Of a DNA stretch of 64,000 nucleotides, positions 1 to 64,000 are shown one piece after another. The position numbers and the translations under genes are program-made. Position 1 is the first letter of the stretch. Each line of letters begins with the position of its first letter. The notes under the pieces are model-generated. The model made no database searches and had not been told where the DNA came from. It saw only the letters and a program-made list of their open reading frames with translations. Location of the stretch: assembly GCA_021156365.1 (NCBI GenBank), contig JAJNDK010000003.1, positions 1 to 64,000 of the forward strand. Reading direction: 5' to 3'. This DNA is from Bacteroidota bacterium (GTDB lineage: Bacteria > Bacteroidota > Bacteroidia > B-17B0 > Aurantibacillaceae).

Positions 1-3000
1 GATCGGTAACCCAACGAACGGAACAGCAGTAGTGAATCCTGACGGAACGATCACGTATACTCCGAATAACAACTTCAACGGAACAGATACATTAACGTAC
101 GTTGTTTGTGATAACGGAACGCCTTCTGCCTGTGATACAGCTGAAGTGATCGTAACTATTGTTCCGGTAAATGACGCTCCGGTAATTACGGATATCAACA
201 CTACTGTTGCGGCTGGAACAACTGTTCCGGTGAACGTAGCTGCAGGTGCAAGCGATCCTGACGGAGATGCACTGAGCTATACCTACGGCACTCCGACAGG
301 GGTTCCGGTTACAGTTACTGTAACAGGTAACGGAACGATCATCGTGACTCCGGTAAGCGCAACAGATACAGGAATAGTAGTGATCCCGGTTACGGTTTGT
401 GACAATGGTACTCCGGTACTGTGCGACAACGCAACCATCACCATCCATTTTGTATCCGATTCTACGCTGGCAGCTACCAATTATCCTCCACAGGCAGTGA
501 ACGATTTAACAAGCACCAATCCGAATACTCCGGTTGTTGTGAATGTGAAAGGAAACGATTCCGATCCGAATGGAACCGGTTCACTCGGAACACCAACGAT
601 CATTACCACTCCAACGAATGGTACAGCGGTTGTAAATCCTGACGGAACTATCACTTATACACCGAACAACGGATTCACCGGCAACGATACATTAACGTAT
701 GTGGTTTGTGATAACGGAACACCTTCTCTTTGCGACACGGCAATGGTAGTGGTATCTGTGATCAATGGTGTGATTCCTAACCATCCTCCGGTTGCTACCG
801 ATGACTATCCGACAGTGACAGGTAGTATCCCAACAACGATTCCTGTGAAAAACAACGACAGCGATCCGGATGGTAACCCATTAGGTAATCCGACTATTAT
901 TACCCCTCCAACGAATGGTACAGCAGTGGTAAATCCTGACGGAACGATCACCTATACATCAAACAGTGGATTTGTGGGCAACGATACACTTGAATATGTG
1001 ATCTGCGACAACGGAACACCTTCTATGTGTGATACGGCAACTGTGGTGATCAATGTGATCCCTGGCAATCATGCTCCGGTGATCACGGATGTGAATACTA
1101 CTGTAACGGCAGGAACAGTTGTTCCGGTGAACGTGGCAGCTGGTACCAGCGATCCTGACGGAGATGTACTTACTTATACGTATGGTACTCCGACAGGTGT
1201 GCCTGTAGTAGTTACCGTAACAGGTAACGGAACGATCATCGTTACCCCGGTAAATCCATCCGATACAGGATATGTGACCATCCCGGTTACAGTGTGTGAC
1301 GATGGCTCTACACTTCCGGTACTTTGCGATAACGGAACGATCACCATCCATTTTGTATCCGATTCTACTTTGGCAAATACCAACTTTCCTCCACAGGCGG
1401 TGAATGACTTAACGAGCACGAACCCGAATACACCTGTAGTGGTGAATGTGAAAGGAAACGATTCTGATCCGAACGGAACCGGTTCACTTGGCACGCCAAC
1501 GATCATTACCCCTCCCACGAATGGTACAGCAGTTGTGAATCCTGACGGAACGATCACTTATACACCGAACAACGGATTCACCGGCAACGACACATTAACG
1601 TATGTGGTTTGTGATAACGGAACACCTTCTCTTTGCGACACGGCAATGGTAGTGGTATCTGTGATCAATGGTGTGATCCCTAACCAACCACCGGTTGCTA
1701 CGGATGATTATCCATCTACAAACCAAAACACTCCCGTGGTTATCGGTGTGAAAAATAACGACAGCGATCCTGATGGAAACGTTTTGGGAGTTCCGACAAT
1801 TATTACGCCTCCTACAAATGGTACTGCAGTGATAAATCCTGATGGAACGATCACGTATACCCCAAACAACGGATACACCGGAAACGATACACTGGTATAT
1901 GTGATCTGCGATGCAGGCACACCTTCTATGTGTGATACGGCAACTGTAGTGATCAACGTGATCCCGGTAAATGGTGCCCCGGTAATTACGGATATCAACA
2001 CCACTGTTGCGGCAGGAACAACTGTTCCGGTGAACGTGGCGGCAGGAACCAGTGATCCTGACGGTGATGCGCTTACCTATACATATGGTACTCCTACAGG
2101 TTTACCGGTAGTAGTTACTGTAACAGGTAACGGAACGATCATCGTGACTCCGGTGAATGCAACAGATACAGGAATAGTAGTGATCCCGGTTACGGTTTGT
2201 GATAATGGAACTCCACCGCTTTGCGACAACGGAACCATCACGATCCATTTTGTATCGGATTCTACATTAACAAATACCAACTTCCCTCCGCAGGCAGTGA
2301 ATGACTTAACAAGCACGAACCCGAATACTCCGGTGGTGGTGAATGTGAAAGGAAACGACTCCGATCCGAACGGAAACGGCTCACTTGGAACGCCGACAAT
2401 CATTGGTGTACCAACGAACGGTACAGCGGTTGTGAATCCTGACGGAACGATCACCTATACACCGAACAACGGATTCACCGGCAACGATACATTAACGTAT
2501 GTGGTTTGTGATAACGGAACACCTTCGCTTTGCGATACGGCAATGGTGGTGGTATCAGTGATCAACGGAACCATCCCTAACCAACCACCGGTTGCTACGG
2601 ATGATTATCCATCTACGAACGAGAACACTCCTGTGGTTATCGGTGTGAAAAATAACGATAGCGATCCGGATGGTAATGTATTGGGAACTCCAACGATCAT
2701 CAATACTCCTGGCAACGGTACTGCCGTTGTAAACCCTGACGGAACGATCACGTATACTCCGAATGCAGGTTTCACAGGAAACGATACAATTGTATATGTG
2801 ATCTGCGACAACGGAACACCTGCCATGTGTGATACGGCGACTGTAGTGATCAACGTCATCCCGGTAAACGGCTCACCTGTGATCACCGATGTATTGATCA
2901 CGGTGGCAGCAGGTACTATTGTTCCTGTGAATGTGGCAGCAGGTACCAGCGATCCGGACGGAGATCCACTGACATACACATATGGCACTCCGACAGGTGT

Positions 3001-4609
3001 ACCGGTTGTGGTAACGGTGACCGGTAACGGAACCATCGTGGTAACTCCGGTAAATGCAACAGATACAGGCTTCGTAGTGATCCCGGTTACGGTTTGTGAC
3101 AATGAAGTTCCTCCACTGTGCGATCAGGGAACAATTACCATTCACTTTGTTTCTGACTCTACACTGACCAACACGAATTTCCCACCACAGGCGGTGAACG
3201 ATCTGGCAAGTACGAACCCGGGTACACCTGTAGTAATTAATGTGAAAGGAAACGACTCGGATCCGAACGGAAACGGTACAATTGGTCTGCCGGCTATTAT
3301 TGGCAACCCAACTAACGGAACAGCTGTGGTGAATCCTGACGGAACTATTACTTACACACCGAACAGCGGGTTCACCGGAAATGACACACTTGTATATGTA
3401 ATATGCGATAACGGTACACCTTCACTCTGCGATACAGCAATGGTTGTTATTTCAGTGATCAACGGAACCATCCCGAATCAGCCTCCTGTAGCAACTGACG
3501 ACTACACTTCCACATCTGAGAATACGCCTGTGATCATTGGTGTGAAGAACAATGACAGCGATCCGGATGGCAACGTGTTAGGAACTCCAACGATCATTAC
3601 GAATCCGGCGAACGGTACTGCAGTGGTGAATGCTGATGGAACGATCACTTATACTCCGAACACCGGCTTCACCGGAAACGATACGCTGGTATATGTGATC
3701 TGCGATGGAGGTACACCTTCTATGTGTGATACAGCAACGGTAGTGATTACAGTAATACCAGGAACAATCACAGTGACGAACGAAAATGTTGGCGGAATAA
3801 GTGGCACACCGATTACGGGCAACGTTACAGGTAACGATAATCCGGGTGGATTAACAGTTGGGAACGTTGTTTTAAATCCGCAACACGGAACATTCACTGT
3901 AACTCCTACAGGTGGTTTCACTTACACGCCGAACAGCGGCTTTAGTGGATACGATACAGTAATTGTACAGGTATGTTCAGGTACAAATTGTGTGAACGAT
4001 ACGATCTTCATCACGGTGCGTCCGGATATTGAAAATGAAAGCATATCAGTGACTGCAGGATCCACCACAAACGGTACGATCGCAAACAATGATTCGGGTA
4101 CAGGTCTGACCTATGGTACAACACCAGTTTCAGGCCCTGCGCACGGAACGATCGTGATCAACAGCAACGGAACCTATACGTATACGGCAAACAGCGGTTA
4201 CACAGGAACTGACATGGTAGTGGTTACGGTTTGCGATGCAAGCGTACCTCCGCTTTGCTCTACCGATACCCTGTTCATCATCATCAACGAAGGCATAAGC
4301 GTGCTTGTTGTTCCGGAAGGTTTCTCTCCGAACAATGACGGAATAAACGATGTGTTGGTAGTCAACGGGATCGAAAATTTCCCTGAGAATACGATGCGGA
4401 TCTTCAACCGCTGGGGTAATATGATCTTCGAAGCAGAACATTATGATAACAGCAATGTAGTGTGGACCGGAACAAGCACAGGCGACCTGACAGTAGGCGG
4501 CGAAAAAGCTCCGGAAGCAACGTACTTCTACATCCTCACTTATAAAGACAAGAACGGTGATGATCAGAAAACAGTGGGTTACATCTACTTAAACCGTAAC
4601 GGACAATAA
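1..4609 (+). CDS. Giant repeat adhesin, T9SS type B sorting domain (5'-truncated by window)
   Basis: The frame is open from the first bases, so the start lies upstream of the window; about 1535 residues are visible. They consist of cadherin/Ig-like beta domains of about 100 residues, each ending in a motif such as VCDNGTPSLCDTA. Three domain types (starting near VATDDY, ITDVNTTV and QAVNDL) repeat as a higher-order unit of 897-903 bp, with unit starts near 491, 1394, 2291 and 3188. Acidic DPDGD-type loops would fit calcium binding. The last ~85 residues contain FSPNNDGINDVL and IFNRWGN, the hallmark of the gliding-motility-associated C-terminal domain (type B sorting signal). The protein is therefore inferred to be exported by the T9SS and held at the cell surface, like SprB-type adhesins. 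The SprF-like and OmpA-like genes directly downstream support this. Ligand unknown. Confidence 0.93.
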   Translation, partial: IGNPTNGTAVVNPDGTITYTPNNNFNGTDTLTYVVCDNGTPSACDTAEVIVTIVPVNDAPVITDINTTVAAGTTVPVNVAAGASDPDGDALSYTYGTPTGVPVTVTVTGNGTIIVTPVSATDTGIVVIPVTVCDNGTPVLCDNATITIHFVSDSTLAATNYPPQAVNDLTSTNPNTPVVVNVKGNDSDPNGTGSLGTPTIITTPTNGTAVVNPDGTITYTPNNGFTGNDTLTYVVCDNGTPSLCDTAMVVVSVINGVIPNHPPVATDDYPTVTGSIPTTIPVKNNDSDPDGNPLGNPTIITPPTNGTAVVNPDGTITYTSNSGFVGNDTLEYVICDNGTPSMCDTATVVINVIPGNHAPVITDVNTTVTAGTVVPVNVAAGTSDPDGDVLTYTYGTPTGVPVVVTVTGNGTIIVTPVNPSDTGYVTIPVTVCDDGSTLPVLCDNGTITIHFVSDSTLANTNFPPQAVNDLTSTNPNTPVVVNVKGNDSDPNGTGSLGTPTIITPPTNGTAVVNPDGTITYTPNNGFTGNDTLTYVVCDNGTPSLCDTAMVVVSVINGVIPNQPPVATDDYPSTNQNTPVVIGVKNNDSDPDGNVLGVPTIITPPTNGTAVINPDGTITYTPNNGYTGNDTLVYVICDAGTPSMCDTATVVINVIPVNGAPVITDINTTVAAGTTVPVNVAAGTSDPDGDALTYTYGTPTGLPVVVTVTGNGTIIVTPVNATDTGIVVIPVTVCDNGTPPLCDNGTITIHFVSDSTLTNTNFPPQAVNDLTSTNPNTPVVVNVKGNDSDPNGNGSLGTPTIIGVPTNGTAVVNPDGTITYTPNNGFTGNDTLTYVVCDNGTPSLCDTAMVVVSVINGTIPNQPPVATDDYPSTNENTPVVIGVKNNDSDPDGNVLGTPTIINTPGNGTAVVNPDGTITYTPNAGFTGNDTIVYVICDNGTPAMCDTATVVINVIPVNGSPVITDVLITVAAGTIVPVNVAAGTSDPDGDPLTYTYGTPTGVPVVVTVTGNGTIVVTPVNATDTGFVVIPVTVCDNEVPPLCDQGTITIHFVSDSTLTNTNFPPQAVNDLASTNPGTPVVINVKGNDSDPNGNGTIGLPAIIGNPTNGTAVVNPDGTITYTPNSGFTGNDTLVYVICDNGTPSLCDTAMVVISVINGTIPNQPPVATDDYTSTSENTPVIIGVKNNDSDPDGNVLGTPTIITNPANGTAVVNADGTITYTPNTGFTGNDTLVYVICDGGTPSMCDTATVVITVIPGTITVTNENVGGISGTPITGNVTGNDNPGGLTVGNVVLNPQHGTFTVTPTGGFTYTPNSGFSGYDTVIVQVCSGTNCVNDTIFITVRPDIENESISVTAGSTTNGTIANNDSGTGLTYGTTPVSGPAHGTIVINSNGTYTYTANSGYTGTDMVVVTVCDASVPPLCSTDTLFIIINEGISVLVVPEGFSPNNDGINDVLVVNGIENFPENTMRIFNRWGNMIFEAEHYDNSNVVWTGTSTGDLTVGGEKAPEATYFYILTYKDKNGDDQKTVGYIYLNRNGQ

Positions 4610-4635
4610 TTAAGAAACAGTATAATCAACAGAAC

Positions 4636-5556
4636 ATGAAAAATATCTTTTCCATACTATTACTGATCTTGTTGGGCGGAACTATCACCGCCCAGCAGGA
4701 TCCACAGTACACACAGTACATGTACAATACTATTTCCGTGAATCCGGGATACGCAGGAAGCCGTGGTGCGCTCACAGTCGGTGGTCTTCACCGTAGCCAG
4801 TGGGTTGGTATCCAGGGTGCGCCTACCACACAAACGCTGTTCATCCATTCGCCGGTGTTCAATGAGAAAGTGGGTTTGGGATTCTCAGCCGTGAACGATA
4901 AGATCGGGCCGATCAACCAGACTTTTCTGTATGGTGATTTCGCGTACCACCTCAAACTGGTAGGTAACCTGAAATTAGGGATGGGTATCAAAGCTGGTGT
5001 GAACATGTTCCAGCCGAAAATTGCCACGCTGGAAACCGCGCAGGCAAATGATCCGAGCTTTGTAAACACCACTATGCGCAGAACGGTTGCTCCCAATGTG
5101 GGTGGCGGCTTGTACCTGTACAGCGATAAATTCTATGTGGGTGTAAGCTCTCCCAAAATGCTGCAAAACAAACTGAGAACAGGCGACAGTACACAAAGCA
5201 ATATCCTCGAGAAACGTCACTTGTTCCTGATCGCAGGGTTGATCATCAAAGCAAACGAATCCGTTAAGATCAAGCCGACCCTCCTTGTAAAAGCAACACA
5301 GGGTGCACCGGTTTCCATGGATGCAACGGTAGAGGCTCTGTTCAACGACAAATGGTCGATAGGAGTGGCGCATCGCTGGAAAGAGTCGGTGAGCGGATTG
5401 TTCGGTGTCAACATCACCCAGCAGTTCAGAGCAGGCTTTGCGTACGACTATACACTTACCAAACTTCAAAAATATAACAGCGGAAGTTTTGAGATCATGC
5501 TGATGTATGATTTCATCACGAAAAAAGACAAATTAAAATCCCCTCGTTATTTCTAA
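4636..5556 (+). CDS. PorP/SprF family type IX secretion system membrane protein
   Basis: This 306-residue protein starts with a signal peptide (cleavage after ITAQQ) followed by the conserved N-terminus DPQYTQYMYN and NPGYAGSRG, which is diagnostic of the PorP/SprF family. The rest is an outer-membrane beta-barrel with alternating hydrophobic strands. In Flavobacterium johnsoniae, SprF is needed for export of the adjacent adhesin SprB, and family members usually pair with one type B cargo. Here the gene follows the repeat adhesin after 26 bases and precedes the OmpA gene by 19 bases, so the three probably form one operon. It is inferred to serve export or attachment of that adhesin. Length and ends are normal for the family. 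Confidence 0.95.
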   Translation: MKNIFSILLLILLGGTITAQQDPQYTQYMYNTISVNPGYAGSRGALTVGGLHRSQWVGIQGAPTTQTLFIHSPVFNEKVGLGFSAVNDKIGPINQTFLYGDFAYHLKLVGNLKLGMGIKAGVNMFQPKIATLETAQANDPSFVNTTMRRTVAPNVGGGLYLYSDKFYVGVSSPKMLQNKLRTGDSTQSNILEKRHLFLIAGLIIKANESVKIKPTLLVKATQGAPVSMDATVEALFNDKWSIGVAHRWKESVSGLFGVNITQQFRAGFAYDYTLTKLQKYNSGSFEIMLMYDFITKKDKLKSPRYF

Positions 5557-5575
5557 TCATCAAACCGAATACAAA

Positions 5576-7810
5576 ATGATTACCAAAAAAATATTTTATA
5601 CTTTATTTGCCTGTGTTTTGATAGCCGGGACTGTGAGTGCGCAAACCGCCAAACAGAAACGAGCCGATAAATACTATGAATCCTTTTCATATGTGAAAGC
5701 AGCGAGCCTGTATGAGGACCTTGCCAAACAAAACATGGCGAACGACCAATCCTTAAAAAGGCTGGCGGACAGTTACAACCATACCGGCAATTACCTGAAA
5801 GCCGAAGAATGGTACAGTAAGCTGTATAAAGAGAACAAGGCTGATGCGGAAGAAACCTATTCCTATGCACAGGTGTTGAAAGCCAATGGCAAAGACAACG
5901 AAGCGGAACTGGTGCTGCAGAAATTTCATGCTATCAAAGGCAGCGATTCACGTGCCGTGGAATATATAAAAAAGAAAACAGAGATCGCAAAGTTGAAATC
6001 CGAAAAACCTTATTTCCTCGTTGCAGGCATCCAGGGCAATTCGGTGGAAGCGGATTTTTCTCCGACCTTCTGGAACGATAAAGTATTATTCGTTTCGGGC
6101 AGGAACCACTCCCTTGCCAATGTGACCACACACACATGGAACGACAAACCGTTCCTGAATTTATATGTTGCCGACAGGGATGCCAACAGGAACCTGACGG
6201 AGATCAAAAAATTCGAAGGGCACGTAAATACCAAGTACCACGAAGGTCCTTCGGTGTTCACCAAAGACGGAAAAACACTGTATTTCACGCGTAACAATTA
6301 CTTCAAACACAAATACAACAAGAGCACAAAAGGCGTGAACATGCTGGAGCTGTATAGGGCTGTGAACAAAGACGGCACCTGGACCACCGATAAATTATCA
6401 GTTGACAACGATGAGTACAGTGTAGGACATCCTGCATTAAGCGCTGATGAAAAAACATTGTATTTCGTTTCGGATATGCCGGGCGGTATGGGCGGAACGG
6501 ATCTCTGGAAAGCGCCGATCAATGCGGATGGCTCTATCGGAACGCCGTTGAACTTAGGTGCACCGGTGAATACCGAAGGGAATGAAATGTTCCCGTATAT
6601 GTCGCCGGATGGTGTATTGTATTTCAGCTCCAACGGTCACTTGGGTTTCGGTGAGCTGGATGTTTTTGCCGCACAGCCTTCTAAAACCGGAACTTTTGCC
6701 AAAGTAATGAACCTCGGTGCGCAGGTGAACAGCGGGAAAGACGATTTCGGTTTTGTGCTTGATAAAGATGGCAGGTTCGGTTACCTTTCTTCCAACCGTG
6801 ATGGCGGTGCGGGTGATGATGATATTTATGCAGTGACTGCTATGCGTCCTTTGAAAGTAAGTTATATGGTGAAAGGCGTTGTTTATGAGAAAGGAACGAC
6901 TACTCCGCTGATAAATGCAAATATCGAATTCAAAGATGCAAAAGGGACGGTGATCCAAACGGTAAGTACCAACGAAAGCGGCGCTTACGAATTTGAAGTG
7001 GAACCGCAGCTGAACTATTCACTGGCCGGAACAAAAGAAAAATACTTTGGCGGGGAAAACAAATTCAACACCAATGAGCTGGGGGATAAAACAGAGCTTA
7101 CAAAAGATATATACCTCGAAAAAGATCCGGGACTCTCTTTGTTTGCCCTGATAACGGATGCCAAATCGGCTGCGCCACTCGAAGGTGTAAAAGTGAGCAT
7201 GGAGGATGAATTCACAGACGAGACCGTTAATTTTACCACACCTGCTACCGGTGATTTCCGGAAACCATTGTCAGGTAAAAAGATCGGTGATGAGATCGTA
7301 TACCTCATTAAGTTAGAAAAAGCAGGTTACCTGACAAAGACAGTTGCCTTCAGTAAAAAAGTGGATAAGGCCGGTGAGATCAAAGTGCACGAAGCCCTGG
7401 ATATGACCATGAGCAAGCTGGAAATAGGAGGAGACCTTGCAAAAATGATCGATATCAAACCGATCTATTTCGACCTGGGTAAATATGCTATCCGTAAGGA
7501 TGCAGCTGCGGAGCTGGACAAGATCGTAAAGATCATGAACGAATATCCTACTATGGTGGTTCAATTGGGTTCTCATACCGATTGCCGGAGCAGCATGGCT
7601 TCCAATATGAAGCTGTCCGATAATCGTGCAAAATCAAGCGCTGAATATATCAAAAGCAGGATCGCGAACCCGGAGCGTATCTCCGGTAAAGGATTCGGTG
7701 AAACAAAATTACTGAATGGCTGTGCCTGCGAAGGAACAGTAAAATCAACCTGTTCGGAAGCCGACCACCAGGCTAACAGGAGAACGGAGTTCATCATCGT
7801 AAAAATGTAA
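5576..7810 (+). CDS. OmpA family protein with TPR, PD40 propeller and carboxypeptidase-like domains
   Basis: The 744-residue protein has a signal peptide (cleavage after VSAQT). A tetratricopeptide-like helical region follows to about residue 130, then PD40/WD40-like propeller repeats (TLYFTRNN, TLYFVSD, GVLYFSSNG, GYLSSNRDGG) to about 400. Two carboxypeptidase-regulatory-like beta domains (about 420-600) come next, and then a C-terminal OmpA peptidoglycan-binding domain from about 630. The OmpA part carries YFDLGKYAIR, SHTDCR and RRTEFI. This architecture is typical of T9SS-associated OmpA proteins. It probably anchors the adhesin/SprF assembly to peptidoglycan. It is the last gene of the operon; a strong terminator follows 40 bases after the stop. 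Confidence 0.94.
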   Translation: MITKKIFYTLFACVLIAGTVSAQTAKQKRADKYYESFSYVKAASLYEDLAKQNMANDQSLKRLADSYNHTGNYLKAEEWYSKLYKENKADAEETYSYAQVLKANGKDNEAELVLQKFHAIKGSDSRAVEYIKKKTEIAKLKSEKPYFLVAGIQGNSVEADFSPTFWNDKVLFVSGRNHSLANVTTHTWNDKPFLNLYVADRDANRNLTEIKKFEGHVNTKYHEGPSVFTKDGKTLYFTRNNYFKHKYNKSTKGVNMLELYRAVNKDGTWTTDKLSVDNDEYSVGHPALSADEKTLYFVSDMPGGMGGTDLWKAPINADGSIGTPLNLGAPVNTEGNEMFPYMSPDGVLYFSSNGHLGFGELDVFAAQPSKTGTFAKVMNLGAQVNSGKDDFGFVLDKDGRFGYLSSNRDGGAGDDDIYAVTAMRPLKVSYMVKGVVYEKGTTTPLINANIEFKDAKGTVIQTVSTNESGAYEFEVEPQLNYSLAGTKEKYFGGENKFNTNELGDKTELTKDIYLEKDPGLSLFALITDAKSAAPLEGVKVSMEDEFTDETVNFTTPATGDFRKPLSGKKIGDEIVYLIKLEKAGYLTKTVAFSKKVDKAGEIKVHEALDMTMSKLEIGGDLAKMIDIKPIYFDLGKYAIRKDAAAELDKIVKIMNEYPTMVVQLGSHTDCRSSMASNMKLSDNRAKSSAEYIKSRIANPERISGKGFGETKLLNGCACEGTVKSTCSEADHQANRRTEFIIVKM

Positions 7811-7850
7811 GAAGACATTCCTGACTAAAACCTATGAATAATACCCCAGG

Positions 7851-7880
7851 AAAAAGAGCTCTGCAAGGAGCTCTTTTTTT
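7851..7880 (+). terminator. Rho-independent terminator after the adhesin/SprF/OmpA operon
   Basis: A perfect inverted repeat (AAAAAGAGCTC and GAGCTCTTTTT) with a six-base loop ends in seven T residues. It lies 40 bases after the OmpA stop codon. Confidence 0.9.
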
Positions 7881-7985
7881 GTTTTCTTTAGTGGTGGAGA
7901 ATGATAAACAGCTTGTTACAAAGAAATTTGTAGTCCAGGATGGATGCTGTTACCGATATGTGTTCTATATAGTATAGGGAAGGAA
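7881..7985 (+). pseudogene. Relic of a T9SS type A cargo gene 3' end
   Basis: These ~100 bases match the last codons and 3' flank of the gene ending at 11931 (intact copy about 11872-11972). Over roughly 92 bases I count about 9 mismatches and no gap. The relic reads VVENDKQLVTKKFVVQ where the intact gene reads VMENDKPLATKKFVVQ. The match continues about 40 bases past the intact stop codon, and the relic has lost that stop, so this is a DNA-level duplicate and not protein constraint. No body of the gene precedes it: the relic abuts the T-run of the preceding terminator. The rest of the 7811-8089 gap shows only this relic, the terminator and an AT-rich leader. Confidence 0.85.
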
Positions 7986-8089
7986 TTATTAAATTCCGAA
8001 AAAAGTTCGGTTTACCGCCCTTTTTAAGTAAATTAGAATTCATACCTTGCGGCACGAATTAAACACCCTTATCACTAAAATCAAAACCT

Positions 8090-9133
8090 ATGAAAAAAAG
8101 TATTCTTTTTCTTTTTGTGCTTTGCATGCTGGGAGGCAGCAAAGTACAAGCGCAATCGCCAGCTTGTCTCGTAGCCGCAAAACTAACTCCTGTACCACAA
8201 CCCGCCGGTCCTGATGTAGACACCATTATTTCTTCACCGCAAGGAGAAAAATGGTTCAAATTTGCAGCGATAAAAGAAGGAGTTACGATAAACGTGACAT
8301 CCTTCCTTACAGCATTAGGGTATCGTACAGACAAAATCGAACTGTACAAAGGAACTTGTTCTTCCCTTGCCTTTCTGGGAAAAGACAGTCTGAGTGGTGT
8401 AACCGATTCTACTTTTAGTGTATATGCGGACAGTCTTGCTTTGACGGATTCCCTTTTTCTGCGCACTACCTGTATCAGCAATAGCTATTGCGGTGGTTGC
8501 GGAAATTCAAACTTAAAATTCCAATTGGAGATATTTTTCGATCCTGGAGATCCGCATAATTGTGTCACCTGTACCACAATGACAAATTGTAATCTGGTCT
8601 GCAATGGTGATTTTGAGCAACACAATCCTAATGGCATTTCTGCTACCTTTAACAATATATCGAATGCTTGTGGTTGGTCAGATGTCTTACCCGCAACAAC
8701 ATGTGACTATTACCACACAAGTACGCCCTTTGGTAACAATACTTCGGCACCTTGCAGCGGAGCAGGGATTGAAACACCTCACGGTGGTCAGGGTTATGCA
8801 GGGTTTGTAGTTGGGCAAGGTAATCTGAATAACGCTCCATGGTATGAGTACATGAAAACTCAATTATTGGCGCCTCTCACGCCAAATCAAACATATACTG
8901 TTAGTTTTTGGCTTTCTCAGGCAGAGAAAAGTCGTTTACATATAGGAAATGTAGGAGTCTATTTTTATAGTAATCCAGGTATACAGCAATCTGTACAGGA
9001 AGCAACCCGGCCATACAGGGTCCCACCCCACGGACTACAAAAGTTGGAGTACCTTCTACCGGTACCACCAATTATCCCAACTATTTTGAAAGCGATCAGT
9101 ATGGTGTGTACAACAGTACGAACCGAAACTTAG
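8090..9133 (+). CDS. T9SS cargo protein, N-terminal part; reading frame broken near 9000
   Basis: The protein begins with a clear signal peptide (cleavage after SKVQAQ). Residues ~30-140 form a beta domain, followed at ~165 by a module starting NLVCNGDFE and containing PHGGQGYAGF and YTVSFWLSQAEK. The gene at 10768 has the same kind of module (NLVPNWSFE, SGNSYAGIG, YCISFYV), probably a jelly-roll binding domain. The last ~45 residues after IQQSVQ look like out-of-frame sequence. Frame 1 carries a plausible continuation from 8974 to 9212 (IQGPTPRTTKV, YGVYNSTNRNLEARDNEF), which then passes to frame 3 at about 9165-9190. The gene is thus either a frameshifted single cargo gene or a fusion left by a deletion. 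No sorting domain remains in this frame. Confidence 0.7.
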   Translation: MKKSILFLFVLCMLGGSKVQAQSPACLVAAKLTPVPQPAGPDVDTIISSPQGEKWFKFAAIKEGVTINVTSFLTALGYRTDKIELYKGTCSSLAFLGKDSLSGVTDSTFSVYADSLALTDSLFLRTTCISNSYCGGCGNSNLKFQLEIFFDPGDPHNCVTCTTMTNCNLVCNGDFEQHNPNGISATFNNISNACGWSDVLPATTCDYYHTSTPFGNNTSAPCSGAGIETPHGGQGYAGFVVGQGNLNNAPWYEYMKTQLLAPLTPNQTYTVSFWLSQAEKSRLHIGNVGVYFYSNPGIQQSVQEATRPYRVPPHGLQKLEYLLPVPPIIPTILKAISMVCTTVRTET

Positions 9134-9215
9134 AAGCACGTGATAATGAGTTTAAGATCATTGACAAGATCGGGATCTACCGGGTGTTCATTTTAATGAT
9201 AACCGGAATGCGATC

Positions 9216-10718
9216 ATGAACATAAGCAGCAATGAGTTCAACTGGCTTAACTGGAGTACAACCACTACCCAGCAGAGTGTAAACGGTATTATTGTGAACA
9301 ATGCAGTGGTAAATACGGTTGGAAGCCTGCTATTGAATCGTAACAATATTGCCAACCTGCAAAAGGGCATCACGCTTACTTTGCAGGGATACACGGGCAG
9401 CGGAACGGCCGGCAGGGTAATCGTGTTTGAAAACCAGATCCGTTTTAATCAATTGCAAACTTCTACTGTGGCTGTGCAGCATTATGGGGTAGGTGTTTTC
9501 GGCTCTAAACGAATAACAGTGGATGGAGATAACTCGCTTGGAGAGATCATACGAGTAACAATTTCAGCTTCCAGTTTAAATAATACTACAACTCAACGTG
9601 ATTTGTTTAGCGGCATACGTATTGAGGATTCACCGGAAAGTTGGATTACCGACATGAATATTGCGAACGTACCGGCAAGTATCTATGCAAAAGGTGCCTG
9701 CACTACCAGTGATTTTTGGTGTAATACTTTTACTGGAGCTTATAACGGCGTTTATTTGTTTAATAATACGAATGTTGGCGATCAATTAAATCTTACTACT
9801 CCAAACTATCACGCCGCAACTGGAAATCAGTGGATTTCTACAACTCCTGCCGGCGGTAAAGTTGAAGGTAATCCATCACCTCCAATTAATTGGTACTATT
9901 CTACATCCGGTGGTGCAAATTTCAATCCTCTACCTTCAATCTTTGCGACGAACGTTACTTTTTTAATTGCAGATAACACTTCTGATGCCTGTGCTTTCCA
10001 AACATCGCCGGAAGATCCTGGTGATCCTGATGGCAGGTTGGCTGCTTCAAGTGCGGACGAGCCGGAACCAGAAGCACCTAAAAAATCGGTCGAAGAGCCT
10101 GAAACTGGTAGTAATTCTACCAATGCACGTACATTTGATGACGAGCCGCAGCTCGAACTATACCCCGCTTACCTGGATTCAATGGGTATTGAAGCTGCTG
10201 CTACTTATAATGCTTTAATCGCAACTGAAAATGAGGCAGAAGCAGCGCGGAAACAAGTGGATGAAATTCACCTTCGCTCCTGGGCACAGGGAATTTCATA
10301 TTTCACAGCTACAGATAGTGCTTACCTCTGCCAATTGGTGATTGAAGATCCTGCTACTTTTGGAAGCGCAGTTTACAGCGCTCAGGTAATGGTAGGTGAA
10401 TGCTATGGTGGTGGAGAATCGGCAAGATTATTTAATATATCTGCGGAAACACTGCAGATAATTCTTGTAAGCAGAGGCAGAATTTACCCGAACCCGAATG
10501 ACGGGCTCATGCAGGCAGAGTTTACACTGAAGGATGCGGAACGTGGTACATTAGAAATCCTATCCTTATCCGGGAATAAGTTGTCTTCTTATATGTTGAA
10601 TGCCGGATCGAATAATTTTGTAATAGATGAAAGTAAGCTGCAAGCAGGGATATATCTGTACCGGATCACGATTAATGGTTCTGTAATAGAGATCAAAAAG
10701 CTGGTCATTGTCAAATAA
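9216..10718 (+). CDS. Right-handed beta-helix-like protein with T9SS type A sorting domain, 5' end lost or frameshifted
   Basis: The ATG at 9216 is probably not the original start: frame 3 is open from 9165 (HFNDNRNAIMNISSNEFN), there is no signal peptide, and the preceding beta-helix rungs continue in frame 1. Residues 1-240 have beta-helix-like rungs with Asn-rich turns (LLLNRNNIANLQKGITL, NAYNGVYLFNN-like). A linker rich in Glu/Pro follows (about 265-310), then a helical segment. The type A sorting domain starts at IYPNPNDG and ends in KKLVIVK. The product would be secreted by the T9SS only if joined to the upstream signal peptide (gene at 8090). Without repair of the two frame breaks it is a pseudogene. 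Confidence 0.72.
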   Translation: MNISSNEFNWLNWSTTTTQQSVNGIIVNNAVVNTVGSLLLNRNNIANLQKGITLTLQGYTGSGTAGRVIVFENQIRFNQLQTSTVAVQHYGVGVFGSKRITVDGDNSLGEIIRVTISASSLNNTTTQRDLFSGIRIEDSPESWITDMNIANVPASIYAKGACTTSDFWCNTFTGAYNGVYLFNNTNVGDQLNLTTPNYHAATGNQWISTTPAGGKVEGNPSPPINWYYSTSGGANFNPLPSIFATNVTFLIADNTSDACAFQTSPEDPGDPDGRLAASSADEPEPEAPKKSVEEPETGSNSTNARTFDDEPQLELYPAYLDSMGIEAAATYNALIATENEAEAARKQVDEIHLRSWAQGISYFTATDSAYLCQLVIEDPATFGSAVYSAQVMVGECYGGGESARLFNISAETLQIILVSRGRIYPNPNDGLMQAEFTLKDAERGTLEILSLSGNKLSSYMLNAGSNNFVIDESKLQAGIYLYRITINGSVIEIKKLVIVK

Positions 10719-10733
10719 TTTATTAACTTTAAT

Positions 10734-10766
10734 GCAGGGAGTTTAAACGCTCCCTGCTCTTTTTTT
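10734..10766 (+). terminator. Rho-independent terminator touching the next start codon
   Basis: GCAGGGAG and CTCCCTGC form an 8-bp perfect stem with an 8-base loop, followed by TCTTTTTTT. Only one base separates the T-run from the ATG at 10768, so the downstream gene has no room for its own leader here. Confidence 0.85.
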
Positions 10767-10767
10767 A

Positions 10768-11931
10768 ATGAGGGGATTGTGGAGGATATTGATATTGTAT
10801 CTATTTCCGTTGTTTGCAGACGGACAAGGTAATCTCGTCCCAAACTGGAGTTTTGAAAACATTTCCTCTTGTCCATCGTTAGGTGGAGATATAAACAAAG
10901 CTTTGCCGTGGTTTTCAGCAAGCAGTTCAGGGAGTTCGACAGATTTATATAATGTGTGTGATAATACCTTTTTTGGTATACCCTACAACTCAGTTGGTTT
11001 CCAAATCACGAAATCGGGAAATTCATACGCAGGGATCGGTGTTTACGCAAGTACAGATTATAGGGAGTACGCGGAAGTGAAATTAATAGATTCATTAAGA
11101 GTTGGTGAAATTTATTGCATTAGTTTTTATGTAAATCCAGCCAATGTAAATACTTGTTATACTTCTTCCATTGGAGCACGGTTAAGCCATGATAGCCTTT
11201 TAAGACCTTCGGGAAATACTTTGATAAATGCAACGCCGGATGTATTATCGGCAAACTTTATCACGGACACAATTAATTGGCATCGAATATCAGGAACCTA
11301 TAACTGTACATCAACGTCCAACTATTTGACGATTGGCAATTTCTTTAATGATGCAAATACAACCTTCTCAAATTCACCGAATAATATGTACTATTATCTC
11401 GATGACGTTTCCATAGTAGAAGTTAGTAATGCAGATGCAAGCAATGACACAAGTATGTGTTCCGGAGAAACAATAGCTATTGGCGGGCTACCAACCTTTG
11501 ATGCAGAATACACCTGGTATGAGCTTGCAGACAGCACAAACAGCAGTAGCATTGATAGTATCCATATTGCAAAACCACACATTTCGCCAATACAAACCAC
11601 CACTTATGTGATGTGGAAACGACAGTGCAATGTGATCACTACGGATACAGTAATTGTTACTGTGAATTGTGTGGGAATAAAACAAGCAGATAAAAAGCAG
11701 GATCTGATCATTTACCCGAACCCGGCATCGGAAAGTGTTACTGTTAGCTATGCAGGCAATGGGGCAGAAATACGGGTCTGCGATCTCTTAGGGAAAGTGG
11801 TAAAAAGACTATCTCTGAATATAGGTAAAACCGAAATAGACCTGGGCGGACTGAATAACGGGGTCTATTTTATTTTAGTCATGGAGAATGATAAACCGCT
11901 TGCTACAAAGAAATTTGTAGTCCAACATTGA
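10768..11931 (+). CDS. T9SS type A sorting domain-containing secreted protein
   Basis: The 387-residue protein has a signal peptide (about residues 1-20, ending LFADGQ). A jelly-roll-like module follows (NLVPNWSFE to DDVSIVEV, about 22-215), then an Ig-like module (about 220-300, DTSMCSGETIAIGG to DTVIVTVNC) and a type A sorting domain (LIIYPNPASESVTV to KKFVVQH). It is inferred to be exported by the T9SS and cell-surface attached or released. The N-terminal module resembles that of the gene at 8090, so the two are probably related cargo genes. Its start codon sits one base after a terminator T-run, so expression from an upstream promoter seems unlikely. Its last codons and 3' flank recur as the relic at 7881-7985. 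Confidence 0.88.
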   Translation: MRGLWRILILYLFPLFADGQGNLVPNWSFENISSCPSLGGDINKALPWFSASSSGSSTDLYNVCDNTFFGIPYNSVGFQITKSGNSYAGIGVYASTDYREYAEVKLIDSLRVGEIYCISFYVNPANVNTCYTSSIGARLSHDSLLRPSGNTLINATPDVLSANFITDTINWHRISGTYNCTSTSNYLTIGNFFNDANTTFSNSPNNMYYYLDDVSIVEVSNADASNDTSMCSGETIAIGGLPTFDAEYTWYELADSTNSSSIDSIHIAKPHISPIQTTTYVMWKRQCNVITTDTVIVTVNCVGIKQADKKQDLIIYPNPASESVTVSYAGNGAEIRVCDLLGKVVKRLSLNIGKTEIDLGGLNNGVYFILVMENDKPLATKKFVVQH

Positions 11932-12007
11932 TGCTGTTACCGATATGTGTTGTATATAGTATAGAGAAGGATCTATCTCCTAAAAATAAGAGCAGAAAAC
12001 AAAAACC

Positions 12008-12742
12008 ATGAAAACTATCCTATTTGCTATCCTGCTGACCTTTTGGACGGCTTCTTTTGCACAGAAGTTCGGGGTGGATGTAGGGTATTCCTATACATTC
12101 AACCGATTAAAAGTTATTGATGAGTACCCCGTATATGGCTATACTGACACAGAATTGAAACAACGGTTTTTTCCAAACATTTCGCTGCGGCCTTACGTAA
12201 AATTTCATAAGAAGCTGTTCTTCTATTTTGGGGTGGATTTTGTTAGATATGAATTCAGGCGCTCTTTTTATTTTAATAGTCCGGAGCATATTAATTATAA
12301 TATTCACTGGATCATATCGGAAACACAGATACCGGTGATGTTGAGGATCGAAGCAGCGAAGTTCAAAAGCAGGTACACTCTGTCTGTTTACGGAGGGATG
12401 TTTGCCCGGTTTACCGGCTCACGAAAAAGAGGGAGTTCATCCATGGGCCAGATCGGAGATTCCGGTACTGAAATGTCCATACGCGAAGACCGGCAGCGTT
12501 TCACCAATTTTCTGGCAGGGTTTCACCAAACTTTCCCGTTTACAAAGTGTATGGAAGGATATATAGATATTCAGTTGAAATATATGCCAGGTTATTATTA
12601 TGGTTCTCCCAATGTAATGAGGGTGTTTCTGCCGTTCCATGTTGAAAATAAACTCAGCTTTTCTTTTACCCTCGGCATCAGCCTCCTGAAACCCGAAAAA
12701 GAAAAAGTTCCAAATGTCGATCCTACAAGGCTGGAGGACTAA
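12008..12742 (+). CDS. Outer-membrane beta-barrel-like protein, first of two tandem paralogues
   Basis: The 244-residue protein has a signal peptide (cleavage after ASFAQK) and then alternating aromatic/hydrophobic strands (KLFFYFGVDFVRYEF, LSVYGGMFARF, LSFSFTLGISLL), as expected for a small outer-membrane barrel. It is clearly related along its whole length to the gene at 12760: both share AQKFGVD, SVYGG-FARF, the ELQLKY-type strand and the end VDPTRLED. Substrate or function is not recognisable. The gap to the next gene is 17 bases, so the two are probably co-transcribed. Confidence 0.82.
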   Translation: MKTILFAILLTFWTASFAQKFGVDVGYSYTFNRLKVIDEYPVYGYTDTELKQRFFPNISLRPYVKFHKKLFFYFGVDFVRYEFRRSFYFNSPEHINYNIHWIISETQIPVMLRIEAAKFKSRYTLSVYGGMFARFTGSRKRGSSSMGQIGDSGTEMSIREDRQRFTNFLAGFHQTFPFTKCMEGYIDIQLKYMPGYYYGSPNVMRVFLPFHVENKLSFSFTLGISLLKPEKEKVPNVDPTRLED

Positions 12743-12759
12743 CTTAACTGAGCACATCT

Positions 12760-13512
12760 ATGAAAAGACAATTTATTCTGCTATTCCTTTGCTTCATAAC
12801 GGCAGCTTCTTTTGCACAGAAGTTCGGGGTGGATCTGGGACATGCTTTTAGCATTAATCGGTTTAAAAATATTACTCCGCGTTATGATCCATATATGTAT
12901 GTGATATCCGATGAAAAGCAAAATCTTTTTCCTAATGCCTCATTTCGTCCTTACTTCAGGATCTACAAGAAAATATATGTTAGTTTTGGTGTAGATCTGT
13001 GTAAATACAAATTCAGACAATCTGTATATGATACTGATATTAGCGGGCATAATTACAGCGGTCGCCTGGTTATTTCCGAATTCCATACACCGCTCATGAT
13101 CCGGGCGGAAATACATCGGTTCAAGCAAAGCCATCCGCTTTCTGTTTATGGAGGAATATTTGCAAGATTTCTTAACCGCACCCAGGGGAATTCTCTTTGG
13201 CACAAGGCAAACTTTGATTCCATACCGGAAAAGGATCTTCATATGGATATAAATATCAGGAATGAGAGCTTCAATTTGCTGGTGGGTCTTCACCAGGCAT
13301 TTTATTTGAAAAAATTCACACAACTCTATGCAGACCTTCAATTGAAATATATATCGGGATACATAGACGCGGAATTAGGTTCTTTCCCCATTCATTCACT
13401 GCCGATGAAGGTAGAGAACAAACTGGCCATAAGTCTTGGTTTTGGCATCAGCTTTCTGAAACCTGATAAAGGAGAAGTTTCTCATGTTGATCCGACAAGA
13501 CTGGAGGATTAA
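12760..13512 (+). CDS. Outer-membrane beta-barrel-like protein, second of two tandem paralogues
   Basis: The 250-residue protein carries a signal peptide (cleavage after AASFAQK) and a barrel-like strand pattern (KIYVSFGVDLCKYKF, LSVYGGIFARF, LAISLGFGISFL). It is a paralogue of the preceding gene, offset by about 770 bp. Its C-terminus is VSHVDPTRLED. The same C-terminal coding sequence reappears as a relic at 14549-14593 beyond the lipoprotein gene, which suggests that a third copy once existed. Function unknown. Confidence 0.82.
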   Translation: MKRQFILLFLCFITAASFAQKFGVDLGHAFSINRFKNITPRYDPYMYVISDEKQNLFPNASFRPYFRIYKKIYVSFGVDLCKYKFRQSVYDTDISGHNYSGRLVISEFHTPLMIRAEIHRFKQSHPLSVYGGIFARFLNRTQGNSLWHKANFDSIPEKDLHMDINIRNESFNLLVGLHQAFYLKKFTQLYADLQLKYISGYIDAELGSFPIHSLPMKVENKLAISLGFGISFLKPDKGEVSHVDPTRLED

Positions 13513-13555
13513 AACAAACAATTACAACTAACTATTAAACCTTAAAAACAGCCAC

Positions 13556-14545
13556 ATGATAAAGATCTCTAAAACCATCACCCTTGTTATTGCCATTATT
13601 GCGATAAGCTCCTGTAAAAAAGATCCGAAAGGCGCTTCAATGAATACGTATCCTTCTTTAGCTTATTTCTTTGCTCAGTACGCACCGGTTATGCAAACAT
13701 ACACTATTAGTGGAACTACCGGCGGGAGTTTTACTTCTCCACAGGGAACTACTGTGGTTATTCCTGCCAATGCTTTTTCCGATCCGTCGGGCGCTCCTGT
13801 ATTAGGCAACGTTACTATACACTTTAAAGATATCTATAAAAAAAGCGACATGTTATTTGCCGGCATGCCAACTATGATGTACAATAAACGACCGCTGAAA
13901 TCAGGGGGCGAGTTTTTTATCAAAGCCACTGCCAATAGCTTAGCTCTTACTCTTACGCCAGGAAAAAAAATAACGATCAATCAACCTGTATCATTGACCG
14001 GAGGGATTGATCCGCCCAATCCACAACTGCCTTTTGTTTTTAATGACTCTATACCTCTCGGGTTTACTCCGGGTGGTCCGATAGGCCCCGCGGGGCCCGG
14101 AGGCTTTGCAAGCGGCTGGATCCTTTCGCCGGCTGATAGTGTAATTACTTCGGCTAATAATTATATTTTCAGTTTGTATCAATTCAGTATGCCGGCTGAT
14201 TCGGGTACATGGTGCAACAGTGATAACAACAGTTATTTCAGCGCCTATCCGCAAACAACGTTGACACTTATCCCGGATGAGCCCATCAGTGAATACCATA
14301 CTTCCGTTTACCTTATATTCACGAATATCAGCTCTATGGTTCATGTTTATGATAATGGAACCAATTTTCCTTATCAGTATGCTCCTCAGGGCTTGCAATG
14401 TACAATAGTTGCTGTTGGCACGAAGGAGGGTAAATTATACTCTTCTTTTATTCCTGTTTCAATTGGCCCCAACCACTCTCAGCATTTTTCGATGCACCTG
14501 ACTAATAGCGCGGAATTTGCAGACCAGCTCGATGCATTGAATTGA
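13556..14545 (+). CDS. Putative lipoprotein, Bacteroidota hypothetical
   Basis: The 329-residue protein has a lipoprotein signal with the lipobox ISSC (Cys20) followed by KKDP, so it should be lipid-anchored. The next part (about 45-190) contains GGSFTSPQGTTVVIPANAF and NVTIHFKDIYKKSDML. That pattern occurs in many Bacteroidota lipoproteins with a beta-rich domain resembling the start of ZU5/GAIN-like modules, but I do not assign a named family. The C-terminal half is beta-rich and Pro/Gly-rich. It lies 43 bases after the barrel paralogues. Directly after its TGA stop, in the same frame, comes a 15-codon relic of the barrel gene's 3' end. Confidence 0.75.
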   Translation: MIKISKTITLVIAIIAISSCKKDPKGASMNTYPSLAYFFAQYAPVMQTYTISGTTGGSFTSPQGTTVVIPANAFSDPSGAPVLGNVTIHFKDIYKKSDMLFAGMPTMMYNKRPLKSGGEFFIKATANSLALTLTPGKKITINQPVSLTGGIDPPNPQLPFVFNDSIPLGFTPGGPIGPAGPGGFASGWILSPADSVITSANNYIFSLYQFSMPADSGTWCNSDNNSYFSAYPQTTLTLIPDEPISEYHTSVYLIFTNISSMVHVYDNGTNFPYQYAPQGLQCTIVAVGTKEGKLYSSFIPVSIGPNHSQHFSMHLTNSAEFADQLDALN

Positions 14546-14548
14546 AGT

Positions 14549-14593
14549 AAAAGAAAAGTTTCACATGTCGATCCCACAAGACTGGAGGATTGA
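14549..14593 (+). pseudogene. Relic of a third barrel-paralogue 3' end
   Basis: The codons read KRKVSHVDPTRLED followed by TGA. The genes at 12008 and 12760 end in KEKVPNVDPTRLED and KGEVSHVDPTRLED. The relic is in the same frame as the upstream lipoprotein (13556-14545), separated from it only by that gene's TGA stop and one codon. No other part of a barrel gene is present. It lies 1081 bp after the matching bases of the second paralogue. Confidence 0.85.
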
Positions 14594-14610
14594 TCAATTC
14601 TTCAAAAACA

Positions 14611-14650
14611 AAAAACGGAGTCTCCCACGCCATAAGAGAACTCCGTTTTT
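14611..14650. terminator. Bidirectional hairpin terminator between convergent genes
   Basis: AAAAACGGAGT and ACTCCGTTTTT form an 11-bp perfect stem with an 18-base loop, with T-runs usable on both strands. It sits between the plus-strand lipoprotein region and the minus-strand gene ending at about 14703. Confidence 0.85.
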
Positions 14651-14833
14651 AATCGACCGGCCTAAACAAAACCGGCCGACAGAGGATAGATGAATTCAAT
14701 ACTTAAACCACCATTATACTTTTAGCCTGGCTCAGCGCCCCTTCTCCTTCATTACTGATCGGGTAATACCGAACGTAGAGAGTGGAGCCGGGCTGCTGTG
14801 CGCTGATCGTGATCTTTGCGAGAGTAGAGCTGG

Positions 14834-15247
14834 TTACCTTACCATCACCACACCGTTGCCCGGGGCATCGAGTGTGAGCTCGGATACGGAGCTGCCTCCT
14901 CCGCTTTGCATCACCTGCATTCCTGCAGATGTGATAAAAGTTTCCGCATCTACATTCTGGTTCGCTACATACTCCACGTGTGCTTTGATCAGGTTGAAGG
15001 CTGTTACCAGCATTCGTTCCTTCTCGCGCATATCGCTTGTACTGCCGGCTGTTCCCGAATTAGTGGCCACTATTGCGTGGTGCAGGTTGTCGATCAATGT
15101 CTGCATACTTACGTATCCGACCGGCAGCTGCGCATCAGGATATAAGGTACTTGCCATCATATCATTCTTAATGCCCTGCGCTCTTGTCACTTTTGCCTCG
15201 GGTGTCAATATACTCAACCCGAGGACTGCTTTAGCTTTATTGCTCAT
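14834..15247 (-). CDS. Hypothetical protein, probably frameshifted; original stop near 14703
   Basis: The open frame encodes 137 residues starting MSNKAKAVLGLSILTPEAKV, mostly helical, with a Gly/Ser stretch (QSGGGSSVSELTL) at the end that leads into a beta domain. It stops at GNGVVMVR. A different frame downstream then continues sensibly as VTSSTLAKITISAQQPGS, LYVRYYPISNEGEGALSQ and AKSIMVV, with a TAA at 14703-14705. This suggests a fibronectin-III-like tail joined by a one-base loss near 14840, either a mutation or a sequencing error. The full product would be about 181 residues. There is no signal peptide. The start is preceded by a perfect AAAGGAGGTG Shine-Dalgarno, unlike its neighbours. 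I do not recognise the function. Confidence 0.65.
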   Translation of the reverse strand: MSNKAKAVLGLSILTPEAKVTRAQGIKNDMMASTLYPDAQLPVGYVSMQTLIDNLHHAIVATNSGTAGSTSDMREKERMLVTAFNLIKAHVEYVANQNVDAETFITSAGMQVMQSGGGSSVSELTLDAPGNGVVMVR

Positions 15248-15252
15248 TTTAA

Positions 15253-15266
15253 AACACCTCCTTTCT
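15253..15266 (-). promoter_or_regulatory. Strong Shine-Dalgarno sequence
   Basis: On the minus strand, AAAGGAGGTG lies about 7 bases before the ATG at 15247. Other genes in this window lack such a site, as is usual in Bacteroidota. It fixes the start of the gene at 14834-15247 and suggests unusually high translation or foreign origin. Confidence 0.7.
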
Positions 15267-15496
15267 CTTGCACTTTCTCCGGCGTATTAGAAAAATGTCT
15301 TTTGTTATAAGAGTTGAACGCAGACAAAAAGCAAAGGTTCGGAGAAATAAGCAAGTGGCAGGAGACGTTTGGCAAGTGGTCAGAAATTAAAAATAAGTGG
15401 CGTGGAAGAATATGAAAGGCTATTCTAAGAACCGGAATTTTTCCTCTTTTCTTCCCCGATCCACTACTACAAACGGACGATCAGGTGAGCTTTGGG

Positions 15497-16087
15497 TCTG
15501 TTCTTTGTTAAGAGATCTCTGTTTTTGTTCATCGAACTTAAACGTAGCGATAAGGAACAGACACTCGTATGCATTTAGTCTCTGTTCTTTGTTAAGAGAT
15601 CTCTGTTTTTGTTCATCGAACTTAAACGGAGCGATAAAGAACAGACACTCGTGTGCATTTAGTCTCTGTTCTTTGTTAAGAGGTCTCTGTTTTTGTTCAT
15701 CGAACTTAAACGGAGCGATAAGGAACAGACACTCCTATGCATTTAGTCTCTGTTCTTTGTTAAGAGGTCTCTGTTTTTGTTCATCGAACTTAAACGGAGC
15801 GATAAGGAACAGACACTCGTATGCATTTAGTCTCTGTTCTTTGTTAAGAGATCCCTGTTTTTGTTCATCGAACTTAAACGGCGCGATAAGGAACAGACAC
15901 CCGTGTGCATTTAGTCTCTGTTCTTTGTTAAGAGATCTCTGTTTTTGTTCATCGAACTTAAACGGAGCGATAAGGAACAGACACCCGTGTGCATTTAGTC
16001 CCTGTTTTTTGTTAAGAGCTCTCTGTTTTTGCGAGGGAGTTTCGGATTTTTATGCAGGGAGCTTAAAACGGGCATGCAGGAACAGAC
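15497..16087. repeat. Tandem array of six 84-bp hairpin units plus one degenerate unit
   Basis: Near-identical units begin at 15497, 15581, 15665, 15749, 15833 and 15917; a degenerate seventh starts at 16001 and carries about 20 extra bases. Units differ at one to a few positions. Each unit is a long imperfect inverted repeat: outer arms TCTGTTCTTT and AAGGAACAGA, inner arms CTCTGTTTTTGTTC and GAACTTAAACGGAG with an ATC loop, then a 19-base linker ending GCATTTAGTC. Because 84 is a multiple of three, a long frame runs through the array on the plus strand. Its 28-residue repeat (SLCSLLRDLCFCSSNL...) resembles no protein I know, and unit differences are mostly non-synonymous. I read the array as non-coding. 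The flanks (15267-15496 and 16088-16215) show nothing else I can name. Confidence 0.88.
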
Positions 16088-16215
16088 AATTGGATAAACG
16101 ATTTTCCTGTTTTATGCATGGGGAGCCGGAAAAGAATGGAAAGTCCGTCTCTGTCAGCACAATAATTTCCCTTTCCGGACGTTCTAATAACCTAAAAATT
16201 AGTATTTTTACACGG

Positions 16216-17322
16216 ATGCGCGGTATCTATTCCATTCTGTTTATTTCTCTGTTCGCAGCTGTTCTTCAGGCCCAAACCGTGAAGTACAGCAACGAGTTTT
16301 TGGCCATAGGTGTCGGCGCACGCCAGATGGCGATGGGAAATGCGGCTGTTTCGGGCACACAGGATGTGACGGCCGGCTACTGGAACCCTGCGGGATTGAT
16401 GGGTGTGAAATCCAAACTGCAGCTGGCCTATATGCATTCCGAATATTTTGCAGGTATTGCCAAATACGATTACGGTGCTTTGGCGGCTAAGCTGGATAGC
16501 CAGAGTGTGGCTGCCGTCAGCTTTATCCGTTTCGGTGTGGATGATATCCCGAATACCCTTCAATTGATAGATGTCAACGGAAATGTGGATTATGACAAGA
16601 TCTCCAAATTCAGTGCTACCGATTTTGCCCTCATTTTGTCTTATGCCCGCAAAATAAAGCAGGTAAAAGGCCTGGAGATAGGGGCCAATGCCAAGATCAT
16701 CCGTCGCCGCATCGGTGATTTCGGAGGTTCCTGGGGATTCGGGCTGGATGCTGCCGCTAACTACACAGTAAAAGGATGGAGATTTTCTGCGGTCGGACGG
16801 GATATTACCGGCACCTTCAATGCCTGGACCTATACATTAGATGACGTTACTAAAAACACCTTTGCGATCACGGGCAACGATATTCCGAAAAATTCGGTGG
16901 AAGTAACCGTTCCGCGTTTGGTATTGGGTGTATCCAAAAAGTATTTTGTGTGGAAAAGCAAGATCTCCTTAATGGGTGAGATCAACTTCGTAAATACTTT
17001 TGACGGAAAAAGGAATGTGCTTATAAAATCGAACGTGATCAGCATAGATCCGCAGGTAGGATTTGAGGCCGGTTACCAGAATTTATTTTTCCTGCGTTTT
17101 GGCATCAACAATATCCAGAAATACACCGACATCGATAACAAGCCTTATACAACCGTGCAGCCGAATATGGGAGCGGGGATCAAATACAAGGTCTTCACCC
17201 TCGATTATGCATTCACCAATATCGGCAGTGCATCCATTTCGCCATACAGTCACGTGTTTTCGCTGATCATCGATATCACGAAACAATTCAAAAAGCCGAA
17301 AGCAGGCAGCTCAAAAGACTAG
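16216..17322 (+). CDS. PorV/PorQ family outer-membrane protein (PorV2-like)
   Basis: I take the ATG at 16216, which begins a signal peptide (MRGIYSILFISLFAAVLQAQ); the longer frame upstream is an artefact of the repeat array. The 368-residue product has the family pattern after the signal: EFLAIGVGARQMAMGNA and TAGYWNPAGLMGVK. Strands of an outer-membrane barrel follow through to the C-terminal VFSLIIDI. This matches the PorV/PorQ family, close to proteins named PorV2. PorV itself escorts T9SS cargo from the translocon to the attachment complex; the role of PorV2 is not established. The gene ends 6 bases before the phosphodiesterase gene, so the two may be co-transcribed. Confidence 0.85.
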   Translation: MRGIYSILFISLFAAVLQAQTVKYSNEFLAIGVGARQMAMGNAAVSGTQDVTAGYWNPAGLMGVKSKLQLAYMHSEYFAGIAKYDYGALAAKLDSQSVAAVSFIRFGVDDIPNTLQLIDVNGNVDYDKISKFSATDFALILSYARKIKQVKGLEIGANAKIIRRRIGDFGGSWGFGLDAAANYTVKGWRFSAVGRDITGTFNAWTYTLDDVTKNTFAITGNDIPKNSVEVTVPRLVLGVSKKYFVWKSKISLMGEINFVNTFDGKRNVLIKSNVISIDPQVGFEAGYQNLFFLRFGINNIQKYTDIDNKPYTTVQPNMGAGIKYKVFTLDYAFTNIGSASISPYSHVFSLIIDITKQFKKPKAGSSKD

Positions 17323-17328
17323 TCAGCC

Positions 17329-17841
17329 ATGCCTAAGATCCTGTTGCTTTCCGATACGCACAATTACCTCGACAACCGTATTGCAAAGTATACCGATGCC
17401 TGCGATGAGATCTGGCATGCCGGGGATGTGGGCACTGTTTCCATTTGCAACACCCTGAAAAAAATGAAGCCGTTCCGGGCCGTGTATGGCAATATCGACG
17501 GGCAGGATGTGCGCATCGAATACCCGAAGGACCTTGTTTTTATGTGTGAAGAAGTGAAAGTGTTTATGACACATATTGGAGGATACCCCGAACGCTACAA
17601 CGCGGAAGCAAAAAAAGTGATCCTTGCAGAAAAACCGCAGTTGTTCATCTGCGGGCATTCGCATGTACTGAAAGTTATGTATGACAAAAAGCTGAACCTG
17701 CTGCACATGAACCCCGGCGCCTGCGGCATGCACGGCTTTCACCAGGTGAAAACAATGCTGCGTTTTGAGATCACGGGAAAGGAGATCAAAAACCTCGAAG
17801 TAATTGAACTGGGACTGCGAAATGAGATCAGAACTTCGTAA
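17329..17841 (+). CDS. YfcE/MJ0936-type metallophosphodiesterase
   Basis: The 170-residue protein shows all calcineurin-like phosphoesterase metal motifs of the compact family: SDTH at residues 8-11, HAGD, GNID, THIGG and GHSH. It has no signal peptide and is cytoplasmic. Members hydrolyse phosphodiesters with two divalent metals, but the natural substrate is usually unknown, so only the family is assigned. Length is normal. It sits 6 bases after porV2. Confidence 0.92.
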   Translation: MPKILLLSDTHNYLDNRIAKYTDACDEIWHAGDVGTVSICNTLKKMKPFRAVYGNIDGQDVRIEYPKDLVFMCEEVKVFMTHIGGYPERYNAEAKKVILAEKPQLFICGHSHVLKVMYDKKLNLLHMNPGACGMHGFHQVKTMLRFEITGKEIKNLEVIELGLRNEIRTS

Positions 17842-17923
17842 ATTAGCTTTCATGCATCGCCGGCTTACATAGGGATTTCTATTGCCGCTGAAGAAAGATT
17901 TTTTTATTTGAGTTATGAATTTT

Positions 17924-17931
17924 TACCTTTG
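17924..17931 (+). promoter_or_regulatory. Bacteroidota -7 element before the M48 protease gene
   Basis: TACCTTTG fits TAnnTTTG and lies 22 bases before the ATG at 17954. A TTTG at 17907 is too close to serve as a normal -33 element. Confidence 0.45.
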
Positions 17932-17953
17932 TATTCAACCAATGTAAACCCTA

Positions 17954-19939
17954 ATGAAACTACTCTTAAGTCTTCTTATTTTTTTATTAATTATATGTAA
18001 GACCAGCTTTTCACAATCGCTTAGCTATCAGTTCCCGGAGAAATTCAATCAGGTATATAATTTCAAGCCGGATGAAGCATTTGCTATCCTCAATAAGGAA
18101 CCCTTAAAGGGCCTGACGAAGGAGCAGTCGGATAAATTCAGGATTAACAACATATATAATACACAGTATGAGTTTGACAATAATCAGATATATCTTGATT
18201 GGGGACAGGCGGAAGTTTACCTGATGAGACTTTTAGATACTATTATCCCGGATACCTTAACGAAAAAGAAGAACCTGAATGTATTTATAACGCGTGATCC
18301 TGTGAACAATGCATACACAAAAAACAATGGATTTCTTTTTATTAATATTGGTTTGCTGGCGAATGTGAGATCAGAAGCAATCTTGGCATATGTAATTGGC
18401 CATGAATCGGGGCATTATATTTTTGATCACCAGTACAAAGGACTAAAGAAATTCTACGAAGCATATTACTCCAAGAATTTTGTGTTGGCTGACGAGTATT
18501 TTGCTTTTAAGAGGAAACAAGAAGCAGATGCTGATTATTTTGCCATGCAGTGTTCTGGAAAGCTGGGTTTCAATCTTAAGGAAACTGCACAGGACTATGA
18601 AATGAACGATATGAAACGCAGATTATACCGGTATTCCAGAGGATACGCGAATATGGTAAAAGCGTCACAAAAAACGGAAGAAGCTATTGACAGGCAAAAG
18701 TCCAAAACAAATTCTTCCAGTTCAAGTCATCCGGATGATGTTGCGAGGATGGAACTTGCGAATAAAATGCAATTGATTTACAAAGGCTCAAAAAAGTATC
18801 TTTTAGATTCGTTGTTCTTTACAAGGTTAAGAAAAACGGCAAGGGAAGAATGCAAAAAAATTTATTTTGACAATGCAAGATATGAAGAGTGCCTTTCCAT
18901 TGCTTTTGTTGATTATTTATATGACTCAAAGAATCTAAAAAACGTGTATTATATATACGAATCGCTGAGAAGGCTGATGTATATAAAGCCCAAACTGAAA
19001 ACAATGGGTTTTTTATTAGATGGGATTGAGGATGATGAATTGTTTTATGCCAATAAAAGTTTACTGTATAAACCGGATTATCTGTTTTTTGACGTCTTGG
19101 AATACGAAGAATTAAAAAATCATAGCTTTTTCACAGTTGAAAAGAAACCTTTTAATACCTATGAACAGGCCTTTCATTATTTCTCAAGGGAAGCATTGAA
19201 ATATAATATGAATGAAGCTAATTTCAGTATAGGCTTGCACTATTATGGACAAAAAAACAATGATAGTGTAGCGAAATACCTGAATAAATATATCGAAAAC
19301 GGAAGCGGCCTCAATATAACCTTTGCCGGCAATCTGCTCAAAAACAAGAGTCCATATATAGAAGGAAATAAGTGGATAGTGATATACGATAACTCCGGGA
19401 ACTATACAGGAAGTTCATATAACTATTATCAGGCCAGGAATAAAAAGAGTGTGAATCCGATTATTCGTAAAGAACTTCTCCAGGATACTCTGAATACGGA
19501 TTTAGTGTTTATAAATGAGTTGATCGGTACGCAACCTAAATTGTTGGCTCAGATGCAAAAGTTGGAGAGTAATTTGTTTAAGCTATATGATGAAGACGAT
19601 GTCTCTAATTTCAAGAAGGTAAAACTAAAGACAAAAGAAAACATCGAAGAATTAGCACTTTCCCATCCGTTTAATAAACATTTCCTGATTTTGGCCCCCG
19701 AATTCTATAACTGGTTTGCCGAAAATAAGTATTCCACATTATTCCTTGTTGAAGTGGTTCATCAGTACCAGGATTTTCTGGGAGGGAAGGAAGAGTATAA
19801 TACGTATACAGGTTATTATCAGGAAATTAATGGAAAAAGACCCTATTTTAAAGATGCGATCAGGAATGCTTTTTTAAGAAAACAGACCGACCAGGAAATA
19901 GTGTCTGACCTTAATAAATTTCTCTATGTTACTGAGTAA
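17954..19939 (+). CDS. M48 family metalloprotease, exported
   Basis: The 661-residue protein has a signal peptide (about 1-20, ending SFSQS) and a zincin active site, VIGHESGH, with His150, Glu151 and His154. The downstream glutamate in KQEADADYFAM serves as third ligand, as in peptidase family M48. The catalytic domain spans about 85-270 (including SHPDDVARMELANKM). The C-terminal ~380 residues are Lys/Tyr/Asn-rich and unassigned. This is longer than BepA-type M48 proteins, which end in TPR repeats. It probably acts in the periplasm on envelope proteins. It stands alone between the phosphodiesterase and biotin genes. Confidence 0.85.
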   Translation: MKLLLSLLIFLLIICKTSFSQSLSYQFPEKFNQVYNFKPDEAFAILNKEPLKGLTKEQSDKFRINNIYNTQYEFDNNQIYLDWGQAEVYLMRLLDTIIPDTLTKKKNLNVFITRDPVNNAYTKNNGFLFINIGLLANVRSEAILAYVIGHESGHYIFDHQYKGLKKFYEAYYSKNFVLADEYFAFKRKQEADADYFAMQCSGKLGFNLKETAQDYEMNDMKRRLYRYSRGYANMVKASQKTEEAIDRQKSKTNSSSSSHPDDVARMELANKMQLIYKGSKKYLLDSLFFTRLRKTAREECKKIYFDNARYEECLSIAFVDYLYDSKNLKNVYYIYESLRRLMYIKPKLKTMGFLLDGIEDDELFYANKSLLYKPDYLFFDVLEYEELKNHSFFTVEKKPFNTYEQAFHYFSREALKYNMNEANFSIGLHYYGQKNNDSVAKYLNKYIENGSGLNITFAGNLLKNKSPYIEGNKWIVIYDNSGNYTGSSYNYYQARNKKSVNPIIRKELLQDTLNTDLVFINELIGTQPKLLAQMQKLESNLFKLYDEDDVSNFKKVKLKTKENIEELALSHPFNKHFLILAPEFYNWFAENKYSTLFLVEVVHQYQDFLGGKEEYNTYTGYYQEINGKRPYFKDAIRNAFLRKQTDQEIVSDLNKFLYVTE

Positions 19940-19946
19940 TGAGTGT

Positions 19947-19981
19947 TTTGTATACGTATTGAAATTCTAATCGTATATTTG
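19947..19981 (+). promoter_or_regulatory. Predicted promoter of bioB-bioF
   Basis: TTTG at 19947-19950, 23 bases, then TATATTTG at 19974-19981, matching the Bacteroidota -33/-7 consensus. The ATG of bioB follows 24 bases later. Confidence 0.65.
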
Positions 19982-20005
19982 TAAAAATCGTTTTTTACCC
20001 GAATC

Positions 20006-20989
20006 ATGCAAGCAAAAAACTGGACAAAAGAAGAGATACTGGATGTGTACAATACACCCTTACTGGAATTAGTACAACGCGCATCAGAGGTGCACAAGCA
20101 GCATCATAAAACAGGCGAAGTGCAGGTGAGCTCGCTTATTTCCATCAAAACAGGCGGTTGCCCTGAGGATTGTTCTTATTGCCCGCAGGCAGCACGTTAT
20201 CACACCGATATCAAAGTACACAAGTTGATGGCTGTGGAAGAAGTGTTAGGAATGGCAGAGAATGCACAAAAAGGAGGCGCTTCCCGTGTGTGCCTCGGGG
20301 CTGCATGGCGCGAAGTGCGCGATAACAAAGATTTCGACAAGGTGCTGGACATGGTGAAAGGCATCAACAATATGGGTATCGAAGTGTGCTGCACATTAGG
20401 AATGCTCAGCGAGCAGCAGGCTATGAGACTGGCAGACGCCGGCTTGTATGCCTACAATCACAATTTAGATACATCCGAAGAAAATTACGAAAAGATCATT
20501 TCCACCCGTACCTACGATGATCGTCTGAACACGATCAAGAATGTACGTAAGGCAGGCGTTACCGTTTGTTCCGGAGGGATCATCGGCATGGGCGAAAAAA
20601 CAGAGGACAGGATCGGGATGCTGTACACACTTAGCTTATTACGTCCTGTTCCGGAATCCGTTCCTATCAATGCACTCGTGGCAGTAGAAGGAACCCCGCT
20701 GGAAGAGCAGCCTCCGGTGCCTATCTGGGACATGGTGCGCATGATCGCTACTACACGGATCGTGATACCTACTACAGCCGTTCGTCTTTCTGCGGGAAGA
20801 CTGAGCATGAGCATGGAAGGGCAGGCCCTGTGTTTCCTGGCCGGCGCCAATTCCATCTTCGCAGGCGACAAATTGCTTACCACTCCTAATCCTGAATTCA
20901 ACCAGGATATGGAAATGTTCGATATTCTGGGTCTGAAGCCCAAAGCGGCATTTGCCGACAAACATGCCGAACAAACCGTAAACGCATAA
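20006..20989 (+). CDS. bioB: Biotin synthase
   Basis: The 327-residue protein is a radical SAM enzyme with the CPEDCSYC motif (Cys52, Cys56, Cys59) for the [4Fe-4S] cluster. It carries family motifs [32 protein letters not shown] and [15 protein letters not shown]. It inserts sulfur into dethiobiotin, the last step of biotin synthesis, in the cytoplasm. Length is typical. The bioF gene follows after 7 bases, so the two form an operon. No bioD, bioA or bioC is seen near by. Confidence 0.98.
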
Positions 20990-20996
20990 TTCATTC

Positions 20997-22127
20997 ATGC
21001 CACTCCCTCATTCTTTACAAACTGCATTGAGCAGGAGGAAAGAGGAAAACCTTCTACGTTCACTTTCGGTGAGCGAAGGACTCATTGATTTTTGTTCCAA
21101 CGATTACCTCGGTTTTGCGCGCAGCAGGGAATTGCATGAGCGCACACTTCAGAAAGAAGCGCTTTATGGTCAATGGAACGGATCCACCGGTTCCCGTCTT
21201 ATTTCGGGCAATACAAAGGCGATCGAAGAGCTTGAGCAGAAAATAGCGGCATTTCACGGAGCAGAAGCTGCATTGATCTTTAATTCGGGCTATGATGCCA
21301 ATATCGGTCTCCTTTCCTGTATTGGCAAACGGGATGATATGTTCCTCTATGATGAGTTGGTGCATGCTTCCCTGCACGACGGGATGCGGCTTTCGCATGC
21401 AGCTTCCTATAAATTCAAACACAACGATACTGCGGACCTGAAACGCTTACTAACGAATAACAGGCCGGCAGGCACCACCTATGTAGTGTTGGAATCCGTT
21501 TATTCCATGGATGGGGATTCGGCTCCCCTGCAGTCTATCCTGGAACTGAAAAAAGAATTTTCTTTTGAGCTGATCGTTGACGAAGCCCATGCCATCGGTG
21601 TTTTCGGAAAGCAGGGCAGGGGACTTTGCAATGAGTCCGGGCTGGAAGCGGACTGTTTTGCACGGATCTATACGTTCGGAAAAGCGATGGGCGTTCACGC
21701 TGCAGCTATAGCAGGGAGTGCAGAGCTTCGGTCCTACCTGATCAATTTTTCGAGATCATTTATTTATACCACTGCGCTCAGTCCTCATGCCTATGCGGCC
21801 ATCGATGCTTCCTATGAGCTTTTGCAGGTCTCAGGAGCCGGGAGTGAGCTCGGGCAGCGCATTACTGAATTTAAACAGCTCATCCGGGGAAGGAATATAC
21901 CTGCTTCCGAAAGCGCCATACAGGTGCTGTTGATCCCGGGCAATAATGAAGTGACAAGGGCTTCGTTGCTCCTGAAAGAAAAAGGTCTGGATGTGAGGGC
22001 CATCAAAAGCCCTACGGTGAAGGCAGGGAGTGAGCGCCTCCGTATTTGCCTGCATGCATACAACACGGCAGCCGAACTGGAACTATTGCGCAGTGCCCTT
22101 GCAGACGAGGATTTTATTGATGCATGA
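20997..22127 (+). CDS. bioF: 8-amino-7-oxononanoate synthase (AONS family, PLP-dependent)
   Basis: The 376-residue protein belongs to the alpha-oxoamine synthase family. It shows FCSNDYLGFA, GSTGSRLISG, FNSGYDANIG, SVYSMDGDSAPL, DEAHAIGVFG and the PLP lysine region YTFGKAMGVH. It is assigned as BioF because it directly follows bioB; related enzymes (Kbl, serine palmitoyltransferase) share the fold but not this setting. It joins pimeloyl-ACP/CoA with alanine to give KAPA. The start is the ATG 7 bases after the bioB stop. Confidence 0.92.
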   Translation: MPLPHSLQTALSRRKEENLLRSLSVSEGLIDFCSNDYLGFARSRELHERTLQKEALYGQWNGSTGSRLISGNTKAIEELEQKIAAFHGAEAALIFNSGYDANIGLLSCIGKRDDMFLYDELVHASLHDGMRLSHAASYKFKHNDTADLKRLLTNNRPAGTTYVVLESVYSMDGDSAPLQSILELKKEFSFELIVDEAHAIGVFGKQGRGLCNESGLEADCFARIYTFGKAMGVHAAAIAGSAELRSYLINFSRSFIYTTALSPHAYAAIDASYELLQVSGAGSELGQRITEFKQLIRGRNIPASESAIQVLLIPGNNEVTRASLLLKEKGLDVRAIKSPTVKAGSERLRICLHAYNTAAELELLRSALADEDFIDA

Positions 22128-22181
22128 AAACAAGCAGCGCCAAAAATTACCTAAAAATTTCGCTTTGCAAACTTGTTTTGA

Positions 22182-22189
22182 TATATTTG
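22182..22189 (+). promoter_or_regulatory. Bacteroidota -7 element before the lipoprotein gene
   Basis: TATATTTG fits TAnnTTTG and sits 19 bases before the ATG at 22209. The nearest TTTG upstream is only 14 bases away, so the -33 element is unclear. Confidence 0.45.
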
Positions 22190-22208
22190 CATAAAACACT
22201 CCGCAATT

Positions 22209-23057
22209 ATGAATAAAATAGTATTTGCTGCTCTAACTATTACCCTGCCATTTCTATTTTCTTCTTGCTCTTCCAATCCCGATACCCAGGACGACATGGA
22301 CAGCGACACAGTAAAAACCGTTGTAGATGTAAGAGTCAAAGCCAATGCACAGAATATATTCAACTCTATTCCCGATCCCAAAAAGCTGACGGATATGATA
22401 TCCGATGCCAACCTGGAATACGACGGATCACTGCTGAACAACCCGGATAAATATACTTCATACGGAACCGACGATTTCAAAGCACTTAACCTCGGTGTTT
22501 ACGGAACCGACCTGAGTTTTACCAGCCTTTTCGAGCAGACACAGGAAAGCATGCTGTACCTGAAATGTGTGAACCAGTTATGCAAAGGCCTTGGTATTAG
22601 CGGAGTTTTTGATGAACGGACAACCGACCGCATCGACGCGAATAAAGATAACCGTGATTCATTACTGGATATCATTTCCAAGTCTTTTTGGGAAGCCGAT
22701 CGTTTTCTGAAAGAGAACCAGCGTGGTCATTCTTCTGCATTGCTGATCGCCGGCGGATGGATCGAAGGCATTTACCTGGCGGATAAGCTGGCCATCAACA
22801 GTAAGAGCCGCAAGATCACCGATGAGATCATCAAACAAAAATCCTCCTTAAAGGATCTGATCGCCTTAATGGAGGCATATCCACCGGGCGAGGACACGAA
22901 ATTTCTGCTGGACGACCTGCGTACACTGCTGACACCTCTCGAGGATCTGTCGGTGAAAGTGGCAGCACTGGATAAAAAGGCCGAAGTAGATCCGGCTTTG
23001 TTCAAAGACCTCGATGAGCGTATAATTGTGATCCGTAAAAAGATCACGCAGAATTAA
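22209..23057 (+). CDS. Putative lipoprotein, Bacteroidota hypothetical
   Basis: The 282-residue protein has a lipoprotein signal with lipobox FSSC (Cys20) and an Asp-rich stretch (DTQDDMDSDT) after it. The rest is predominantly helical (NIFNSIPDPKKLTDMI, GGWIEGIYLADKLAI, KSSLKDLIALMEAYPP). I know no domain assignment for it; related lipoproteins are common in the phylum. It is a single gene with its own -7 element, between the biotin operon and the CoA-transferase genes. Confidence 0.78.
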   Translation: MNKIVFAALTITLPFLFSSCSSNPDTQDDMDSDTVKTVVDVRVKANAQNIFNSIPDPKKLTDMISDANLEYDGSLLNNPDKYTSYGTDDFKALNLGVYGTDLSFTSLFEQTQESMLYLKCVNQLCKGLGISGVFDERTTDRIDANKDNRDSLLDIISKSFWEADRFLKENQRGHSSALLIAGGWIEGIYLADKLAINSKSRKITDEIIKQKSSLKDLIALMEAYPPGEDTKFLLDDLRTLLTPLEDLSVKVAALDKKAEVDPALFKDLDERIIVIRKKITQN

Positions 23058-23127
23058 CCGGGGCCGGGTATTCCGGCACTGTTTCCTCAATAAATTCATT
23101 TTTCGGGCTAAAAAGTAAACAATAGGG

Positions 23128-23157
23128 TTTGTAATACCCCGCGAATGTTTATTTTTG
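23128..23157 (+). promoter_or_regulatory. Predicted promoter of the CoA-transferase genes
   Basis: TTTG at 23128-23131, 18 bases, then TATTTTTG at 23150-23157. It lies 24 bases before the ATG at 23182, which supports that start over the upstream TTG at 23155, which overlaps the -7 element. Confidence 0.65.
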
Positions 23158-23181
23158 GACGACTATTCAAACGGATTAATT

Positions 23182-23883
23182 ATGATAAATAAAGTGGTAG
23201 CGAATGCCGATGAGGCATTAAAAGGAATTGAAGACGGAATGACGATCATGGTCGGCGGTTTTGGTTTGTGTGGTATTCCGGAAAACAGTATTTCGGCCCT
23301 GATAAAAAAAGGAACGAAGAACCTTACCTGTATCAGCAACAATGCCGGTGTGGATGATTTCGGTCTTGGCCTGCTGCTGCAAACCAAACAGATCAAAAAA
23401 ATGATCTCTTCCTATGTAGGGGAGAATGCTGAGTTCGAACGCCAGATGCTGAGCGGCGAGCTGGAGGTGGACCTTGTTCCGCAAGGCACGCTGGCTACGC
23501 GCTGTATGATGGCAGGTTACGGTATCCCGTTTTTCCCGACACCGGCAGGCGTAGGAACAGAAGTTGCGATCGGCAAACAGGTGATCAACTGGAAAGGCCG
23601 TGATTACCTTATGGAAGAAGCCTTTGAAGCAGAATTTGCCATTGTGAAAGCCTGGAAAGGTGATTCGGCAGGCAACCTGATCTTCCGTTCCACAGCACGT
23701 AATTTTAATCAGCCAATGTCGATGGGAGGCAAGATCACTGTGGCAGAAGTAGAAGAGCTGGTTCCGCTTGGCGAGCTGGTACCTGATCAGATCCATACAC
23801 CGGGAATATATATACATCGTATCTTCCAGGGAAGTAATTATGAAAAAAGGATCGAGCAGAGAACGGTAAGACCGAAGAAGTAA
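23182..23883 (+). CDS. scoA: 3-oxoacid CoA-transferase subunit A
   Basis: The start at 23182 (MINKVV) gives 233 residues, the normal size; the longer frame begins inside the promoter. Motifs of the alpha subunit are present: [45 protein letters not shown] and [13 protein letters not shown]. With subunit B it transfers CoA between succinyl-CoA and acetoacetate or a similar oxoacid, in ketone-body or branched-chain use. The 64-base gap to scoB contains the short palindromic sequence CCGCGAAAATCTGCGG. Substrate is inferred from family. Confidence 0.94.
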
Positions 23884-23902
23884 TTTGTCATTAAATTAAT
23901 AA

Positions 23903-23933
23903 TCTGTGAAATCCGCGAAAATCTGCGGCTAAA
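23903..23933. repeat. Short palindromic intergenic sequence
   Basis: The sequence around CCGCGAAAATCTGCGG (stem CCGC/GCGG) lies between scoA and scoB. Similar sequences are, to my recollection, scattered in Bacteroidota intergenic regions; copy number cannot be judged here. Confidence 0.35.
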
Positions 23934-23947
23934 AAAATACAAAACAA

Positions 23948-24604
23948 ATGTTAGATAAGAACGGAATAGCAAAACGAATTGCACGCGAAGTAAAGGACGG
24001 AATGTATGTAAACTTAGGGATCGGTATTCCAACGCTGGTTGCCAACTACATTCCCGAAGGAGTAAATGTAGTACTGCAGTCCGAGAACGGGATCTTAGGA
24101 ATGGGACCTTTTCCTTATGAAGGAGAGGAAGATGCCGATCTGATCAATGCGGGCAAGCAAACCGTAACCTTACTGAAAGGTTCTTCTATTTTTGATTCTG
24201 CTATGAGCTTTGGTATGATCCGTGCGCAGAAAGTGCACCTCACTATTTTGGGAGCAATGGAAGTGAGCGAGACCGGGGATATTGCCAACTGGAAAATTCC
24301 GGGCAAAATGGTAAAAGGTATGGGTGGCGCGATGGACCTTGTAGCTTCCGCAAAAAATATTATTGTCGCCATGCAGCATGTGAACAAAGCAGGTGAATCC
24401 AAGCTCCTGCCGAAATGTGATCTGCCTTTGACGGGGATCCGTTGTGTGAAAAAGATCGTTACCGAATTAGCTGTATTGGATGTATTACCGGAAGGCGGTT
24501 TCAGATTAGTAGAGCGTGCTCCGGGTGTAACGGTAGAACAGATCAAAGCTGCTACGGCCGGCAAGCTCATTGTGGAAGGTGATGTGCCGGAAATGGTGAT
24601 TTAA
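23948..24604 (+). CDS. scoB: 3-oxoacid CoA-transferase subunit B
   Basis: The 218-residue protein has the beta-subunit pattern GMYVNLGIGIPTLVANYIP and the catalytic glutamate (Glu46) in QSENGILGMGP, which forms the glutamyl-CoA thioester. Further motifs are FDSAMSFGMIR, GAMEVSETGDIANW and GKMVKGMGGAMDLV. It pairs with scoA upstream to form the active heteromer. Length and start are normal. Confidence 0.95.
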   Translation: MLDKNGIAKRIAREVKDGMYVNLGIGIPTLVANYIPEGVNVVLQSENGILGMGPFPYEGEEDADLINAGKQTVTLLKGSSIFDSAMSFGMIRAQKVHLTILGAMEVSETGDIANWKIPGKMVKGMGGAMDLVASAKNIIVAMQHVNKAGESKLLPKCDLPLTGIRCVKKIVTELAVLDVLPEGGFRLVERAPGVTVEQIKAATAGKLIVEGDVPEMVI

Positions 24605-24675
24605 GGATGGTGTTTTATTTGGAATTTGACTATGGAAAGTCGAAGACAACAGCTCTTCCTACCTAAGTAGAAGTT

Positions 24676-25293
24676 CTATAGATTAGAATTTACAATTTGG
24701 GAAGTATTCATAAAAGTATCCTGCCAAATTTCAAAGCGATTATCAAACTTTTCAGCGAAAACCAAATACTGGCATTTACCTATACTTTCCGGTAACCTGG
24801 TTATTTCAGTGAACGTATTATTTTTAAATAAAAATTCAGCATCATCCACAACGAACATTTGCAACTTGTTCAAATTAATCCCGTTAACAAAATAAAGCTT
24901 ACTTAATCGTTTTGGAGTTGCAATAACTATATCCACTCCTGAATAAATTGCCTCTTTTTGATCGTCGATGTTTTTCTCTTCATAAACACAATAGACACGC
25001 AGGTCGGTTTCTTTTATAAAAGCGCTAAACTCTGATTCCATATCTAAAGCAGCTTGTTTATCTTTTACAATTATCACCGCTCTGGGTGCATCTTCCACTG
25101 CTTTTCCTTTTAATTTTTGAATAACACTTAAAACGATGCTTGTTGTTTTACCGGATCCCGTTGGTGCAATAGCAAACATACTGGCGCCTCCTTTAATTTT
25201 GACCAGTATTTTTTCCTGGAAGGCCAGGGGTTCTTTAAATCCTCTTAACTCTAAGTTATCTGTTAAAGCTGGTATTAGTTTTTTAAACGACAT
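24676..25293 (-). CDS. Single-domain DEAD-box-like helicase protein
   Basis: I choose the ATG at 25293 (MSFKKLIPALTDNLE), giving 205 residues. Only the first RecA-like domain is present: a Q-motif-like region, Walker A APTGSGKT, a motif Ib-like stretch and VIATPKRL. The Walker B motif reads VDDAEF where DEAD would be expected. Motifs IV-VI, which lie in the second domain, are absent, so ordinary unwinding by this protein alone is not expected. ATP or RNA binding is possible. Stand-alone proteins of this length occur in other Bacteroidota, as far as I recall, so this is more likely a family feature than a truncation. Confidence 0.78.
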   Translation of the reverse strand: MSFKKLIPALTDNLELRGFKEPLAFQEKILVKIKGGASMFAIAPTGSGKTTSIVLSVIQKLKGKAVEDAPRAVIIVKDKQAALDMESEFSAFIKETDLRVYCVYEEKNIDDQKEAIYSGVDIVIATPKRLSKLYFVNGINLNKLQMFVVDDAEFLFKNNTFTEITRLPESIGKCQYLVFAEKFDNRFEIWQDTFMNTSQIVNSNL

Positions 25294-25399
25294 GATTATA
25301 ATTCCTGTATTTGTGGCAAAGATACGTGAAAATAAAATGACACTCAATTAGTAAGAAAACGAGTCCACTGAAGTAATAAAAAGATTATTTAATTCCCTT

Positions 25400-27727
25400 T
25401 TAAACCCTGATCCCGATCACCAATACATCATCTATCTGCGAGAGTTTTCCTCTCCAGTCTTCGAAGGTTTTGAATAAGACGTCTTTTTGTTGTTCCATAG
25501 GCATATCGTAGAAGGAAGCCAGTAATTCTTTGAAACGTTTGTACAGGAATTTTTTTCCGCCTGGTCTTCCGCCTTCCAGGTGCTCGCCACCGAACTGATC
25601 GGCATAGCCATCCGTGAAAAGGTAAATGATATCGCCTTTTTTTAATTCGAATTTCTGGTTGGTGAATGGCTTCGGCGTAATTTCATGGGAAGCGCTGATA
25701 GGCTGTTTGTCGGCTTTGAATTCGATCAGCTGACCGTCACGAACTATATACATTGGGTTGTTGGCGCCTGCGTATTCAAGGTACATGGCGGTGAAATCGA
25801 TACAACAGAGAGCGATGTCCATCCCGTCTTTTAAAGGAGTTTCGTTGCTGTTATTGTTCAGGCTCTTTTTTAATTCTGCATTTACGAAGTCGAGCGCATG
25901 TGCTGCGGAGGTTACATGTAAGTTGTTCAGCGTTTGATTTAAAAGTGAATTACCGATAATGCTCATGAAAGCTCCCGGTACGCCATGTCCTGTACAATCC
26001 ACGGCTGCAGCCAGCAATACATTGTCACCCGCTTTATACCCGAAGCTGTTTTCTTCTGAAACATCCTCCGTAACTTTAAAACCGGTGAACCAATAGAAGT
26101 CGCCGCTTACAACATCTTTGGGTTTGAAAAGAATAAAAGAATCCGGTGCATACTCCTGCAGTTTTTCCATTTCAATGAGGATGGAACGCTGTATCCGTTT
26201 GGAATACTCGATACTGTCTTCCATATCTTTATTCCGCTCATCGATTATTTTCCGCTGCTCGTTGATCTCTCTTTCCATGCGCAGGCGTTCGGTTATATCC
26301 CGTGCATAGATCACAATGGCGGGACGACCGTCAAAAGGCGCTACTTTGGCTGAGCACTCCACCGGGATGAGCTTGCCCGACCTGGTGCGGAACGGAATAT
26401 CTGTATAGATCAGTCCTCCTTTTTCCCATACATCTGCTACAATGCTCGAGCTCTGTTGCAGGAATTCCTTCGGATGCAAATCGAATAAGGTAAGCTTTTC
26501 CAGCTCTTCTTTCGGGTATTCCAATAAGGTAGCTGCGCTTGGATTGCTCTGGTGGATCTTACCGTCTACGATATCGATCACGATCATGGCGTCATTCGCC
26601 TGTTCGATGATGCTTTCATAATTGCTCAGTTGTTTTTTCAGGCTGTCAATGGCACCTTCTGCAGCTCCGCTATCTTTTGACAGCGTTACTTTTTTTTCCG
26701 GGATCACTTCCGGTTCAGTCTCTTTGACTTTCCTGTATTGTCCATCCAGTTGATCCACGATCGGGAAGATGAGAGAAGGGTTCAGGAATTCTCCCACTTT
26801 GTCGGGCCTCGAAACATAGCGTACCAGACCGTTGATGTCGATCAGGAAAGAAGCCGGTAATGGAATTCCTTCTTCATATTTCTCTGCAAAGTCATTCTCG
26901 TATTCTTTCAGCTGAACACCGTATTCCATAGCTATTTTCTGGCCTTCATCTGCCAGTACTTTAAAATCAAGCCCGAGCTTTTCCACCATATCGCGGTTCA
27001 CACCTACAGGATCCGGACCGATGGCCATCACTAAGATATTCTTCTCCCTGAATTTGTTATTGTTCTTTTCGTAGGTGCGTAACATCATATGACATCCCGG
27101 ACACCAGTCGCCACGCACAAAGATCAGCAGGAGATGGCGTTTGCCTTTGAAATCGGTAAGTGCAACGGTATTCCCATCCTGGTCGGGCAGGTTAAAATTG
27201 CTGGCGGGCTGACCTATCTTCACACGGTAACCGCCTTTGGTATGTGCCAGTAATTGTTTTTTGTCTTTTAAAATTCCCCAGGCTAAAATGGAGGCAAATG
27301 CAATGATCGGGGCAGGGTAGGACCATCCCATCCAGCCATAATTGCCTGTGAGGTTAAGCGCGAAGTATCCTGCCAGTGAAAGCCCGAAAAAAGTGGGTTC
27401 GAACCATGAATGCCCTGTATAACCAAATACCCGAAAAAGTACGATACGGAAAATAGAGCCGAAAGCGGAAAGGAACAGCATCCCTGCAAACAAAGGCAGG
27501 TTGGCATGACCGGCCCCGGAATCGATAGCATAGCCCAATAGCAGTGCGGCGGCAAATACATTGGCAAACTGGTACCAGGAGGTGTATTTTGATACTTCCT
27601 TCATGGAAGCGAAATAAGCCGGGATCAGCAGCGCACCGCCGATAACTTCATACCCAAGGTAGATACAGGTAAGGCCCGCTATATTAAGAGCGAAGCCGAT
27701 CGTTGTGCTGACGTGAATGGTTTTCAT
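25400..27727 (-). CDS. Membrane/redoxin/PAS/SpoIIE-phosphatase fusion protein
   Basis: The 775-residue protein joins four parts. Residues 1-155 form about five to six membrane helices. Residues ~168-335 form a thioredoxin-fold redoxin domain with WCPGCH (Cys209, Cys212). Residues ~365-490 form a PAS domain (EQANDAMIVIDIVDG to ARDITER), followed by a coiled coil. The last ~230 residues form a SpoIIE-type PP2C phosphatase with VSGDFYW, DCTGHGVPGAFMS and FTDGYADQFGG. It probably dephosphorylates a partner protein, such as an anti-anti-sigma factor, in response to redox state and a PAS signal. The signal and the partner are inferred only; none is encoded next to it. A palindromic site lies upstream at 27807-27880. 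Confidence 0.88.
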   Translation of the reverse strand: MKTIHVSTTIGFALNIAGLTCIYLGYEVIGGALLIPAYFASMKEVSKYTSWYQFANVFAAALLLGYAIDSGAGHANLPLFAGMLFLSAFGSIFRIVLFRVFGYTGHSWFEPTFFGLSLAGYFALNLTGNYGWMGWSYPAPIIAFASILAWGILKDKKQLLAHTKGGYRVKIGQPASNFNLPDQDGNTVALTDFKGKRHLLLIFVRGDWCPGCHMMLRTYEKNNNKFREKNILVMAIGPDPVGVNRDMVEKLGLDFKVLADEGQKIAMEYGVQLKEYENDFAEKYEEGIPLPASFLIDINGLVRYVSRPDKVGEFLNPSLIFPIVDQLDGQYRKVKETEPEVIPEKKVTLSKDSGAAEGAIDSLKKQLSNYESIIEQANDAMIVIDIVDGKIHQSNPSAATLLEYPKEELEKLTLFDLHPKEFLQQSSSIVADVWEKGGLIYTDIPFRTRSGKLIPVECSAKVAPFDGRPAIVIYARDITERLRMEREINEQRKIIDERNKDMEDSIEYSKRIQRSILIEMEKLQEYAPDSFILFKPKDVVSGDFYWFTGFKVTEDVSEENSFGYKAGDNVLLAAAVDCTGHGVPGAFMSIIGNSLLNQTLNNLHVTSAAHALDFVNAELKKSLNNNSNETPLKDGMDIALCCIDFTAMYLEYAGANNPMYIVRDGQLIEFKADKQPISASHEITPKPFTNQKFELKKGDIIYLFTDGYADQFGGEHLEGGRPGGKKFLYKRFKELLASFYDMPMEQQKDVLFKTFEDWRGKLSQIDDVLVIGIRV

Positions 27728-27806
27728 AATTGCTAATCAAATATAACAATATAAATGCTTACGAAAAATTATGAAAGGTGGATCTTAATATCAGGGAATG
27801 TTTAAG

Positions 27807-27880
27807 CCATATAAGGTTTTACGGTAAAAAGATGATCCTGCATAATTCAGGCAGAAATAGTCTTATATGACCTTATATGG
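27807..27880. promoter_or_regulatory. Long-loop inverted repeat upstream of the phosphatase fusion gene
   Basis: CCATATAAGGT at 27807-27817 and ACCTTATATGG at 27870-27880 are perfect 11-bp inverted copies, 52 bases apart. CTTATATG also occurs once more at 27862. They lie in the 181-bp gap upstream of the gene starting at 27727 and downstream of the LytTR gene. This could be an operator or a structured RNA; there is no T-run. Confidence 0.45.
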
Positions 27881-27908
27881 TTCAATTAAGCTTTGGTTCT
27901 GTTCCTGG

Positions 27909-28625
27909 TTACAAACTCATCATATCTTTCAGCTTCACAGCCTGCCTCCTGCTGATCTCCACCTGCTCGCCGCCTTTCAGCTTTACCATCAGCCCGCCGT
28001 TGAACCAGGTTTCGATGGTTTCTACCCATTTCAGGTTGATGATGTGCTTACGGCTGGCTCTGAAAAACGTTTTCGGGTTCAGGCGCAGGTCGAGGTTGTT
28101 GAGGCTGCGCAGAATCAAAGGACGGTTGGTGTCGAAATACACGCGCACATAATTTCCTTCGCTTTCAAACAAACGGATATTGGAGAGCTTTACGAACCAG
28201 CATTTTTCTCCGTCTTTTACAAATACCTGGTCGTCGTCGTGAAAAGGTGTTGTATTTTCTTTGCGTACATCCTTGTCTTCCTTCGCCAGCAGCTTTTTGA
28301 TGGTCTCTCCCAAACGTTGTTCGGATACAGGTTTCAGCAGGTAGTCCAGTGCATTCACTTCGAAGGCGCGCAGGGCAAATTCATCATAGGCCGTTACAAA
28401 TACGACCTCCGGTAAGCCGGAGATCTCTTCGATCAGCTCCAGGCCTGTTTTTCCGGGCATCTGCATATCGAGGAACAATACATCCGGTTTCAGGGTGTTT
28501 ATTTTTTCTTTTGCTTCCTCTGCATTGGCACATTCACCAATGATCTCGATCTCTTTATAGGCACTCAGTAAGTTCTTTAATTCCTGGCGTGCCAGACGCT
28601 CGTCGTCAATTAATAATGCTTTCAT
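27909..28625 (-). CDS. LytTR family response regulator
   Basis: The 238-residue protein has a receiver domain (IDDERLAR, phosphoacceptor Asp53 in FLDMQMPG, Thr in VTAYDEFA, LLKP) and a C-terminal LytTR DNA-binding domain (about 135-238, IRLFESEGNYVRVYF, FFRASRKHIINL). The kinase gene lies 12 bases upstream in the same direction. Together they form a LytS/LytR-type two-component system; such pairs often control nearby or scattered genes, and the target is not visible here. Confidence 0.95.
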   Translation of the reverse strand: MKALLIDDERLARQELKNLLSAYKEIEIIGECANAEEAKEKINTLKPDVLFLDMQMPGKTGLELIEEISGLPEVVFVTAYDEFALRAFEVNALDYLLKPVSEQRLGETIKKLLAKEDKDVRKENTTPFHDDDQVFVKDGEKCWFVKLSNIRLFESEGNYVRVYFDTNRPLILRSLNNLDLRLNPKTFFRASRKHIINLKWVETIETWFNGGLMVKLKGGEQVEISRRQAVKLKDMMSL

Positions 28626-28637
28626 GGTTATTTGATT

Positions 28638-29675
28638 TTATATACTTGAATATTTTGGGAACCTGAGCTCCGTTATTACAAAATTATTTTCCCCGTTCCT
28701 GATGCTGATGTCTGCGCTTTCCCCGAAAACATACTGAAGCCTGTCTTTGGAGTTTTTCAGGCCGAAGCCTGTTTCAGACACATGGCTCTCATCATAACTT
28801 CCCGTGTTTTTTATTACGATCTGCAGCAGTCCATTTTCCACCGAAGCATCGATCAGGATCTCCCCGCCTTTCGTCAGTTTGGAGATGCCGTGTTTGATCC
28901 CATTCTCTACCAATGTCTGTATCAGCAGGGGAGGAACAGAAAAAGCATAAGCGGCAGATGAAATGTTCATCTTAAAATTCAGGCGCTCTTCAAAACGTAC
29001 TTTTTCGAGATTGAGATAATCGTTAACGATGCTGAGCTCCTCCTGGAATGGGATAACCTTGTTCTTTTCCATCATCAGGGTGTTGCGCAGGATGTTGGAG
29101 AGCTGCGTGATCGCTTCCTTGGCTTTGGAAGGATTCTCATCCACCAGCGCACGGATACTGTTCATGGAGTTGAACATAAAATGCGGGTTCAATTGCGATT
29201 TCAGCTTGTTCAGCTCGATCTCCTTGATATTGGCCTGCCAGCGAAGCGACTCCATTTCCGCCTGCGTATAATTGATCAGGAAATGGTAGGAAAAATAAGC
29301 AAGGCTCCAGAAAAAAAACACGAAAGCATAATTGATAATGTTCGCAATGGAATCGATGAAAACGATCTGTGAGGAAGCATGATGAATGACCAGCTCCAGC
29401 AGGTATTGTCCGAAATAGAACAGTGTTGCATTCACGAACGAACCGATGATCACGAGCGGGATCTGGATATATAATTTGAGCTGCATGATGTGCAGCCAGA
29501 TGAACACCGTACGGAACAAATGTGTGATACCTATGCCAAGCGGCACCCAGGCGGTATAAATCAGCAGGTCCGAAAGATCGATAGGGTTCTGAAGAACAAA
29601 GAACAGGAGATTGAGCAGCACGTAAACAAACCATCCTGCTAACTGACAAACCCAATACAATTTCTTCTTCGACAT
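28638..29675 (-). CDS. Sensor histidine kinase, LytS/YehU type
   Basis: The 345-residue protein has four membrane helices within residues 1-130, then a His_kinase domain with His165 in LNPHFMFNSMNSI. A compact ATPase domain follows (LVENGIKHGIS, GFGLKNSKDRLQYVFG). No separate periplasmic sensor domain is present, so the signal is probably read in or near the membrane. The response regulator gene follows after 12 bases. Confidence 0.95.
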   Translation of the reverse strand: MSKKKLYWVCQLAGWFVYVLLNLLFFVLQNPIDLSDLLIYTAWVPLGIGITHLFRTVFIWLHIMQLKLYIQIPLVIIGSFVNATLFYFGQYLLELVIHHASSQIVFIDSIANIINYAFVFFFWSLAYFSYHFLINYTQAEMESLRWQANIKEIELNKLKSQLNPHFMFNSMNSIRALVDENPSKAKEAITQLSNILRNTLMMEKNKVIPFQEELSIVNDYLNLEKVRFEERLNFKMNISSAAYAFSVPPLLIQTLVENGIKHGISKLTKGGEILIDASVENGLLQIVIKNTGSYDESHVSETGFGLKNSKDRLQYVFGESADISIRNGENNFVITELRFPKYSSI

Positions 29676-29702
29676 GGAAATTAATTTAAGCCTGATTAAG
29701 AA

Positions 29703-31562
29703 TTACCGGCCGGTTATTCCCAGCCAGGTATTACGTGCAATGATCTGTTTGGATCCCGCACTTTTGTTTATAGTAATGTTGTTGTAATAGTTGGCCATTA
29801 CATACCGCTGTTTTGCTTTTAGCTTTACTTTTTTCTCTTTTCCTTTTGCATTCACACGTTTTACAACAACGGTAACTTTCTCTCCTTCTTTCACCTGTGT
29901 TACAAAGTCCTGGAGCACCGATTGCACATTGTCGAGTGTCAGTTTTTTACCTGCGAAAGTAACGATCTCATCACCTTCCCTGTATCCAAGCGCTTTTCCG
30001 AAATCGTCCATATCGGCAATGTCGGCCACAACAATGGCTTCTGTTTTCGGATTTATTCCCAATGCAATACCTCCGATATTCAACACTTTGCGTTGTTCTT
30101 TGTAAGTGTATGTTAATCCCACTTTATCGAACACTTCTTCGAAGGGCAGTTTTTTGTCGCCGGCCACGTAGGTATCCAGGAATTTCCGGACTTCCGGGTA
30201 GGTAAGCTTTTCGATCTCGCTGAATAGATCCGGATCTTTGAAGGATTTATCTTTTCCGTATTTTTTGGCCAGGTCACGCATCATTTCCTGTGTGCCATAT
30301 TTGCCATTGCTGTTATAGCGGAGAATAATATCCAGGCACATGCCGATGAGCGCTCCTTTGGCATACACGTTCTGGTATTGTTCGTGGTAGATAGGATCCA
30401 GCACATTTTTGCTCATGTAGGTAAACGGAAGGGTGTCGTTGTAATACTTTTGCGCTTCTTCCATCTTGCCCTGCATCACTACAAAAAAATCATCGATGTC
30501 GATCAGCCCGTATTTCACCTGCACATGATGTGCGGCATATTCGGTAAGGCCTTCATACAACCAGAGGTGCTCGCTCATCACCGGCTTGTTGAAATCGAAA
30601 AAACCGATCTCTTCCGAATGGATGTTGAGAGGTGTTACGATGTGAAAAAATTCGTGAGCAGCCACATCTTTCATGGTCTGTGCCATCTGCTGCGGATCGG
30701 CTTCCATCAACACATAAAAGGAAGAATAAGAATGTTCCAGCGCACCGGTAGCTCCGGAGCCCGTGATCGAATCCGTAAGATAGATCAGGAAAGCATATTT
30801 TTCTACAGGTAGTGTTCCGCCCAGGTATTCTTTCTGTGCATTCAGCACCGAGTCGATGTTCTGTGCGATGAAAGCAGCGCTTACTTTTTTATTCGGACTG
30901 TATACCGACACCAGCACTTTTGCCCCGCCTACATTGATAAAAGTTGTATCGGGTTTGCAATACATGATGGGAGAATCTACCAGGTCGTGGTAGTCAAATA
31001 CATTGATAATGTCCTTGTTCTTTTCACTTTTGATATCCGTAAGACCGGTGGAAGCATAAAAACCTTCGGGTTTGGTGATCTCGAGGCGGAAATTGAGATT
31101 CAGCTTATCTTTGAAATATCCAAAAAACCCGTGATTGTTGAGCACGAAATTTTTATTCGCCTGTATGTTGGTACCGCCCGGCTCAAAAACAAAGTCTTTC
31201 TTGATCTTTGTATCCCAGGTATCCTCAACGGTATAGGTGATATAATCGATATTCGCCGGATTTTTGATCAGATAGGAATTTACATCCGGCTGCTCAAAAG
31301 AGATCTCTTTGCCGTCTTTGCCCGTTATTCTGAAATCCTTGATAAAACGTCCAAAATCATAAACAGCATAAGTGCCGGGAATAATAGCCGGGAACATAAA
31401 AGTGGCTTCGGGTTCGGAAAGAGAAGGAGGGATCAGCTTCACATCGATAGCATCATTTTTGGCCGCGGTAAGATCCAGTGAGTATTTGTATTCCGGAGTA
31501 ACCTGGGAAAATGAAAAGCCTAAGAAAACAAGCAGGAAAACAAAGGTGAAATGCGAACGCAT
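29703..31562 (-). CDS. M61 family metallopeptidase with PDZ domain
   Basis: I choose the ATG at 31562 because it begins a signal peptide (MRSHFTFVFLLVFLGFSFSQ), giving 619 residues; the longer frame upstream adds no homologous sequence. The N-terminal beta domain (about 20-190) is followed by the gluzincin site AAHEFFHIVTP and the third ligand in WLYEGLTEYAAHH. A PDZ-like domain follows from about 515 (GGIALGINP, GYREGDEIVTFAGKKL). M61 enzymes (glycyl aminopeptidase-like) are zinc peptidases. This one would be periplasmic. Cytidylate kinase lies upstream, with a palindrome between them. Confidence 0.92.
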   Translation of the reverse strand: MRSHFTFVFLLVFLGFSFSQVTPEYKYSLDLTAAKNDAIDVKLIPPSLSEPEATFMFPAIIPGTYAVYDFGRFIKDFRITGKDGKEISFEQPDVNSYLIKNPANIDYITYTVEDTWDTKIKKDFVFEPGGTNIQANKNFVLNNHGFFGYFKDKLNLNFRLEITKPEGFYASTGLTDIKSEKNKDIINVFDYHDLVDSPIMYCKPDTTFINVGGAKVLVSVYSPNKKVSAAFIAQNIDSVLNAQKEYLGGTLPVEKYAFLIYLTDSITGSGATGALEHSYSSFYVLMEADPQQMAQTMKDVAAHEFFHIVTPLNIHSEEIGFFDFNKPVMSEHLWLYEGLTEYAAHHVQVKYGLIDIDDFFVVMQGKMEEAQKYYNDTLPFTYMSKNVLDPIYHEQYQNVYAKGALIGMCLDIILRYNSNGKYGTQEMMRDLAKKYGKDKSFKDPDLFSEIEKLTYPEVRKFLDTYVAGDKKLPFEEVFDKVGLTYTYKEQRKVLNIGGIALGINPKTEAIVVADIADMDDFGKALGYREGDEIVTFAGKKLTLDNVQSVLQDFVTQVKEGEKVTVVVKRVNAKGKEKKVKLKAKQRYVMANYYNNITINKSAGSKQIIARNTWLGITGR

Positions 31563-31692
31563 ATAGGTTAGGAATTGATATACAAATATATAATAAGTTT
31601 TGGCATAATAATCAGGGTAGGTACCGGATACATTAGGCTTATATGGCAGGTAAAAAACGGGGATCAGCGATAGAAGGCCTTTTGGAAGTAAG

Positions 31693-31710
31693 CCCCGATA
31701 GCTATCGGGG
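31693..31710. repeat. Perfect 18-bp palindrome
   Basis: CCCCGATAGCTATCGGGG is fully self-complementary and lies 7 bases beyond the cmk stop codon (minus strand), before the M61 gene. It may act as a weak terminator or be a member of a dispersed palindrome family; similar GATAGCTATC cores are, to my recollection, frequent in Bacteroidota genomes. Confidence 0.6.
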
Positions 31711-31716
31711 AGGAAA

Positions 31717-32412
31717 TCAGTCTCTTGTAAGCAGCTGATCATTGATAAGCCGCAGCACGTATTCCAGCTGTTCTTCCTTGTTGAGGTCGGTATTATCAAG
31801 AACAATGGCGTTTTTCGCTTTGGTGAGCGGGCTTTCTTTGCGGTGTGTATCATCATAGTCCCGCTGCTCGAGGTTCATCTTTACCTCCTGGAACTCTACG
31901 TGCTGGCCCTTACTGTTCAATTCGTCCATTCTGCGGTTGACACGGGTTTCGATATCGGCAGTCATAAAAAGCTTCAGCTCGGCATGCGGAAATACATGCG
32001 ATCCGATATCCCTTCCGTCCATCACCACGCCTTTGTGGATGCCAAACTCCCGCTGAATAGCCACCATGTGTTGCCGCACTTCTTTGATCGTACTTATTTT
32101 ACTCACATTGGCAGCAATCTCCATCGAACGGATCTCTTTCTCCACGTTCTCACCGTTCAAAAAAGTTTCGGAAGTTTTGGTAAAGGGATTGAACTTAAAA
32201 CTGAGCTTTATATCCGGCAGGCAGGCAATGATCTCTTCGGGAATGAATTGTTTATTGTTGATGAGGCCTTTACGCAGGCAGTACAGGGTAACGCACCTGT
32301 ACATTGCACCTGAATCGATATACGCATAATTTAATTTTGCCGCCAATGCTTTGGCTAAAGTACTTTTACCGCATGATGAGTAACCGTCTATGGCAATAGT
32401 TATTCGGCTCAT
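31717..32412 (-). CDS. cmk: Cytidylate kinase
   Basis: The ATG at 32412 (MSRITIAIDGYSSCGKSTLAK) gives 231 residues, the usual size. It shows the P-loop GYSSCGKST, YIDSGAMYR, MDGRDIGSHVFPHAELK and the LID-type stretch R-(x)n-QRDYDDTHR. It phosphorylates CMP and dCMP in the cytoplasm and is normally essential. The 20 bases beyond the stop hold the 18-bp palindrome. Confidence 0.96.
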   Translation of the reverse strand: MSRITIAIDGYSSCGKSTLAKALAAKLNYAYIDSGAMYRCVTLYCLRKGLINNKQFIPEEIIACLPDIKLSFKFNPFTKTSETFLNGENVEKEIRSMEIAANVSKISTIKEVRQHMVAIQREFGIHKGVVMDGRDIGSHVFPHAELKLFMTADIETRVNRRMDELNSKGQHVEFQEVKMNLEQRDYDDTHRKESPLTKAKNAIVLDNTDLNKEEQLEYVLRLINDQLLTRD

Positions 32413-32459
32413 AACGTGCGTAAAGGTAAGCAAATTTGCACATGTAAGCCGCTTTGTTG

Positions 32460-32493
32460 AAAAAAGACAGGAGCCCCGGTGTGGGACTCCTGT
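32460..32493 (-). terminator. Terminator of the large PKD cargo gene
   Basis: On the minus strand, ACAGGAGTCCC and GGGGCTCCTGT pair (one mismatch) around a short loop and are followed by a T-run (CTTTTTT). It lies 50 bases after the stop of the gene ending at 32543. Confidence 0.8.
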
Positions 32494-32542
32494 TCAGGGG
32501 TAATGGTTAAAAAAACATGAAATAACCATTCAAAATATGTCT

Positions 32543-35500
32543 TTACCTTACGACCGCCACGGTTCCCGTGTAGTCATGCTTTTTGTTGAAAATGTCTTTC
32601 AGTTCTACTTTCCAGATGTAAATGTCCTGCATAACGGTATTGCCGCTTTTTCCCTGGAAGGTTCCGTCCCAGCTTTTATCGAGGTCTTCACAATAGAAGA
32701 TGGTATTTCCCCAGCGGTCGAAGATCCACATGCGGTATTCGTTTATTCCCATTCCCTGGCCTCTGAACCCGTCATTTTTGCCGTCATCGTTCGGGCTGAA
32801 TGCATTCGGAATATAGAAGGTAAAGGCCGGCTTGATTTCCACTGTTTTTGTCATGCTGTCTTTACAACCGAAGGTGTTTACCACATACTGTGTAATATCG
32901 TAGTTATGCGGCTGCTCGTTGTTGAACGCATGGGTGAAATTCTGATTACTGCTGCTGAATCCATCGGTGATCGTGTAATTCAGAGCGCTCGATCCCGCAG
33001 ACAAGTCTGTTACACTTATTTCGGGATTGATGATGTCGAGATCATCACCGCTTACGGAGAAGTCAGCGATCGGCTGAGGATACACAGTGATCATTGCCGG
33101 TATCGACAGGGAGGATATACATCCGCTGTCTGAAACCACTGTAAGTGATACGCCATAGTTGCCGGTGCTGTAGCAATGAGTAGGGAGTACGGAAGTGGAA
33201 GGCACCGACTGATCGCCGAAATCCCAGAGATAGGTAGCAATGTTTCCGGTAGCGATCGTACTTTGGTTATCGAAAGCAACACACATCGTAGGGCAGTCTG
33301 CTACCTGCGGCGTACTGAACTGTACGTTCGGGTTCGGGTGGATCCGCACAGGAGCCTGGTATGTATCTTCGCATCCATGTTCTGTTTGTATCTGCAGAGT
33401 GGCGAGGTATGTTCCGGGGTTCGGATAATTGAAGCCAGGAGCGGCACTGATATTATCTACACTGCCATCGCTCGTGAAATCCCAGCTGTAATTGGTGATA
33501 GCGCCATCTCCTGAAACGGACAGATTCGTGAAACTGATCGCATTACCCATACAACTGGATGCGTTGTTGAAAGCCGCTACCGGGTTGCTGTATACTACTA
33601 CCTGGTTCACTGTCTGGTTGTAACAACCGTTATTCGTCATCGTTTCCAGTTTTGCATTATAGGCTCCGAAATTGTTGTACAGGAAAACAGGGTTGGGAAT
33701 ATTGGTAGCATCCACAATTCCGTCGTTATTAAAATCCCATGCCCTCGAAACAATAGTTCCGCCCGGTACAGTAGACTGATCGCTGAACTGAGTGGTTTGT
33801 GTATGACACACCGGTGTACTTGCAAAAGAAGTGGAAGGCAAAGGGTGGATAGTGATCGGGAAGGTGAACGAATTGGTGCAACCCGATTCTGTTGTAGTTG
33901 TAAGTCCTACCTGGTACGTTCCTGCGTTCTGATACTGATGTTGCGGGTTCAGTACAGCGGAAGTACCGTTGTCGCCGAAGGTCCATGCGTACTGAGTGAT
34001 CTGCGATGGCAGGGCAACGAAGGATGTATTCTGGAAAACAGCGAAAGAGTTCTGGCATACGTTGTTGGTGCCGAAAGCCGCAACAGGATTTGGTTTCACC
34101 ACGGCAATATTTGTGACAGAAGAAACGCAACCCGCATTGCTTGTTACCGTCATGCTTACGTTGTAAGAACCGTCGCCAGGGAATGTATAGTTTGGATTGG
34201 ACAGCGAATTGTCGCTGGTGCCATCCGCATCGAAATCCCAGCTCCAGTTGGTGAGCGTTCCGGTGGCAATGGTAGCAGTGCTGGTGAAAGCATTTGCCTG
34301 CCCGTCGCAAACAGTAGTACTGGTGAAGGAAGCAGCCGGTAGCGGTGCGATAACAATAGCAGAAGTCACACTACCTGTACATCCGTTTGTGTTGGTGATC
34401 TGTAAAGAAACATTGTAGCTTCCTGCAATTGCATAAATATGATTAGCATTGAGTGTAGTGGCAGTTGCCTGATCCCCGAAATTCCATACCCAGCTTTCTG
34501 TTCCGGTGAGCCCTGGCGTTTGGTTGGTGAATTGAATGGTGCTTCCTGCGCATACACCTGCATTTACAAATTGCGGTGTAGGAGGAAAGTCGATCACCAC
34601 TACCTGTGTAGTGGTATCGCTGCAACCTGTTGAATTGGTGGAAGCAATGAGCATTACTGTATACGTTCCTTCACTGAGATACGTATGTGTAGGCTGTTCC
34701 ATAAAGGAGCTGGTACCATCCCCGAAATCCCAGAGAAATTGCATTTGTTGTCCTCCCGTCATGGTGCTGGTATTGTTGAAAACAACGTTGAGGTTGCAGG
34801 CATTGTTGCCACCTACCACCCCGAATGTCGCGACAGGTGCAGGATAGCTGTTTACCGAATAAGTGATTTCCGGTGAGTTGCAACCTGTAACGGTAGTGAG
34901 CTGAACGGAATAGGTTCCGGCAGCATTAATGGTAGCGCAATTGGCAGATGAGCTTACTACTCCGGGGCCGCTCCAGGTGTAGGTTTGAAAACCTGCCGGA
35001 GCGCATATCTGTGTACTGCTGTTTACACAGAGTGAATCGGATAAGGTTATACTGTAAGAGACGCAGGAACCATCCACATACGCATATGCATAATGTCCGC
35101 CCAGGGAACAATCGTAGGTAGTAAAACGAATCGTAACGTCCTGGCCGATGTATGCGCTCAGATCCACACTAACGGTGGTCCATGGTTTATAAACCACATT
35201 GGGACAGTTAGGGGAATTTTGAAATCCCGGTATACCCTGGCCTGCTGATACCTGATAAAAGGTACAGGGGATCTGCACACCTGCATTATCCAACATGTCG
35301 ATCTGGAAGCTGGGTTGCTCAACAACCGTATGTCCGGGATCTTCAAGCACCACTGCGTATTTATACGTGTAATTGGCATTGGCCTGTGTAACGGAAAAGG
35401 TTTGTTCGAGGCGATCGGCAACACCATTTACGGCATTGTTCCCGATTTTTACGGAGAAATTACCTCCGGGACAAACAAGAGGAAAACCGGCGCAGGCATC

Positions 35501-35902
35501 TGTTCCTGCACCAGACATGATCGCCTGGGCGCCACCTGCATTTAAGCAGCATCCCTGTGCATTATACAATGGGTTGAAGCCCGTTGAGGAAGTCCATCCG
35601 GTAAGATCGCCGGATTCAAAATTCATATTGGTACACGCCGCCTGGATGGTCGGAGGTGTTTGTGGGTGCCTTGTTGTTGGGTAATACGTGTTTCGTATAT
35701 AGTCGCGTTTTTGAGAGTTAATATATTCCGTATATAAACCGGACTCGTGAGGATGATGTTGCAGGAACCATGTTTGCGCTTCCTGTTCATCAAAACCTTG
35801 CAGACTGTCAATCGTCGAGTTGAAGCTGCTTTGTGCTGTGCCTCTGAGCATGCTCAGTGCTGTGCACAAAATGATTAATCTTACATAAATTGCTTTCATC
35901 AC
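32543..35902 (-). CDS. PKD-repeat surface protein with T9SS type B sorting domain
   Basis: The 1119-residue protein has a signal peptide (about 1-24, ending LRGTAQ). A binding-type beta domain follows (about 90-280, NFESGDLTGW, VKIGNNAVNG), then an Ig-like domain and a series of at least seven PKD domains. The PKD domains are recognised by repeated WDFGDG, YAWTFGDNG, WDFDADG and WDFNNDG cores. The type B sorting domain at the C-terminus contains AFSPNDDGKNDGF and IFDRWGN. It is inferred to be exported by the T9SS and presented at the surface. The start could be either of two adjacent ATG codons. It is divergent from the gene at 36525 across a 620-base gap. Confidence 0.93.
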   Translation of the reverse strand: MMKAIYVRLIILCTALSMLRGTAQSSFNSTIDSLQGFDEQEAQTWFLQHHPHESGLYTEYINSQKRDYIRNTYYPTTRHPQTPPTIQAACTNMNFESGDLTGWTSSTGFNPLYNAQGCCLNAGGAQAIMSGAGTDACAGFPLVCPGGNFSVKIGNNAVNGVADRLEQTFSVTQANANYTYKYAVVLEDPGHTVVEQPSFQIDMLDNAGVQIPCTFYQVSAGQGIPGFQNSPNCPNVVYKPWTTVSVDLSAYIGQDVTIRFTTYDCSLGGHYAYAYVDGSCVSYSITLSDSLCVNSSTQICAPAGFQTYTWSGPGVVSSSANCATINAAGTYSVQLTTVTGCNSPEITYSVNSYPAPVATFGVVGGNNACNLNVVFNNTSTMTGGQQMQFLWDFGDGTSSFMEQPTHTYLSEGTYTVMLIASTNSTGCSDTTTQVVVIDFPPTPQFVNAGVCAGSTIQFTNQTPGLTGTESWVWNFGDQATATTLNANHIYAIAGSYNVSLQITNTNGCTGSVTSAIVIAPLPAASFTSTTVCDGQANAFTSTATIATGTLTNWSWDFDADGTSDNSLSNPNYTFPGDGSYNVSMTVTSNAGCVSSVTNIAVVKPNPVAAFGTNNVCQNSFAVFQNTSFVALPSQITQYAWTFGDNGTSAVLNPQHQYQNAGTYQVGLTTTTESGCTNSFTFPITIHPLPSTSFASTPVCHTQTTQFSDQSTVPGGTIVSRAWDFNNDGIVDATNIPNPVFLYNNFGAYNAKLETMTNNGCYNQTVNQVVVYSNPVAAFNNASSCMGNAISFTNLSVSGDGAITNYSWDFTSDGSVDNISAAPGFNYPNPGTYLATLQIQTEHGCEDTYQAPVRIHPNPNVQFSTPQVADCPTMCVAFDNQSTIATGNIATYLWDFGDQSVPSTSVLPTHCYSTGNYGVSLTVVSDSGCISSLSIPAMITVYPQPIADFSVSGDDLDIINPEISVTDLSAGSSALNYTITDGFSSSNQNFTHAFNNEQPHNYDITQYVVNTFGCKDSMTKTVEIKPAFTFYIPNAFSPNDDGKNDGFRGQGMGINEYRMWIFDRWGNTIFYCEDLDKSWDGTFQGKSGNTVMQDIYIWKVELKDIFNKKHDYTGTVAVVR

Positions 35903-36208
35903 TGAAAATATTTTGAATGGTTTGTCGTCTGAATGAATTTTTCATGTTTTTTTTTGTGTTGGGGTGATTTTCAGGCATAAATTTCTACGTACATGTTTTA
36001 CATGATTTCCCGGTTTTAAAATAATGTTTTAAAAAATCGCCTACTGAAACTGTTGAGAGGGGCGTTACATTCTACGATCAGAATGGAACCGATGCATGGA
36101 AATAAAAATTCCTTTTAAATCTGTTTGTTTTACAAACTCTTTAAACGTGTATACTTTTTCACAAAACCTCCTTTTTAATAATGAGTAATAAAAGAAAACG
36201 TTTGTGCA

Positions 36209-36258
36209 ATGAAGTAACAGTGTTTGAGGGTAGTACACAGTTGATAAGATTACTTCAT
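36209..36258. other. Inverted repeat in the 35903-36524 intergenic region
   Basis: ATGAAGTAA and TTACTTCAT form a 9-bp stem around a 32-base loop; outside it AAACG and CGTTT can extend the pairing. The rest of this 620-base gap is AT-rich with no coding frame I trust. It also holds a second hairpin at 36432-36461 and a promoter at 36474-36503. Confidence 0.4.
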
Positions 36259-36431
36259 CCGTTTATGTTTACGGGGAGAATTTCAAAAGGTTCTGAAAAA
36301 ACTTAAAAAACTTTAAATTATTTTGTTAAAAAGCGTCCGGAATGAATTATTATGTATTCATAATACTTTTCTAAAAGCCTTGTTGGTCGTTTATTTTAAG
36401 TTCCCGGTACAGGAATAAGTGTTTTTCGTTT

Positions 36432-36461
36432 AAAAATCCCGAAAAAAAATCCGGGATTTTA
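36432..36461. terminator. Hairpin with A/T flanks upstream of the TerB/J-domain gene
   Basis: AAAATCCCG and CGGGATTTT form a 9-bp stem with a 10-base A-rich loop. It resembles a terminator but no gene ends here, so it may end an unrecognised short transcript or insulate the divergent promoters. Confidence 0.55.
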
Positions 36462-36473
36462 ACTTTATTTTTA

Positions 36474-36503
36474 TTTGAGGCATTCCGGCTCCTTGTACCT
36501 TTG
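36474..36503 (+). promoter_or_regulatory. Predicted promoter of the TerB/J-domain gene
   Basis: TTTG at 36474-36477, 18 bases, then TACCTTTG at 36496-36503, an ideal Bacteroidota promoter. The ATG at 36525 follows 21 bases later, which rules out the upstream TTG at 36501. Confidence 0.7.
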
Positions 36504-36524
36504 ATACTTTATATTCTTATCAGT

Positions 36525-37259
36525 ATGAAATTAGGTAAATGGGTGGGCGGAGGAATAGGCTGGGCATTCGGTGGTCCGATCGGCGCTCTTGTTGGTTTTG
36601 TCCTTGGTGCTCTGTTCGACAATGCTTCTCTTATAGTACACGATCCGGGTACGGCTTCCATTAACAATACGACTACACAACCGGGCGATTTTGCCCTGTC
36701 TTTGCTGGTGCTGTCGGCGGCAGTCATGAAAAGCGACGGCAAGACCCTGCGCTCGGAGCTGGATTATGTGAAAAAATTCCTGGTCACCCAGTTTGGGTCC
36801 TCCCAGGCGCAGCAATTGCTCCAGGTATTGAACGATGTGCTGAAAAAAGACATCCCCGTGTACGAAGTATGTGTACAGATCCGCGATCATATGCCGGAGA
36901 GCGCACGTCTTCAGTTGTTACATTATTTATACGGGATCTCGAAGGCGGATGGTGAGGTAAGCGATCAGGAAGTGATCATGATCGACAATATCGCTAATTA
37001 CCTGAACATTTCGGGGGCCGATGCAGCATCTATTAAAGCGATGTATTACCGCGATACGGAAAGCGACTATCGGATCCTGGAAATTGCCCCCACTGCTACT
37101 GATGAGGAAGTGAAGAAAGCCTACCGCAAAATGGCCCTGAAATACCATCCGGATAAAGTAATGGATATGGGGGAGGCTGTTCAAAAAGCGGCAGAGGAGA
37201 AATTCAAAAGCCTGAACGATGCCTATGAAAGCATTAAAAAGAAACGCGGAATGGCCTGA
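36525..37259 (+). CDS. TerB-like/J-domain co-chaperone (DjlA-like)
   Basis: From the ATG at 36525 the protein has 244 residues. A glycine-rich hydrophobic N-terminus ([26 protein letters not shown]) probably anchors it in the membrane. A TerB-like helical domain follows (about 55-170, with [11 protein letters not shown] and [12 protein letters not shown]). The J domain at the C-terminus (about 181-240) has HPDK at residues 208-211. This order is that of DjlA, a membrane DnaK co-chaperone. The lipoprotein gene begins 22 bases downstream. Confidence 0.9.
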
Positions 37260-37281
37260 TGCTGCCTGCAATACAATATAT

Positions 37282-37629
37282 ATGAAAAAATTACTTCTTA
37301 TCCTGCCTTTGTTCCTCTTTGCCTGCAGCTCTTCGCAGGAAGTAGAGTATGAAAAAACCAGCGGAAAATCGAATGTGGTGAAAGCCGGTTCGCGTTTCCA
37401 CATCAACCTGAGTGAAGACCATAAAGTAGGCTCGGGGCTCTGGTCGGTGAAACAGGATTTTGATCCCAAAGTGATAAGTTACGTGAATTCCGTTTATAAT
37501 TCAGATAACGGGGGCAGTGTCGATTTCAATTTTGAGGCGATCGACAAAGGGAAGACCGAGATCCACCTCTGTCAGAGCTTTGCACGTGACACCATACAAA
37601 CAGCTTCTTTTGTTGTGGAAGTGCAGTAG
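37282..37629 (+). CDS. Small lipoprotein, possibly chagasin-like (I42) fold
   Basis: The ATG at 37282 begins a lipoprotein signal (MKKLLLILPLFLFAC, Cys15), giving 115 residues. The mature part has a beta pattern GSRFHINLSE, SGLWSVKQDF, GGSVDFNFEAIDKGKTEIHL and SFVVEV. It recalls the chagasin-type protease inhibitor fold (I42), but the canonical NPTTGY loop is not obvious, so the assignment is tentative. It converges on the next gene, whose stop lies one base away. Confidence 0.7.
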   Translation: MKKLLLILPLFLFACSSSQEVEYEKTSGKSNVVKAGSRFHINLSEDHKVGSGLWSVKQDFDPKVISYVNSVYNSDNGGSVDFNFEAIDKGKTEIHLCQSFARDTIQTASFVVEVQ

Positions 37630-37630
37630 T

Positions 37631-40324
37631 TTAGCGGATCAGCTGGATAAAACCTTTCTTTTCTTTGATCACATCATTCAGGCATGGATCGGCAAAACGT
37701 AGTATATAATAATAAACCCCTGCTGCCTGGCCTTCACCACTCCAGGTATTAACAGCATTATCGGAAGAGATTATTTTTTTGCCCCAGCGGTCGAAGATGT
37801 CGATATGAAAAGATGAGGATAATTCATATGCCTCATAGAACAGGTAATCATTGGCACCGTCATTGTCGGGTGTAAAAATGTTCGGCATGTCTTCATAGTC
37901 TTTGAATACTATAGCGTTTACTGTGAAAGTGTCATTCGTCACACAACCCTGGTTGTCGATACTAACAGTGTATACGCCTGTATGAGTGATATGTATAGCA
38001 GACGTTATTTCACCTGTAGACCACTGATGAGCATATGCTGTATTTCCTGTGCTTACCGTTTCATTTACGGGCCCGCAACTATTTATTTCCGATGGAATGC
38101 TGCTGACAGGATAAAGGATCGATCCAATGTGAACAGAGTCCGTTTCGTTACCACAGGAGCTTGATACACTCAGCCAGTAATCGCCTGCACTTACATCGAT
38201 AGATGGTGTGACTGCTCCTGTGGACCAATGGAAATTACCCGTCAATGTAGATGGGCTGGATAACGCTACAGTGCCACCGTTACAGGTACTTATATCAGGT
38301 CCTAAGTCAACCGGATTCAGGGAAATTATGTTTATGGAAATTTCTTCATGATAAATACAGGATCCGATGTAGGCATCGATAGTATGGATACCCGGTGTTG
38401 AAAAAACGTAGGAGTAAAATCCAAAAATAACGGAGTCCCATACAACAAATCCAAAGAGCGGGTCAGCATGCAGTGTGACAGATTCTCCGTCGCAAATAGT
38501 AGTATCGTTTCCTAAGAGGTTCGTTATTGAAGCTGTAGATAGAATAGTAATGCTGTCTCTTGCCGTACATCCAAGCTCGCTCAACTCCACCCAGTAAATG
38601 CCGGGAGCTGAGACGATGATCATGTCGATGGCTGTTTCCCCGGTAGACCAGAGTATATCCGGCTGCGATACAGGGTTACTCCAATCGATTAGAGCGAGAC
38701 TATCTCCCGGGCACAGGTACATATCGTTTGCAAGAAAAGGAACTATATTACCGACAATCGTAAGCTGAATGGTATCCTTAGTCGTGCAACCGCCGTCGTG
38801 TATGCTTAAGATATGCATCCCACCCATGTGCAGATTGGTTACGCGCCCCGTATCACCGTTGGACCATGCGTACTGAACACCAGCAAAAAAGGGCACCTGA
38901 ATAGTTAAATAGCTTCCGTTACAAATTGTAGTATCATCCGGGAGATGAAAAGCGTGTACATTCCCAACTTGTATAACTTTTACGATGGTATCGGAAGAAG
39001 AAGAGCTATTGATGATCAGGGAAACGGTGTAACTACCGACCGATGCATATTGATGTACAGGGTGCTGGAGAGTAGAAATATTAGCGGCACCCGAAGAAGG
39101 TTCACCAAAGTTCCAGTGCCAGGATACGGGGCCGGAATAACAGGTATTCATTGTTCCGGAAAAATGCGTTACATCGCCAAGGCATACATCGGCATAAACA
39201 AAGTTGTTGGTTATGCCGGATACATTGGATTGAATAGGATCAGAAATACCAAGCGCGCAAACGGAGTTCGTTGTGATCTTCGAAAAAGAAGGATTGAGTG
39301 AATTAGGCTGGCTGATCACATGGATCTGATACCCACCATCATGTACTACATAGAGATTCCCGTCGGGCCCCAGCTCGATCTGCCCGGGACCGTCAAAATT
39401 TGTTCCCGGAGCAAGTGTTGAGTTGAGGAAAAAACTCTGACTCGCACCTGTATTAAAATCATATTGAAAAAAATTATTCTCGAAATTTTCATACCATGCG
39501 GACATATATACTTTACTTCCATCTGGCGAGAATTCTACACCGTAAAACCCACCATAAGTAGTAAAAGAGTTAAGATTTACGAGAACAGGATTCGTGAAAA
39601 TTCCGGTTTGCGGGTCAAAATCCCCCAATAAGGCATCATTCGAATAACTGAAACTGATCCCTATTCTGCCACTGTGATAATCCAACTCACTTCTTCCGTC
39701 GTACATAAAGTTGGGAGGAGCGTGACTGAAAATAACCTGTCCATTGGAAATACCGGAACTATCTATGGTAAACCGTTTAAGACCATATTCACATGCGTAT
39801 CCTACCAGCCAGTATTTGTTTTGGCAGGGCACCTGGATAATTTCCAGTCCTTCGGAAAACGTGACCTGGTCGATTGGTGTATTCAGCTGGATCACATCAC
39901 CCTGTCCTCCTGCGAGGCTCATATCCACGATGCAATAGTAAAGCTGCGAGCAAGTCTCCGAATTGTGGATTACATAATATTGTAAAGAATTAGCGGGATT
40001 GGGACAAATAACTACCTCGGCACTGGAAGGGCTGGCAAGCATTCCTACAGACCCGGGCATTATTGTTTGTGTGGTACCTCTGAACACACCATTGGCATTT
40101 ACGAAAAAGAGAATGTTCCCGGAGGGGTCTTCCACATGTGAGATCGCTTCAAAGCCATCCGGGACTCCTGTGTAATTAACTACCGGGGAGCCATTTGAAA
40201 AGTCAAGTTTAATGATATTATCATAGCTGTTGATTAATAAATTGCGCGTTTGTCCGTTTGAATGATAAACAGAAGAGAATGCAAACAGGCATACAATTAA
40301 TTTCAAATAGTGTGTTGACTTCAT
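37631..40324 (-). CDS. Propeller/PKD surface protein with T9SS type B sorting domain
   Basis: The 897-residue protein has a signal peptide (ending VYHSNGQ) and a beta-propeller-like region (about 27-370) with VEFSPDGSKVYMS and IELGPDGNLYVV. A PKD domain follows (WHWNFGEPSSG, about 375-460), then several Ig-like domains with DTTICNGSYL and NDTTICDGESV type starts. The type B sorting domain carries IFTPDNDGANDYL and IFDRWGKK. It is inferred to be T9SS-exported. It is a separate unit, transcribed towards the TerB/lipoprotein genes and divergent from the TonB receptor. Confidence 0.92.
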   Translation of the reverse strand: MKSTHYLKLIVCLFAFSSVYHSNGQTRNLLINSYDNIIKLDFSNGSPVVNYTGVPDGFEAISHVEDPSGNILFFVNANGVFRGTTQTIMPGSVGMLASPSSAEVVICPNPANSLQYYVIHNSETCSQLYYCIVDMSLAGGQGDVIQLNTPIDQVTFSEGLEIIQVPCQNKYWLVGYACEYGLKRFTIDSSGISNGQVIFSHAPPNFMYDGRSELDYHSGRIGISFSYSNDALLGDFDPQTGIFTNPVLVNLNSFTTYGGFYGVEFSPDGSKVYMSAWYENFENNFFQYDFNTGASQSFFLNSTLAPGTNFDGPGQIELGPDGNLYVVHDGGYQIHVISQPNSLNPSFSKITTNSVCALGISDPIQSNVSGITNNFVYADVCLGDVTHFSGTMNTCYSGPVSWHWNFGEPSSGAANISTLQHPVHQYASVGSYTVSLIINSSSSSDTIVKVIQVGNVHAFHLPDDTTICNGSYLTIQVPFFAGVQYAWSNGDTGRVTNLHMGGMHILSIHDGGCTTKDTIQLTIVGNIVPFLANDMYLCPGDSLALIDWSNPVSQPDILWSTGETAIDMIIVSAPGIYWVELSELGCTARDSITILSTASITNLLGNDTTICDGESVTLHADPLFGFVVWDSVIFGFYSYVFSTPGIHTIDAYIGSCIYHEEISINIISLNPVDLGPDISTCNGGTVALSSPSTLTGNFHWSTGAVTPSIDVSAGDYWLSVSSSCGNETDSVHIGSILYPVSSIPSEINSCGPVNETVSTGNTAYAHQWSTGEITSAIHITHTGVYTVSIDNQGCVTNDTFTVNAIVFKDYEDMPNIFTPDNDGANDYLFYEAYELSSSFHIDIFDRWGKKIISSDNAVNTWSGEGQAAGVYYYILRFADPCLNDVIKEKKGFIQLIR

Positions 40325-40392
40325 GTAATGTTCTTTAAAGATACCTAAAAAAGGTCCGGCTACAATTTAAGTGGTAATTTGCAGGAGCAGAT

Positions 40393-40423
40393 TTTGTCAA
40401 TTGCCTGGCCCGTGTTATCTTCG
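40393..40423 (+). promoter_or_regulatory. Possible promoter of the TonB-dependent receptor gene
   Basis: TTTG at 40393-40396, 19 bases, then TATCTTCG at 40416-40423 (one mismatch to TAnnTTTG). It ends only 9 bases before the ATG at 40433, so the message would be almost leaderless. Confidence 0.4.
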
Positions 40424-40432
40424 TTTTCGCAA

Positions 40433-42799
40433 ATGACAAAATCGCTATTTACTACACTATTTATTTTTTTCTGTACAGCGGTTTTTTCGCAGGAATTGAC
40501 ACAAACGATCCGCGGAACGGTGCTCGACAAACAAACCCAAAACCCGCTGCCAGGCGCTGTTGTAGTGATTCTCAACTCTTCTCCCGCCATTGCAGCTACC
40601 ACGGATGAGAACGGCAAATTCAGGTTGGAGAAAGTAGCGATCGGACGTTTGCAGCTAAAGATCTCCATACTGAGTTACAAGGAAAAAATCCAGTCACTGA
40701 TATTAACCACCGGAAAAGAGATAGTACTCAACGTTGAGCTGGAAGAGAATGCTGTTCAGGCGGAGGAAGTAGTTATTGTGGCGGAGGGCGACAAAACCAA
40801 GACAAATAACAAGATGGCGATGGTGAGTGCGCGTGTTTTTTCCACCGAAGAAGCCAACCGGTATTCGGGCAGCAGGGGAGATCCGGCACGTATGGCATCC
40901 AACTTTGCAGGTGTAAGCGGTGCCAACGACAGCCGGAACGATATCATCATCCGCGGTAATTCGCCGATGGGTGTTTTGTGGAGAGTAAATGGTTTGGATA
41001 TCCCGAACCCTAATCACTTTGGCTCACTGGGTTCAACCGGCGGACCTATCAGCATCCTGAACAATAATACATTGGATAATTCCGATTTTATGACCGGTGC
41101 CTTTCCGGCAGATTATGGAAATGCAACGGCGGGTGTATTCGATCTGAAAATGCGCAGCGGGAACAATGAGAAATATGAATTCCTGACGCAGGCCGGGTTC
41201 AATGGATTTGAATTAGGAGCAGAAGGACCTTTTTCGAAGAAGAAAAAGAATAGTTCTTTTCTTATCAATTACCGTTATTCTACTTTATCTGTTTTCAAAT
41301 ACCTGAACATCGATTTCGGTACGGGAGCCGCTGTTCCGCAATACCAGGATCTTACCTTCAAAATGGATTTCCCGACTAAGCGAGCAGGGAAGTTCACCGT
41401 GTGGGGCATCGGCGGATTGAGCTATGTAAATATGCTGTCCAAAGAACAATCGAAAGACAACAACCTGTATGGATACAGCGGAAGAGACATTTATTATAAA
41501 TCCAATGTAGGTGCCGGAGGTATTTCGCATGTGAAGATCCTGAATTCTTCCTCGTACATAAAAACAAATATCGGACTGAGCGGGCAATACAATAAGATCG
41601 TTGCAGATCGTGTGGATACGAATGTAGTTCCGAACATCACCGTACCCGAGTACCGCAATTATTCGTACACCGTTCGTTATTCGGGCAATACTACTTATAA
41701 TAAAAAATTCAATTCGCGTAATTTCGTGAATACCGGGATCTATGCAGATGTGTATTCCACTTCTTTCATCGACAGCACCAATTATTTCGACAGCACAGGC
41801 ATTGTTCCGATGCGAAGCTACCAGGGACAAACATTGCTGGGCAGGTATTTTGCACAATGGCAGCATAAGTTCTCTGACAAACTCTCGCTGAACTCCGGTG
41901 TAAGCTACCAGTATTTTTTTCTGAATAATTCGCAGGCATTGGAATACCGGGCAGGATTGAAATACGACATCAATTCCAAACAATCCCTGAGCTTCGGATC
42001 AGGTATGCACAGCCAGTTGCAGCCTTTGTATATTTATTTTTCTACGGCCAAAACCGCTCAGGGAAATGTAGAAACGAACCGGAATCTCGGTTTCACAAAA
42101 GCTGTTCACGGAGTGCTGGCTTATGATCTTTCGTTATTCAAGGATGCGCGGATAAAAGCGGAGGTGTATTATCAGTATCTCTACAATGTTCCGGTACGCA
42201 CCCGATCCAATTATTTTTCTGCCATCAACCTGGGTGCTGATTTTAACAGCCCGAATATTGACAGTCTTGTGAACAAGGGAACGGGCGATAATTATGGTTT
42301 TGAGCTTACCGTAGAGAAATTTTATAGCAAAGGCTATTATTTCCTTTTTACTGCATCCATCTTCCAGAGCAAGTATACAGGAAGTGATAACATCTATCGC
42401 AATACGGCTTTCAATGGTAATTATGTTGTAAATCTCTTAGGCGGAAAAGAATTTAAGATCAAAGAAAAACACACGTTTGCGATCGACACGAAATTTTTAT
42501 TTGCAGGGGGCAAGCGATATGTGCCGATCGATCTTGCTGCTTCCGTGGCATCCAATATCGAAGTGTATGATCCGGCGCAGGCCTATGTGCCGCAGTTCGC
42601 TCCTTATTTCCGCTGGGATATCAAGCCTTCCTACCGCATGAATACCAAAAAATTTACGCACGAATGGAGTGTGGATATCCAGAATGTGACGCGTCATAAT
42701 AATGTATTCCAGCAGCAGTTCGATCTGAACACAAAAACAGTCAAAACGGATTATCAATTGAAATTTTTCGTGGTGCCGCAGTATAGGTTAACGTTTTAG
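40433..42799 (+). CDS. TonB-dependent receptor with carboxypeptidase-like N-terminal domain
   Basis: The ATG at 40433 begins a signal peptide (MTKSLFTTLFIFFCTAVFSQ), giving 788 residues. An N-terminal CarboxypepD_reg-like domain (about 25-105, IRGTVLDKQTQNPLPGAVV) precedes the plug (NNKMAMVSARVF, DIIIRGNSPMGVLWRVNGLDIPNP) and a 22-strand-type barrel ending in an aromatic/hydrophobic strand (VVPQYRLTF). It imports a substrate through the outer membrane using TonB energy. There is no SusD-like partner next door, so the substrate is probably not a glycan, but this cannot be read from the sequence. Confidence 0.92.
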   Translation: MTKSLFTTLFIFFCTAVFSQELTQTIRGTVLDKQTQNPLPGAVVVILNSSPAIAATTDENGKFRLEKVAIGRLQLKISILSYKEKIQSLILTTGKEIVLNVELEENAVQAEEVVIVAEGDKTKTNNKMAMVSARVFSTEEANRYSGSRGDPARMASNFAGVSGANDSRNDIIIRGNSPMGVLWRVNGLDIPNPNHFGSLGSTGGPISILNNNTLDNSDFMTGAFPADYGNATAGVFDLKMRSGNNEKYEFLTQAGFNGFELGAEGPFSKKKKNSSFLINYRYSTLSVFKYLNIDFGTGAAVPQYQDLTFKMDFPTKRAGKFTVWGIGGLSYVNMLSKEQSKDNNLYGYSGRDIYYKSNVGAGGISHVKILNSSSYIKTNIGLSGQYNKIVADRVDTNVVPNITVPEYRNYSYTVRYSGNTTYNKKFNSRNFVNTGIYADVYSTSFIDSTNYFDSTGIVPMRSYQGQTLLGRYFAQWQHKFSDKLSLNSGVSYQYFFLNNSQALEYRAGLKYDINSKQSLSFGSGMHSQLQPLYIYFSTAKTAQGNVETNRNLGFTKAVHGVLAYDLSLFKDARIKAEVYYQYLYNVPVRTRSNYFSAINLGADFNSPNIDSLVNKGTGDNYGFELTVEKFYSKGYYFLFTASIFQSKYTGSDNIYRNTAFNGNYVVNLLGGKEFKIKEKHTFAIDTKFLFAGGKRYVPIDLAASVASNIEVYDPAQAYVPQFAPYFRWDIKPSYRMNTKKFTHEWSVDIQNVTRHNNVFQQQFDLNTKTVKTDYQLKFFVVPQYRLTF

Positions 42800-42828
42800 A
42801 GAATGCGGAGATTTCGTTGTAGGATCGA

Positions 42829-43371
42829 TCAATGATGCAGGTTATTCCATTCCTCCTTTGTTATTTTCAGCCAGTCGCAGGGAAGCCCTTTGGAATCAAA
42901 CTTTTCGATGAAGGTCAGACCGCATTTTTCCAACGCCCGGCGCGATTTTGTGTTTTCTACGTGTGCAGTTCCAATAATTTCCTCCAGGTTCATTTGCTCA
43001 AAGCCATAACGTAAAGCAGCTTTTGCCGATTCCGTGGCATAGCCTTTCCCCCAGTATTTCGGTATGAGCCTATACCCCACATCATGAAAATTTGTTTGAT
43101 TGTTCTCCGCTTCTGTAATGAACTTTAAGCCGCTCCATCCGATAAAGTTCCCGGTTGATTTTTCAATGGCGGCCCATCGGCCAATTCCGTAATCTATGTA
43201 TTGCTTGCAAATGAACCGGATCATTGTCCTTACGTCTTCCATGCTTTTTGCGGGATTGTTCCCCAGGTATTTGTGTACATCGGGATTTCCATCCATTTCG
43301 AAAAAGGCTTCTTCGTCTGTTGGAAGAATTTCTCTTAATATCAGTCGTTCGGTCTCAATAATTATTTTCAT
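42829..43371 (-). CDS. GNAT family N-acetyltransferase (RimJ/RimL type)
   Basis: The 180-residue protein follows the Acetyltransf_3 pattern: ETERLILREILPTDEEAFFEMD, WAAIEKSTGNFIGWSGLKF, DVGYRLIPKYWGKGYATESAKAALRYGFE (the acetyl-CoA loop GKGYATES) and VENTKSRRALEKCGLTF. It transfers an acetyl group to an amine, in RimJ/RimL relatives a protein N-terminus. The real acceptor is unknown. It is the last of several minus-strand small genes here. Confidence 0.93.
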   Translation of the reverse strand: MKIIIETERLILREILPTDEEAFFEMDGNPDVHKYLGNNPAKSMEDVRTMIRFICKQYIDYGIGRWAAIEKSTGNFIGWSGLKFITEAENNQTNFHDVGYRLIPKYWGKGYATESAKAALRYGFEQMNLEEIIGTAHVENTKSRRALEKCGLTFIEKFDSKGLPCDWLKITKEEWNNLHH

Positions 43372-43418
43372 GAGATGTTTTCTTTCTGTTGGGATTTCCT
43401 ATTTTTTGGTCTGCTACA

Positions 43419-44072
43419 TTAGTTGTCTTTCGCATAAACCATTCTATAAAGTCCTGTTGCACCGTTCAAATCCTTGCCGTCCTTTTTTACCAACCGGAAA
43501 TTATGCTTTTTCATGATTGCTGTTGTTTCGTCAGCAGTATAATTTTTATGTGCTTTATTCAAACAGGTTGATTCAAGTATGTAAAGTTTTCCGTTTTTCT
43601 TAAGCTTTCTGCTGATGTCTGCAATCATTTCGTCCATAAAAGTGAATTCATGGAACGTAGCGCTTAAAAATAGTTTATCAAAAGTAGCGTCGGGAAGATT
43701 GCTTGATTTCTCTGTCCCTATGCATAAGTTAAGCTTACCTGTCAATGGTTTTTTATACTTTTCACACTGCCGGATAACTTTGTCGACGTTTTTTTGATTT
43801 AAAGTATGCGTATTTATGTCTTGTGCATAAAATGTCAGGCTGTCCGTTAAGAGTAATAGACCACCAATGTTCTGTCCCTTATTTGCGCCAATTTCCGCAA
43901 CGATGTCCCCTTTCTTAAATTCAAAGAAACCCAGCAGATCATTTTCACTTTCAAAAAAATTCGCAAAATTGCCGTAAACCTTATACGAAAAAGTCGACCC
44001 GGTCTTTTTGGTAGTCGAACTTGTCAATGAGAAAAGACCAAGTAAAAGAAATATAAGTGCCTGCCGTTTCAT
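43419..44072 (-). CDS. SAM-dependent methyltransferase-like protein with signal peptide
   Basis: The 217-residue protein begins with a hydrophobic stretch (MKRQALIFLLLGLFSLTSST) that looks like a signal peptide. A class I methyltransferase fold follows: a motif I-like VAEIGANKGQNIGG, TFYAQDINTH (motif II) and TFDKLFLSATFHEF, with LKKNGKLYILE near the end. Cytoplasmic methyltransferases need S-adenosylmethionine, which is not normally available in the periplasm. An exported enzyme is therefore odd, although related Bacteroidota proteins with this layout exist to my knowledge. Start choice cannot remove the signal without losing part of the fold's N-terminus. Confidence 0.8.
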   Translation of the reverse strand: MKRQALIFLLLGLFSLTSSTTKKTGSTFSYKVYGNFANFFESENDLLGFFEFKKGDIVAEIGANKGQNIGGLLLLTDSLTFYAQDINTHTLNQKNVDKVIRQCEKYKKPLTGKLNLCIGTEKSSNLPDATFDKLFLSATFHEFTFMDEMIADISRKLKKNGKLYILESTCLNKAHKNYTADETTAIMKKHNFRLVKKDGKDLNGATGLYRMVYAKDN

Positions 44073-44095
44073 ACCATTTAAATATACAATTTTTT

Positions 44096-44179
44096 CTAAG
44101 TGGCTTCCACATCCATCATCACCTGCGTTCCCGTACTATAATTTGCGCGGATGTCGATCTCTTTATGCAATTTGAGCAT
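44096..44179 (-). pseudogene. Relic of the radical SAM gene's 3' end
   Basis: This 84-base stretch reads on the minus strand as a 27-codon frame starting ATG and ending GTQVMMDVEAT then TAG. The intact radical SAM gene (44628-45659) ends in the same 11 residues, and its bases lie exactly 532 bp away. Over about 70 bases I count about 14 mismatches, with 23 identical bases in one run. The intact end has CANC (an Fe-S cysteine pair); the relic reads RANY, so the cysteines are lost. The cupin gene lies between the two copies. Confidence 0.85.
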
Positions 44180-44196
44180 GGTGTTTTTTATAATTT

Positions 44197-44604
44197 TTAT
44201 TTATTATCTTCAAACCACTTCACGATCGAAGGCATGTTCCGTTCGAACCCACCCGGAATGAAAAAATTCAGAACACCCGTTTTCTTATCCGCCCGGTTGG
44301 CAAAATCATGAATGGTTTTTGCAGGTATCCGTATAAATGTCCCCTTTTCCGCATCGATCCATTTATCTCCTACAAACAGGGAGGTAATGCCTTCCAGTAC
44401 ATAAAACACTTCGTCGTTTTCCTCATGCTGGTGTGCACCCGGTCCGCCGGAGTGGGGTTCGAGCCACCATTCCGAAACGCTGTATTTATTGTCCGTTTCG
44501 TTTTCGTCCGCTTTGAAAACGGCAGTCATTGTTCCGCAGTTGTAAATACGGCCTTCCCCAGCCGGTAGGATGATGGAGTCGTTGTGATTTTTTGAGTGTT
44601 GCAT
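44197..44604 (-). CDS. Cupin domain protein
   Basis: The 135-residue protein has the two cupin motifs: GAHQHEENDEVFYVLEG (metal-binding His/Glu set) and IPAKTIHDFANRADKKTGVLNFF. A single cupin barrel may bind a metal and act as a dioxygenase, isomerase or sensor; the substrate is unknown. It stands between the intact 3' end of the radical SAM gene and a displaced copy of that end, so it may have arrived by insertion. Confidence 0.92.
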   Translation of the reverse strand: MQHSKNHNDSIILPAGEGRIYNCGTMTAVFKADENETDNKYSVSEWWLEPHSGGPGAHQHEENDEVFYVLEGITSLFVGDKWIDAEKGTFIRIPAKTIHDFANRADKKTGVLNFFIPGGFERNMPSIVKWFEDNK

Positions 44605-44627
44605 TGTTTTACGTTTGAGTATGGTTC

Positions 44628-45659
44628 TTATGTCGCCTCTACATCCATCATCACCTGCGTTCCTTCACTGCAGTTAGCACAGATGTCGATCTCTTTTCGT
44701 GATTTGAGTACGGCTGACCGAAAATTATTGTAAGGCTCCGACTTCCAAATGGTTTCGAAACTTGTTTCTTTCAGTGAGCCCAATGTGTGATGCGCATCTT
44801 TATCGAAACAGCAGGGAACCACTTTTCCATCCCAGGTGATCACACATCCGCTCCACATCCTCCAGCACTGATTCAGTAATTTATTTTTGATCCGCCATTT
44901 CCCGTCACTTCCTTTTTTGTAGCGGCTGTATTTTTCGTTGTCAGGAATGAGCTCGTTACCATTTTCGAATTCGTATACCTGCGCGGTTTTAAAAACAATT
45001 TCATCTACGCCTAATTCACCGGCAAGTTTTCTTACATCTTCCAGTTGATGTTCATTGGGCTTCACTACTAAGAACTGGAATACGAGATGAGGTGTAGCGC
45101 TTTTTAATCCTTTTTTCCATTTGATCATGTTCTTCGTTCCTTCGATCACCTTTTGCAGATCGCCACCCACGCGGTATTGCTCATAGGTTTCCTGTGTGGT
45201 GCCGTCGATGGAAATGATCATGCGGTTCAACCCGCTCTCTACTGTTGCTTTTGCATTTTTATCGTTGAGGTAATGTGCATTGGTGGAAGTGGAAGTATAG
45301 ATCTTTTTTTTGGAAGCATATTTCACCATATCCAGGAAAGCGGGGTTGAGATAAGGCTCGCCCTGGAAATAGAAAGTAAGGTACATCAGTTTTTTTGCCA
45401 GCTGATCGATGGTGTTCTCAAAGAATTTTTGTTCGAGCATACCGATGGGGCGGGTGAAGGAACGCATACCACTCGGGCATTCGGGGCAACGAAGATTGCA
45501 ACTGGTGGTGGGCTCGATAGAAATACTTACCGGGAATCCTTTGTGCCGGTTCATTCCTTTGGATTTAGAAGTGTGATAGCTGGAAGAGACCTTCAGGTAA
45601 TTGAAGATCTTGGCCGGAGAAAGGGTTTTCAGGAACGATATGTTGTTTGTAAAACTCAC
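44628..45659 (-). CDS. Radical SAM protein with SPASM domain
   Basis: The 343-residue protein has the radical SAM motif CNLRCPEC (first cluster) at about residue 54 and TSTNAHYL, ISIDGTTQETYEQYR further on. A C-terminal SPASM region follows with CWRMWSGCVITWDGKVVPCCFD and CANC, ligands for auxiliary Fe-S clusters. SPASM enzymes modify peptides, proteins or carbohydrates. No candidate precursor peptide gene is obvious near it, so the substrate is open. The 3' end is duplicated as the relic at 44096-44179. Confidence 0.93.
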   Translation of the reverse strand: MSFTNNISFLKTLSPAKIFNYLKVSSSYHTSKSKGMNRHKGFPVSISIEPTTSCNLRCPECPSGMRSFTRPIGMLEQKFFENTIDQLAKKLMYLTFYFQGEPYLNPAFLDMVKYASKKKIYTSTSTNAHYLNDKNAKATVESGLNRMIISIDGTTQETYEQYRVGGDLQKVIEGTKNMIKWKKGLKSATPHLVFQFLVVKPNEHQLEDVRKLAGELGVDEIVFKTAQVYEFENGNELIPDNEKYSRYKKGSDGKWRIKNKLLNQCWRMWSGCVITWDGKVVPCCFDKDAHHTLGSLKETSFETIWKSEPYNNFRSAVLKSRKEIDICANCSEGTQVMMDVEAT

Positions 45660-45776
45660 TATTTCAGTTGGTTAAGCTATCTAAATGCTTGTAGAACAAC
45701 AAATTTACGAATTAAAACGGCGGTATCATATTCGTAGTCGGGGCCGGATTGTTTACCACTTAACCGGAAAAAACGA

Positions 45777-45812
45777 CCACTTGTTAGAAAACCCCCCGCA
45801 CTTGACAAGTGG
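45777..45812. other. Inverted repeat upstream of the radical SAM gene
   Basis: CCACTTGT and ACAAGTGG form an 8-bp stem around a 20-base loop. It lies in the 273-base gap between radical SAM and rlmF; apart from it and the terminator I see nothing there that is convincing. Confidence 0.4.
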
Positions 45813-45892
45813 CTATATGAAAACGACTTTTGAGGTTGTAGTTTTACATTAGTTCTTTCATACAAGGGTTTTGTTAGTTTTAACAATGGATT

Positions 45893-45932
45893 AAAAGCCG
45901 GCGCAAATCGTGGGGATGTGTAGCCGGCTTTT
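45893..45932 (-). terminator. Terminator of rlmF
   Basis: AAAAGCCGGC and GCCGGCTTTT form a perfect 10-bp stem with a 20-base loop, directly abutting the TAA of rlmF at 45933-45935. Confidence 0.85.
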
Positions 45933-46904
45933 TTATTTCCCTTCGTCCCACCTTGTCTTTTTCCACTCTTTCTTTTGCTCCGGACTCAGGAAGCTCCAGG
46001 CAACGATCCTGCTCGATTTATTTCCCTGTCCCATTTGAATGGTCTTTACTTCTTTCGCGCCTGCTGCGTCCAGCTCTATGTAAATGCTTTTAAGATGCGA
46101 TTGTTTGGAGATGAGAGTAGTGTACCAATAACAGGACATGGAATGCTTCCAGCTCTGGTGCACCATATTCAGCGCAAATTCCTCTTCTCCGCCTTTGCAC
46201 CACAATTCATTGCTTTTGCCTCCGAAGTTTAAAACCGGATCGTTTATTCTTTCTTTTTTCAGGTTGGATAATTTGCGAACAGCTCCTGCGTTTGCTTCTT
46301 CCGCAGACGAATGAAAAGGAGGGTTACAAATGCTCAGCTCAAAAAGCTCATCTTTTTGAATGATGTTTTGAAAAATACTTTCCGGATCTGTCTGCAGTCG
46401 TATTTCGATACTGTCTGTTAAAGCGTTCTGCTCAATTATTTCCTGCGCCGATCGTATGGCAACGGGATCCGTTTCAGTACCGACAAAAGACCAGCCGTAT
46501 TCTGCATGGCCGATCAGCGGATAGATGCAATTGGCACCTACACCAATATCCAGGCATCTGATCTTCGGACCCGATGGCGTTTTTCCATAATTGTTCGCGC
46601 CCAGCAGATCAGCAACGTGATGAATATAATCAGCTCTTCCGGGGATAGGCGGACATAAATAACCGGCAGGAATATTCCAATGATCGATGCCGTAATAACG
46701 TTTTAATAATGCGAAGTTCAGTGTTCTTACAGCTTCCGGGTTGAAAAAATCAATGGATTCGTCCTTGTAGATGTTTAGGGAAACGTATTGTTCCAGGTCC
46801 GGACAGGCTGCGATCAGCTCCTTAAAATCGTAGCGTTCACGGTGTTTGTTCCGTGTATGTAATTTGGTTTTTTCGGCCGGATGTTCCTTCTTTTTAGGAT
46901 GCAT
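45933..46904 (-). CDS. rlmF: 23S rRNA (adenine(1618)-N(6))-methyltransferase
   Basis: The 323-residue protein matches RlmF: basic N-terminus, LHTRNKHRERYDF, GIDHWNIPAGYLCPPIPGRADYIHH, a SAM-binding motif CLDIGVGANCIYPLI and the catalytic NPPF in ICNPPFHSSAEEA. It methylates A1618 of 23S rRNA in the cytoplasm. It is co-directional with the J/KTSC gene, 5 bases downstream of it, and ends at a strong terminator. Confidence 0.95.
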   Translation of the reverse strand: MHPKKKEHPAEKTKLHTRNKHRERYDFKELIAACPDLEQYVSLNIYKDESIDFFNPEAVRTLNFALLKRYYGIDHWNIPAGYLCPPIPGRADYIHHVADLLGANNYGKTPSGPKIRCLDIGVGANCIYPLIGHAEYGWSFVGTETDPVAIRSAQEIIEQNALTDSIEIRLQTDPESIFQNIIQKDELFELSICNPPFHSSAEEANAGAVRKLSNLKKERINDPVLNFGGKSNELWCKGGEEEFALNMVHQSWKHSMSCYWYTTLISKQSHLKSIYIELDAAGAKEVKTIQMGQGNKSSRIVAWSFLSPEQKKEWKKTRWDEGK

Positions 46905-46909
46905 GTGGA

Positions 46910-47359
46910 TTAGCTGACAGTGGTAACGTTGCTTACATTCCTGTATTGGTAGGAAAAATAAATATGCCTGCGGGCAAACCTTGCTAATGTAGCGGAGCCG
47001 GCCAGTTTGTTGTAAATATTTTTCGGTACGCTGAAATACTCATAAATGCTACCGTTCTGGAAGGTGATCTTCAGTGTTTGGCCTTTGTATTCGAAATCAT
47101 CGATCCCGAATGTATTGGTAACATGCGTGTATTCTTCCAGCTGTGCAGCATGTGTTTCGGGCGCCACACTCACTAAAAAGTGATACGCTTCAATGATCTC
47201 TTTGCTTTTAACGGCAGCTTCTTCCGCACGCTCGTCACCTTCGCTGAATTTATCAGGATGCCACTCTTTCATTAAATTTCTGTAAAGAGTTTTAAGTTCC
47301 GCAAGATTCGTGTCTTTGGTAGCATTGAATAGTTTACGGTAATCGACAATACGCCTCAT
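46910..47359 (-). CDS. J-domain/KTSC fusion protein
   Basis: The 149-residue protein joins a J-like domain (about 1-65, with the HPDK motif in LMKEWHPDKFSEGDE) and a KTSC domain (about 85-140, FEYKGQTLKITFQNGSIYEYFSVP). KTSC domains often sit next to RNA- or lysyl-tRNA-related proteins. The function of this pairing, found in many Bacteroidota, is unknown to me. It probably forms an operon with rlmF. Confidence 0.88.
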   Translation of the reverse strand: MRRIVDYRKLFNATKDTNLAELKTLYRNLMKEWHPDKFSEGDERAEEAAVKSKEIIEAYHFLVSVAPETHAAQLEEYTHVTNTFGIDDFEYKGQTLKITFQNGSIYEYFSVPKNIYNKLAGSATLARFARRHIYFSYQYRNVSNVTTVS

Positions 47360-47461
47360 TTGATATTTTTTGAAATATTCCGCAAAGGTAGTTCTTTTTT
47401 GGCAGAGCCCGATTATTACTGTTTTTCGGGGATACTCAGGGAAATAAACGAATGGCGGAGC

Positions 47462-48193
47462 TCAGAACTTGCCCATCCATCGTATCCGGCTGGAAGCAGA
47501 CGCAATGCCCTGAATCACATTCTTTTTGAATGTTATATCTTTGAAATGCACCCGTGACAGACCCTGGATACTTATTTCCACATGCCCCGAAGACTGTTGA
47601 ATGGAATTGAAATGCCTGTCGCTGATCTTAAATCTGAATTTCCCGTTTAAGCCTGATTTCCCGCTTGCGAGCGTGTCTCTTCCAAGATAGTTCCCGTCTG
47701 CGGAATAGTTATTCATATAAATAGTGATATTTCTGCCCTTTTTTGTTTTGAATTTTTTATCTCTGATCTTCAGCTTTCCTGCAATATAATATGGGCCGTT
47801 CGTTTTTTTAGTGTTTACTTCTTTATTATTTTCTACTGCAGTGGAAGCCATATCGGGTATAACAACAGGCATACTGCTGACCGGCTGTTTCTCCATCTGC
47901 ACCTGGGTTTGAGCGATGGTAAGCGAAGGTAAAAGTGCTATTGTAATAACAGCTGCGGCATAAGGAAAGCAATTAATGCGCTGATTTTCCGGATGGAGCG
48001 TGGGCAGTCTGTCCAATTGATCGCCATATGCAATTACGCAGGCAGTAGGATGCTCTTTGTAAAACCGGGCGATCTTTTCATCACTTTTCCTGCGCAGATC
48101 ATATACCTGCTTCTGGCAGTTCTGGCAGAATTTTTTACCTTGTTTTGTGGGTATTTCCTTTGGATCGAGCTTGCATTCGAATGATAGTTTCAT
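47462..48193 (-). CDS. Zinc-ribbon-like and transmembrane hypothetical protein
   Basis: The 243-residue protein has a short N-terminal Cys pair (FCQNCQKQVYDL) with another Cys at residue 7, resembling a small zinc-binding segment. It then has one membrane helix (about 75-95, AAAVITIALLPSLTIA) and a C-terminal beta-rich region likely outside the membrane. It suggests a bitopic inner-membrane protein; such layouts occur in Bacteroidota as cytoplasmic sensing plus periplasmic domains. I know no family. It is a single gene. Confidence 0.75.
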   Translation of the reverse strand: MKLSFECKLDPKEIPTKQGKKFCQNCQKQVYDLRRKSDEKIARFYKEHPTACVIAYGDQLDRLPTLHPENQRINCFPYAAAVITIALLPSLTIAQTQVQMEKQPVSSMPVVIPDMASTAVENNKEVNTKKTNGPYYIAGKLKIRDKKFKTKKGRNITIYMNNYSADGNYLGRDTLASGKSGLNGKFRFKISDRHFNSIQQSSGHVEISIQGLSRVHFKDITFKKNVIQGIASASSRIRWMGKF

Positions 48194-48240
48194 AGCAGTG
48201 GCATTTGTTTAAGTATATAAACAAAATCAGGTAACAGCTG

Positions 48241-48861
48241 TTACACAGGCATATACACTACTTTCTTTGTTTCAAAGAATTCTTCTTCAAAATAATTCTT
48301 CAATTCGAAAAGCAGGTAGCGGTTTTTGAAGGATTTTAATTCCTCTTTCAGATCGCCGCCCTTCAAATAGAGGATCCCATTCTCAAAAGCGTTTTTTTGT
48401 TTTTTGGAAACTTTGTTACGGACCCAGTTGAAGAACTCCGGGAATTCGGTAACGGCCCTGCTTACGATAAAATCGAATTGCTCGTTTATTTTTTCTGCGC
48501 GTTCATGTGAGGTGCGTACATTTTTTAATCCCAGGCCGGCAGCCACTTCATTCACCACTTTTATTTTCTTACCGATTGAATCCACGAGAAAAAAATCCGT
48601 TTCCGGAAAAAGGATCGCCAGTGGAATACCTGGAAATCCGCCTCCGGTGCCTACATCCAGTATCTTCGAACCGGGTGCAAAGCTTGTTACTTTTGCGAGG
48701 CCGAGCGAGTGCAGTACGTGGCGTTCATACAGGAGCTCAATGTCTTTCCGGGAGATCACGTTGATCTGGCTGTTCCAGAGCGTATAGAGCTCCATCAGTT
48801 TCCCGAATTGCTCTTTCTGCTGTTCGGTAAGGTTGGGAAAATATTTTAAAATAATGTCCAA
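48241..48861 (-). CDS. rsmG: 16S rRNA (guanine(527)-N(7))-methyltransferase
   Basis: I start at the TTG at 48861 (fMDIILKYFPNLTEQQ), which gives the family's normal ~206 residues; the GTG at 48945 would add an unrelated leader overlapping the sigma gene. Motifs: INVISRKDIELLYERHVLHSL, the SAM loop LDVGTGGGFPGIPLAI and FDFIVSRAV. It methylates G527 of 16S rRNA. It lies downstream of the ECF sigma gene on the same strand. Confidence 0.93.
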   Translation of the reverse strand: MDIILKYFPNLTEQQKEQFGKLMELYTLWNSQINVISRKDIELLYERHVLHSLGLAKVTSFAPGSKILDVGTGGGFPGIPLAILFPETDFFLVDSIGKKIKVVNEVAAGLGLKNVRTSHERAEKINEQFDFIVSRAVTEFPEFFNWVRNKVSKKQKNAFENGILYLKGGDLKEELKSFKNRYLLFELKNYFEEEFFETKKVVYMPV

Positions 48862-48941
48862 TTGTAAACTATTGAATGATTGAAGAATGTTGAGAGTTAA
48901 AAAATGGAACCATATAAGCGATTCTACAGACCAACAAAAGA

Positions 48942-49562
48942 TCACATCTTATGCTCTGTGTTTTTTAGTACCTGGTAGAGGAAATCCCGTGCCCTGAATA
49001 ATTGCGCTTTTACGGTACCGATCGGCAGGTCCAGCTTTTCGGCGATCTCTTCATAACTCAGCTCTTCATAGTAACGCATTTCGATCAGCTGTTTATATTT
49101 TGGTTTGAGCTTTTCTACCAGCACCCGCAACATTTCCACTTTTTGTTTTTTAATAAAGTTGCTTTCCGGATCGGGGGTGTCCGATCTCACATTCATGCTC
49201 ATTTCCACTCCTTCTTCGTTGCTCACGGTTTTGTCTAAAGAGAAAGTAGTTTCGTTCTTTTTTTTGCGGATAAAGTCAATTGCGTTGTTAGAGGCGATCT
49301 TGAATAACCAGGTACTGAAAGCGAAATTGGGAGTGTATTGATGCAGGCGTTTGAAAGCTTTTCCGAATGCTTCAATGGTAAGATCATCGGCATCGTCCTT
49401 GTTGTTTACCATTTTCAACAGCATGAAATAAACAGAATCGCGGTATCTTCCCATCAACTCGGCGTAGGCCTTCTGGTCGGCATTTTCAAGCGCCTGCTTG
49501 ATCAACCGGTAATCGTGTACAGCTTTGGTTGATAAGTGTTCGTTTGGTTCTAACTCTTCCAT
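48942..49562 (-). CDS. ECF-type RNA polymerase sigma factor
   Basis: The 206-residue protein has sigma-70 region 2 (about 25-100; AELMGRYRDSVYFMLLKMV, DADDLTIEAFGKAFKRL, STWLFKIASNNAIDFIRKKK) and region 4 (about 145-200; YKQLIEMRYYEELSYEEIAEKLDLPIGTVKAQLFRARD). It recruits RNA polymerase to a special promoter set. No anti-sigma gene with a clear domain lies next to it. Its start codon overlaps the end of the glycosyltransferase gene by 13 bases. Confidence 0.95.
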   Translation of the reverse strand: MEELEPNEHLSTKAVHDYRLIKQALENADQKAYAELMGRYRDSVYFMLLKMVNNKDDADDLTIEAFGKAFKRLHQYTPNFAFSTWLFKIASNNAIDFIRKKKNETTFSLDKTVSNEEGVEMSMNVRSDTPDPESNFIKKQKVEMLRVLVEKLKPKYKQLIEMRYYEELSYEEIAEKLDLPIGTVKAQLFRARDFLYQVLKNTEHKM

Positions 49563-50686
49563 TTGTTGGGTTTTACAAATTTTCGACTCAGCTGCAATAT
49601 CGGGTAAAAAAACAATAATGTCAAGTCAAATATAAATACAAAAGGCAGGAGGTCTTTTTCATCCAGCTTTTTCATGACCTTGTTGAACACGATAAGCTGT
49701 ACTACGATCTTCAAAAACCAGATCCCTCCGGCAAGGGTCGCCGTGTCTTTAAAACAAAGCCCGGCAATCACCAGCCCGTGAAAAAGATAATTTACGCTGT
49801 AATACCAGCCCAGGATCCTTTTGGTGGAAGGCTTATAGAGTGGGGCAGTGGTAATGTGCCGCAGTTTCTGATCCCTCCATTCTTTGAATTTTTTTGCAGG
49901 CACCGAATGGGTAAAGCTGTCTTTGCTGAGGACCACTGCCGTATTACTGCCGGTGCTTGCCTCATTGATAAACAGATCATCGTCGCCGGATTGCAGATGG
50001 TAATGACCGGCAAAGCCTTTGTGTTTGAAGAACAGCTCTTTTCTATAGGATAAGTTTCTGCCTACTCCCATGTATGCCTTGTTCTTCAGCGCGAGCGAAA
50101 GATACTGCAGTGCGATGAGGAACGTATCGTAACGGATCAGCCTGTTCAGGAATGTTTTTTCTTTCAGGTACGGGCCGTAACCCAGCACGATCTCTTTGCC
50201 TGGCTCGTATCCGCTCATCATAGCACTGATCCAGAGATCGCTGTCCGGCTTGCAATCTGCATCGGTCAGCAAAAGATGCTCATAGCTTGCTCCTTTGATG
50301 CCCACCATCAGTGCGAATTTTTTGCCGTGTTTGTAATAGTCGTCCTCTTTCACGTTGATGGCCTTCAGGTTCGTAAAGATCTCTTTGTATTCCCGGAGTA
50401 CATCTTCCGTATTGTCATAACTGCAATCGTTCACCACGATCACTTCGAAAGCCGGGTAATCCTGACTGAGTATTTTCGGGAGGAATTCTGTCAGGTTATC
50501 GCCTTCATTCCGCGCGCATACAATAATGCTCACCGGTGGGGGCGGGCTTTGGGCGGGCTTTATCGTCTCTTTGTAAAACGCCAGCTTTCCGAAACTGCCG
50601 AAATAAATGAGCAGCTGGAAAATAAAGACCAGTGCCAGGCAGGCCAGCAGGATCAATTGGACGTTTATCTCGTGAAAATCAGGCAT
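49550..50686 (-). CDS. Membrane glycosyltransferase family 2
   Basis: I take the ATG at 50686 (MPDFHEINVQLILL) and so 378 residues. An N-terminal membrane helix (about 12-32) precedes a GT2 domain: VSIIVCARNEGDNL, DPAFEVIVVNDCSYDNT and the DXD-type LLTDADCKPDSDLW, with later SGDDDLFINE. The C-terminal ~90 residues carry about three membrane helices. It transfers a sugar to a lipid or polymer at the inner membrane. The substrate is not readable from sequence. The gene overlaps the sigma factor by 13 bases and is divergent from the HAD gene. Confidence 0.9.
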   Translation of the reverse strand: MPDFHEINVQLILLACLALVFIFQLLIYFGSFGKLAFYKETIKPAQSPPPPVSIIVCARNEGDNLTEFLPKILSQDYPAFEVIVVNDCSYDNTEDVLREYKEIFTNLKAINVKEDDYYKHGKKFALMVGIKGASYEHLLLTDADCKPDSDLWISAMMSGYEPGKEIVLGYGPYLKEKTFLNRLIRYDTFLIALQYLSLALKNKAYMGVGRNLSYRKELFFKHKGFAGHYHLQSGDDDLFINEASTGSNTAVVLSKDSFTHSVPAKKFKEWRDQKLRHITTAPLYKPSTKRILGWYYSVNYLFHGLVIAGLCFKDTATLAGGIWFLKIVVQLIVFNKVMKKLDEKDLLPFVFIFDLTLLFFYPILQLSRKFVKPNKWKS

Positions 50687-50701
50687 AAAGTGCAAAGGTA
50701 G

Positions 50702-50735
50702 TTTGGTGGCTGCGTCGGCCTTTCTCTTATCTTTG
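50702..50735 (+). promoter_or_regulatory. Predicted promoter of the HAD/tgt operon
   Basis: TTTG at 50702-50705, 22 bases, then TATCTTTG at 50728-50735; the ATG at 50764 follows 28 bases later. Confidence 0.6.
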
Positions 50736-50763
50736 CATTTATTAAACAAAGTAATTAACAATA

Positions 50764-51423
50764 ATGCTGAAAGCGGTGATTTACGACATGGACGGGGTGC
50801 TGGTAGACTCGGAACCTATGTGGCGGGTGGTGATGGTAAAAGGCTTTTGCAGTGTGGGACTTGATTTTACAGAGAATGACTGCCGCAAAACAACCGGGAT
50901 GCGCCTGGACGAGGTGGTGGACTATTGGCACAGGATCCATCAATGGGAAGGGAAAAGCACAGGCATCCTGCACGATGAGATCATCGACGACCTCTGTGCT
51001 ATGATCGAAAAGCAGGCAGAACCAATGGCAGGAGCCGTGGAGTCCATACGACTGTTCAGGGAAAAAGGATTGAAGATAGGCCTGGCATCTTCTTCCAACC
51101 ACCGGCTGATAAAGACCGTATTGAAACGCCTCGGGCTTGAGCAGGATTTTGAAGCGGTGCATTCGGCCGAATACCTGCCTTACGGGAAACCGCATCCCCA
51201 GGTTTTTCTGGAATGTGCAAAAGACCTGCAGGTGAAGCCGGAAGAATGCCTCGTGATCGAAGATTCGGTGAATGGTGTGATCGCTGCCAAAGCGGCAAAA
51301 ATGAAAGCTATTGCCGTACCTGACCAGGAGCATAAGGATGATAAACGCTTTGTGATCGCGGATATGCAGCTGCAATCATTAAATGATATTACGAACGAAA
51401 CGATTAAACGATTTTTAAATTGA
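50764..51423 (+). CDS. HAD-family phosphatase (HxpB-like)
   Basis: The 219-residue protein has HAD motif I IYDMDGVLVDSEP (nucleophile and acid Asp), a helical cap, motif II LASSSNHR, a Lys (YGKPHPQVF) and motif III CLVIEDSVNGV. It belongs with small sugar-phosphate phosphatases such as HxpB/YniC. The exact substrate is unknown. Its stop overlaps the start of tgt. Confidence 0.92.
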   Translation: MLKAVIYDMDGVLVDSEPMWRVVMVKGFCSVGLDFTENDCRKTTGMRLDEVVDYWHRIHQWEGKSTGILHDEIIDDLCAMIEKQAEPMAGAVESIRLFREKGLKIGLASSSNHRLIKTVLKRLGLEQDFEAVHSAEYLPYGKPHPQVFLECAKDLQVKPEECLVIEDSVNGVIAAKAAKMKAIAVPDQEHKDDKRFVIADMQLQSLNDITNETIKRFLN

Positions 51424-52550
51424 AATTCACATTACATCACAGCGATCCACAGAGCAAGGCCCGCGTGGGTTCGATCGAAACGGGTCACGGGACAATAGAA
51501 ACACCGATCTTCATGCCGGTGGGCACAGCAGCCACGGTAAAAGCCGTTCACCAGCGTGAATTAAAAGATGACATCAAAGCCCAGATCATTTTAGGCAATA
51601 CCTATCATTTGTATCTGCGTCCGGGCCTGGATGTTCTGAAAGGAGCTGGCGGTCTACATAAATTCAATGGCTGGGACCGGCCGATCCTCACGGACAGTGG
51701 CGGGTACCAGGTTTTTTCCCTTTCCGCACAACGGAAATTAGCGGAAGAAGGAGCTACTTTCAAATCACATATCGATGGATCGAAGCATTTGTTCACTCCC
51801 GAAAATGTGATGGATACTCAACGCATCATCGGCGCCGATATCATAATGGCCTTTGATGAATGTGCGCCGTATCCCTGCGATCACACGTATGCGAAAAAAA
51901 GTATGGAGATGACGCATCGCTGGCTGGATCGTTGTATCGATCGGTTCGATTCGACCGATCCGCTGTATGGCTATTCGCAAACATTGTTCCCGATCGTGCA
52001 GGGAAGCACGTACAAAGATCTCCGTACAAAGTCTGCAGAATTTATTGCTTCCAAAGGCCGCGAAGGAAATGCGATCGGTGGTTTGTCTGTTGGGGAGCCT
52101 GCCGAAGAAATGTATGAAATGACAGAACTGGTATGTGGGATCCTGCCAACCGACAAACCGCGCTATCTTATGGGAGTGGGGACACCCATGAACATCCTCG
52201 AAAGCATCGCACTTGGTATAGATATGTTCGATTGTGTGATGCCAACCCGCAATGCCCGTCACGGATTATTGTTCACGCAAAACGGGATCATCAATATCAA
52301 GAACGAAAAATGGAAGAATGATTTTTCGGTGCTGGATGAGAACGGAACTGCCTTTGTGGATCATCAGTATTCCAAAGCGTATTTACGACATTTATTGATC
52401 TGCAATGAATACCTCGCGGCACAAATTGCCAGCGTACACAATCTGTCTTTTTATTTGTGGCTGGTGGGAGAAGCGAGAAAACAGATCCTTGCAGGTACTT
52501 TTGTTGACTGGAAAAATAAAATGGTAAAACAAATGGCTGTGCGGCTGTAA
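51420..52550 (+). CDS. tgt: Queuine tRNA-ribosyltransferase
   Basis: The start is a TTG at 51420, overlapping the HAD stop as TTGA; 376 residues is the family's normal length. Motifs: ETPIFMPVGTAATVKAV, LGNTYHLYLRPG, DSGGYQVFSLS, MAFDECAPYPC, GLSVGEP and the nucleophile region DMFDCVMPTRNARHG. It exchanges G34 for preQ1 in tRNAs. Where the zinc-binding CxCxxC is usual, the sequence reads DENGTAFVDHQYSKAYLRH, with no cysteines. That stretch lies about 60-75 residues before the C-terminus. As I recall, other Bacteroidota Tgt proteins also lack these cysteines. Confidence 0.94.
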   Translation: MKFTLHHSDPQSKARVGSIETGHGTIETPIFMPVGTAATVKAVHQRELKDDIKAQIILGNTYHLYLRPGLDVLKGAGGLHKFNGWDRPILTDSGGYQVFSLSAQRKLAEEGATFKSHIDGSKHLFTPENVMDTQRIIGADIIMAFDECAPYPCDHTYAKKSMEMTHRWLDRCIDRFDSTDPLYGYSQTLFPIVQGSTYKDLRTKSAEFIASKGREGNAIGGLSVGEPAEEMYEMTELVCGILPTDKPRYLMGVGTPMNILESIALGIDMFDCVMPTRNARHGLLFTQNGIINIKNEKWKNDFSVLDENGTAFVDHQYSKAYLRHLLICNEYLAAQIASVHNLSFYLWLVGEARKQILAGTFVDWKNKMVKQMAVRL

Positions 52551-52652
52551 GCTATCCTGTTTTAATTTTTTTTAGTATCTCCGGGGAGAATAATCAATAC
52601 TTACAATTTAAACCTACAAGTATTAATTAATCTAAATGAGCTTTGATCCGGA

Positions 52653-53453
52653 TTATTTGGCTGCTGCCTGAGCATTCATCGCCTTTACGATACGTGCAGC
52701 AATTTCGTCAGCGATCTTCGAGAAGTATTTGTCGGCGATCTTTGAAGGTGTATTTATATCGGAAGGAAAAGTGGTTTTACTAATGCCCGAATTGATCTCT
52801 TTCCCGTCTTTGGTCAACACGGTGTAATGCACGGTTAAGGTGCGGGTTGATTTCGTAGTGAGGTCCGAAGCGGGCATTTCAGTGGTGATATCGAACTGAT
52901 TAATGAAAAGGAAAATGTCGGTTTTGTATTTGCTGTTAAAACCTGTCAGCAGACTTTTATCCTTTATTTCCGCATTCATGAATTTTCCATCGGTTTCCGT
53001 AACAGCTACCAATTGTCCTTTCTGCACATAGTTTTGATCTTTTTCTTTTTTCGGAGCAGCGTATTTGGCCTGATCAGGGATCTTATCGAACCGGTAGCTC
53101 AGCTTTTCGTAAGTGGTAACGAGATCTTTTTTGTATTTGGTTGTGTCGTCGAGGAAAGACATCACTTCCATTTTTTTCTTGATGCTCTTGTAAAGCTCTT
53201 CATCCAGCCCAAAACGAAAATTCTCTTTGATCTTTTTCTGGTTCCATTTGGTTTCCTCGTTGATCTTGTGATCGATCTGGCTCATATACATCCTCGGCTC
53301 GAAAGGTACGATCAGCAATTTATGGGCGGTCGTTTTACGAACCGGCTCATTGCTCAGGTTGGGCGTGGACGAATTACTGATAGTCGTTTGCGCATACGAA
53401 GCATTCGCTGCTGCAATAGCAAAAAGGAATGGTATCGTTTTTTTTAGCAACAT
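52653..53453 (-). CDS. Secreted hypothetical protein
   Basis: The 266-residue protein has a signal peptide (MLLKKTIPFLFAIAAANASYAQ) and a Lys-rich mature part (KKMEVMSFLDDTTKYKKD, KYAAPKKEKDQNYVQKG). Repeated beta segments follow (DIFLFINQFDITTEM, TRTLTVHYTVLTKDGKEI). I recognise no family. It lies 12 bases beyond the RseP gene on the same strand and may be co-transcribed with it. Confidence 0.75.
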   Translation of the reverse strand: MLLKKTIPFLFAIAAANASYAQTTISNSSTPNLSNEPVRKTTAHKLLIVPFEPRMYMSQIDHKINEETKWNQKKIKENFRFGLDEELYKSIKKKMEVMSFLDDTTKYKKDLVTTYEKLSYRFDKIPDQAKYAAPKKEKDQNYVQKGQLVAVTETDGKFMNAEIKDKSLLTGFNSKYKTDIFLFINQFDITTEMPASDLTTKSTRTLTVHYTVLTKDGKEINSGISKTTFPSDINTPSKIADKYFSKIADEIAARIVKAMNAQAAAK

Positions 53454-53465
53454 GCTTAACTGGAT

Positions 53466-54818
53466 TTACTTGAAGGCCCTGACTATATCATTGCCATTGG
53501 CATAGATCATCAACAGCAATAAAAATGCCATACCTACATACTGTGCATAGGTCAGGAATTTTACGCTCGGGGCTCTGCGGGTGATCATTTCCCAAAGGGT
53601 GAACAATACGTGCCCCCCATCGAGTGCAGGGATCGGGAGCAGGTTCATAAACGCAAGGATGATCGAAATGAACGCGGTCCTGTTCCAGAAATCTTCCCAG
53701 TCCCACTCACTTCCGAATATTTTGGCCATGGAGCCGAAGCCGCCCACATGTTTGTAACCTCCGGTGCTCGGTTTCAGGATCAGCTTGAACTGGTCGATAT
53801 AGAAATTCAGTGTGGCAAATGTTTTTTTAACGCCGGCAGGGAAGGATGCGAAGAAACCGTAATCTGTATGCTGCAATTTGATGATACCAAGGCTGTCCAG
53901 CTCATGAAGCGGAAGCAGCGCCACTTCCAGGTTGCCATCGGCCGAAACTTTGATGTTCTGCAAAACTTCTTTTTTTCCTTTCCGCTCTACGGTAAGGCTT
54001 ACGGTTTTGCTCCTGTAGTTTTTTGAAACGGCTCTCCACTCATCCTGGTAATTAACGGGGATGGAATCGTTGAGAAAAAGCAGCTTGTCAAACTTCTGTA
54101 AGCCGGTAGTTGCATTAATGGACTGATCAGCAAAGCCGCCAATATAAAATGGTGCGCGGATCTGTATCAGGCTTTGTCTTTCATTTTTCGCCAGCTTATC
54201 AATGAGATCCACGGGCAGGGGAATGGTTTGTAGTTTTCCATCGCGTTCCACCACCACTTGTTTGGCAGAAAGGACTTTTGGCAGCAATTCATTGTAATAC
54301 TCCAGCTTTTCACCTTCTACGGAAATGATTTTATCGCCCGATCTGAAGCCCAATGCCTGTCCCAGTGAATCGACAGCGATACCATCTTTCAATTGGTTCA
54401 TTGGCAGTTTATCCTCGCCCCATGCAAATAATACCATTGCATAGATGAGAAATGCCAGCAGTACATTTACAATAATACCACCCAACATAATTATGAGTCG
54501 TTGCCATGCCGGTTTGGAACGGAACTCCCAGGGTTCAGCCGGCTTTTTCATCGCTTCCGTATCCAGGCTTTCATCGATCATCCCTGCGATCTGCACATAT
54601 CCACCAAGCGGGAACCAGCCCAATCCGTAGGTCGTATCGCCGATCTTTTTCTTGAACAAAGAAAAATTGAGCAGGCCCGGAAGCGGAAAAAGAAAATCGA
54701 AAAACAGGTAAAATTTCTCTACACGGGTTTTGAATATACGTGCAGCTATATAATGGCCACCTTCATGAAACAGGATCAGGATGGAAAGACTTAGTAAAAG
54801 TTGAATAGCTTGTATCAA
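53466..54818 (-). CDS. rseP: RIP metalloprotease (site-2 protease)
   Basis: The 450-residue integral membrane protein has the active-site FHEGGH (His18, Glu19, His22) in its first helix, a PDZ domain (GQALGFRSGDKIISVEGEKL, about 150-220) and a second PDZ-like part. The conserved LPIPALDGGHVLF is near the end. It cleaves transmembrane proteins, classically anti-sigma factors, within the membrane. Whether it acts on a regulator of the ECF sigma gene at 48942 is only a possibility. Confidence 0.95.
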   Translation of the reverse strand: MIQAIQLLLSLSILILFHEGGHYIAARIFKTRVEKFYLFFDFLFPLPGLLNFSLFKKKIGDTTYGLGWFPLGGYVQIAGMIDESLDTEAMKKPAEPWEFRSKPAWQRLIIMLGGIIVNVLLAFLIYAMVLFAWGEDKLPMNQLKDGIAVDSLGQALGFRSGDKIISVEGEKLEYYNELLPKVLSAKQVVVERDGKLQTIPLPVDLIDKLAKNERQSLIQIRAPFYIGGFADQSINATTGLQKFDKLLFLNDSIPVNYQDEWRAVSKNYRSKTVSLTVERKGKKEVLQNIKVSADGNLEVALLPLHELDSLGIIKLQHTDYGFFASFPAGVKKTFATLNFYIDQFKLILKPSTGGYKHVGGFGSMAKIFGSEWDWEDFWNRTAFISIILAFMNLLPIPALDGGHVLFTLWEMITRRAPSVKFLTYAQYVGMAFLLLLMIYANGNDIVRAFK

Positions 54819-54920
54819 TGCAATTTAATTTTGAAATGCAAAGATAACAAGGTTTTGATTGTATGCACCTTTTTAAATCCTAATTTTAGTGAATACCAGG
54901 CAGATAGAACGAATGTGGTG

Positions 54921-55844
54921 CTATGCGTTCAATGGACCCGTGTTCGGCTGCTCTCTTCGTTTGTAGAGGAACCAGATCATACCACCTACAAGCAGTACGC
55001 TTAATCCCATCAGCGACAGATTCACCTCTTCTCCGGGCTTCGGAGACATCGGATCTTCCGTGATACTGCCTGTTATGTAAGCCATCACTACAGCGAATGC
55101 ATTGTTCACCGTATGCGCTATAATAGGCACCCATAAATTGTTGGTGTAGGCATACAGATAACCGAGCACGGCACCTAATAACATACGTGGTATAAAACCG
55201 AAGAACTGGATGTGTATAGCACTGAAAAGAATGGCGGTGAGCCATACTGCAATGTGAACATTCATTTTATTTTCGATGAACAGGCGTTGTAAAAACCCCC
55301 GGAAAAAGATCTCTTCACTTAAGCCTGCCATGAATGCCACCACGAACAGGTTAAGGATTAGTCCGCCAACAGACCTGTCGATAAAGAACAATTCAATGCT
55401 TTCCGTGGCTGATTTTTCTTTTATACGCATCCACTCTTCGATGCCGTGCATGGATTCCGGCAAATGCATATTCGAATTCCAGATAGAAGTACCGCTCACG
55501 ATCGGCAATGCGATCAGGCAAATGGTAATACCAACCAACAGATGTGGAAGCTTTGGGAATTTGTTGAGGCGAAGGAACCGGAGCTTTTCCTGCCGGAGCA
55601 CCATACTGAAAAGCATAGCGGGAAGAATAAAAACAAAGATCACAATGATCGCCTGGCCTACTTTCAGCATCGTTATCATGCCGGGATCATCCCGGTACTG
55701 CTGCAGGGCGCCATTGTCCTCTCCGAGCCCGCTGAAAAAAGCAAGCACGAGAAAAAATCCCAGTGCGATTAATAACTGGAACCATACAGGTGTGCGGTGT
55801 TTGATGAGCGGGGACGGTGTTTGTTCTGTTTCGCGGATCTCCAT
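54921..55844 (-). CDS. CPBP family intramembrane metalloprotease
   Basis: The 307-residue protein has about seven membrane helices and the CPBP signature SEEIFFRGFLQRLF, with AILFSAIHIQFFGF and later GYLYAYTNNLWVPIIAHTVNNAF (His). Such proteins (Rce1/Abi family) cleave CAAX or other substrates in membranes. The N-terminus is short and Pro-rich. It is adjacent to the M3 peptidase, with 3 bases between them. Confidence 0.92.
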   Translation of the reverse strand: MEIRETEQTPSPLIKHRTPVWFQLLIALGFFLVLAFFSGLGEDNGALQQYRDDPGMITMLKVGQAIIVIFVFILPAMLFSMVLRQEKLRFLRLNKFPKLPHLLVGITICLIALPIVSGTSIWNSNMHLPESMHGIEEWMRIKEKSATESIELFFIDRSVGGLILNLFVVAFMAGLSEEIFFRGFLQRLFIENKMNVHIAVWLTAILFSAIHIQFFGFIPRMLLGAVLGYLYAYTNNLWVPIIAHTVNNAFAVVMAYITGSITEDPMSPKPGEEVNLSLMGLSVLLVGGMIWFLYKRREQPNTGPLNA

Positions 55845-55847
55845 TCT

Positions 55848-57575
55848 TTATTTCAGCTTTTCGTATTCATTGCTTACAAAATTCATCAGTTCTTTGATAT
55901 ACTCTACTGAAAAATCAAATTTGATCCCCGCTGCTTTGTATATTTCGGGAATAGGTTTGGTATATCCCAGTTTAAGAGCTGCCTTGTATTGCCCGAGCGC
56001 TTTGGCCGGATCCTGCTTATAATTGCGCCACACAGCAATAGCACCCAGCTGGGCCATTCCATATTCGATATAATAGAAAGGTACTTCGAACAGATGCAAC
56101 TGTCCCTGCCAGCTTCTTTTTTGTGCATGCTCAAAACCGCTGTAATCCACTGTTCCGGTTCCGAATTCTTTGGTGATCTTCATCCACTCGGTATATCTTT
56201 CTTCAACAGAATGGAGCGGATGCTGATACACCCAGTGCTGGAATTTATCTATACAGGCTATCCAGGGAAGTGTTTTCAATATTTTCTCCAGCTGCTCTGT
56301 TTTTGCAATGCGCAGCTCTTCTGCATTCGTAAAGAAACTCTCCCAATGTTCCATGGAGATCAGCTCCATGCTCATACTGGCCAGCTCGGCTACTTCCGAT
56401 GGTGTGCCTTTGAAATCGGTGAGCTCGAGCGGATTACAAAGAAACGAATGCACCGCGTGCCCGCCTTCGTGCACCATGGTTACTACATCTTTCAGGGTTC
56501 CGACAGCATTCATAAAAATAAAAGGAACCCCTGATTCGTAGAGCGGGTAGTTATAACCTCCCGGAGCTTTGCCTACTCTCGACTCGAGGTCCAGGTGTTT
56601 CAGCTCACGCATGGTAGTGATACAATCGGCAAAGAAAGGATCGATCGTGCTGAAGCAGGCGATCGTTTTTTCGGTAAGCTCCGCACCTGTTTTGAAAGGC
56701 TTTAATGGCTCTCTGCCGCTGATGTCAAATTCGGTATCCCAGGGCCTGTAGGATTCGTATCCCAATTTATCTTTTCGTTCCTGTTCCAGTTTCCGGTTAT
56801 GGGGAACGATCACTTCTGCAATGGCATCGTGAAAATTATAGCAATCCTGTGCCGTGTAATCAAAACGGCCAAGGTCTTCGAATTTATAATCGCGGTAATT
56901 TTTGAAGCCTGCATTCAACGCCACTTTATTTCTGAGCCCGATCAGCTTCGTATAGAGCTCATTCAGTTTGGTCTCATCTCCCGACTTGCGATCCTGGATC
57001 TTCCTGTAGATAGTTTCCCGCAGTTCCCGGTCCGTTGATTTAAGCAGACTGGCTGCACGTTGCAGGGTGATCTGCTCACCATTGTGTTCGATCGTTTGTG
57101 CAGAAGAAATGACACCGTATTTCTGTGATTCGTTATTGATCTCCGTATTCAGGGGGATGTTTTCTTCTCTGAATAGCTCGAGGCTCTTTTTTATTCCTCT
57201 CACAAAAACGAAATACGTATTTTTTTCAAGCTCATCGAGGAAAGGGGAGGCGATAAGTTTCTTTTGAAGCTTGTTGGATAATGGAGCGATCTTCGGCTCG
57301 ATATCTTCTACGAAAAAGGTGTAGCTATTCAGCAGGGCCTCATCAAATGTATCGCAGGTCATTCTTATATACCTCCATGCATAATCTTCACTTACCACCG
57401 CCTCCAACTCACTCCAGTCAAGCAGCCACTTTTTCAGAGAGGCACTGTCGCTTATGTTTCTTTGCAGGAGGTCTGTATAAAACGGCTCCAATACGGACCA
57501 GTTATCAATTTTTAATGCTGATGGAAGAAAGCTCCTCTTCAGTGTTAACGAATTACTTGTTTCTATATGATTCAT
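55848..57575 (-). CDS. M3 family oligoendopeptidase
   Basis: I use the ATG at 57575 (MNHIETSNSLTLKRSF), giving 575 residues; the longer frame adds a non-conserved leader. The peptidase domain carries the zinc motif MVHEGGHAVHSF and the third ligand region EVAELASMSMELISMEHW. The long helical body (PELEKNTYFVFV-type) is that of an M3 oligoendopeptidase F-like enzyme. It cuts short peptides in the cytoplasm. It has no signal peptide. The stop lies 3 bases before the CPBP gene start. Confidence 0.9.
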   Translation of the reverse strand: MNHIETSNSLTLKRSFLPSALKIDNWSVLEPFYTDLLQRNISDSASLKKWLLDWSELEAVVSEDYAWRYIRMTCDTFDEALLNSYTFFVEDIEPKIAPLSNKLQKKLIASPFLDELEKNTYFVFVRGIKKSLELFREENIPLNTEINNESQKYGVISSAQTIEHNGEQITLQRAASLLKSTDRELRETIYRKIQDRKSGDETKLNELYTKLIGLRNKVALNAGFKNYRDYKFEDLGRFDYTAQDCYNFHDAIAEVIVPHNRKLEQERKDKLGYESYRPWDTEFDISGREPLKPFKTGAELTEKTIACFSTIDPFFADCITTMRELKHLDLESRVGKAPGGYNYPLYESGVPFIFMNAVGTLKDVVTMVHEGGHAVHSFLCNPLELTDFKGTPSEVAELASMSMELISMEHWESFFTNAEELRIAKTEQLEKILKTLPWIACIDKFQHWVYQHPLHSVEERYTEWMKITKEFGTGTVDYSGFEHAQKRSWQGQLHLFEVPFYYIEYGMAQLGAIAVWRNYKQDPAKALGQYKAALKLGYTKPIPEIYKAAGIKFDFSVEYIKELMNFVSNEYEKLK

Positions 57576-57829
57576 TTGATATAAAAAAGCTTGCAAAGAT
57601 GGCATAAAATAATAATAAGTCAGGCATAAAAACAAATGATTGTGAAGAGTGGCAGGGTCTTTGTTTTTCGCTCTTTTCAATATGTCATCGTGAATAATGT
57701 ATCTTTTTGATAGTGAGAAGGTTATATTGTTTCCAAAAAATAAACAATTTATTCATAGTGGTAAAGAGGTTTTAACAAGTGTTTTTTGATCAAAAAGATA
57801 ATACCTTAGTGAAATTTTAGAAGTATATC

Positions 57830-58267
57830 ATGAAAAAGTACAGTTTAGCATTGCTTTTATTCCTTTTTGCCTTTTCCGTTCCGGTTTTGGCTCAAACAGA
57901 ACCTGTAGCGCCCAAAAATCCGTACCGTAATACTAAAGTGTATACTTCGGATCTTCTGATAGACGGTGCAAAACTGGACAAACGTATTGCCAAATATTAT
58001 GCAGAGCCGGATCTGCTGAAAATGAAATCGACGAAAATAAACCAGCTGAATTATCTTTACCTCAAAACCTATACAGTTATCGGTTATAATAGCCTCGACG
58101 CGGAAGTGAAAAAATTTATTGATGTTTCTTTCGATATCGGTTTGTATGAAAAGTACCGGAAGGCAGATGATAAAGCCATTGTGGAAGTGAACATGGAAGG
58201 GAAAAAATTCACTGTGGAGTTGCTCTCCCGTTCGGAAGTGCTTAAAACGAAAGAAAATATTCAATAA
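57830..58267 (+). CDS. Small secreted hypothetical protein, first of a paired module
   Basis: The 145-residue protein has a signal peptide (MKKYSLALLLFLFAFSVPVLAQ) and a mixed helical/beta mature part (KLDKRIAKYYAEPDLLKMKS, FTVELLSRSEVLKT). A TACCTTAG element at 57802 lies 20 bases before the start. I do not recognise a family. It is 18 bases before the CUB-like adhesin at 58286, so the two probably form one transcript. The 254-base gap upstream of it (57576-57829) shows nothing else. Confidence 0.75.
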   Translation: MKKYSLALLLFLFAFSVPVLAQTEPVAPKNPYRNTKVYTSDLLIDGAKLDKRIAKYYAEPDLLKMKSTKINQLNYLYLKTYTVIGYNSLDAEVKKFIDVSFDIGLYEKYRKADDKAIVEVNMEGKKFTVELLSRSEVLKTKENIQ

Positions 58268-58285
58268 AAAAATAAAACAGGTCGC

Positions 58286-60610
58286 TTGAAAAAAGGTATT
58301 CTACTAATTGGTTTTTTGTTTGCTGTTCTGGGCAATGCATTTTCGCAGATCTATAAGATCGACACGATCAGCGGGCAGACCATTTCTACCTGCAGCGGAA
58401 AGGTGGTTTCTTCCATTCCCGGCCAGTTCGTGGGGGGAACGAACGGATACCTGGATAATGAAAGCGATACAGTAACATTTTGTTCTTCTACCGGCGGTCC
58501 TTTGCGCGCTAATTTTTATTTTGTTTCGCTGGAAAGCAATTTTGATTTTCTCTATGTATACGACGGGCCTTCTGTTGCGAGCCCGCTTATAGCAACTCTT
58601 ACGGGTGATGTTTTATACCCGGGTGTTTTCACTTCCGCCGGATCCTGTCTTACCTTTCGTTTTGCTTCGGATGGTGGTACTGCCTGGGGTGGCTTCAGTT
58701 TTATCCTGGGCTGTAACCCGGTACCGTGTAACTCCAATCTTCCTGCAGCCGACAGCTGTTCGGTTGCCCCTGTTATCTGCAACCTGGACAACTGGTGCGG
58801 TAATACTTCCGGATGGTTTACCCGCGACAACGGGAACCTTGACATTGGAGGCAGCAGCGTTTTTTCCTGTGGAACGATCCAGAACAATTCCTGGCTGGCT
58901 TTTATTGCAAATGCCACCACTGCTACTTTCCAGATCACTTCTGCCTGTAGTTCTGCTACCCTCGGTGGGATTCAGGCCATCGTGCTTTCATCGCCTGATT
59001 GTGCAAACTTTGCTTCCGTTTCCAATTGTGTAACCCAGGGATTGCCGGGAACCGATGTGTTAAATGCTACCGGCCTGATTGTCGGCCAGAAATATTACAT
59101 CATGGTAGACGGTGTGGATGGAAATGATTGCAACTATACGATCAATGTTCAAAACGGGGCACAGGTTGCTACCATTGCTGCAGCAATTGACCCGGTATGC
59201 CCGAATACCAACGACACCCTTACTGCCACTGCTCCCGGAACAGGGCTGACCTATAACTGGATACCAGCGCCATTGAGCGGACAGGGCACCGCCACAGCTG
59301 TATACAATGTGGCAGGAACTACCACCTATTCGTGTGCTATTACGGGAGCATGCGGTGCTGTTGAAACACCGACGATCAGTGTCACTACGCTGGCAGCTAC
59401 TACGGTTGTTATTAACGATACTACTGTATGTAACGGAGATATAGCCAGCTTAAGCGCTTCAGGTGCCGATACCTATGTATGGAGCGCCGGTATTACGCCA
59501 ACAGGTGTTACAACGGCTTCTATTGCGCCGGTTTCCACAGCTACCTATACTGTTACCGGAACCACCACTATAACCGGCTGTTCGGACTCTGCACAATTTA
59601 TTGTTACTGTGAATAATTTACCTGTACTAAGTGTTCCGAATGACACAGTGTGTATGGGCTCTGCAGCTTTATTGGTAGCAAGCGGAGCAACAAGCTATTT
59701 ATGGAGCACTTCATCTACAAATGATTCGATCACTTTCGTGCCGGCTGCGGCAGGAGCCACAACGTTTACAGTAACAGGAACCACTGCCAATTGCTCTTCG
59801 GATACGGTTGTTTCGGTTGTAACAAAGGCCACACCGGCATTGGCCACACCTGTAATTGAAACGGCAGTGTGTAGTTTACCGAATGGTTCTATTGTCGCTG
59901 CTGTTTCGGGCGGCACAACACCTTACAGTTATTCCTGGACTGCTGTACCAGGCGGCACAACTGTTGGCTCTTCGGATACATTGGCCAACGTAATGGCAGG
60001 CCAGTATCAGCTGACAGTGACAGATTCCAACTCCTGCGTGGTTACAGGCGGGCCGTATACGGTTAATGACAGTGCGCTTGTTACAGCACAATTTACAGCA
60101 AATCCGACAAGCGGCATTTCCCCGCTGACGGTAAGTTTTATCAATATAACAACTGGTACCAATACATATAGCTGGAATTTAGGGAACGGACAAACATCGG
60201 TTTTGCAAAGCCCTCCTGCACAGATCTACACAAGCGATGGGACCTATACAATTACACTCGCGGTGGATAACGGAACCTGCAAAGATACAGCTACAACAAC
60301 CATAAGTGTTACAAGTAAATCGACGGTAGACACGATCCCGAATGTGTTTTCCCCTAACGGTGACGGGATCAATGATGTGTTTGAGTTCAGGGCCAATAAT
60401 ACAGTGATCGAACTCTTCGAAGTATACAACAGATGGGGCGTAAAAGTATACGAGGCACCTGAATTGGCCACCTTATCAAAGGTAATCTGGGACGGTCATA
60501 CTACAAGCGGACTTCCTTGCTCCGAAGGCACTTATTTTTATATTTTCAAAGCTACCGGTAATGACTCCACCGGTTTCGAGGTTTCAGGCTTCCTGACACT
60601 TGTCAGATGA
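58286..60610 (+). CDS. CUB-like/PKD surface protein with T9SS type B sorting domain
   Basis: The start is a TTG at 58286 that begins a signal peptide (fMKKGILLIGFLFAVLGNAFSQ); 774 residues. A CUB-like domain (about 25-150, LESNFDFLYVYDGPSVASP, CLTFRFASDGG) is followed by a Cys-rich domain (about 155-290, DSCSVAPVICNLDNWCG). Then come Ig-like domains (NDTTVCNGDIASLSASG), a PKD domain (SFINITTGTNTYSWNLGNG) and a type B sorting domain with VFSPNGDGINDVF and VYNRWGV. It is inferred to be T9SS-exported. It shares this N-terminal plan with the partial gene at 61207. Confidence 0.92.
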   Translation: MKKGILLIGFLFAVLGNAFSQIYKIDTISGQTISTCSGKVVSSIPGQFVGGTNGYLDNESDTVTFCSSTGGPLRANFYFVSLESNFDFLYVYDGPSVASPLIATLTGDVLYPGVFTSAGSCLTFRFASDGGTAWGGFSFILGCNPVPCNSNLPAADSCSVAPVICNLDNWCGNTSGWFTRDNGNLDIGGSSVFSCGTIQNNSWLAFIANATTATFQITSACSSATLGGIQAIVLSSPDCANFASVSNCVTQGLPGTDVLNATGLIVGQKYYIMVDGVDGNDCNYTINVQNGAQVATIAAAIDPVCPNTNDTLTATAPGTGLTYNWIPAPLSGQGTATAVYNVAGTTTYSCAITGACGAVETPTISVTTLAATTVVINDTTVCNGDIASLSASGADTYVWSAGITPTGVTTASIAPVSTATYTVTGTTTITGCSDSAQFIVTVNNLPVLSVPNDTVCMGSAALLVASGATSYLWSTSSTNDSITFVPAAAGATTFTVTGTTANCSSDTVVSVVTKATPALATPVIETAVCSLPNGSIVAAVSGGTTPYSYSWTAVPGGTTVGSSDTLANVMAGQYQLTVTDSNSCVVTGGPYTVNDSALVTAQFTANPTSGISPLTVSFINITTGTNTYSWNLGNGQTSVLQSPPAQIYTSDGTYTITLAVDNGTCKDTATTTISVTSKSTVDTIPNVFSPNGDGINDVFEFRANNTVIELFEVYNRWGVKVYEAPELATLSKVIWDGHTTSGLPCSEGTYFYIFKATGNDSTGFEVSGFLTLVR

Positions 60611-60662
60611 TTTTTAGTAAAAAACGAGCGTAAAAAAAGAAAGGTCTGGAAAAAGATGTTTT

Positions 60663-60693
60663 TTTGTTATTAACAAAAATCCTTCTACCTTAG
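60663..60693 (+). promoter_or_regulatory. Possible promoter of the second module
   Basis: TTTG at 60663-60666, 19 bases, then TACCTTAG at 60686-60693. The same TACCTTAG occurs before the gene at 57830. The ATG at 60725 follows 31 bases later. Confidence 0.5.
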
Positions 60694-60724
60694 TGTTAAG
60701 TTTCATTTACTAAAAACTCAAAAA

Positions 60725-61177
60725 ATGTTAACAAAGCTCTTATCGGTTATTATTCTTAGTATGTCGTCTGTTTTTACGATGTCGGCGCAAAATAAAATTG
60801 TAAAGGAGGGTTCTACCTATCTGAATGGGAATGAGCTGATGCTCGAAGCTGTTTCAGTAAGTGATCCTGTTTTTCCAACAGGAAATTTCAGTATTACAAA
60901 TGCCGATTATTTTATCAATTCATTCAAAGCCTGGTCAACCAGCAATCCTACGCACTATAAGTCCCTTGTAATGGGCTCTGAAAAAGCAGATCGGATCACA
61001 CTGATCCGTGAGGAGTACCGTCGCTTATCTGCTGACCAGCAGGCGGCCTTGAAATCTTTCCTTAAAGACATGGAAAAATTCACTTCCATGCAGAAATCTA
61101 TGTCAGGTGGTGATAAAAACGTTTATCTGCTGACGAAGGAAGATTTCAAAAAATTACAATCCATCCTACAAAAATAA
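60725..61177 (+). CDS. Small secreted hypothetical protein, second of a paired module
   Basis: The 150-residue protein starts with a signal peptide (about 1-20, ending FTMSAQN). The mature part has a beta stretch (GSTYLNGNELMLEAVSV) followed by helices with charged residues (RLSADQQAALKSFLKDMEKFTS, KEDFKKLQSILQK). I recognise no family and see no convincing similarity to the gene at 57830. It lies 29 bases before the partial adhesin and probably shares its transcript. Confidence 0.75.
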   Translation: MLTKLLSVIILSMSSVFTMSAQNKIVKEGSTYLNGNELMLEAVSVSDPVFPTGNFSITNADYFINSFKAWSTSNPTHYKSLVMGSEKADRITLIREEYRRLSADQQAALKSFLKDMEKFTSMQKSMSGGDKNVYLLTKEDFKKLQSILQK

Positions 61178-61206
61178 GTGTGTTTTAACTAAAATAACCT
61201 ACGAAA

Positions 61207-64000
61207 ATGAAAAAAGTATTATTCATTTGTTTCCTTTTTTTAAATGCTATTGGATTATATGCCCAGGTGTATACGCATCCTACTACGGGTTTGCAGAGTA
61301 CCTATACAGGAAGTTGTATGGTGAACAACTGTTCGGGTACTTATTATGATAATGGTGGTGCGGGAGGTAACTATGCGAATAACGTTAACCTTATTTACCG
61401 TACATTTTGCCCAAGCACACCGGGTACTGCGGTGAGTATCACTTTTACGCAGTTCCAGCTTGAAACAGGGTACGACTATTTGTACATTCTTGACGGACCG
61501 GTTCAATTCAGCCCTCAAATGGTAGCATTGACAGGAACTGCAGGCTTGGGACAAACATATACAGCAACAAATTCCAGTGGTTGCCTTTCATTCGTGTTTG
61601 ACTCGGATGGATCTGATGTCTTTGCAGGTTGGGCCGGAAATTTTTCCTGTGTATCACGTCCCAATATGCCAACAGGAACCGAAAACAGCGATTGTATCAA
61701 TGCAACAGGTATTTGTGATAACGGATTTTCCTTTGCCGGCTTAAGTGACGGGCCTGGATTAACTTCTGATGCCTGCACAGGTTGTACAGTTGCCGAGAAT
61801 TTTTCGAACTGGTACGAGTTTACGATTGCGACCAGTGGAACCCTTGGTTTTAACCTGAATACAGGTAACGCCGCAGATGATTACGATTTCGCTTTGTATC
61901 CTGCTACTTCCTGCGGTTCTCTCGGAACACCGATAAGATGTTCCTACGCAGCCACTACCGGAACAACAGGTATGAGCCCCGCTTATTCGGATGCTTCGGA
62001 GAATGTGAACGGAAATGGTTGGGTTAGCAGTTTAACTGTAACAGCGGGACAGCACTATTATTTATTGATCAATGAGTGGTCACCCAACAACAGTACTTTC
62101 TCCCTGGACTGGACAGGTACGGCAGGTATCGGTACCTCACCTCCACGAACGGAAATTGCGGGGCTTAATTATTCCAATACAACTTATTCTGTTTGTCAGA
62201 ATGGGTCTGTAACTATCAATGCGGCCGGAACACTCGGAAATTATTCATGGTGGACCGCAGCATCAGGCGGTACGCAATTAGCGACCGGAGCTAATTATTC
62301 GCCATCTACCGCGACCGTAGGATCAACAACTTATTACTTACAAGTGTCAACAACAAGTGGTTGTACATCAACACGTACCCCAATTCAGATCACTGTAACA
62401 GCAGCTCCGACTATGACAAGCTCCGGCTCTGCATCTGTTTGTAGTGGTAATGCTGTGAACTTCAACTTAACAAGCAGTCTTGCCTCAACCTATAGCTGGA
62501 CCCCTGTTGCCAATGGCAACGTTACGGGTGAAGCGAATGGTACCGGAAATGTCATCAACAATACTTTAACTTCTTCTACCGGTAACATAGAAACGGTAAT
62601 ATACAGTGTGGTTCCTACTTCCACTTCAGGAAGCTGTGCAGGCACCGCTCAATCGGTAACGGTTACTGTAAATCCAAGCCCTACTGTGAATGCCATCAGC
62701 AACCAATCCGTTTGTGGTGGCGCTCCTGTGACTGGTGTAACGTTTGGATCCACGCCGGCAGGTAGTACCTATACCTGGAACAATAATAATACAGGGATAG
62801 GTCTGGCGGCAAGTGGGTCAACCAACATCGCCGGTTATACTGCTCCGGTTGTATCTTCCACACAGGCAGCAACAATAACAGTAACACCTTCTTTATCCGG
62901 ATGTGCCGGTACAAGCTATACATTCGCTATTACGGTAAACCAGGCACCGGTTATTACGACCATGTCGAACATTACAACAGCCTGTGCGGGATCTACGGTT
63001 ACAGTTCCTAATTTTACAGTTACTCCGGCCGGATCTGTGAGCTGGACAAATAACAATACCGGTATTGGATTAGGAGCAAGCGGTAGCACCAACATCGGAA
63101 GCTTTACGGGTTCTGCAGGTACTGCAACGATCACCGTAAATGCAACTTCAGGATCCTGCTCGACGAGCACACCTACACAATTTGCTATCACTGTAAATGC
63201 GCTTCCGGTTATTACCGCGATGTCAAATATTAATGCCTGCGGTGGAAGTGCGGTTACTGTTCCTGCCTTTACGGTTACTCCTGCTACAACAGTTAACTGG
63301 AGCAACAGTAGTACAGCTACGGGTCTTGCTTCAGTGAACGGAACGGGAAGCATTCCAACCTTTACGGCGACTTCGGTTACAACAGCTACAACCAGTGTGA
63401 TCACATTGAACTCCAGTGTTTCAGGCTGTGCAGCTACGCCGCAGAACTTTACCATAACAGTGAACCCAACTCCTGTCATTAGTACAATGCCGAATGTGAG
63501 TGCATGCAGCGGCGCACCGGTTGCGGGTATTACATTCACGATTACTCCTTCTGCTACACCAAGCTGGACCAATAATAATACAGCTGTTGGTATATCAGGA
63601 AGTGGCACCACTAACATAGCAGGTTATACTGCTCCTGTAGTAGCCGTTCAAACCGTGGCAACGATGACGGTAAACGCTTCCATCGGATCCTGTAGCGCAA
63701 CTCCACGTACGTTTAACGTAACGATAAATCCTACCCCAACGATTAGTTCCATGGGTAATATCACTGCCTGTGGTAATAGCCCGGTTTCAGTTCCGGCATT
63801 TACGGTAACACCTACAACCACGGCTACCTGGACAAACAATAATACCGGAACGGGTTTAAGCTTAACCAACGGAACGGGAAACATTTCCGGATTTACTTCT
63901 GCAAATGTTGGAACCGCGACGACAAGCACAATTAGTGTGAATGCAAGTCTTTCGGGTTGTACTGCAGGTACACAATCATTTACAATTGTTGTCAATCCGG
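61207..64000 (+). CDS. CUB-like/PKD-like surface protein, continues past the window
   Basis: The ATG at 61207 begins a signal peptide (MKKVLFICFLFLNAIGLYAQ). The frame stays open to the last base, about 931 residues, so the end and any sorting domain lie outside. A CUB-like domain (about 30-150, FQLETGYDYLYILDGP, GCLSFVFDSDGSDV) is followed by a Cys-rich domain (about 160-310, NSDCINATGICDNGF). Then come Ig-like and PKD-like repeats, each about 90 residues long with a WTNNNTGIGL-type core and a closing ITVN strand. The first two parts match the plan of the gene at 58286. It is inferred to be a T9SS cargo adhesin from its architecture and neighbours. Confidence 0.85.
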   Translation, partial: MKKVLFICFLFLNAIGLYAQVYTHPTTGLQSTYTGSCMVNNCSGTYYDNGGAGGNYANNVNLIYRTFCPSTPGTAVSITFTQFQLETGYDYLYILDGPVQFSPQMVALTGTAGLGQTYTATNSSGCLSFVFDSDGSDVFAGWAGNFSCVSRPNMPTGTENSDCINATGICDNGFSFAGLSDGPGLTSDACTGCTVAENFSNWYEFTIATSGTLGFNLNTGNAADDYDFALYPATSCGSLGTPIRCSYAATTGTTGMSPAYSDASENVNGNGWVSSLTVTAGQHYYLLINEWSPNNSTFSLDWTGTAGIGTSPPRTEIAGLNYSNTTYSVCQNGSVTINAAGTLGNYSWWTAASGGTQLATGANYSPSTATVGSTTYYLQVSTTSGCTSTRTPIQITVTAAPTMTSSGSASVCSGNAVNFNLTSSLASTYSWTPVANGNVTGEANGTGNVINNTLTSSTGNIETVIYSVVPTSTSGSCAGTAQSVTVTVNPSPTVNAISNQSVCGGAPVTGVTFGSTPAGSTYTWNNNNTGIGLAASGSTNIAGYTAPVVSSTQAATITVTPSLSGCAGTSYTFAITVNQAPVITTMSNITTACAGSTVTVPNFTVTPAGSVSWTNNNTGIGLGASGSTNIGSFTGSAGTATITVNATSGSCSTSTPTQFAITVNALPVITAMSNINACGGSAVTVPAFTVTPATTVNWSNSSTATGLASVNGTGSIPTFTATSVTTATTSVITLNSSVSGCAATPQNFTITVNPTPVISTMPNVSACSGAPVAGITFTITPSATPSWTNNNTAVGISGSGTTNIAGYTAPVVAVQTVATMTVNASIGSCSATPRTFNVTINPTPTISSMGNITACGNSPVSVPAFTVTPTTTATWTNNNTGTGLSLTNGTGNISGFTSANVGTATTSTISVNASLSGCTAGTQSFTIVVNP

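Follow-up and report, generated by a model that had tools for sequence, protein, structure and literature searches.

Three short copies of gene 3' ends, each without a gene body, lie in the window, by which we mean the whole 64,000-nucleotide stretch of Bacteroidota DNA analysed here (Table 1). Their presence was the core of the original prediction, and a repeat search confirms all three; in comparisons of each gene with its own neighbourhood, the E-values are 3e-16 for relic 1, 6e-11 for relic 2 and 3e-14 for relic 3. When the targets were displaced by 90, 170 and 250 kb as a control, such matches numbered 0, 0 and 1 per 400 kb, so that the three relics are well beyond chance. The proposed pairing of relics with intact genes stands as far as the matches go, except that relic 2 pairs with both members of a tandem pair, P1 and P2. 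The genes that supplied the three ends are unrelated to one another. A joint search of relics 1 and 2 assigned them to separate repeat families; the search that covered relic 3 was of a different region. Relic 1 is located upstream of its intact gene, and relics 2 and 3 are located downstream of theirs.

Table 1. Relics, their intact counterparts and the features between them (window coordinates)
Feature	Position	Strand	Description
Hairpin and T-run	7857-7880	+	resembles a terminator for the OmpA-family gene 5576-7810; identified by eye
Relic 1	7882-7989	+	last ~60 coding nt of a T9SS-cargo gene and ~45 nt of 3' flank; stop lost, no body
Leader	7980-8089	+	dispersed type of 5' leader, here preceding gene 8090; adjoins relic 1 with no spacer
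T9SS cargo gene(s)	8090-10718	+	apparently broken; in the interval from relic 1 to the intact gene
Intact T9SS cargo gene	10768-11931	+	Por_Secre_tail; end matches relic 1
P1	12008-12742	+	tandem paralogue; ends VDPTRLED; no match in Pfam/NCBIfam
P2	12760-13512	+	tandem paralogue, 46% amino acid identity to P1; ends VDPTRLED
Lipoprotein-like gene	13556-14545	+	named so in the original prediction; between P2 and relic 2; no match in Pfam/NCBIfam
Relic 2	14546-14593	+	SKRKVSHVDPTRLED and stop: final 16 codons of a presumed third P-type gene
Relic 3	44097-44181	-	final 27 codons of the radical SAM gene, running through its tail and stop
Cupin gene	44197-44604	-	has relic 3 on one side and the intact radical SAM end on the other
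Radical SAM/SPASM gene	44628-45659	-	intact; C-terminal tail QVMMDVEAT

Relic 1 is 88% identical over 108 nt to 11869-11976, and the match extends about 45 nt beyond the intact stop codon; nine differences fall into 63 coding nucleotides (two of them at third positions) and four into the 45-nt flank. The relic begins directly after the hairpin and T-run of the upstream gene, which encodes an OmpA domain. In the leader on its other side, 7980-8060 is 83% identical to C8:13917-13995, which immediately precedes a large called gene. Relic 1 was also considered as a genome-wide repeat, and this was rejected: the intact end is the sole match to the relic, and the other five matches are in the following leader. 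The apparently broken cargo consists of open frames 8090-9133 and 9216-10718, the second with Por_Secre_tail at its C-terminus. An end that lies upstream of its intact gene has the wrong geometry for integration into a 3' end. Relic 1 may represent the leftover end of a T9SS-cargo paralogue once located upstream of gene 10768, which would have been bounded by the OmpA terminator on one side and on the other by a cargo gene that came in together with a leader of the dispersed kind. In G001, the contig 3' of the OmpA-family gene has a tRNA-Ser and no relic within the 532 nt to the contig end.

At relic 2, the repeat search places 14525-14593 in register with 12674-12742 and 13444-13512, and true homology covers approximately the last 48 nt, 40 of which are identical to the gene ending at 13512. 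Within these 48 nt, P1 and P2 differ at 10 positions, P2 and relic 2 at 8, and P1 and relic 2 at 11. About equal distances from the surviving paralogues are expected of a tandem-paralogue remnant, and relic 2 thus probably derives from the 3' end of another, third gene of the P1-P2 family. The body of that gene may have been lost or replaced, with the lipoprotein-like gene now occupying its place; the latter has near full-length homologues in G025 (57%) and G030 (45%). The possibility that VDPTRLED is a mobile C-terminal tag on unrelated proteins was discarded, as it is found in this genome (G000) only at P1, P2 and relic 2, and in none of 20 relatives.

Relic 3 matches 44629-44713 on the minus strand at 78% of 85 nt, in frame through the stop codon, with two Cys codons changed. 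The tail QVMMDVEAT is not seen in G002, G001, G027 or G020, and synteny with the nearest relative, G002, stops exactly at the end of the radical SAM gene. Close homologues of the intervening cupin (75-78%) are found only in G037 and G050, which belong to two other families, and all others are at 44% or less among the 60 genomes, of which 19, counting this one, have a match; by this distribution, we judge the cupin gene to have been acquired horizontally. Its homologue in G050 lies between direct repeats of 58 nt with 84% identity, a repeat type with matches in five of the six genomes tested. Among 80 relatives, the radical SAM end is repeated at two loci within the DNA examined: L128 is a tandem repeat with no intervening gene, and L155 is a short repeat.

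The two radical SAM ends differ at 13 positions in 54 nt, and G002 agrees with the intact end at all 13 and with the relic at none, as if a duplicated end had decayed. Over the 27 codons, 12 of 18 differences are at third positions (p=0.004), an excess that would suit two ends evolved under coding, one of the donor and one of the host, better than a decayed duplicate; in the 18 polarisable codons, third positions account for 7 of the 13 differences. Relic 3 is the one relic best read as insertion into a gene 3' end, as had been proposed. The cupin gene would have inserted downstream of the radical SAM gene with duplication of about 85 nt of its 3' end, so that the end of the radical SAM gene itself would have remained intact; the duplicate would have decayed afterwards.

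The same kind of event is shown in sister genus g8 of the same family: in G009, a single foreign gene, encoding a PMT_2 glycosyltransferase (best other homologue, 47%), lies between a restored 52-nt end of an ALDH gene and the displaced end, and G015 retains the empty site. Both G009 ends are of the host type, in that they carry the bases distinguishing G009 from G015, and the relic runs on directly into the ancestral flank, as present in G015. This pair shows at least one gene-end relic to be the scar of a single-gene gain, and the suggestion that the inserted unit can be a single gene is right in principle.

Gene-edge relics were sought further in C22:1-400000 (313 called genes) and in 0.79 Mb more of the same genome, i.e., in 1.19 Mb of 5.31 Mb. 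The first of these regions has exactly three local non-coding gene fragments, all inside the window. In the second, of 0.79 Mb, there is one strong edge match, C8:19532-19571, and it belongs to a tandem repeat. This sample gives no genome-wide excess of 3' relics, and the 1.13 Mb outside the window hold no other gene-edge relic of the insertion type, which speaks against a shared process here. With three relics in 64 kb and none across the 1.13 Mb sampled elsewhere in the genome, the cluster is nevertheless real. Such a cluster could hint at a shared local cause, though the window was chosen for holding the relics.

An edge relic counted as strong if its E-value was under 1e-7 and it lay no more than 10 nt from a gene edge, and three matches (C8:19532, L123 and L155) were dropped as tandem or repeat arrays or very short called ORFs. 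The whole sample then contains five relics at 3' ends and one at a 5' end, or two versus one outside the window; this leans to 3' ends, with too few cases for a decision. The 5'-end relic, at L109, is a mirror image, with two genes between. The codon pattern of the 3' relic L161 resembles that of relic 3 (12/24, p=0.07). Weaker edge matches were seen at the DNA level at C16:152776 (5') and C22:434267 (3') of the own genome and at G006:166826 (3'), and at the protein level at own C8:6019, own C22:220483 and G029:40401. All of these except G006:166826, which was aligned only, are uncalled ORFs or longer paralogue matches, some of them decayed. Intergenic direct repeats around single genes amount to 22 rows in 8 sets; the two inspected, both in C22:1-400000, are a tandem pair of presumably gldN-like genes with 98% identical 3' ends and terminator (C22:254521-255636) and a noncoding repeat flanking two genes, with no clear insertion in either.

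One of the two readings raised in the original prediction is of single-gene units that repeatedly integrate at gene 3' ends here, by one shared process. The intact end upstream and the displaced end downstream, as left by a site-specific element, are indeed found at relics 2 and 3, with relic 3 fitting best; the apparently foreign cupin, with its G050 homologue also between direct repeats, and the exact footprint in G009 next to the empty site in G015 agree with it too. Against it are relic 1 on the wrong side of its gene, the lack of any further case in the sampled part of this genome, and the origin of the relics from unrelated genes. Among 46 window proteins scanned against Pfam (part of the ORFs of the window), there is no recombinase or integrase domain and no integron integrase; the G009 insert encodes only PMT_2, and no tRNA or Rfam-type integration sites were found in the window. 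The mirror-image 5' relic at L109 and the lack of a recombinase among the 46 proteins argue against a 3'-specific integrase. A recombinase may act in trans; all the same, a single shared process of this kind appears very unlikely. Whole-gene tandem duplication followed by loss of the body fits relic 2, with its paralogue array, and possibly relic 1. Tandem paralogues with near-identical 3' ends do occur in this genome, as in the gldN-like pair, and some relatives have second radical SAM copies (64% and partial, residues 3-194, in G042; a 46% paralogue in G024). As an account of all three relics it is nonetheless rather doubtful: G000 has no second close radical SAM gene (the next match is 30% over residues 50-188), and at the G009 relic such a process would have to restore the ancestral G015-type flank exactly.

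Homology-facilitated illegitimate recombination with a diverged donor, in which the new end is that of the donor and the relic is the old end of the recipient, would explain the third-position excess in relic 3 and the similar pattern at L161. It has been proposed for Vibrio cholerae T6SS effector arrays, with the old 3' end shifted back (in excerpts of PMC5361080). A foreign gene does lie beside a homologous anchor, both at relic 3 (cupin and radical SAM) and in G009 (glycosyltransferase and ALDH). Donor ancestry of the new end and resident ancestry of the relic are not seen in either: an old resident end should match G002 at some of the 13 differing sites, and relic 3 matches at none, while the two host-type ends in G009 would need a conspecific donor. 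The donor may have been conspecific, and on the whole recombination with a diverged one seems unlikely.

The relics are real leftovers of gene copying, insertion and loss, and are largely ordinary. The position of relic 1, the equal distances at relic 2 and the lack of further insertion-type relics in the sample lead us to favour, with reasonable confidence, an origin of the relics as debris from three local events, independent of one another, in stretches prone to turnover, over a single site-specific mobile system. Gene ends would survive as copies because a duplication that takes in the end of a gene leaves the gene functional. An integrase would not be required; illegitimate or homology-anchored recombination would be enough. 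A broader reading, to which we attach little weight, is that in Bacteroidia single horizontally mobile genes, such as the cupin and the glycosyltransferase, are inserted next to resident genes without an integrase, each insertion duplicating 50-110 nt of the edge of a resident gene, so that the resident is preserved and, beyond the insert, a copy of its edge decays. Two age stages would then be seen in relic 3 (78%) and G009 (98%), with L161 (3') and L109 (5') as further cases. If gene-edge duplication did regularly accompany the arrival of foreign genes, relics would be a datable, phylogeny-free scar of gene gain, and would show how densely packed chromosomes can take in genes while the adjacent ones stay unbroken.

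Several known systems leave similar traces. Integrative islands that enter gene 3' ends restore the end and displace the old one as a direct repeat; they are large, encode an integrase and use one conserved site. SGI1 at trmE is an example in which the target is the 3' end of a gene that encodes a protein (in excerpts of PMC8409611). Unlike such islands, the inserts discussed here comprise one to few genes at unrelated target genes, with no integrase seen. Integron gene cassettes are single-gene units between short repeats, and the G050 cupin between its 58-nt repeats is similar; the repeats in the window, however, are host gene ends, different at every site, and the 46 proteins include no integron integrase. 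Partial tandem duplication with decay, i.e., ordinary pseudogene formation, likewise produces short end copies near an intact gene, as at relic 2 and perhaps relic 1, but alone it leaves unexplained a foreign gene exactly between the ends, as at relic 3 and in G009. The nearest counterpart in the literature searched is the sequential displacement of T6SS effector genes in V. cholerae, which excerpts of Kirchberger et al. (2017, PMC5361080) propose to proceed via homology-facilitated illegitimate recombination. There, too, new genes appear beside a conserved gene, and the old 3' end is pushed downstream as a remnant. As described in those excerpts, the upstream anchor is constant and the effector is swapped for a different one, whereas here the same end is regained, and the window genes are not effector-immunity modules.

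All three copies of gene 3' ends claimed for the window were recovered by a repeat search (see table), and they are far above chance level: with every called gene searched, controls at shifted places gave 0, 0 and 1 comparable matches per 400 kb. The original prediction proposed testing a shared process for them, in which DNA, possibly a single gene, integrates at a gene's 3' end, restores that end and displaces the old one; it named tandem duplication followed by loss of the gene body as an alternative with the same footprint. Such a footprint of single-gene insertion is shown once, in a genome of the sister genus, but in the window the evidence does not support the shared process, and the relics there more probably have three separate histories.

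Features discussed in the text (window positions unless a contig or locus is named)
Feature	Location	Counterpart or context
Relic 1	7882-7989	repeats 11869-11976 (end and 3' flank of the intact T9SS cargo gene 10768-11931)
Relic 2	14546-14593	repeats the ends of both 12008-12742 (P1) and 12760-13512 (P2)
Relic 3	44097-44181 (minus)	repeats 44629-44713 (radical SAM gene)
Dispersed leader	7980-8089	before gene 8090
RlmF-like, DnaJ-like and one unknown gene	45933-48193	between radical SAM and GidB-like genes; absent there in G002
Tandem genes, presumably gldN-like	C22:253675-255636, own genome	3' ends and terminators 98% identical
Recent insertion in G009	C1:392360-394894 (L237 12360-14894)	empty site: L279 (G015)
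Aldehyde dehydrogenase gene, G009	C1:394013-394894 (minus)	end copied at 392360-392411 (52 nt, 98%)
Repeats around G050 cupin homologue	L259 1179-1236 and 1923-1980 (C20)	direct, 58 nt, 84%
L161 (Arcicella metagenome genome)	3419-3553	copy (~79%) of the 3' end of gene 10-630, several genes downstream
L109 (Roseivirga echinicomitans)	10037-10166	copy of the 5' end of 7365-8147, presumably inositol-monophosphatase-like
L128 (RIFCSPLOWO2_12_FULL_35_15)	6995-7255	final few nt of radical SAM gene plus flank, tandemly repeated downstream, no intervening gene
Partial second radical SAM match, G042	C9:9473-10048	residues 3-194, 64%
Partial second radical SAM match, G054	C30:8682-8753	residues 317-340; main match ends at residue 297

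In G009, of the sister genus, one PMT_2 glycosyltransferase gene lies between the end of the aldehyde dehydrogenase gene and its copy. In the sister species G015 the dehydrogenase gene directly joins the flank found past the displaced copy in G009 (94% over 160 nt), and the glycosyltransferase is absent from this site and, within up to 1.5 kb of flank around the same gene, from the six other genus members examined. The three bases separating the G009 end from G015 are common to both G009 ends, and at the single position where these ends differ the intact copy has the G015 base. Among 40 genomes the closest further homologue of the glycosyltransferase, in G021, is 47% identical. A single foreign gene thus entered G009 here without costing the host gene its end, and the former end still sits beside its ancestral flank.

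The own genome, whose positions C22:1-64000 form the window, comprises 5.31 Mb in 23 contigs, of which 1.19 Mb (all of C22, C16:1-400000 and C8:1-260000) entered a DNA-level census comparing each called gene with non-coding DNA at most 6 kb away. Genes were called with a simple codon model; comparison with the ORF list by eye revealed some shortened starts and one missed gene, 8090-9133. Among the 313 genes of C22:1-400000, the sole matches were the three window relics, in four rows, and the remainder gave nine rows, weaker or of other kinds. The one strong 3'-edge match, at C8:19532-19571, falls in an approximately 230-nt tandem repeat, two edge places (C16:152776 and C22:434267) each form part of a longer paralogue match, and the other rows from outside C22:1-400000 are gene-internal. 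The same census found no gene-fragment match in G002:C16:1-400000, no edge match in G029, one weak edge match in G006 and the one strong match in G009. In 80 loci from other Bacteroidota (919,216 bases, 813 called genes), L161 has a 3'-edge match (111 nt, 79%) with four called genes and a very short one in between, and L109 a 5'-edge match (132 nt, 78%) across two genes; the remaining matches are repeat arrays and internal paralogue matches. The L161 copy lies directly upstream of what, by eye, appears to be a toxin-antitoxin pair. A protein-level search (2,687 genes, 3,312,344 bases) recovered relics 1 and 3, G009, L161 and L109, missed relic 2 and added weaker matches, of which three re-examined at or near an edge (C8:6019, C22:220483, G029:40401) lie inside uncalled ORFs. 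With so few edge matches elsewhere, the window is a local cluster, picked because it holds three relics, and the own genome has no high relic rate in the sampled 1.19 Mb. Nor are such relics confined to 3' ends, since L109, the mirror image, has one at a 5' end.

Relic 3 comes closest to the G009 case. The radical SAM gene ends a block syntenic with G002:C16:288357-303252 (G001 and G002 being the two same-genus genomes among the relatives searched), and window genes past its 3' end have no syntenic partner in G002:C16:1-400000. The protein terminates in KVWA or RVWAD in G002, G001, G027 and G020; the intact end and relic 3 share the tail QVMMDVEAT, so relic 3 derives from the own lineage. The 18 codons that can be compared show 12 differences between the intact end and G002, 13 between relic 3 and the intact end, and 25 between relic 3 and G002; at all 13 sites where the two window copies differ, G002 agrees with the intact end and never with the relic. 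Relic 3 has also lost two of the Cys codons in the SPASM region. Such a pattern fits duplication of the host end followed by decay of the copy. Against decay stands the third-position excess over 27 codons (12 of 18 differences, p=0.004), a bias in keeping with divergence while still coding; of the 13 changes polarised with G002, seven are third-position. The intervening cupin has homologues at 75-78% only in G037 and G050, from two other families; any match occurs in 19 of 60 genomes, own included, the rest at 44% identity or less. The repeat type flanking the G050 homologue is matched in five of six genomes tested (G050, G009, G002, G015 and G000, not G037). Each of G009, G015, G002 and G000 contributes one or two additional matches to its motif, which is perhaps a cassette-like repeat of Bacteroidia. 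The three genes at 45933-48193 are a further gene-sized difference adjoining the same radical SAM gene. Some relatives carry a second radical SAM copy; the partial matches in G042 and G054 may be contig breaks or more relics.

The other two relics point elsewhere. Relic 1 lies upstream of its intact gene, a position not produced by insertion at a gene's 3' end. It starts immediately past the terminator of an OmpA-family gene and runs up to the start of a dispersed leader or promoter module. This module shares 83% identity with the DNA preceding a large C8 gene, and 24-29-nt pieces of it recur twice on C22 and once each on C16 and C9. The match to the cargo gene carries no coding signature (two of nine differences third-position; 4 of 45 nt differ in the flank). 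In G001 the OmpA-family homologue (68%) is followed by tRNA-Ser and no relic over the 532 nt to the contig end. Relic 2 differs over the final 16 codons from P2 at 8 nt and from P1 at 11, P1 and P2 differing at 10; with all three about equally distant from one another, the relic is what a third tandem paralogue would leave. P1 and P2 have no match in any of 59 other genomes searched. Homologues of almost the whole lipoprotein-like gene preceding relic 2 occur in G025 (57%) and G030 (45%), two genomes without a P-type match when searched with P1 and P2; the ORFs adjoining both homologues were listed. In the gldN-like pair, whose 5' parts are less alike, the 3' ends look as if homogenised by gene conversion.

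Both ends are of host origin in G009, and probably also for relic 3, which favours either target duplication over an end supplied by a donor or else a conspecific donor. Survival alone would account for ends being seen, since a gene would stay functional when its end is part of the duplicated stretch. A Pfam scan of 46 window proteins revealed no recombinase domain, and none was found in the glycosyltransferase gene inserted in G009. An integrase-free route of gene insertion that copies the edges of genes, for which G009 would be the clean case, is the most far-reaching reading but an unlikely one. The nearest described process is homology-facilitated illegitimate recombination, which has been proposed to displace the 3' end of the old effector gene backwards in V. 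cholerae T6SS clusters (PMC5361080, PMC11751169).
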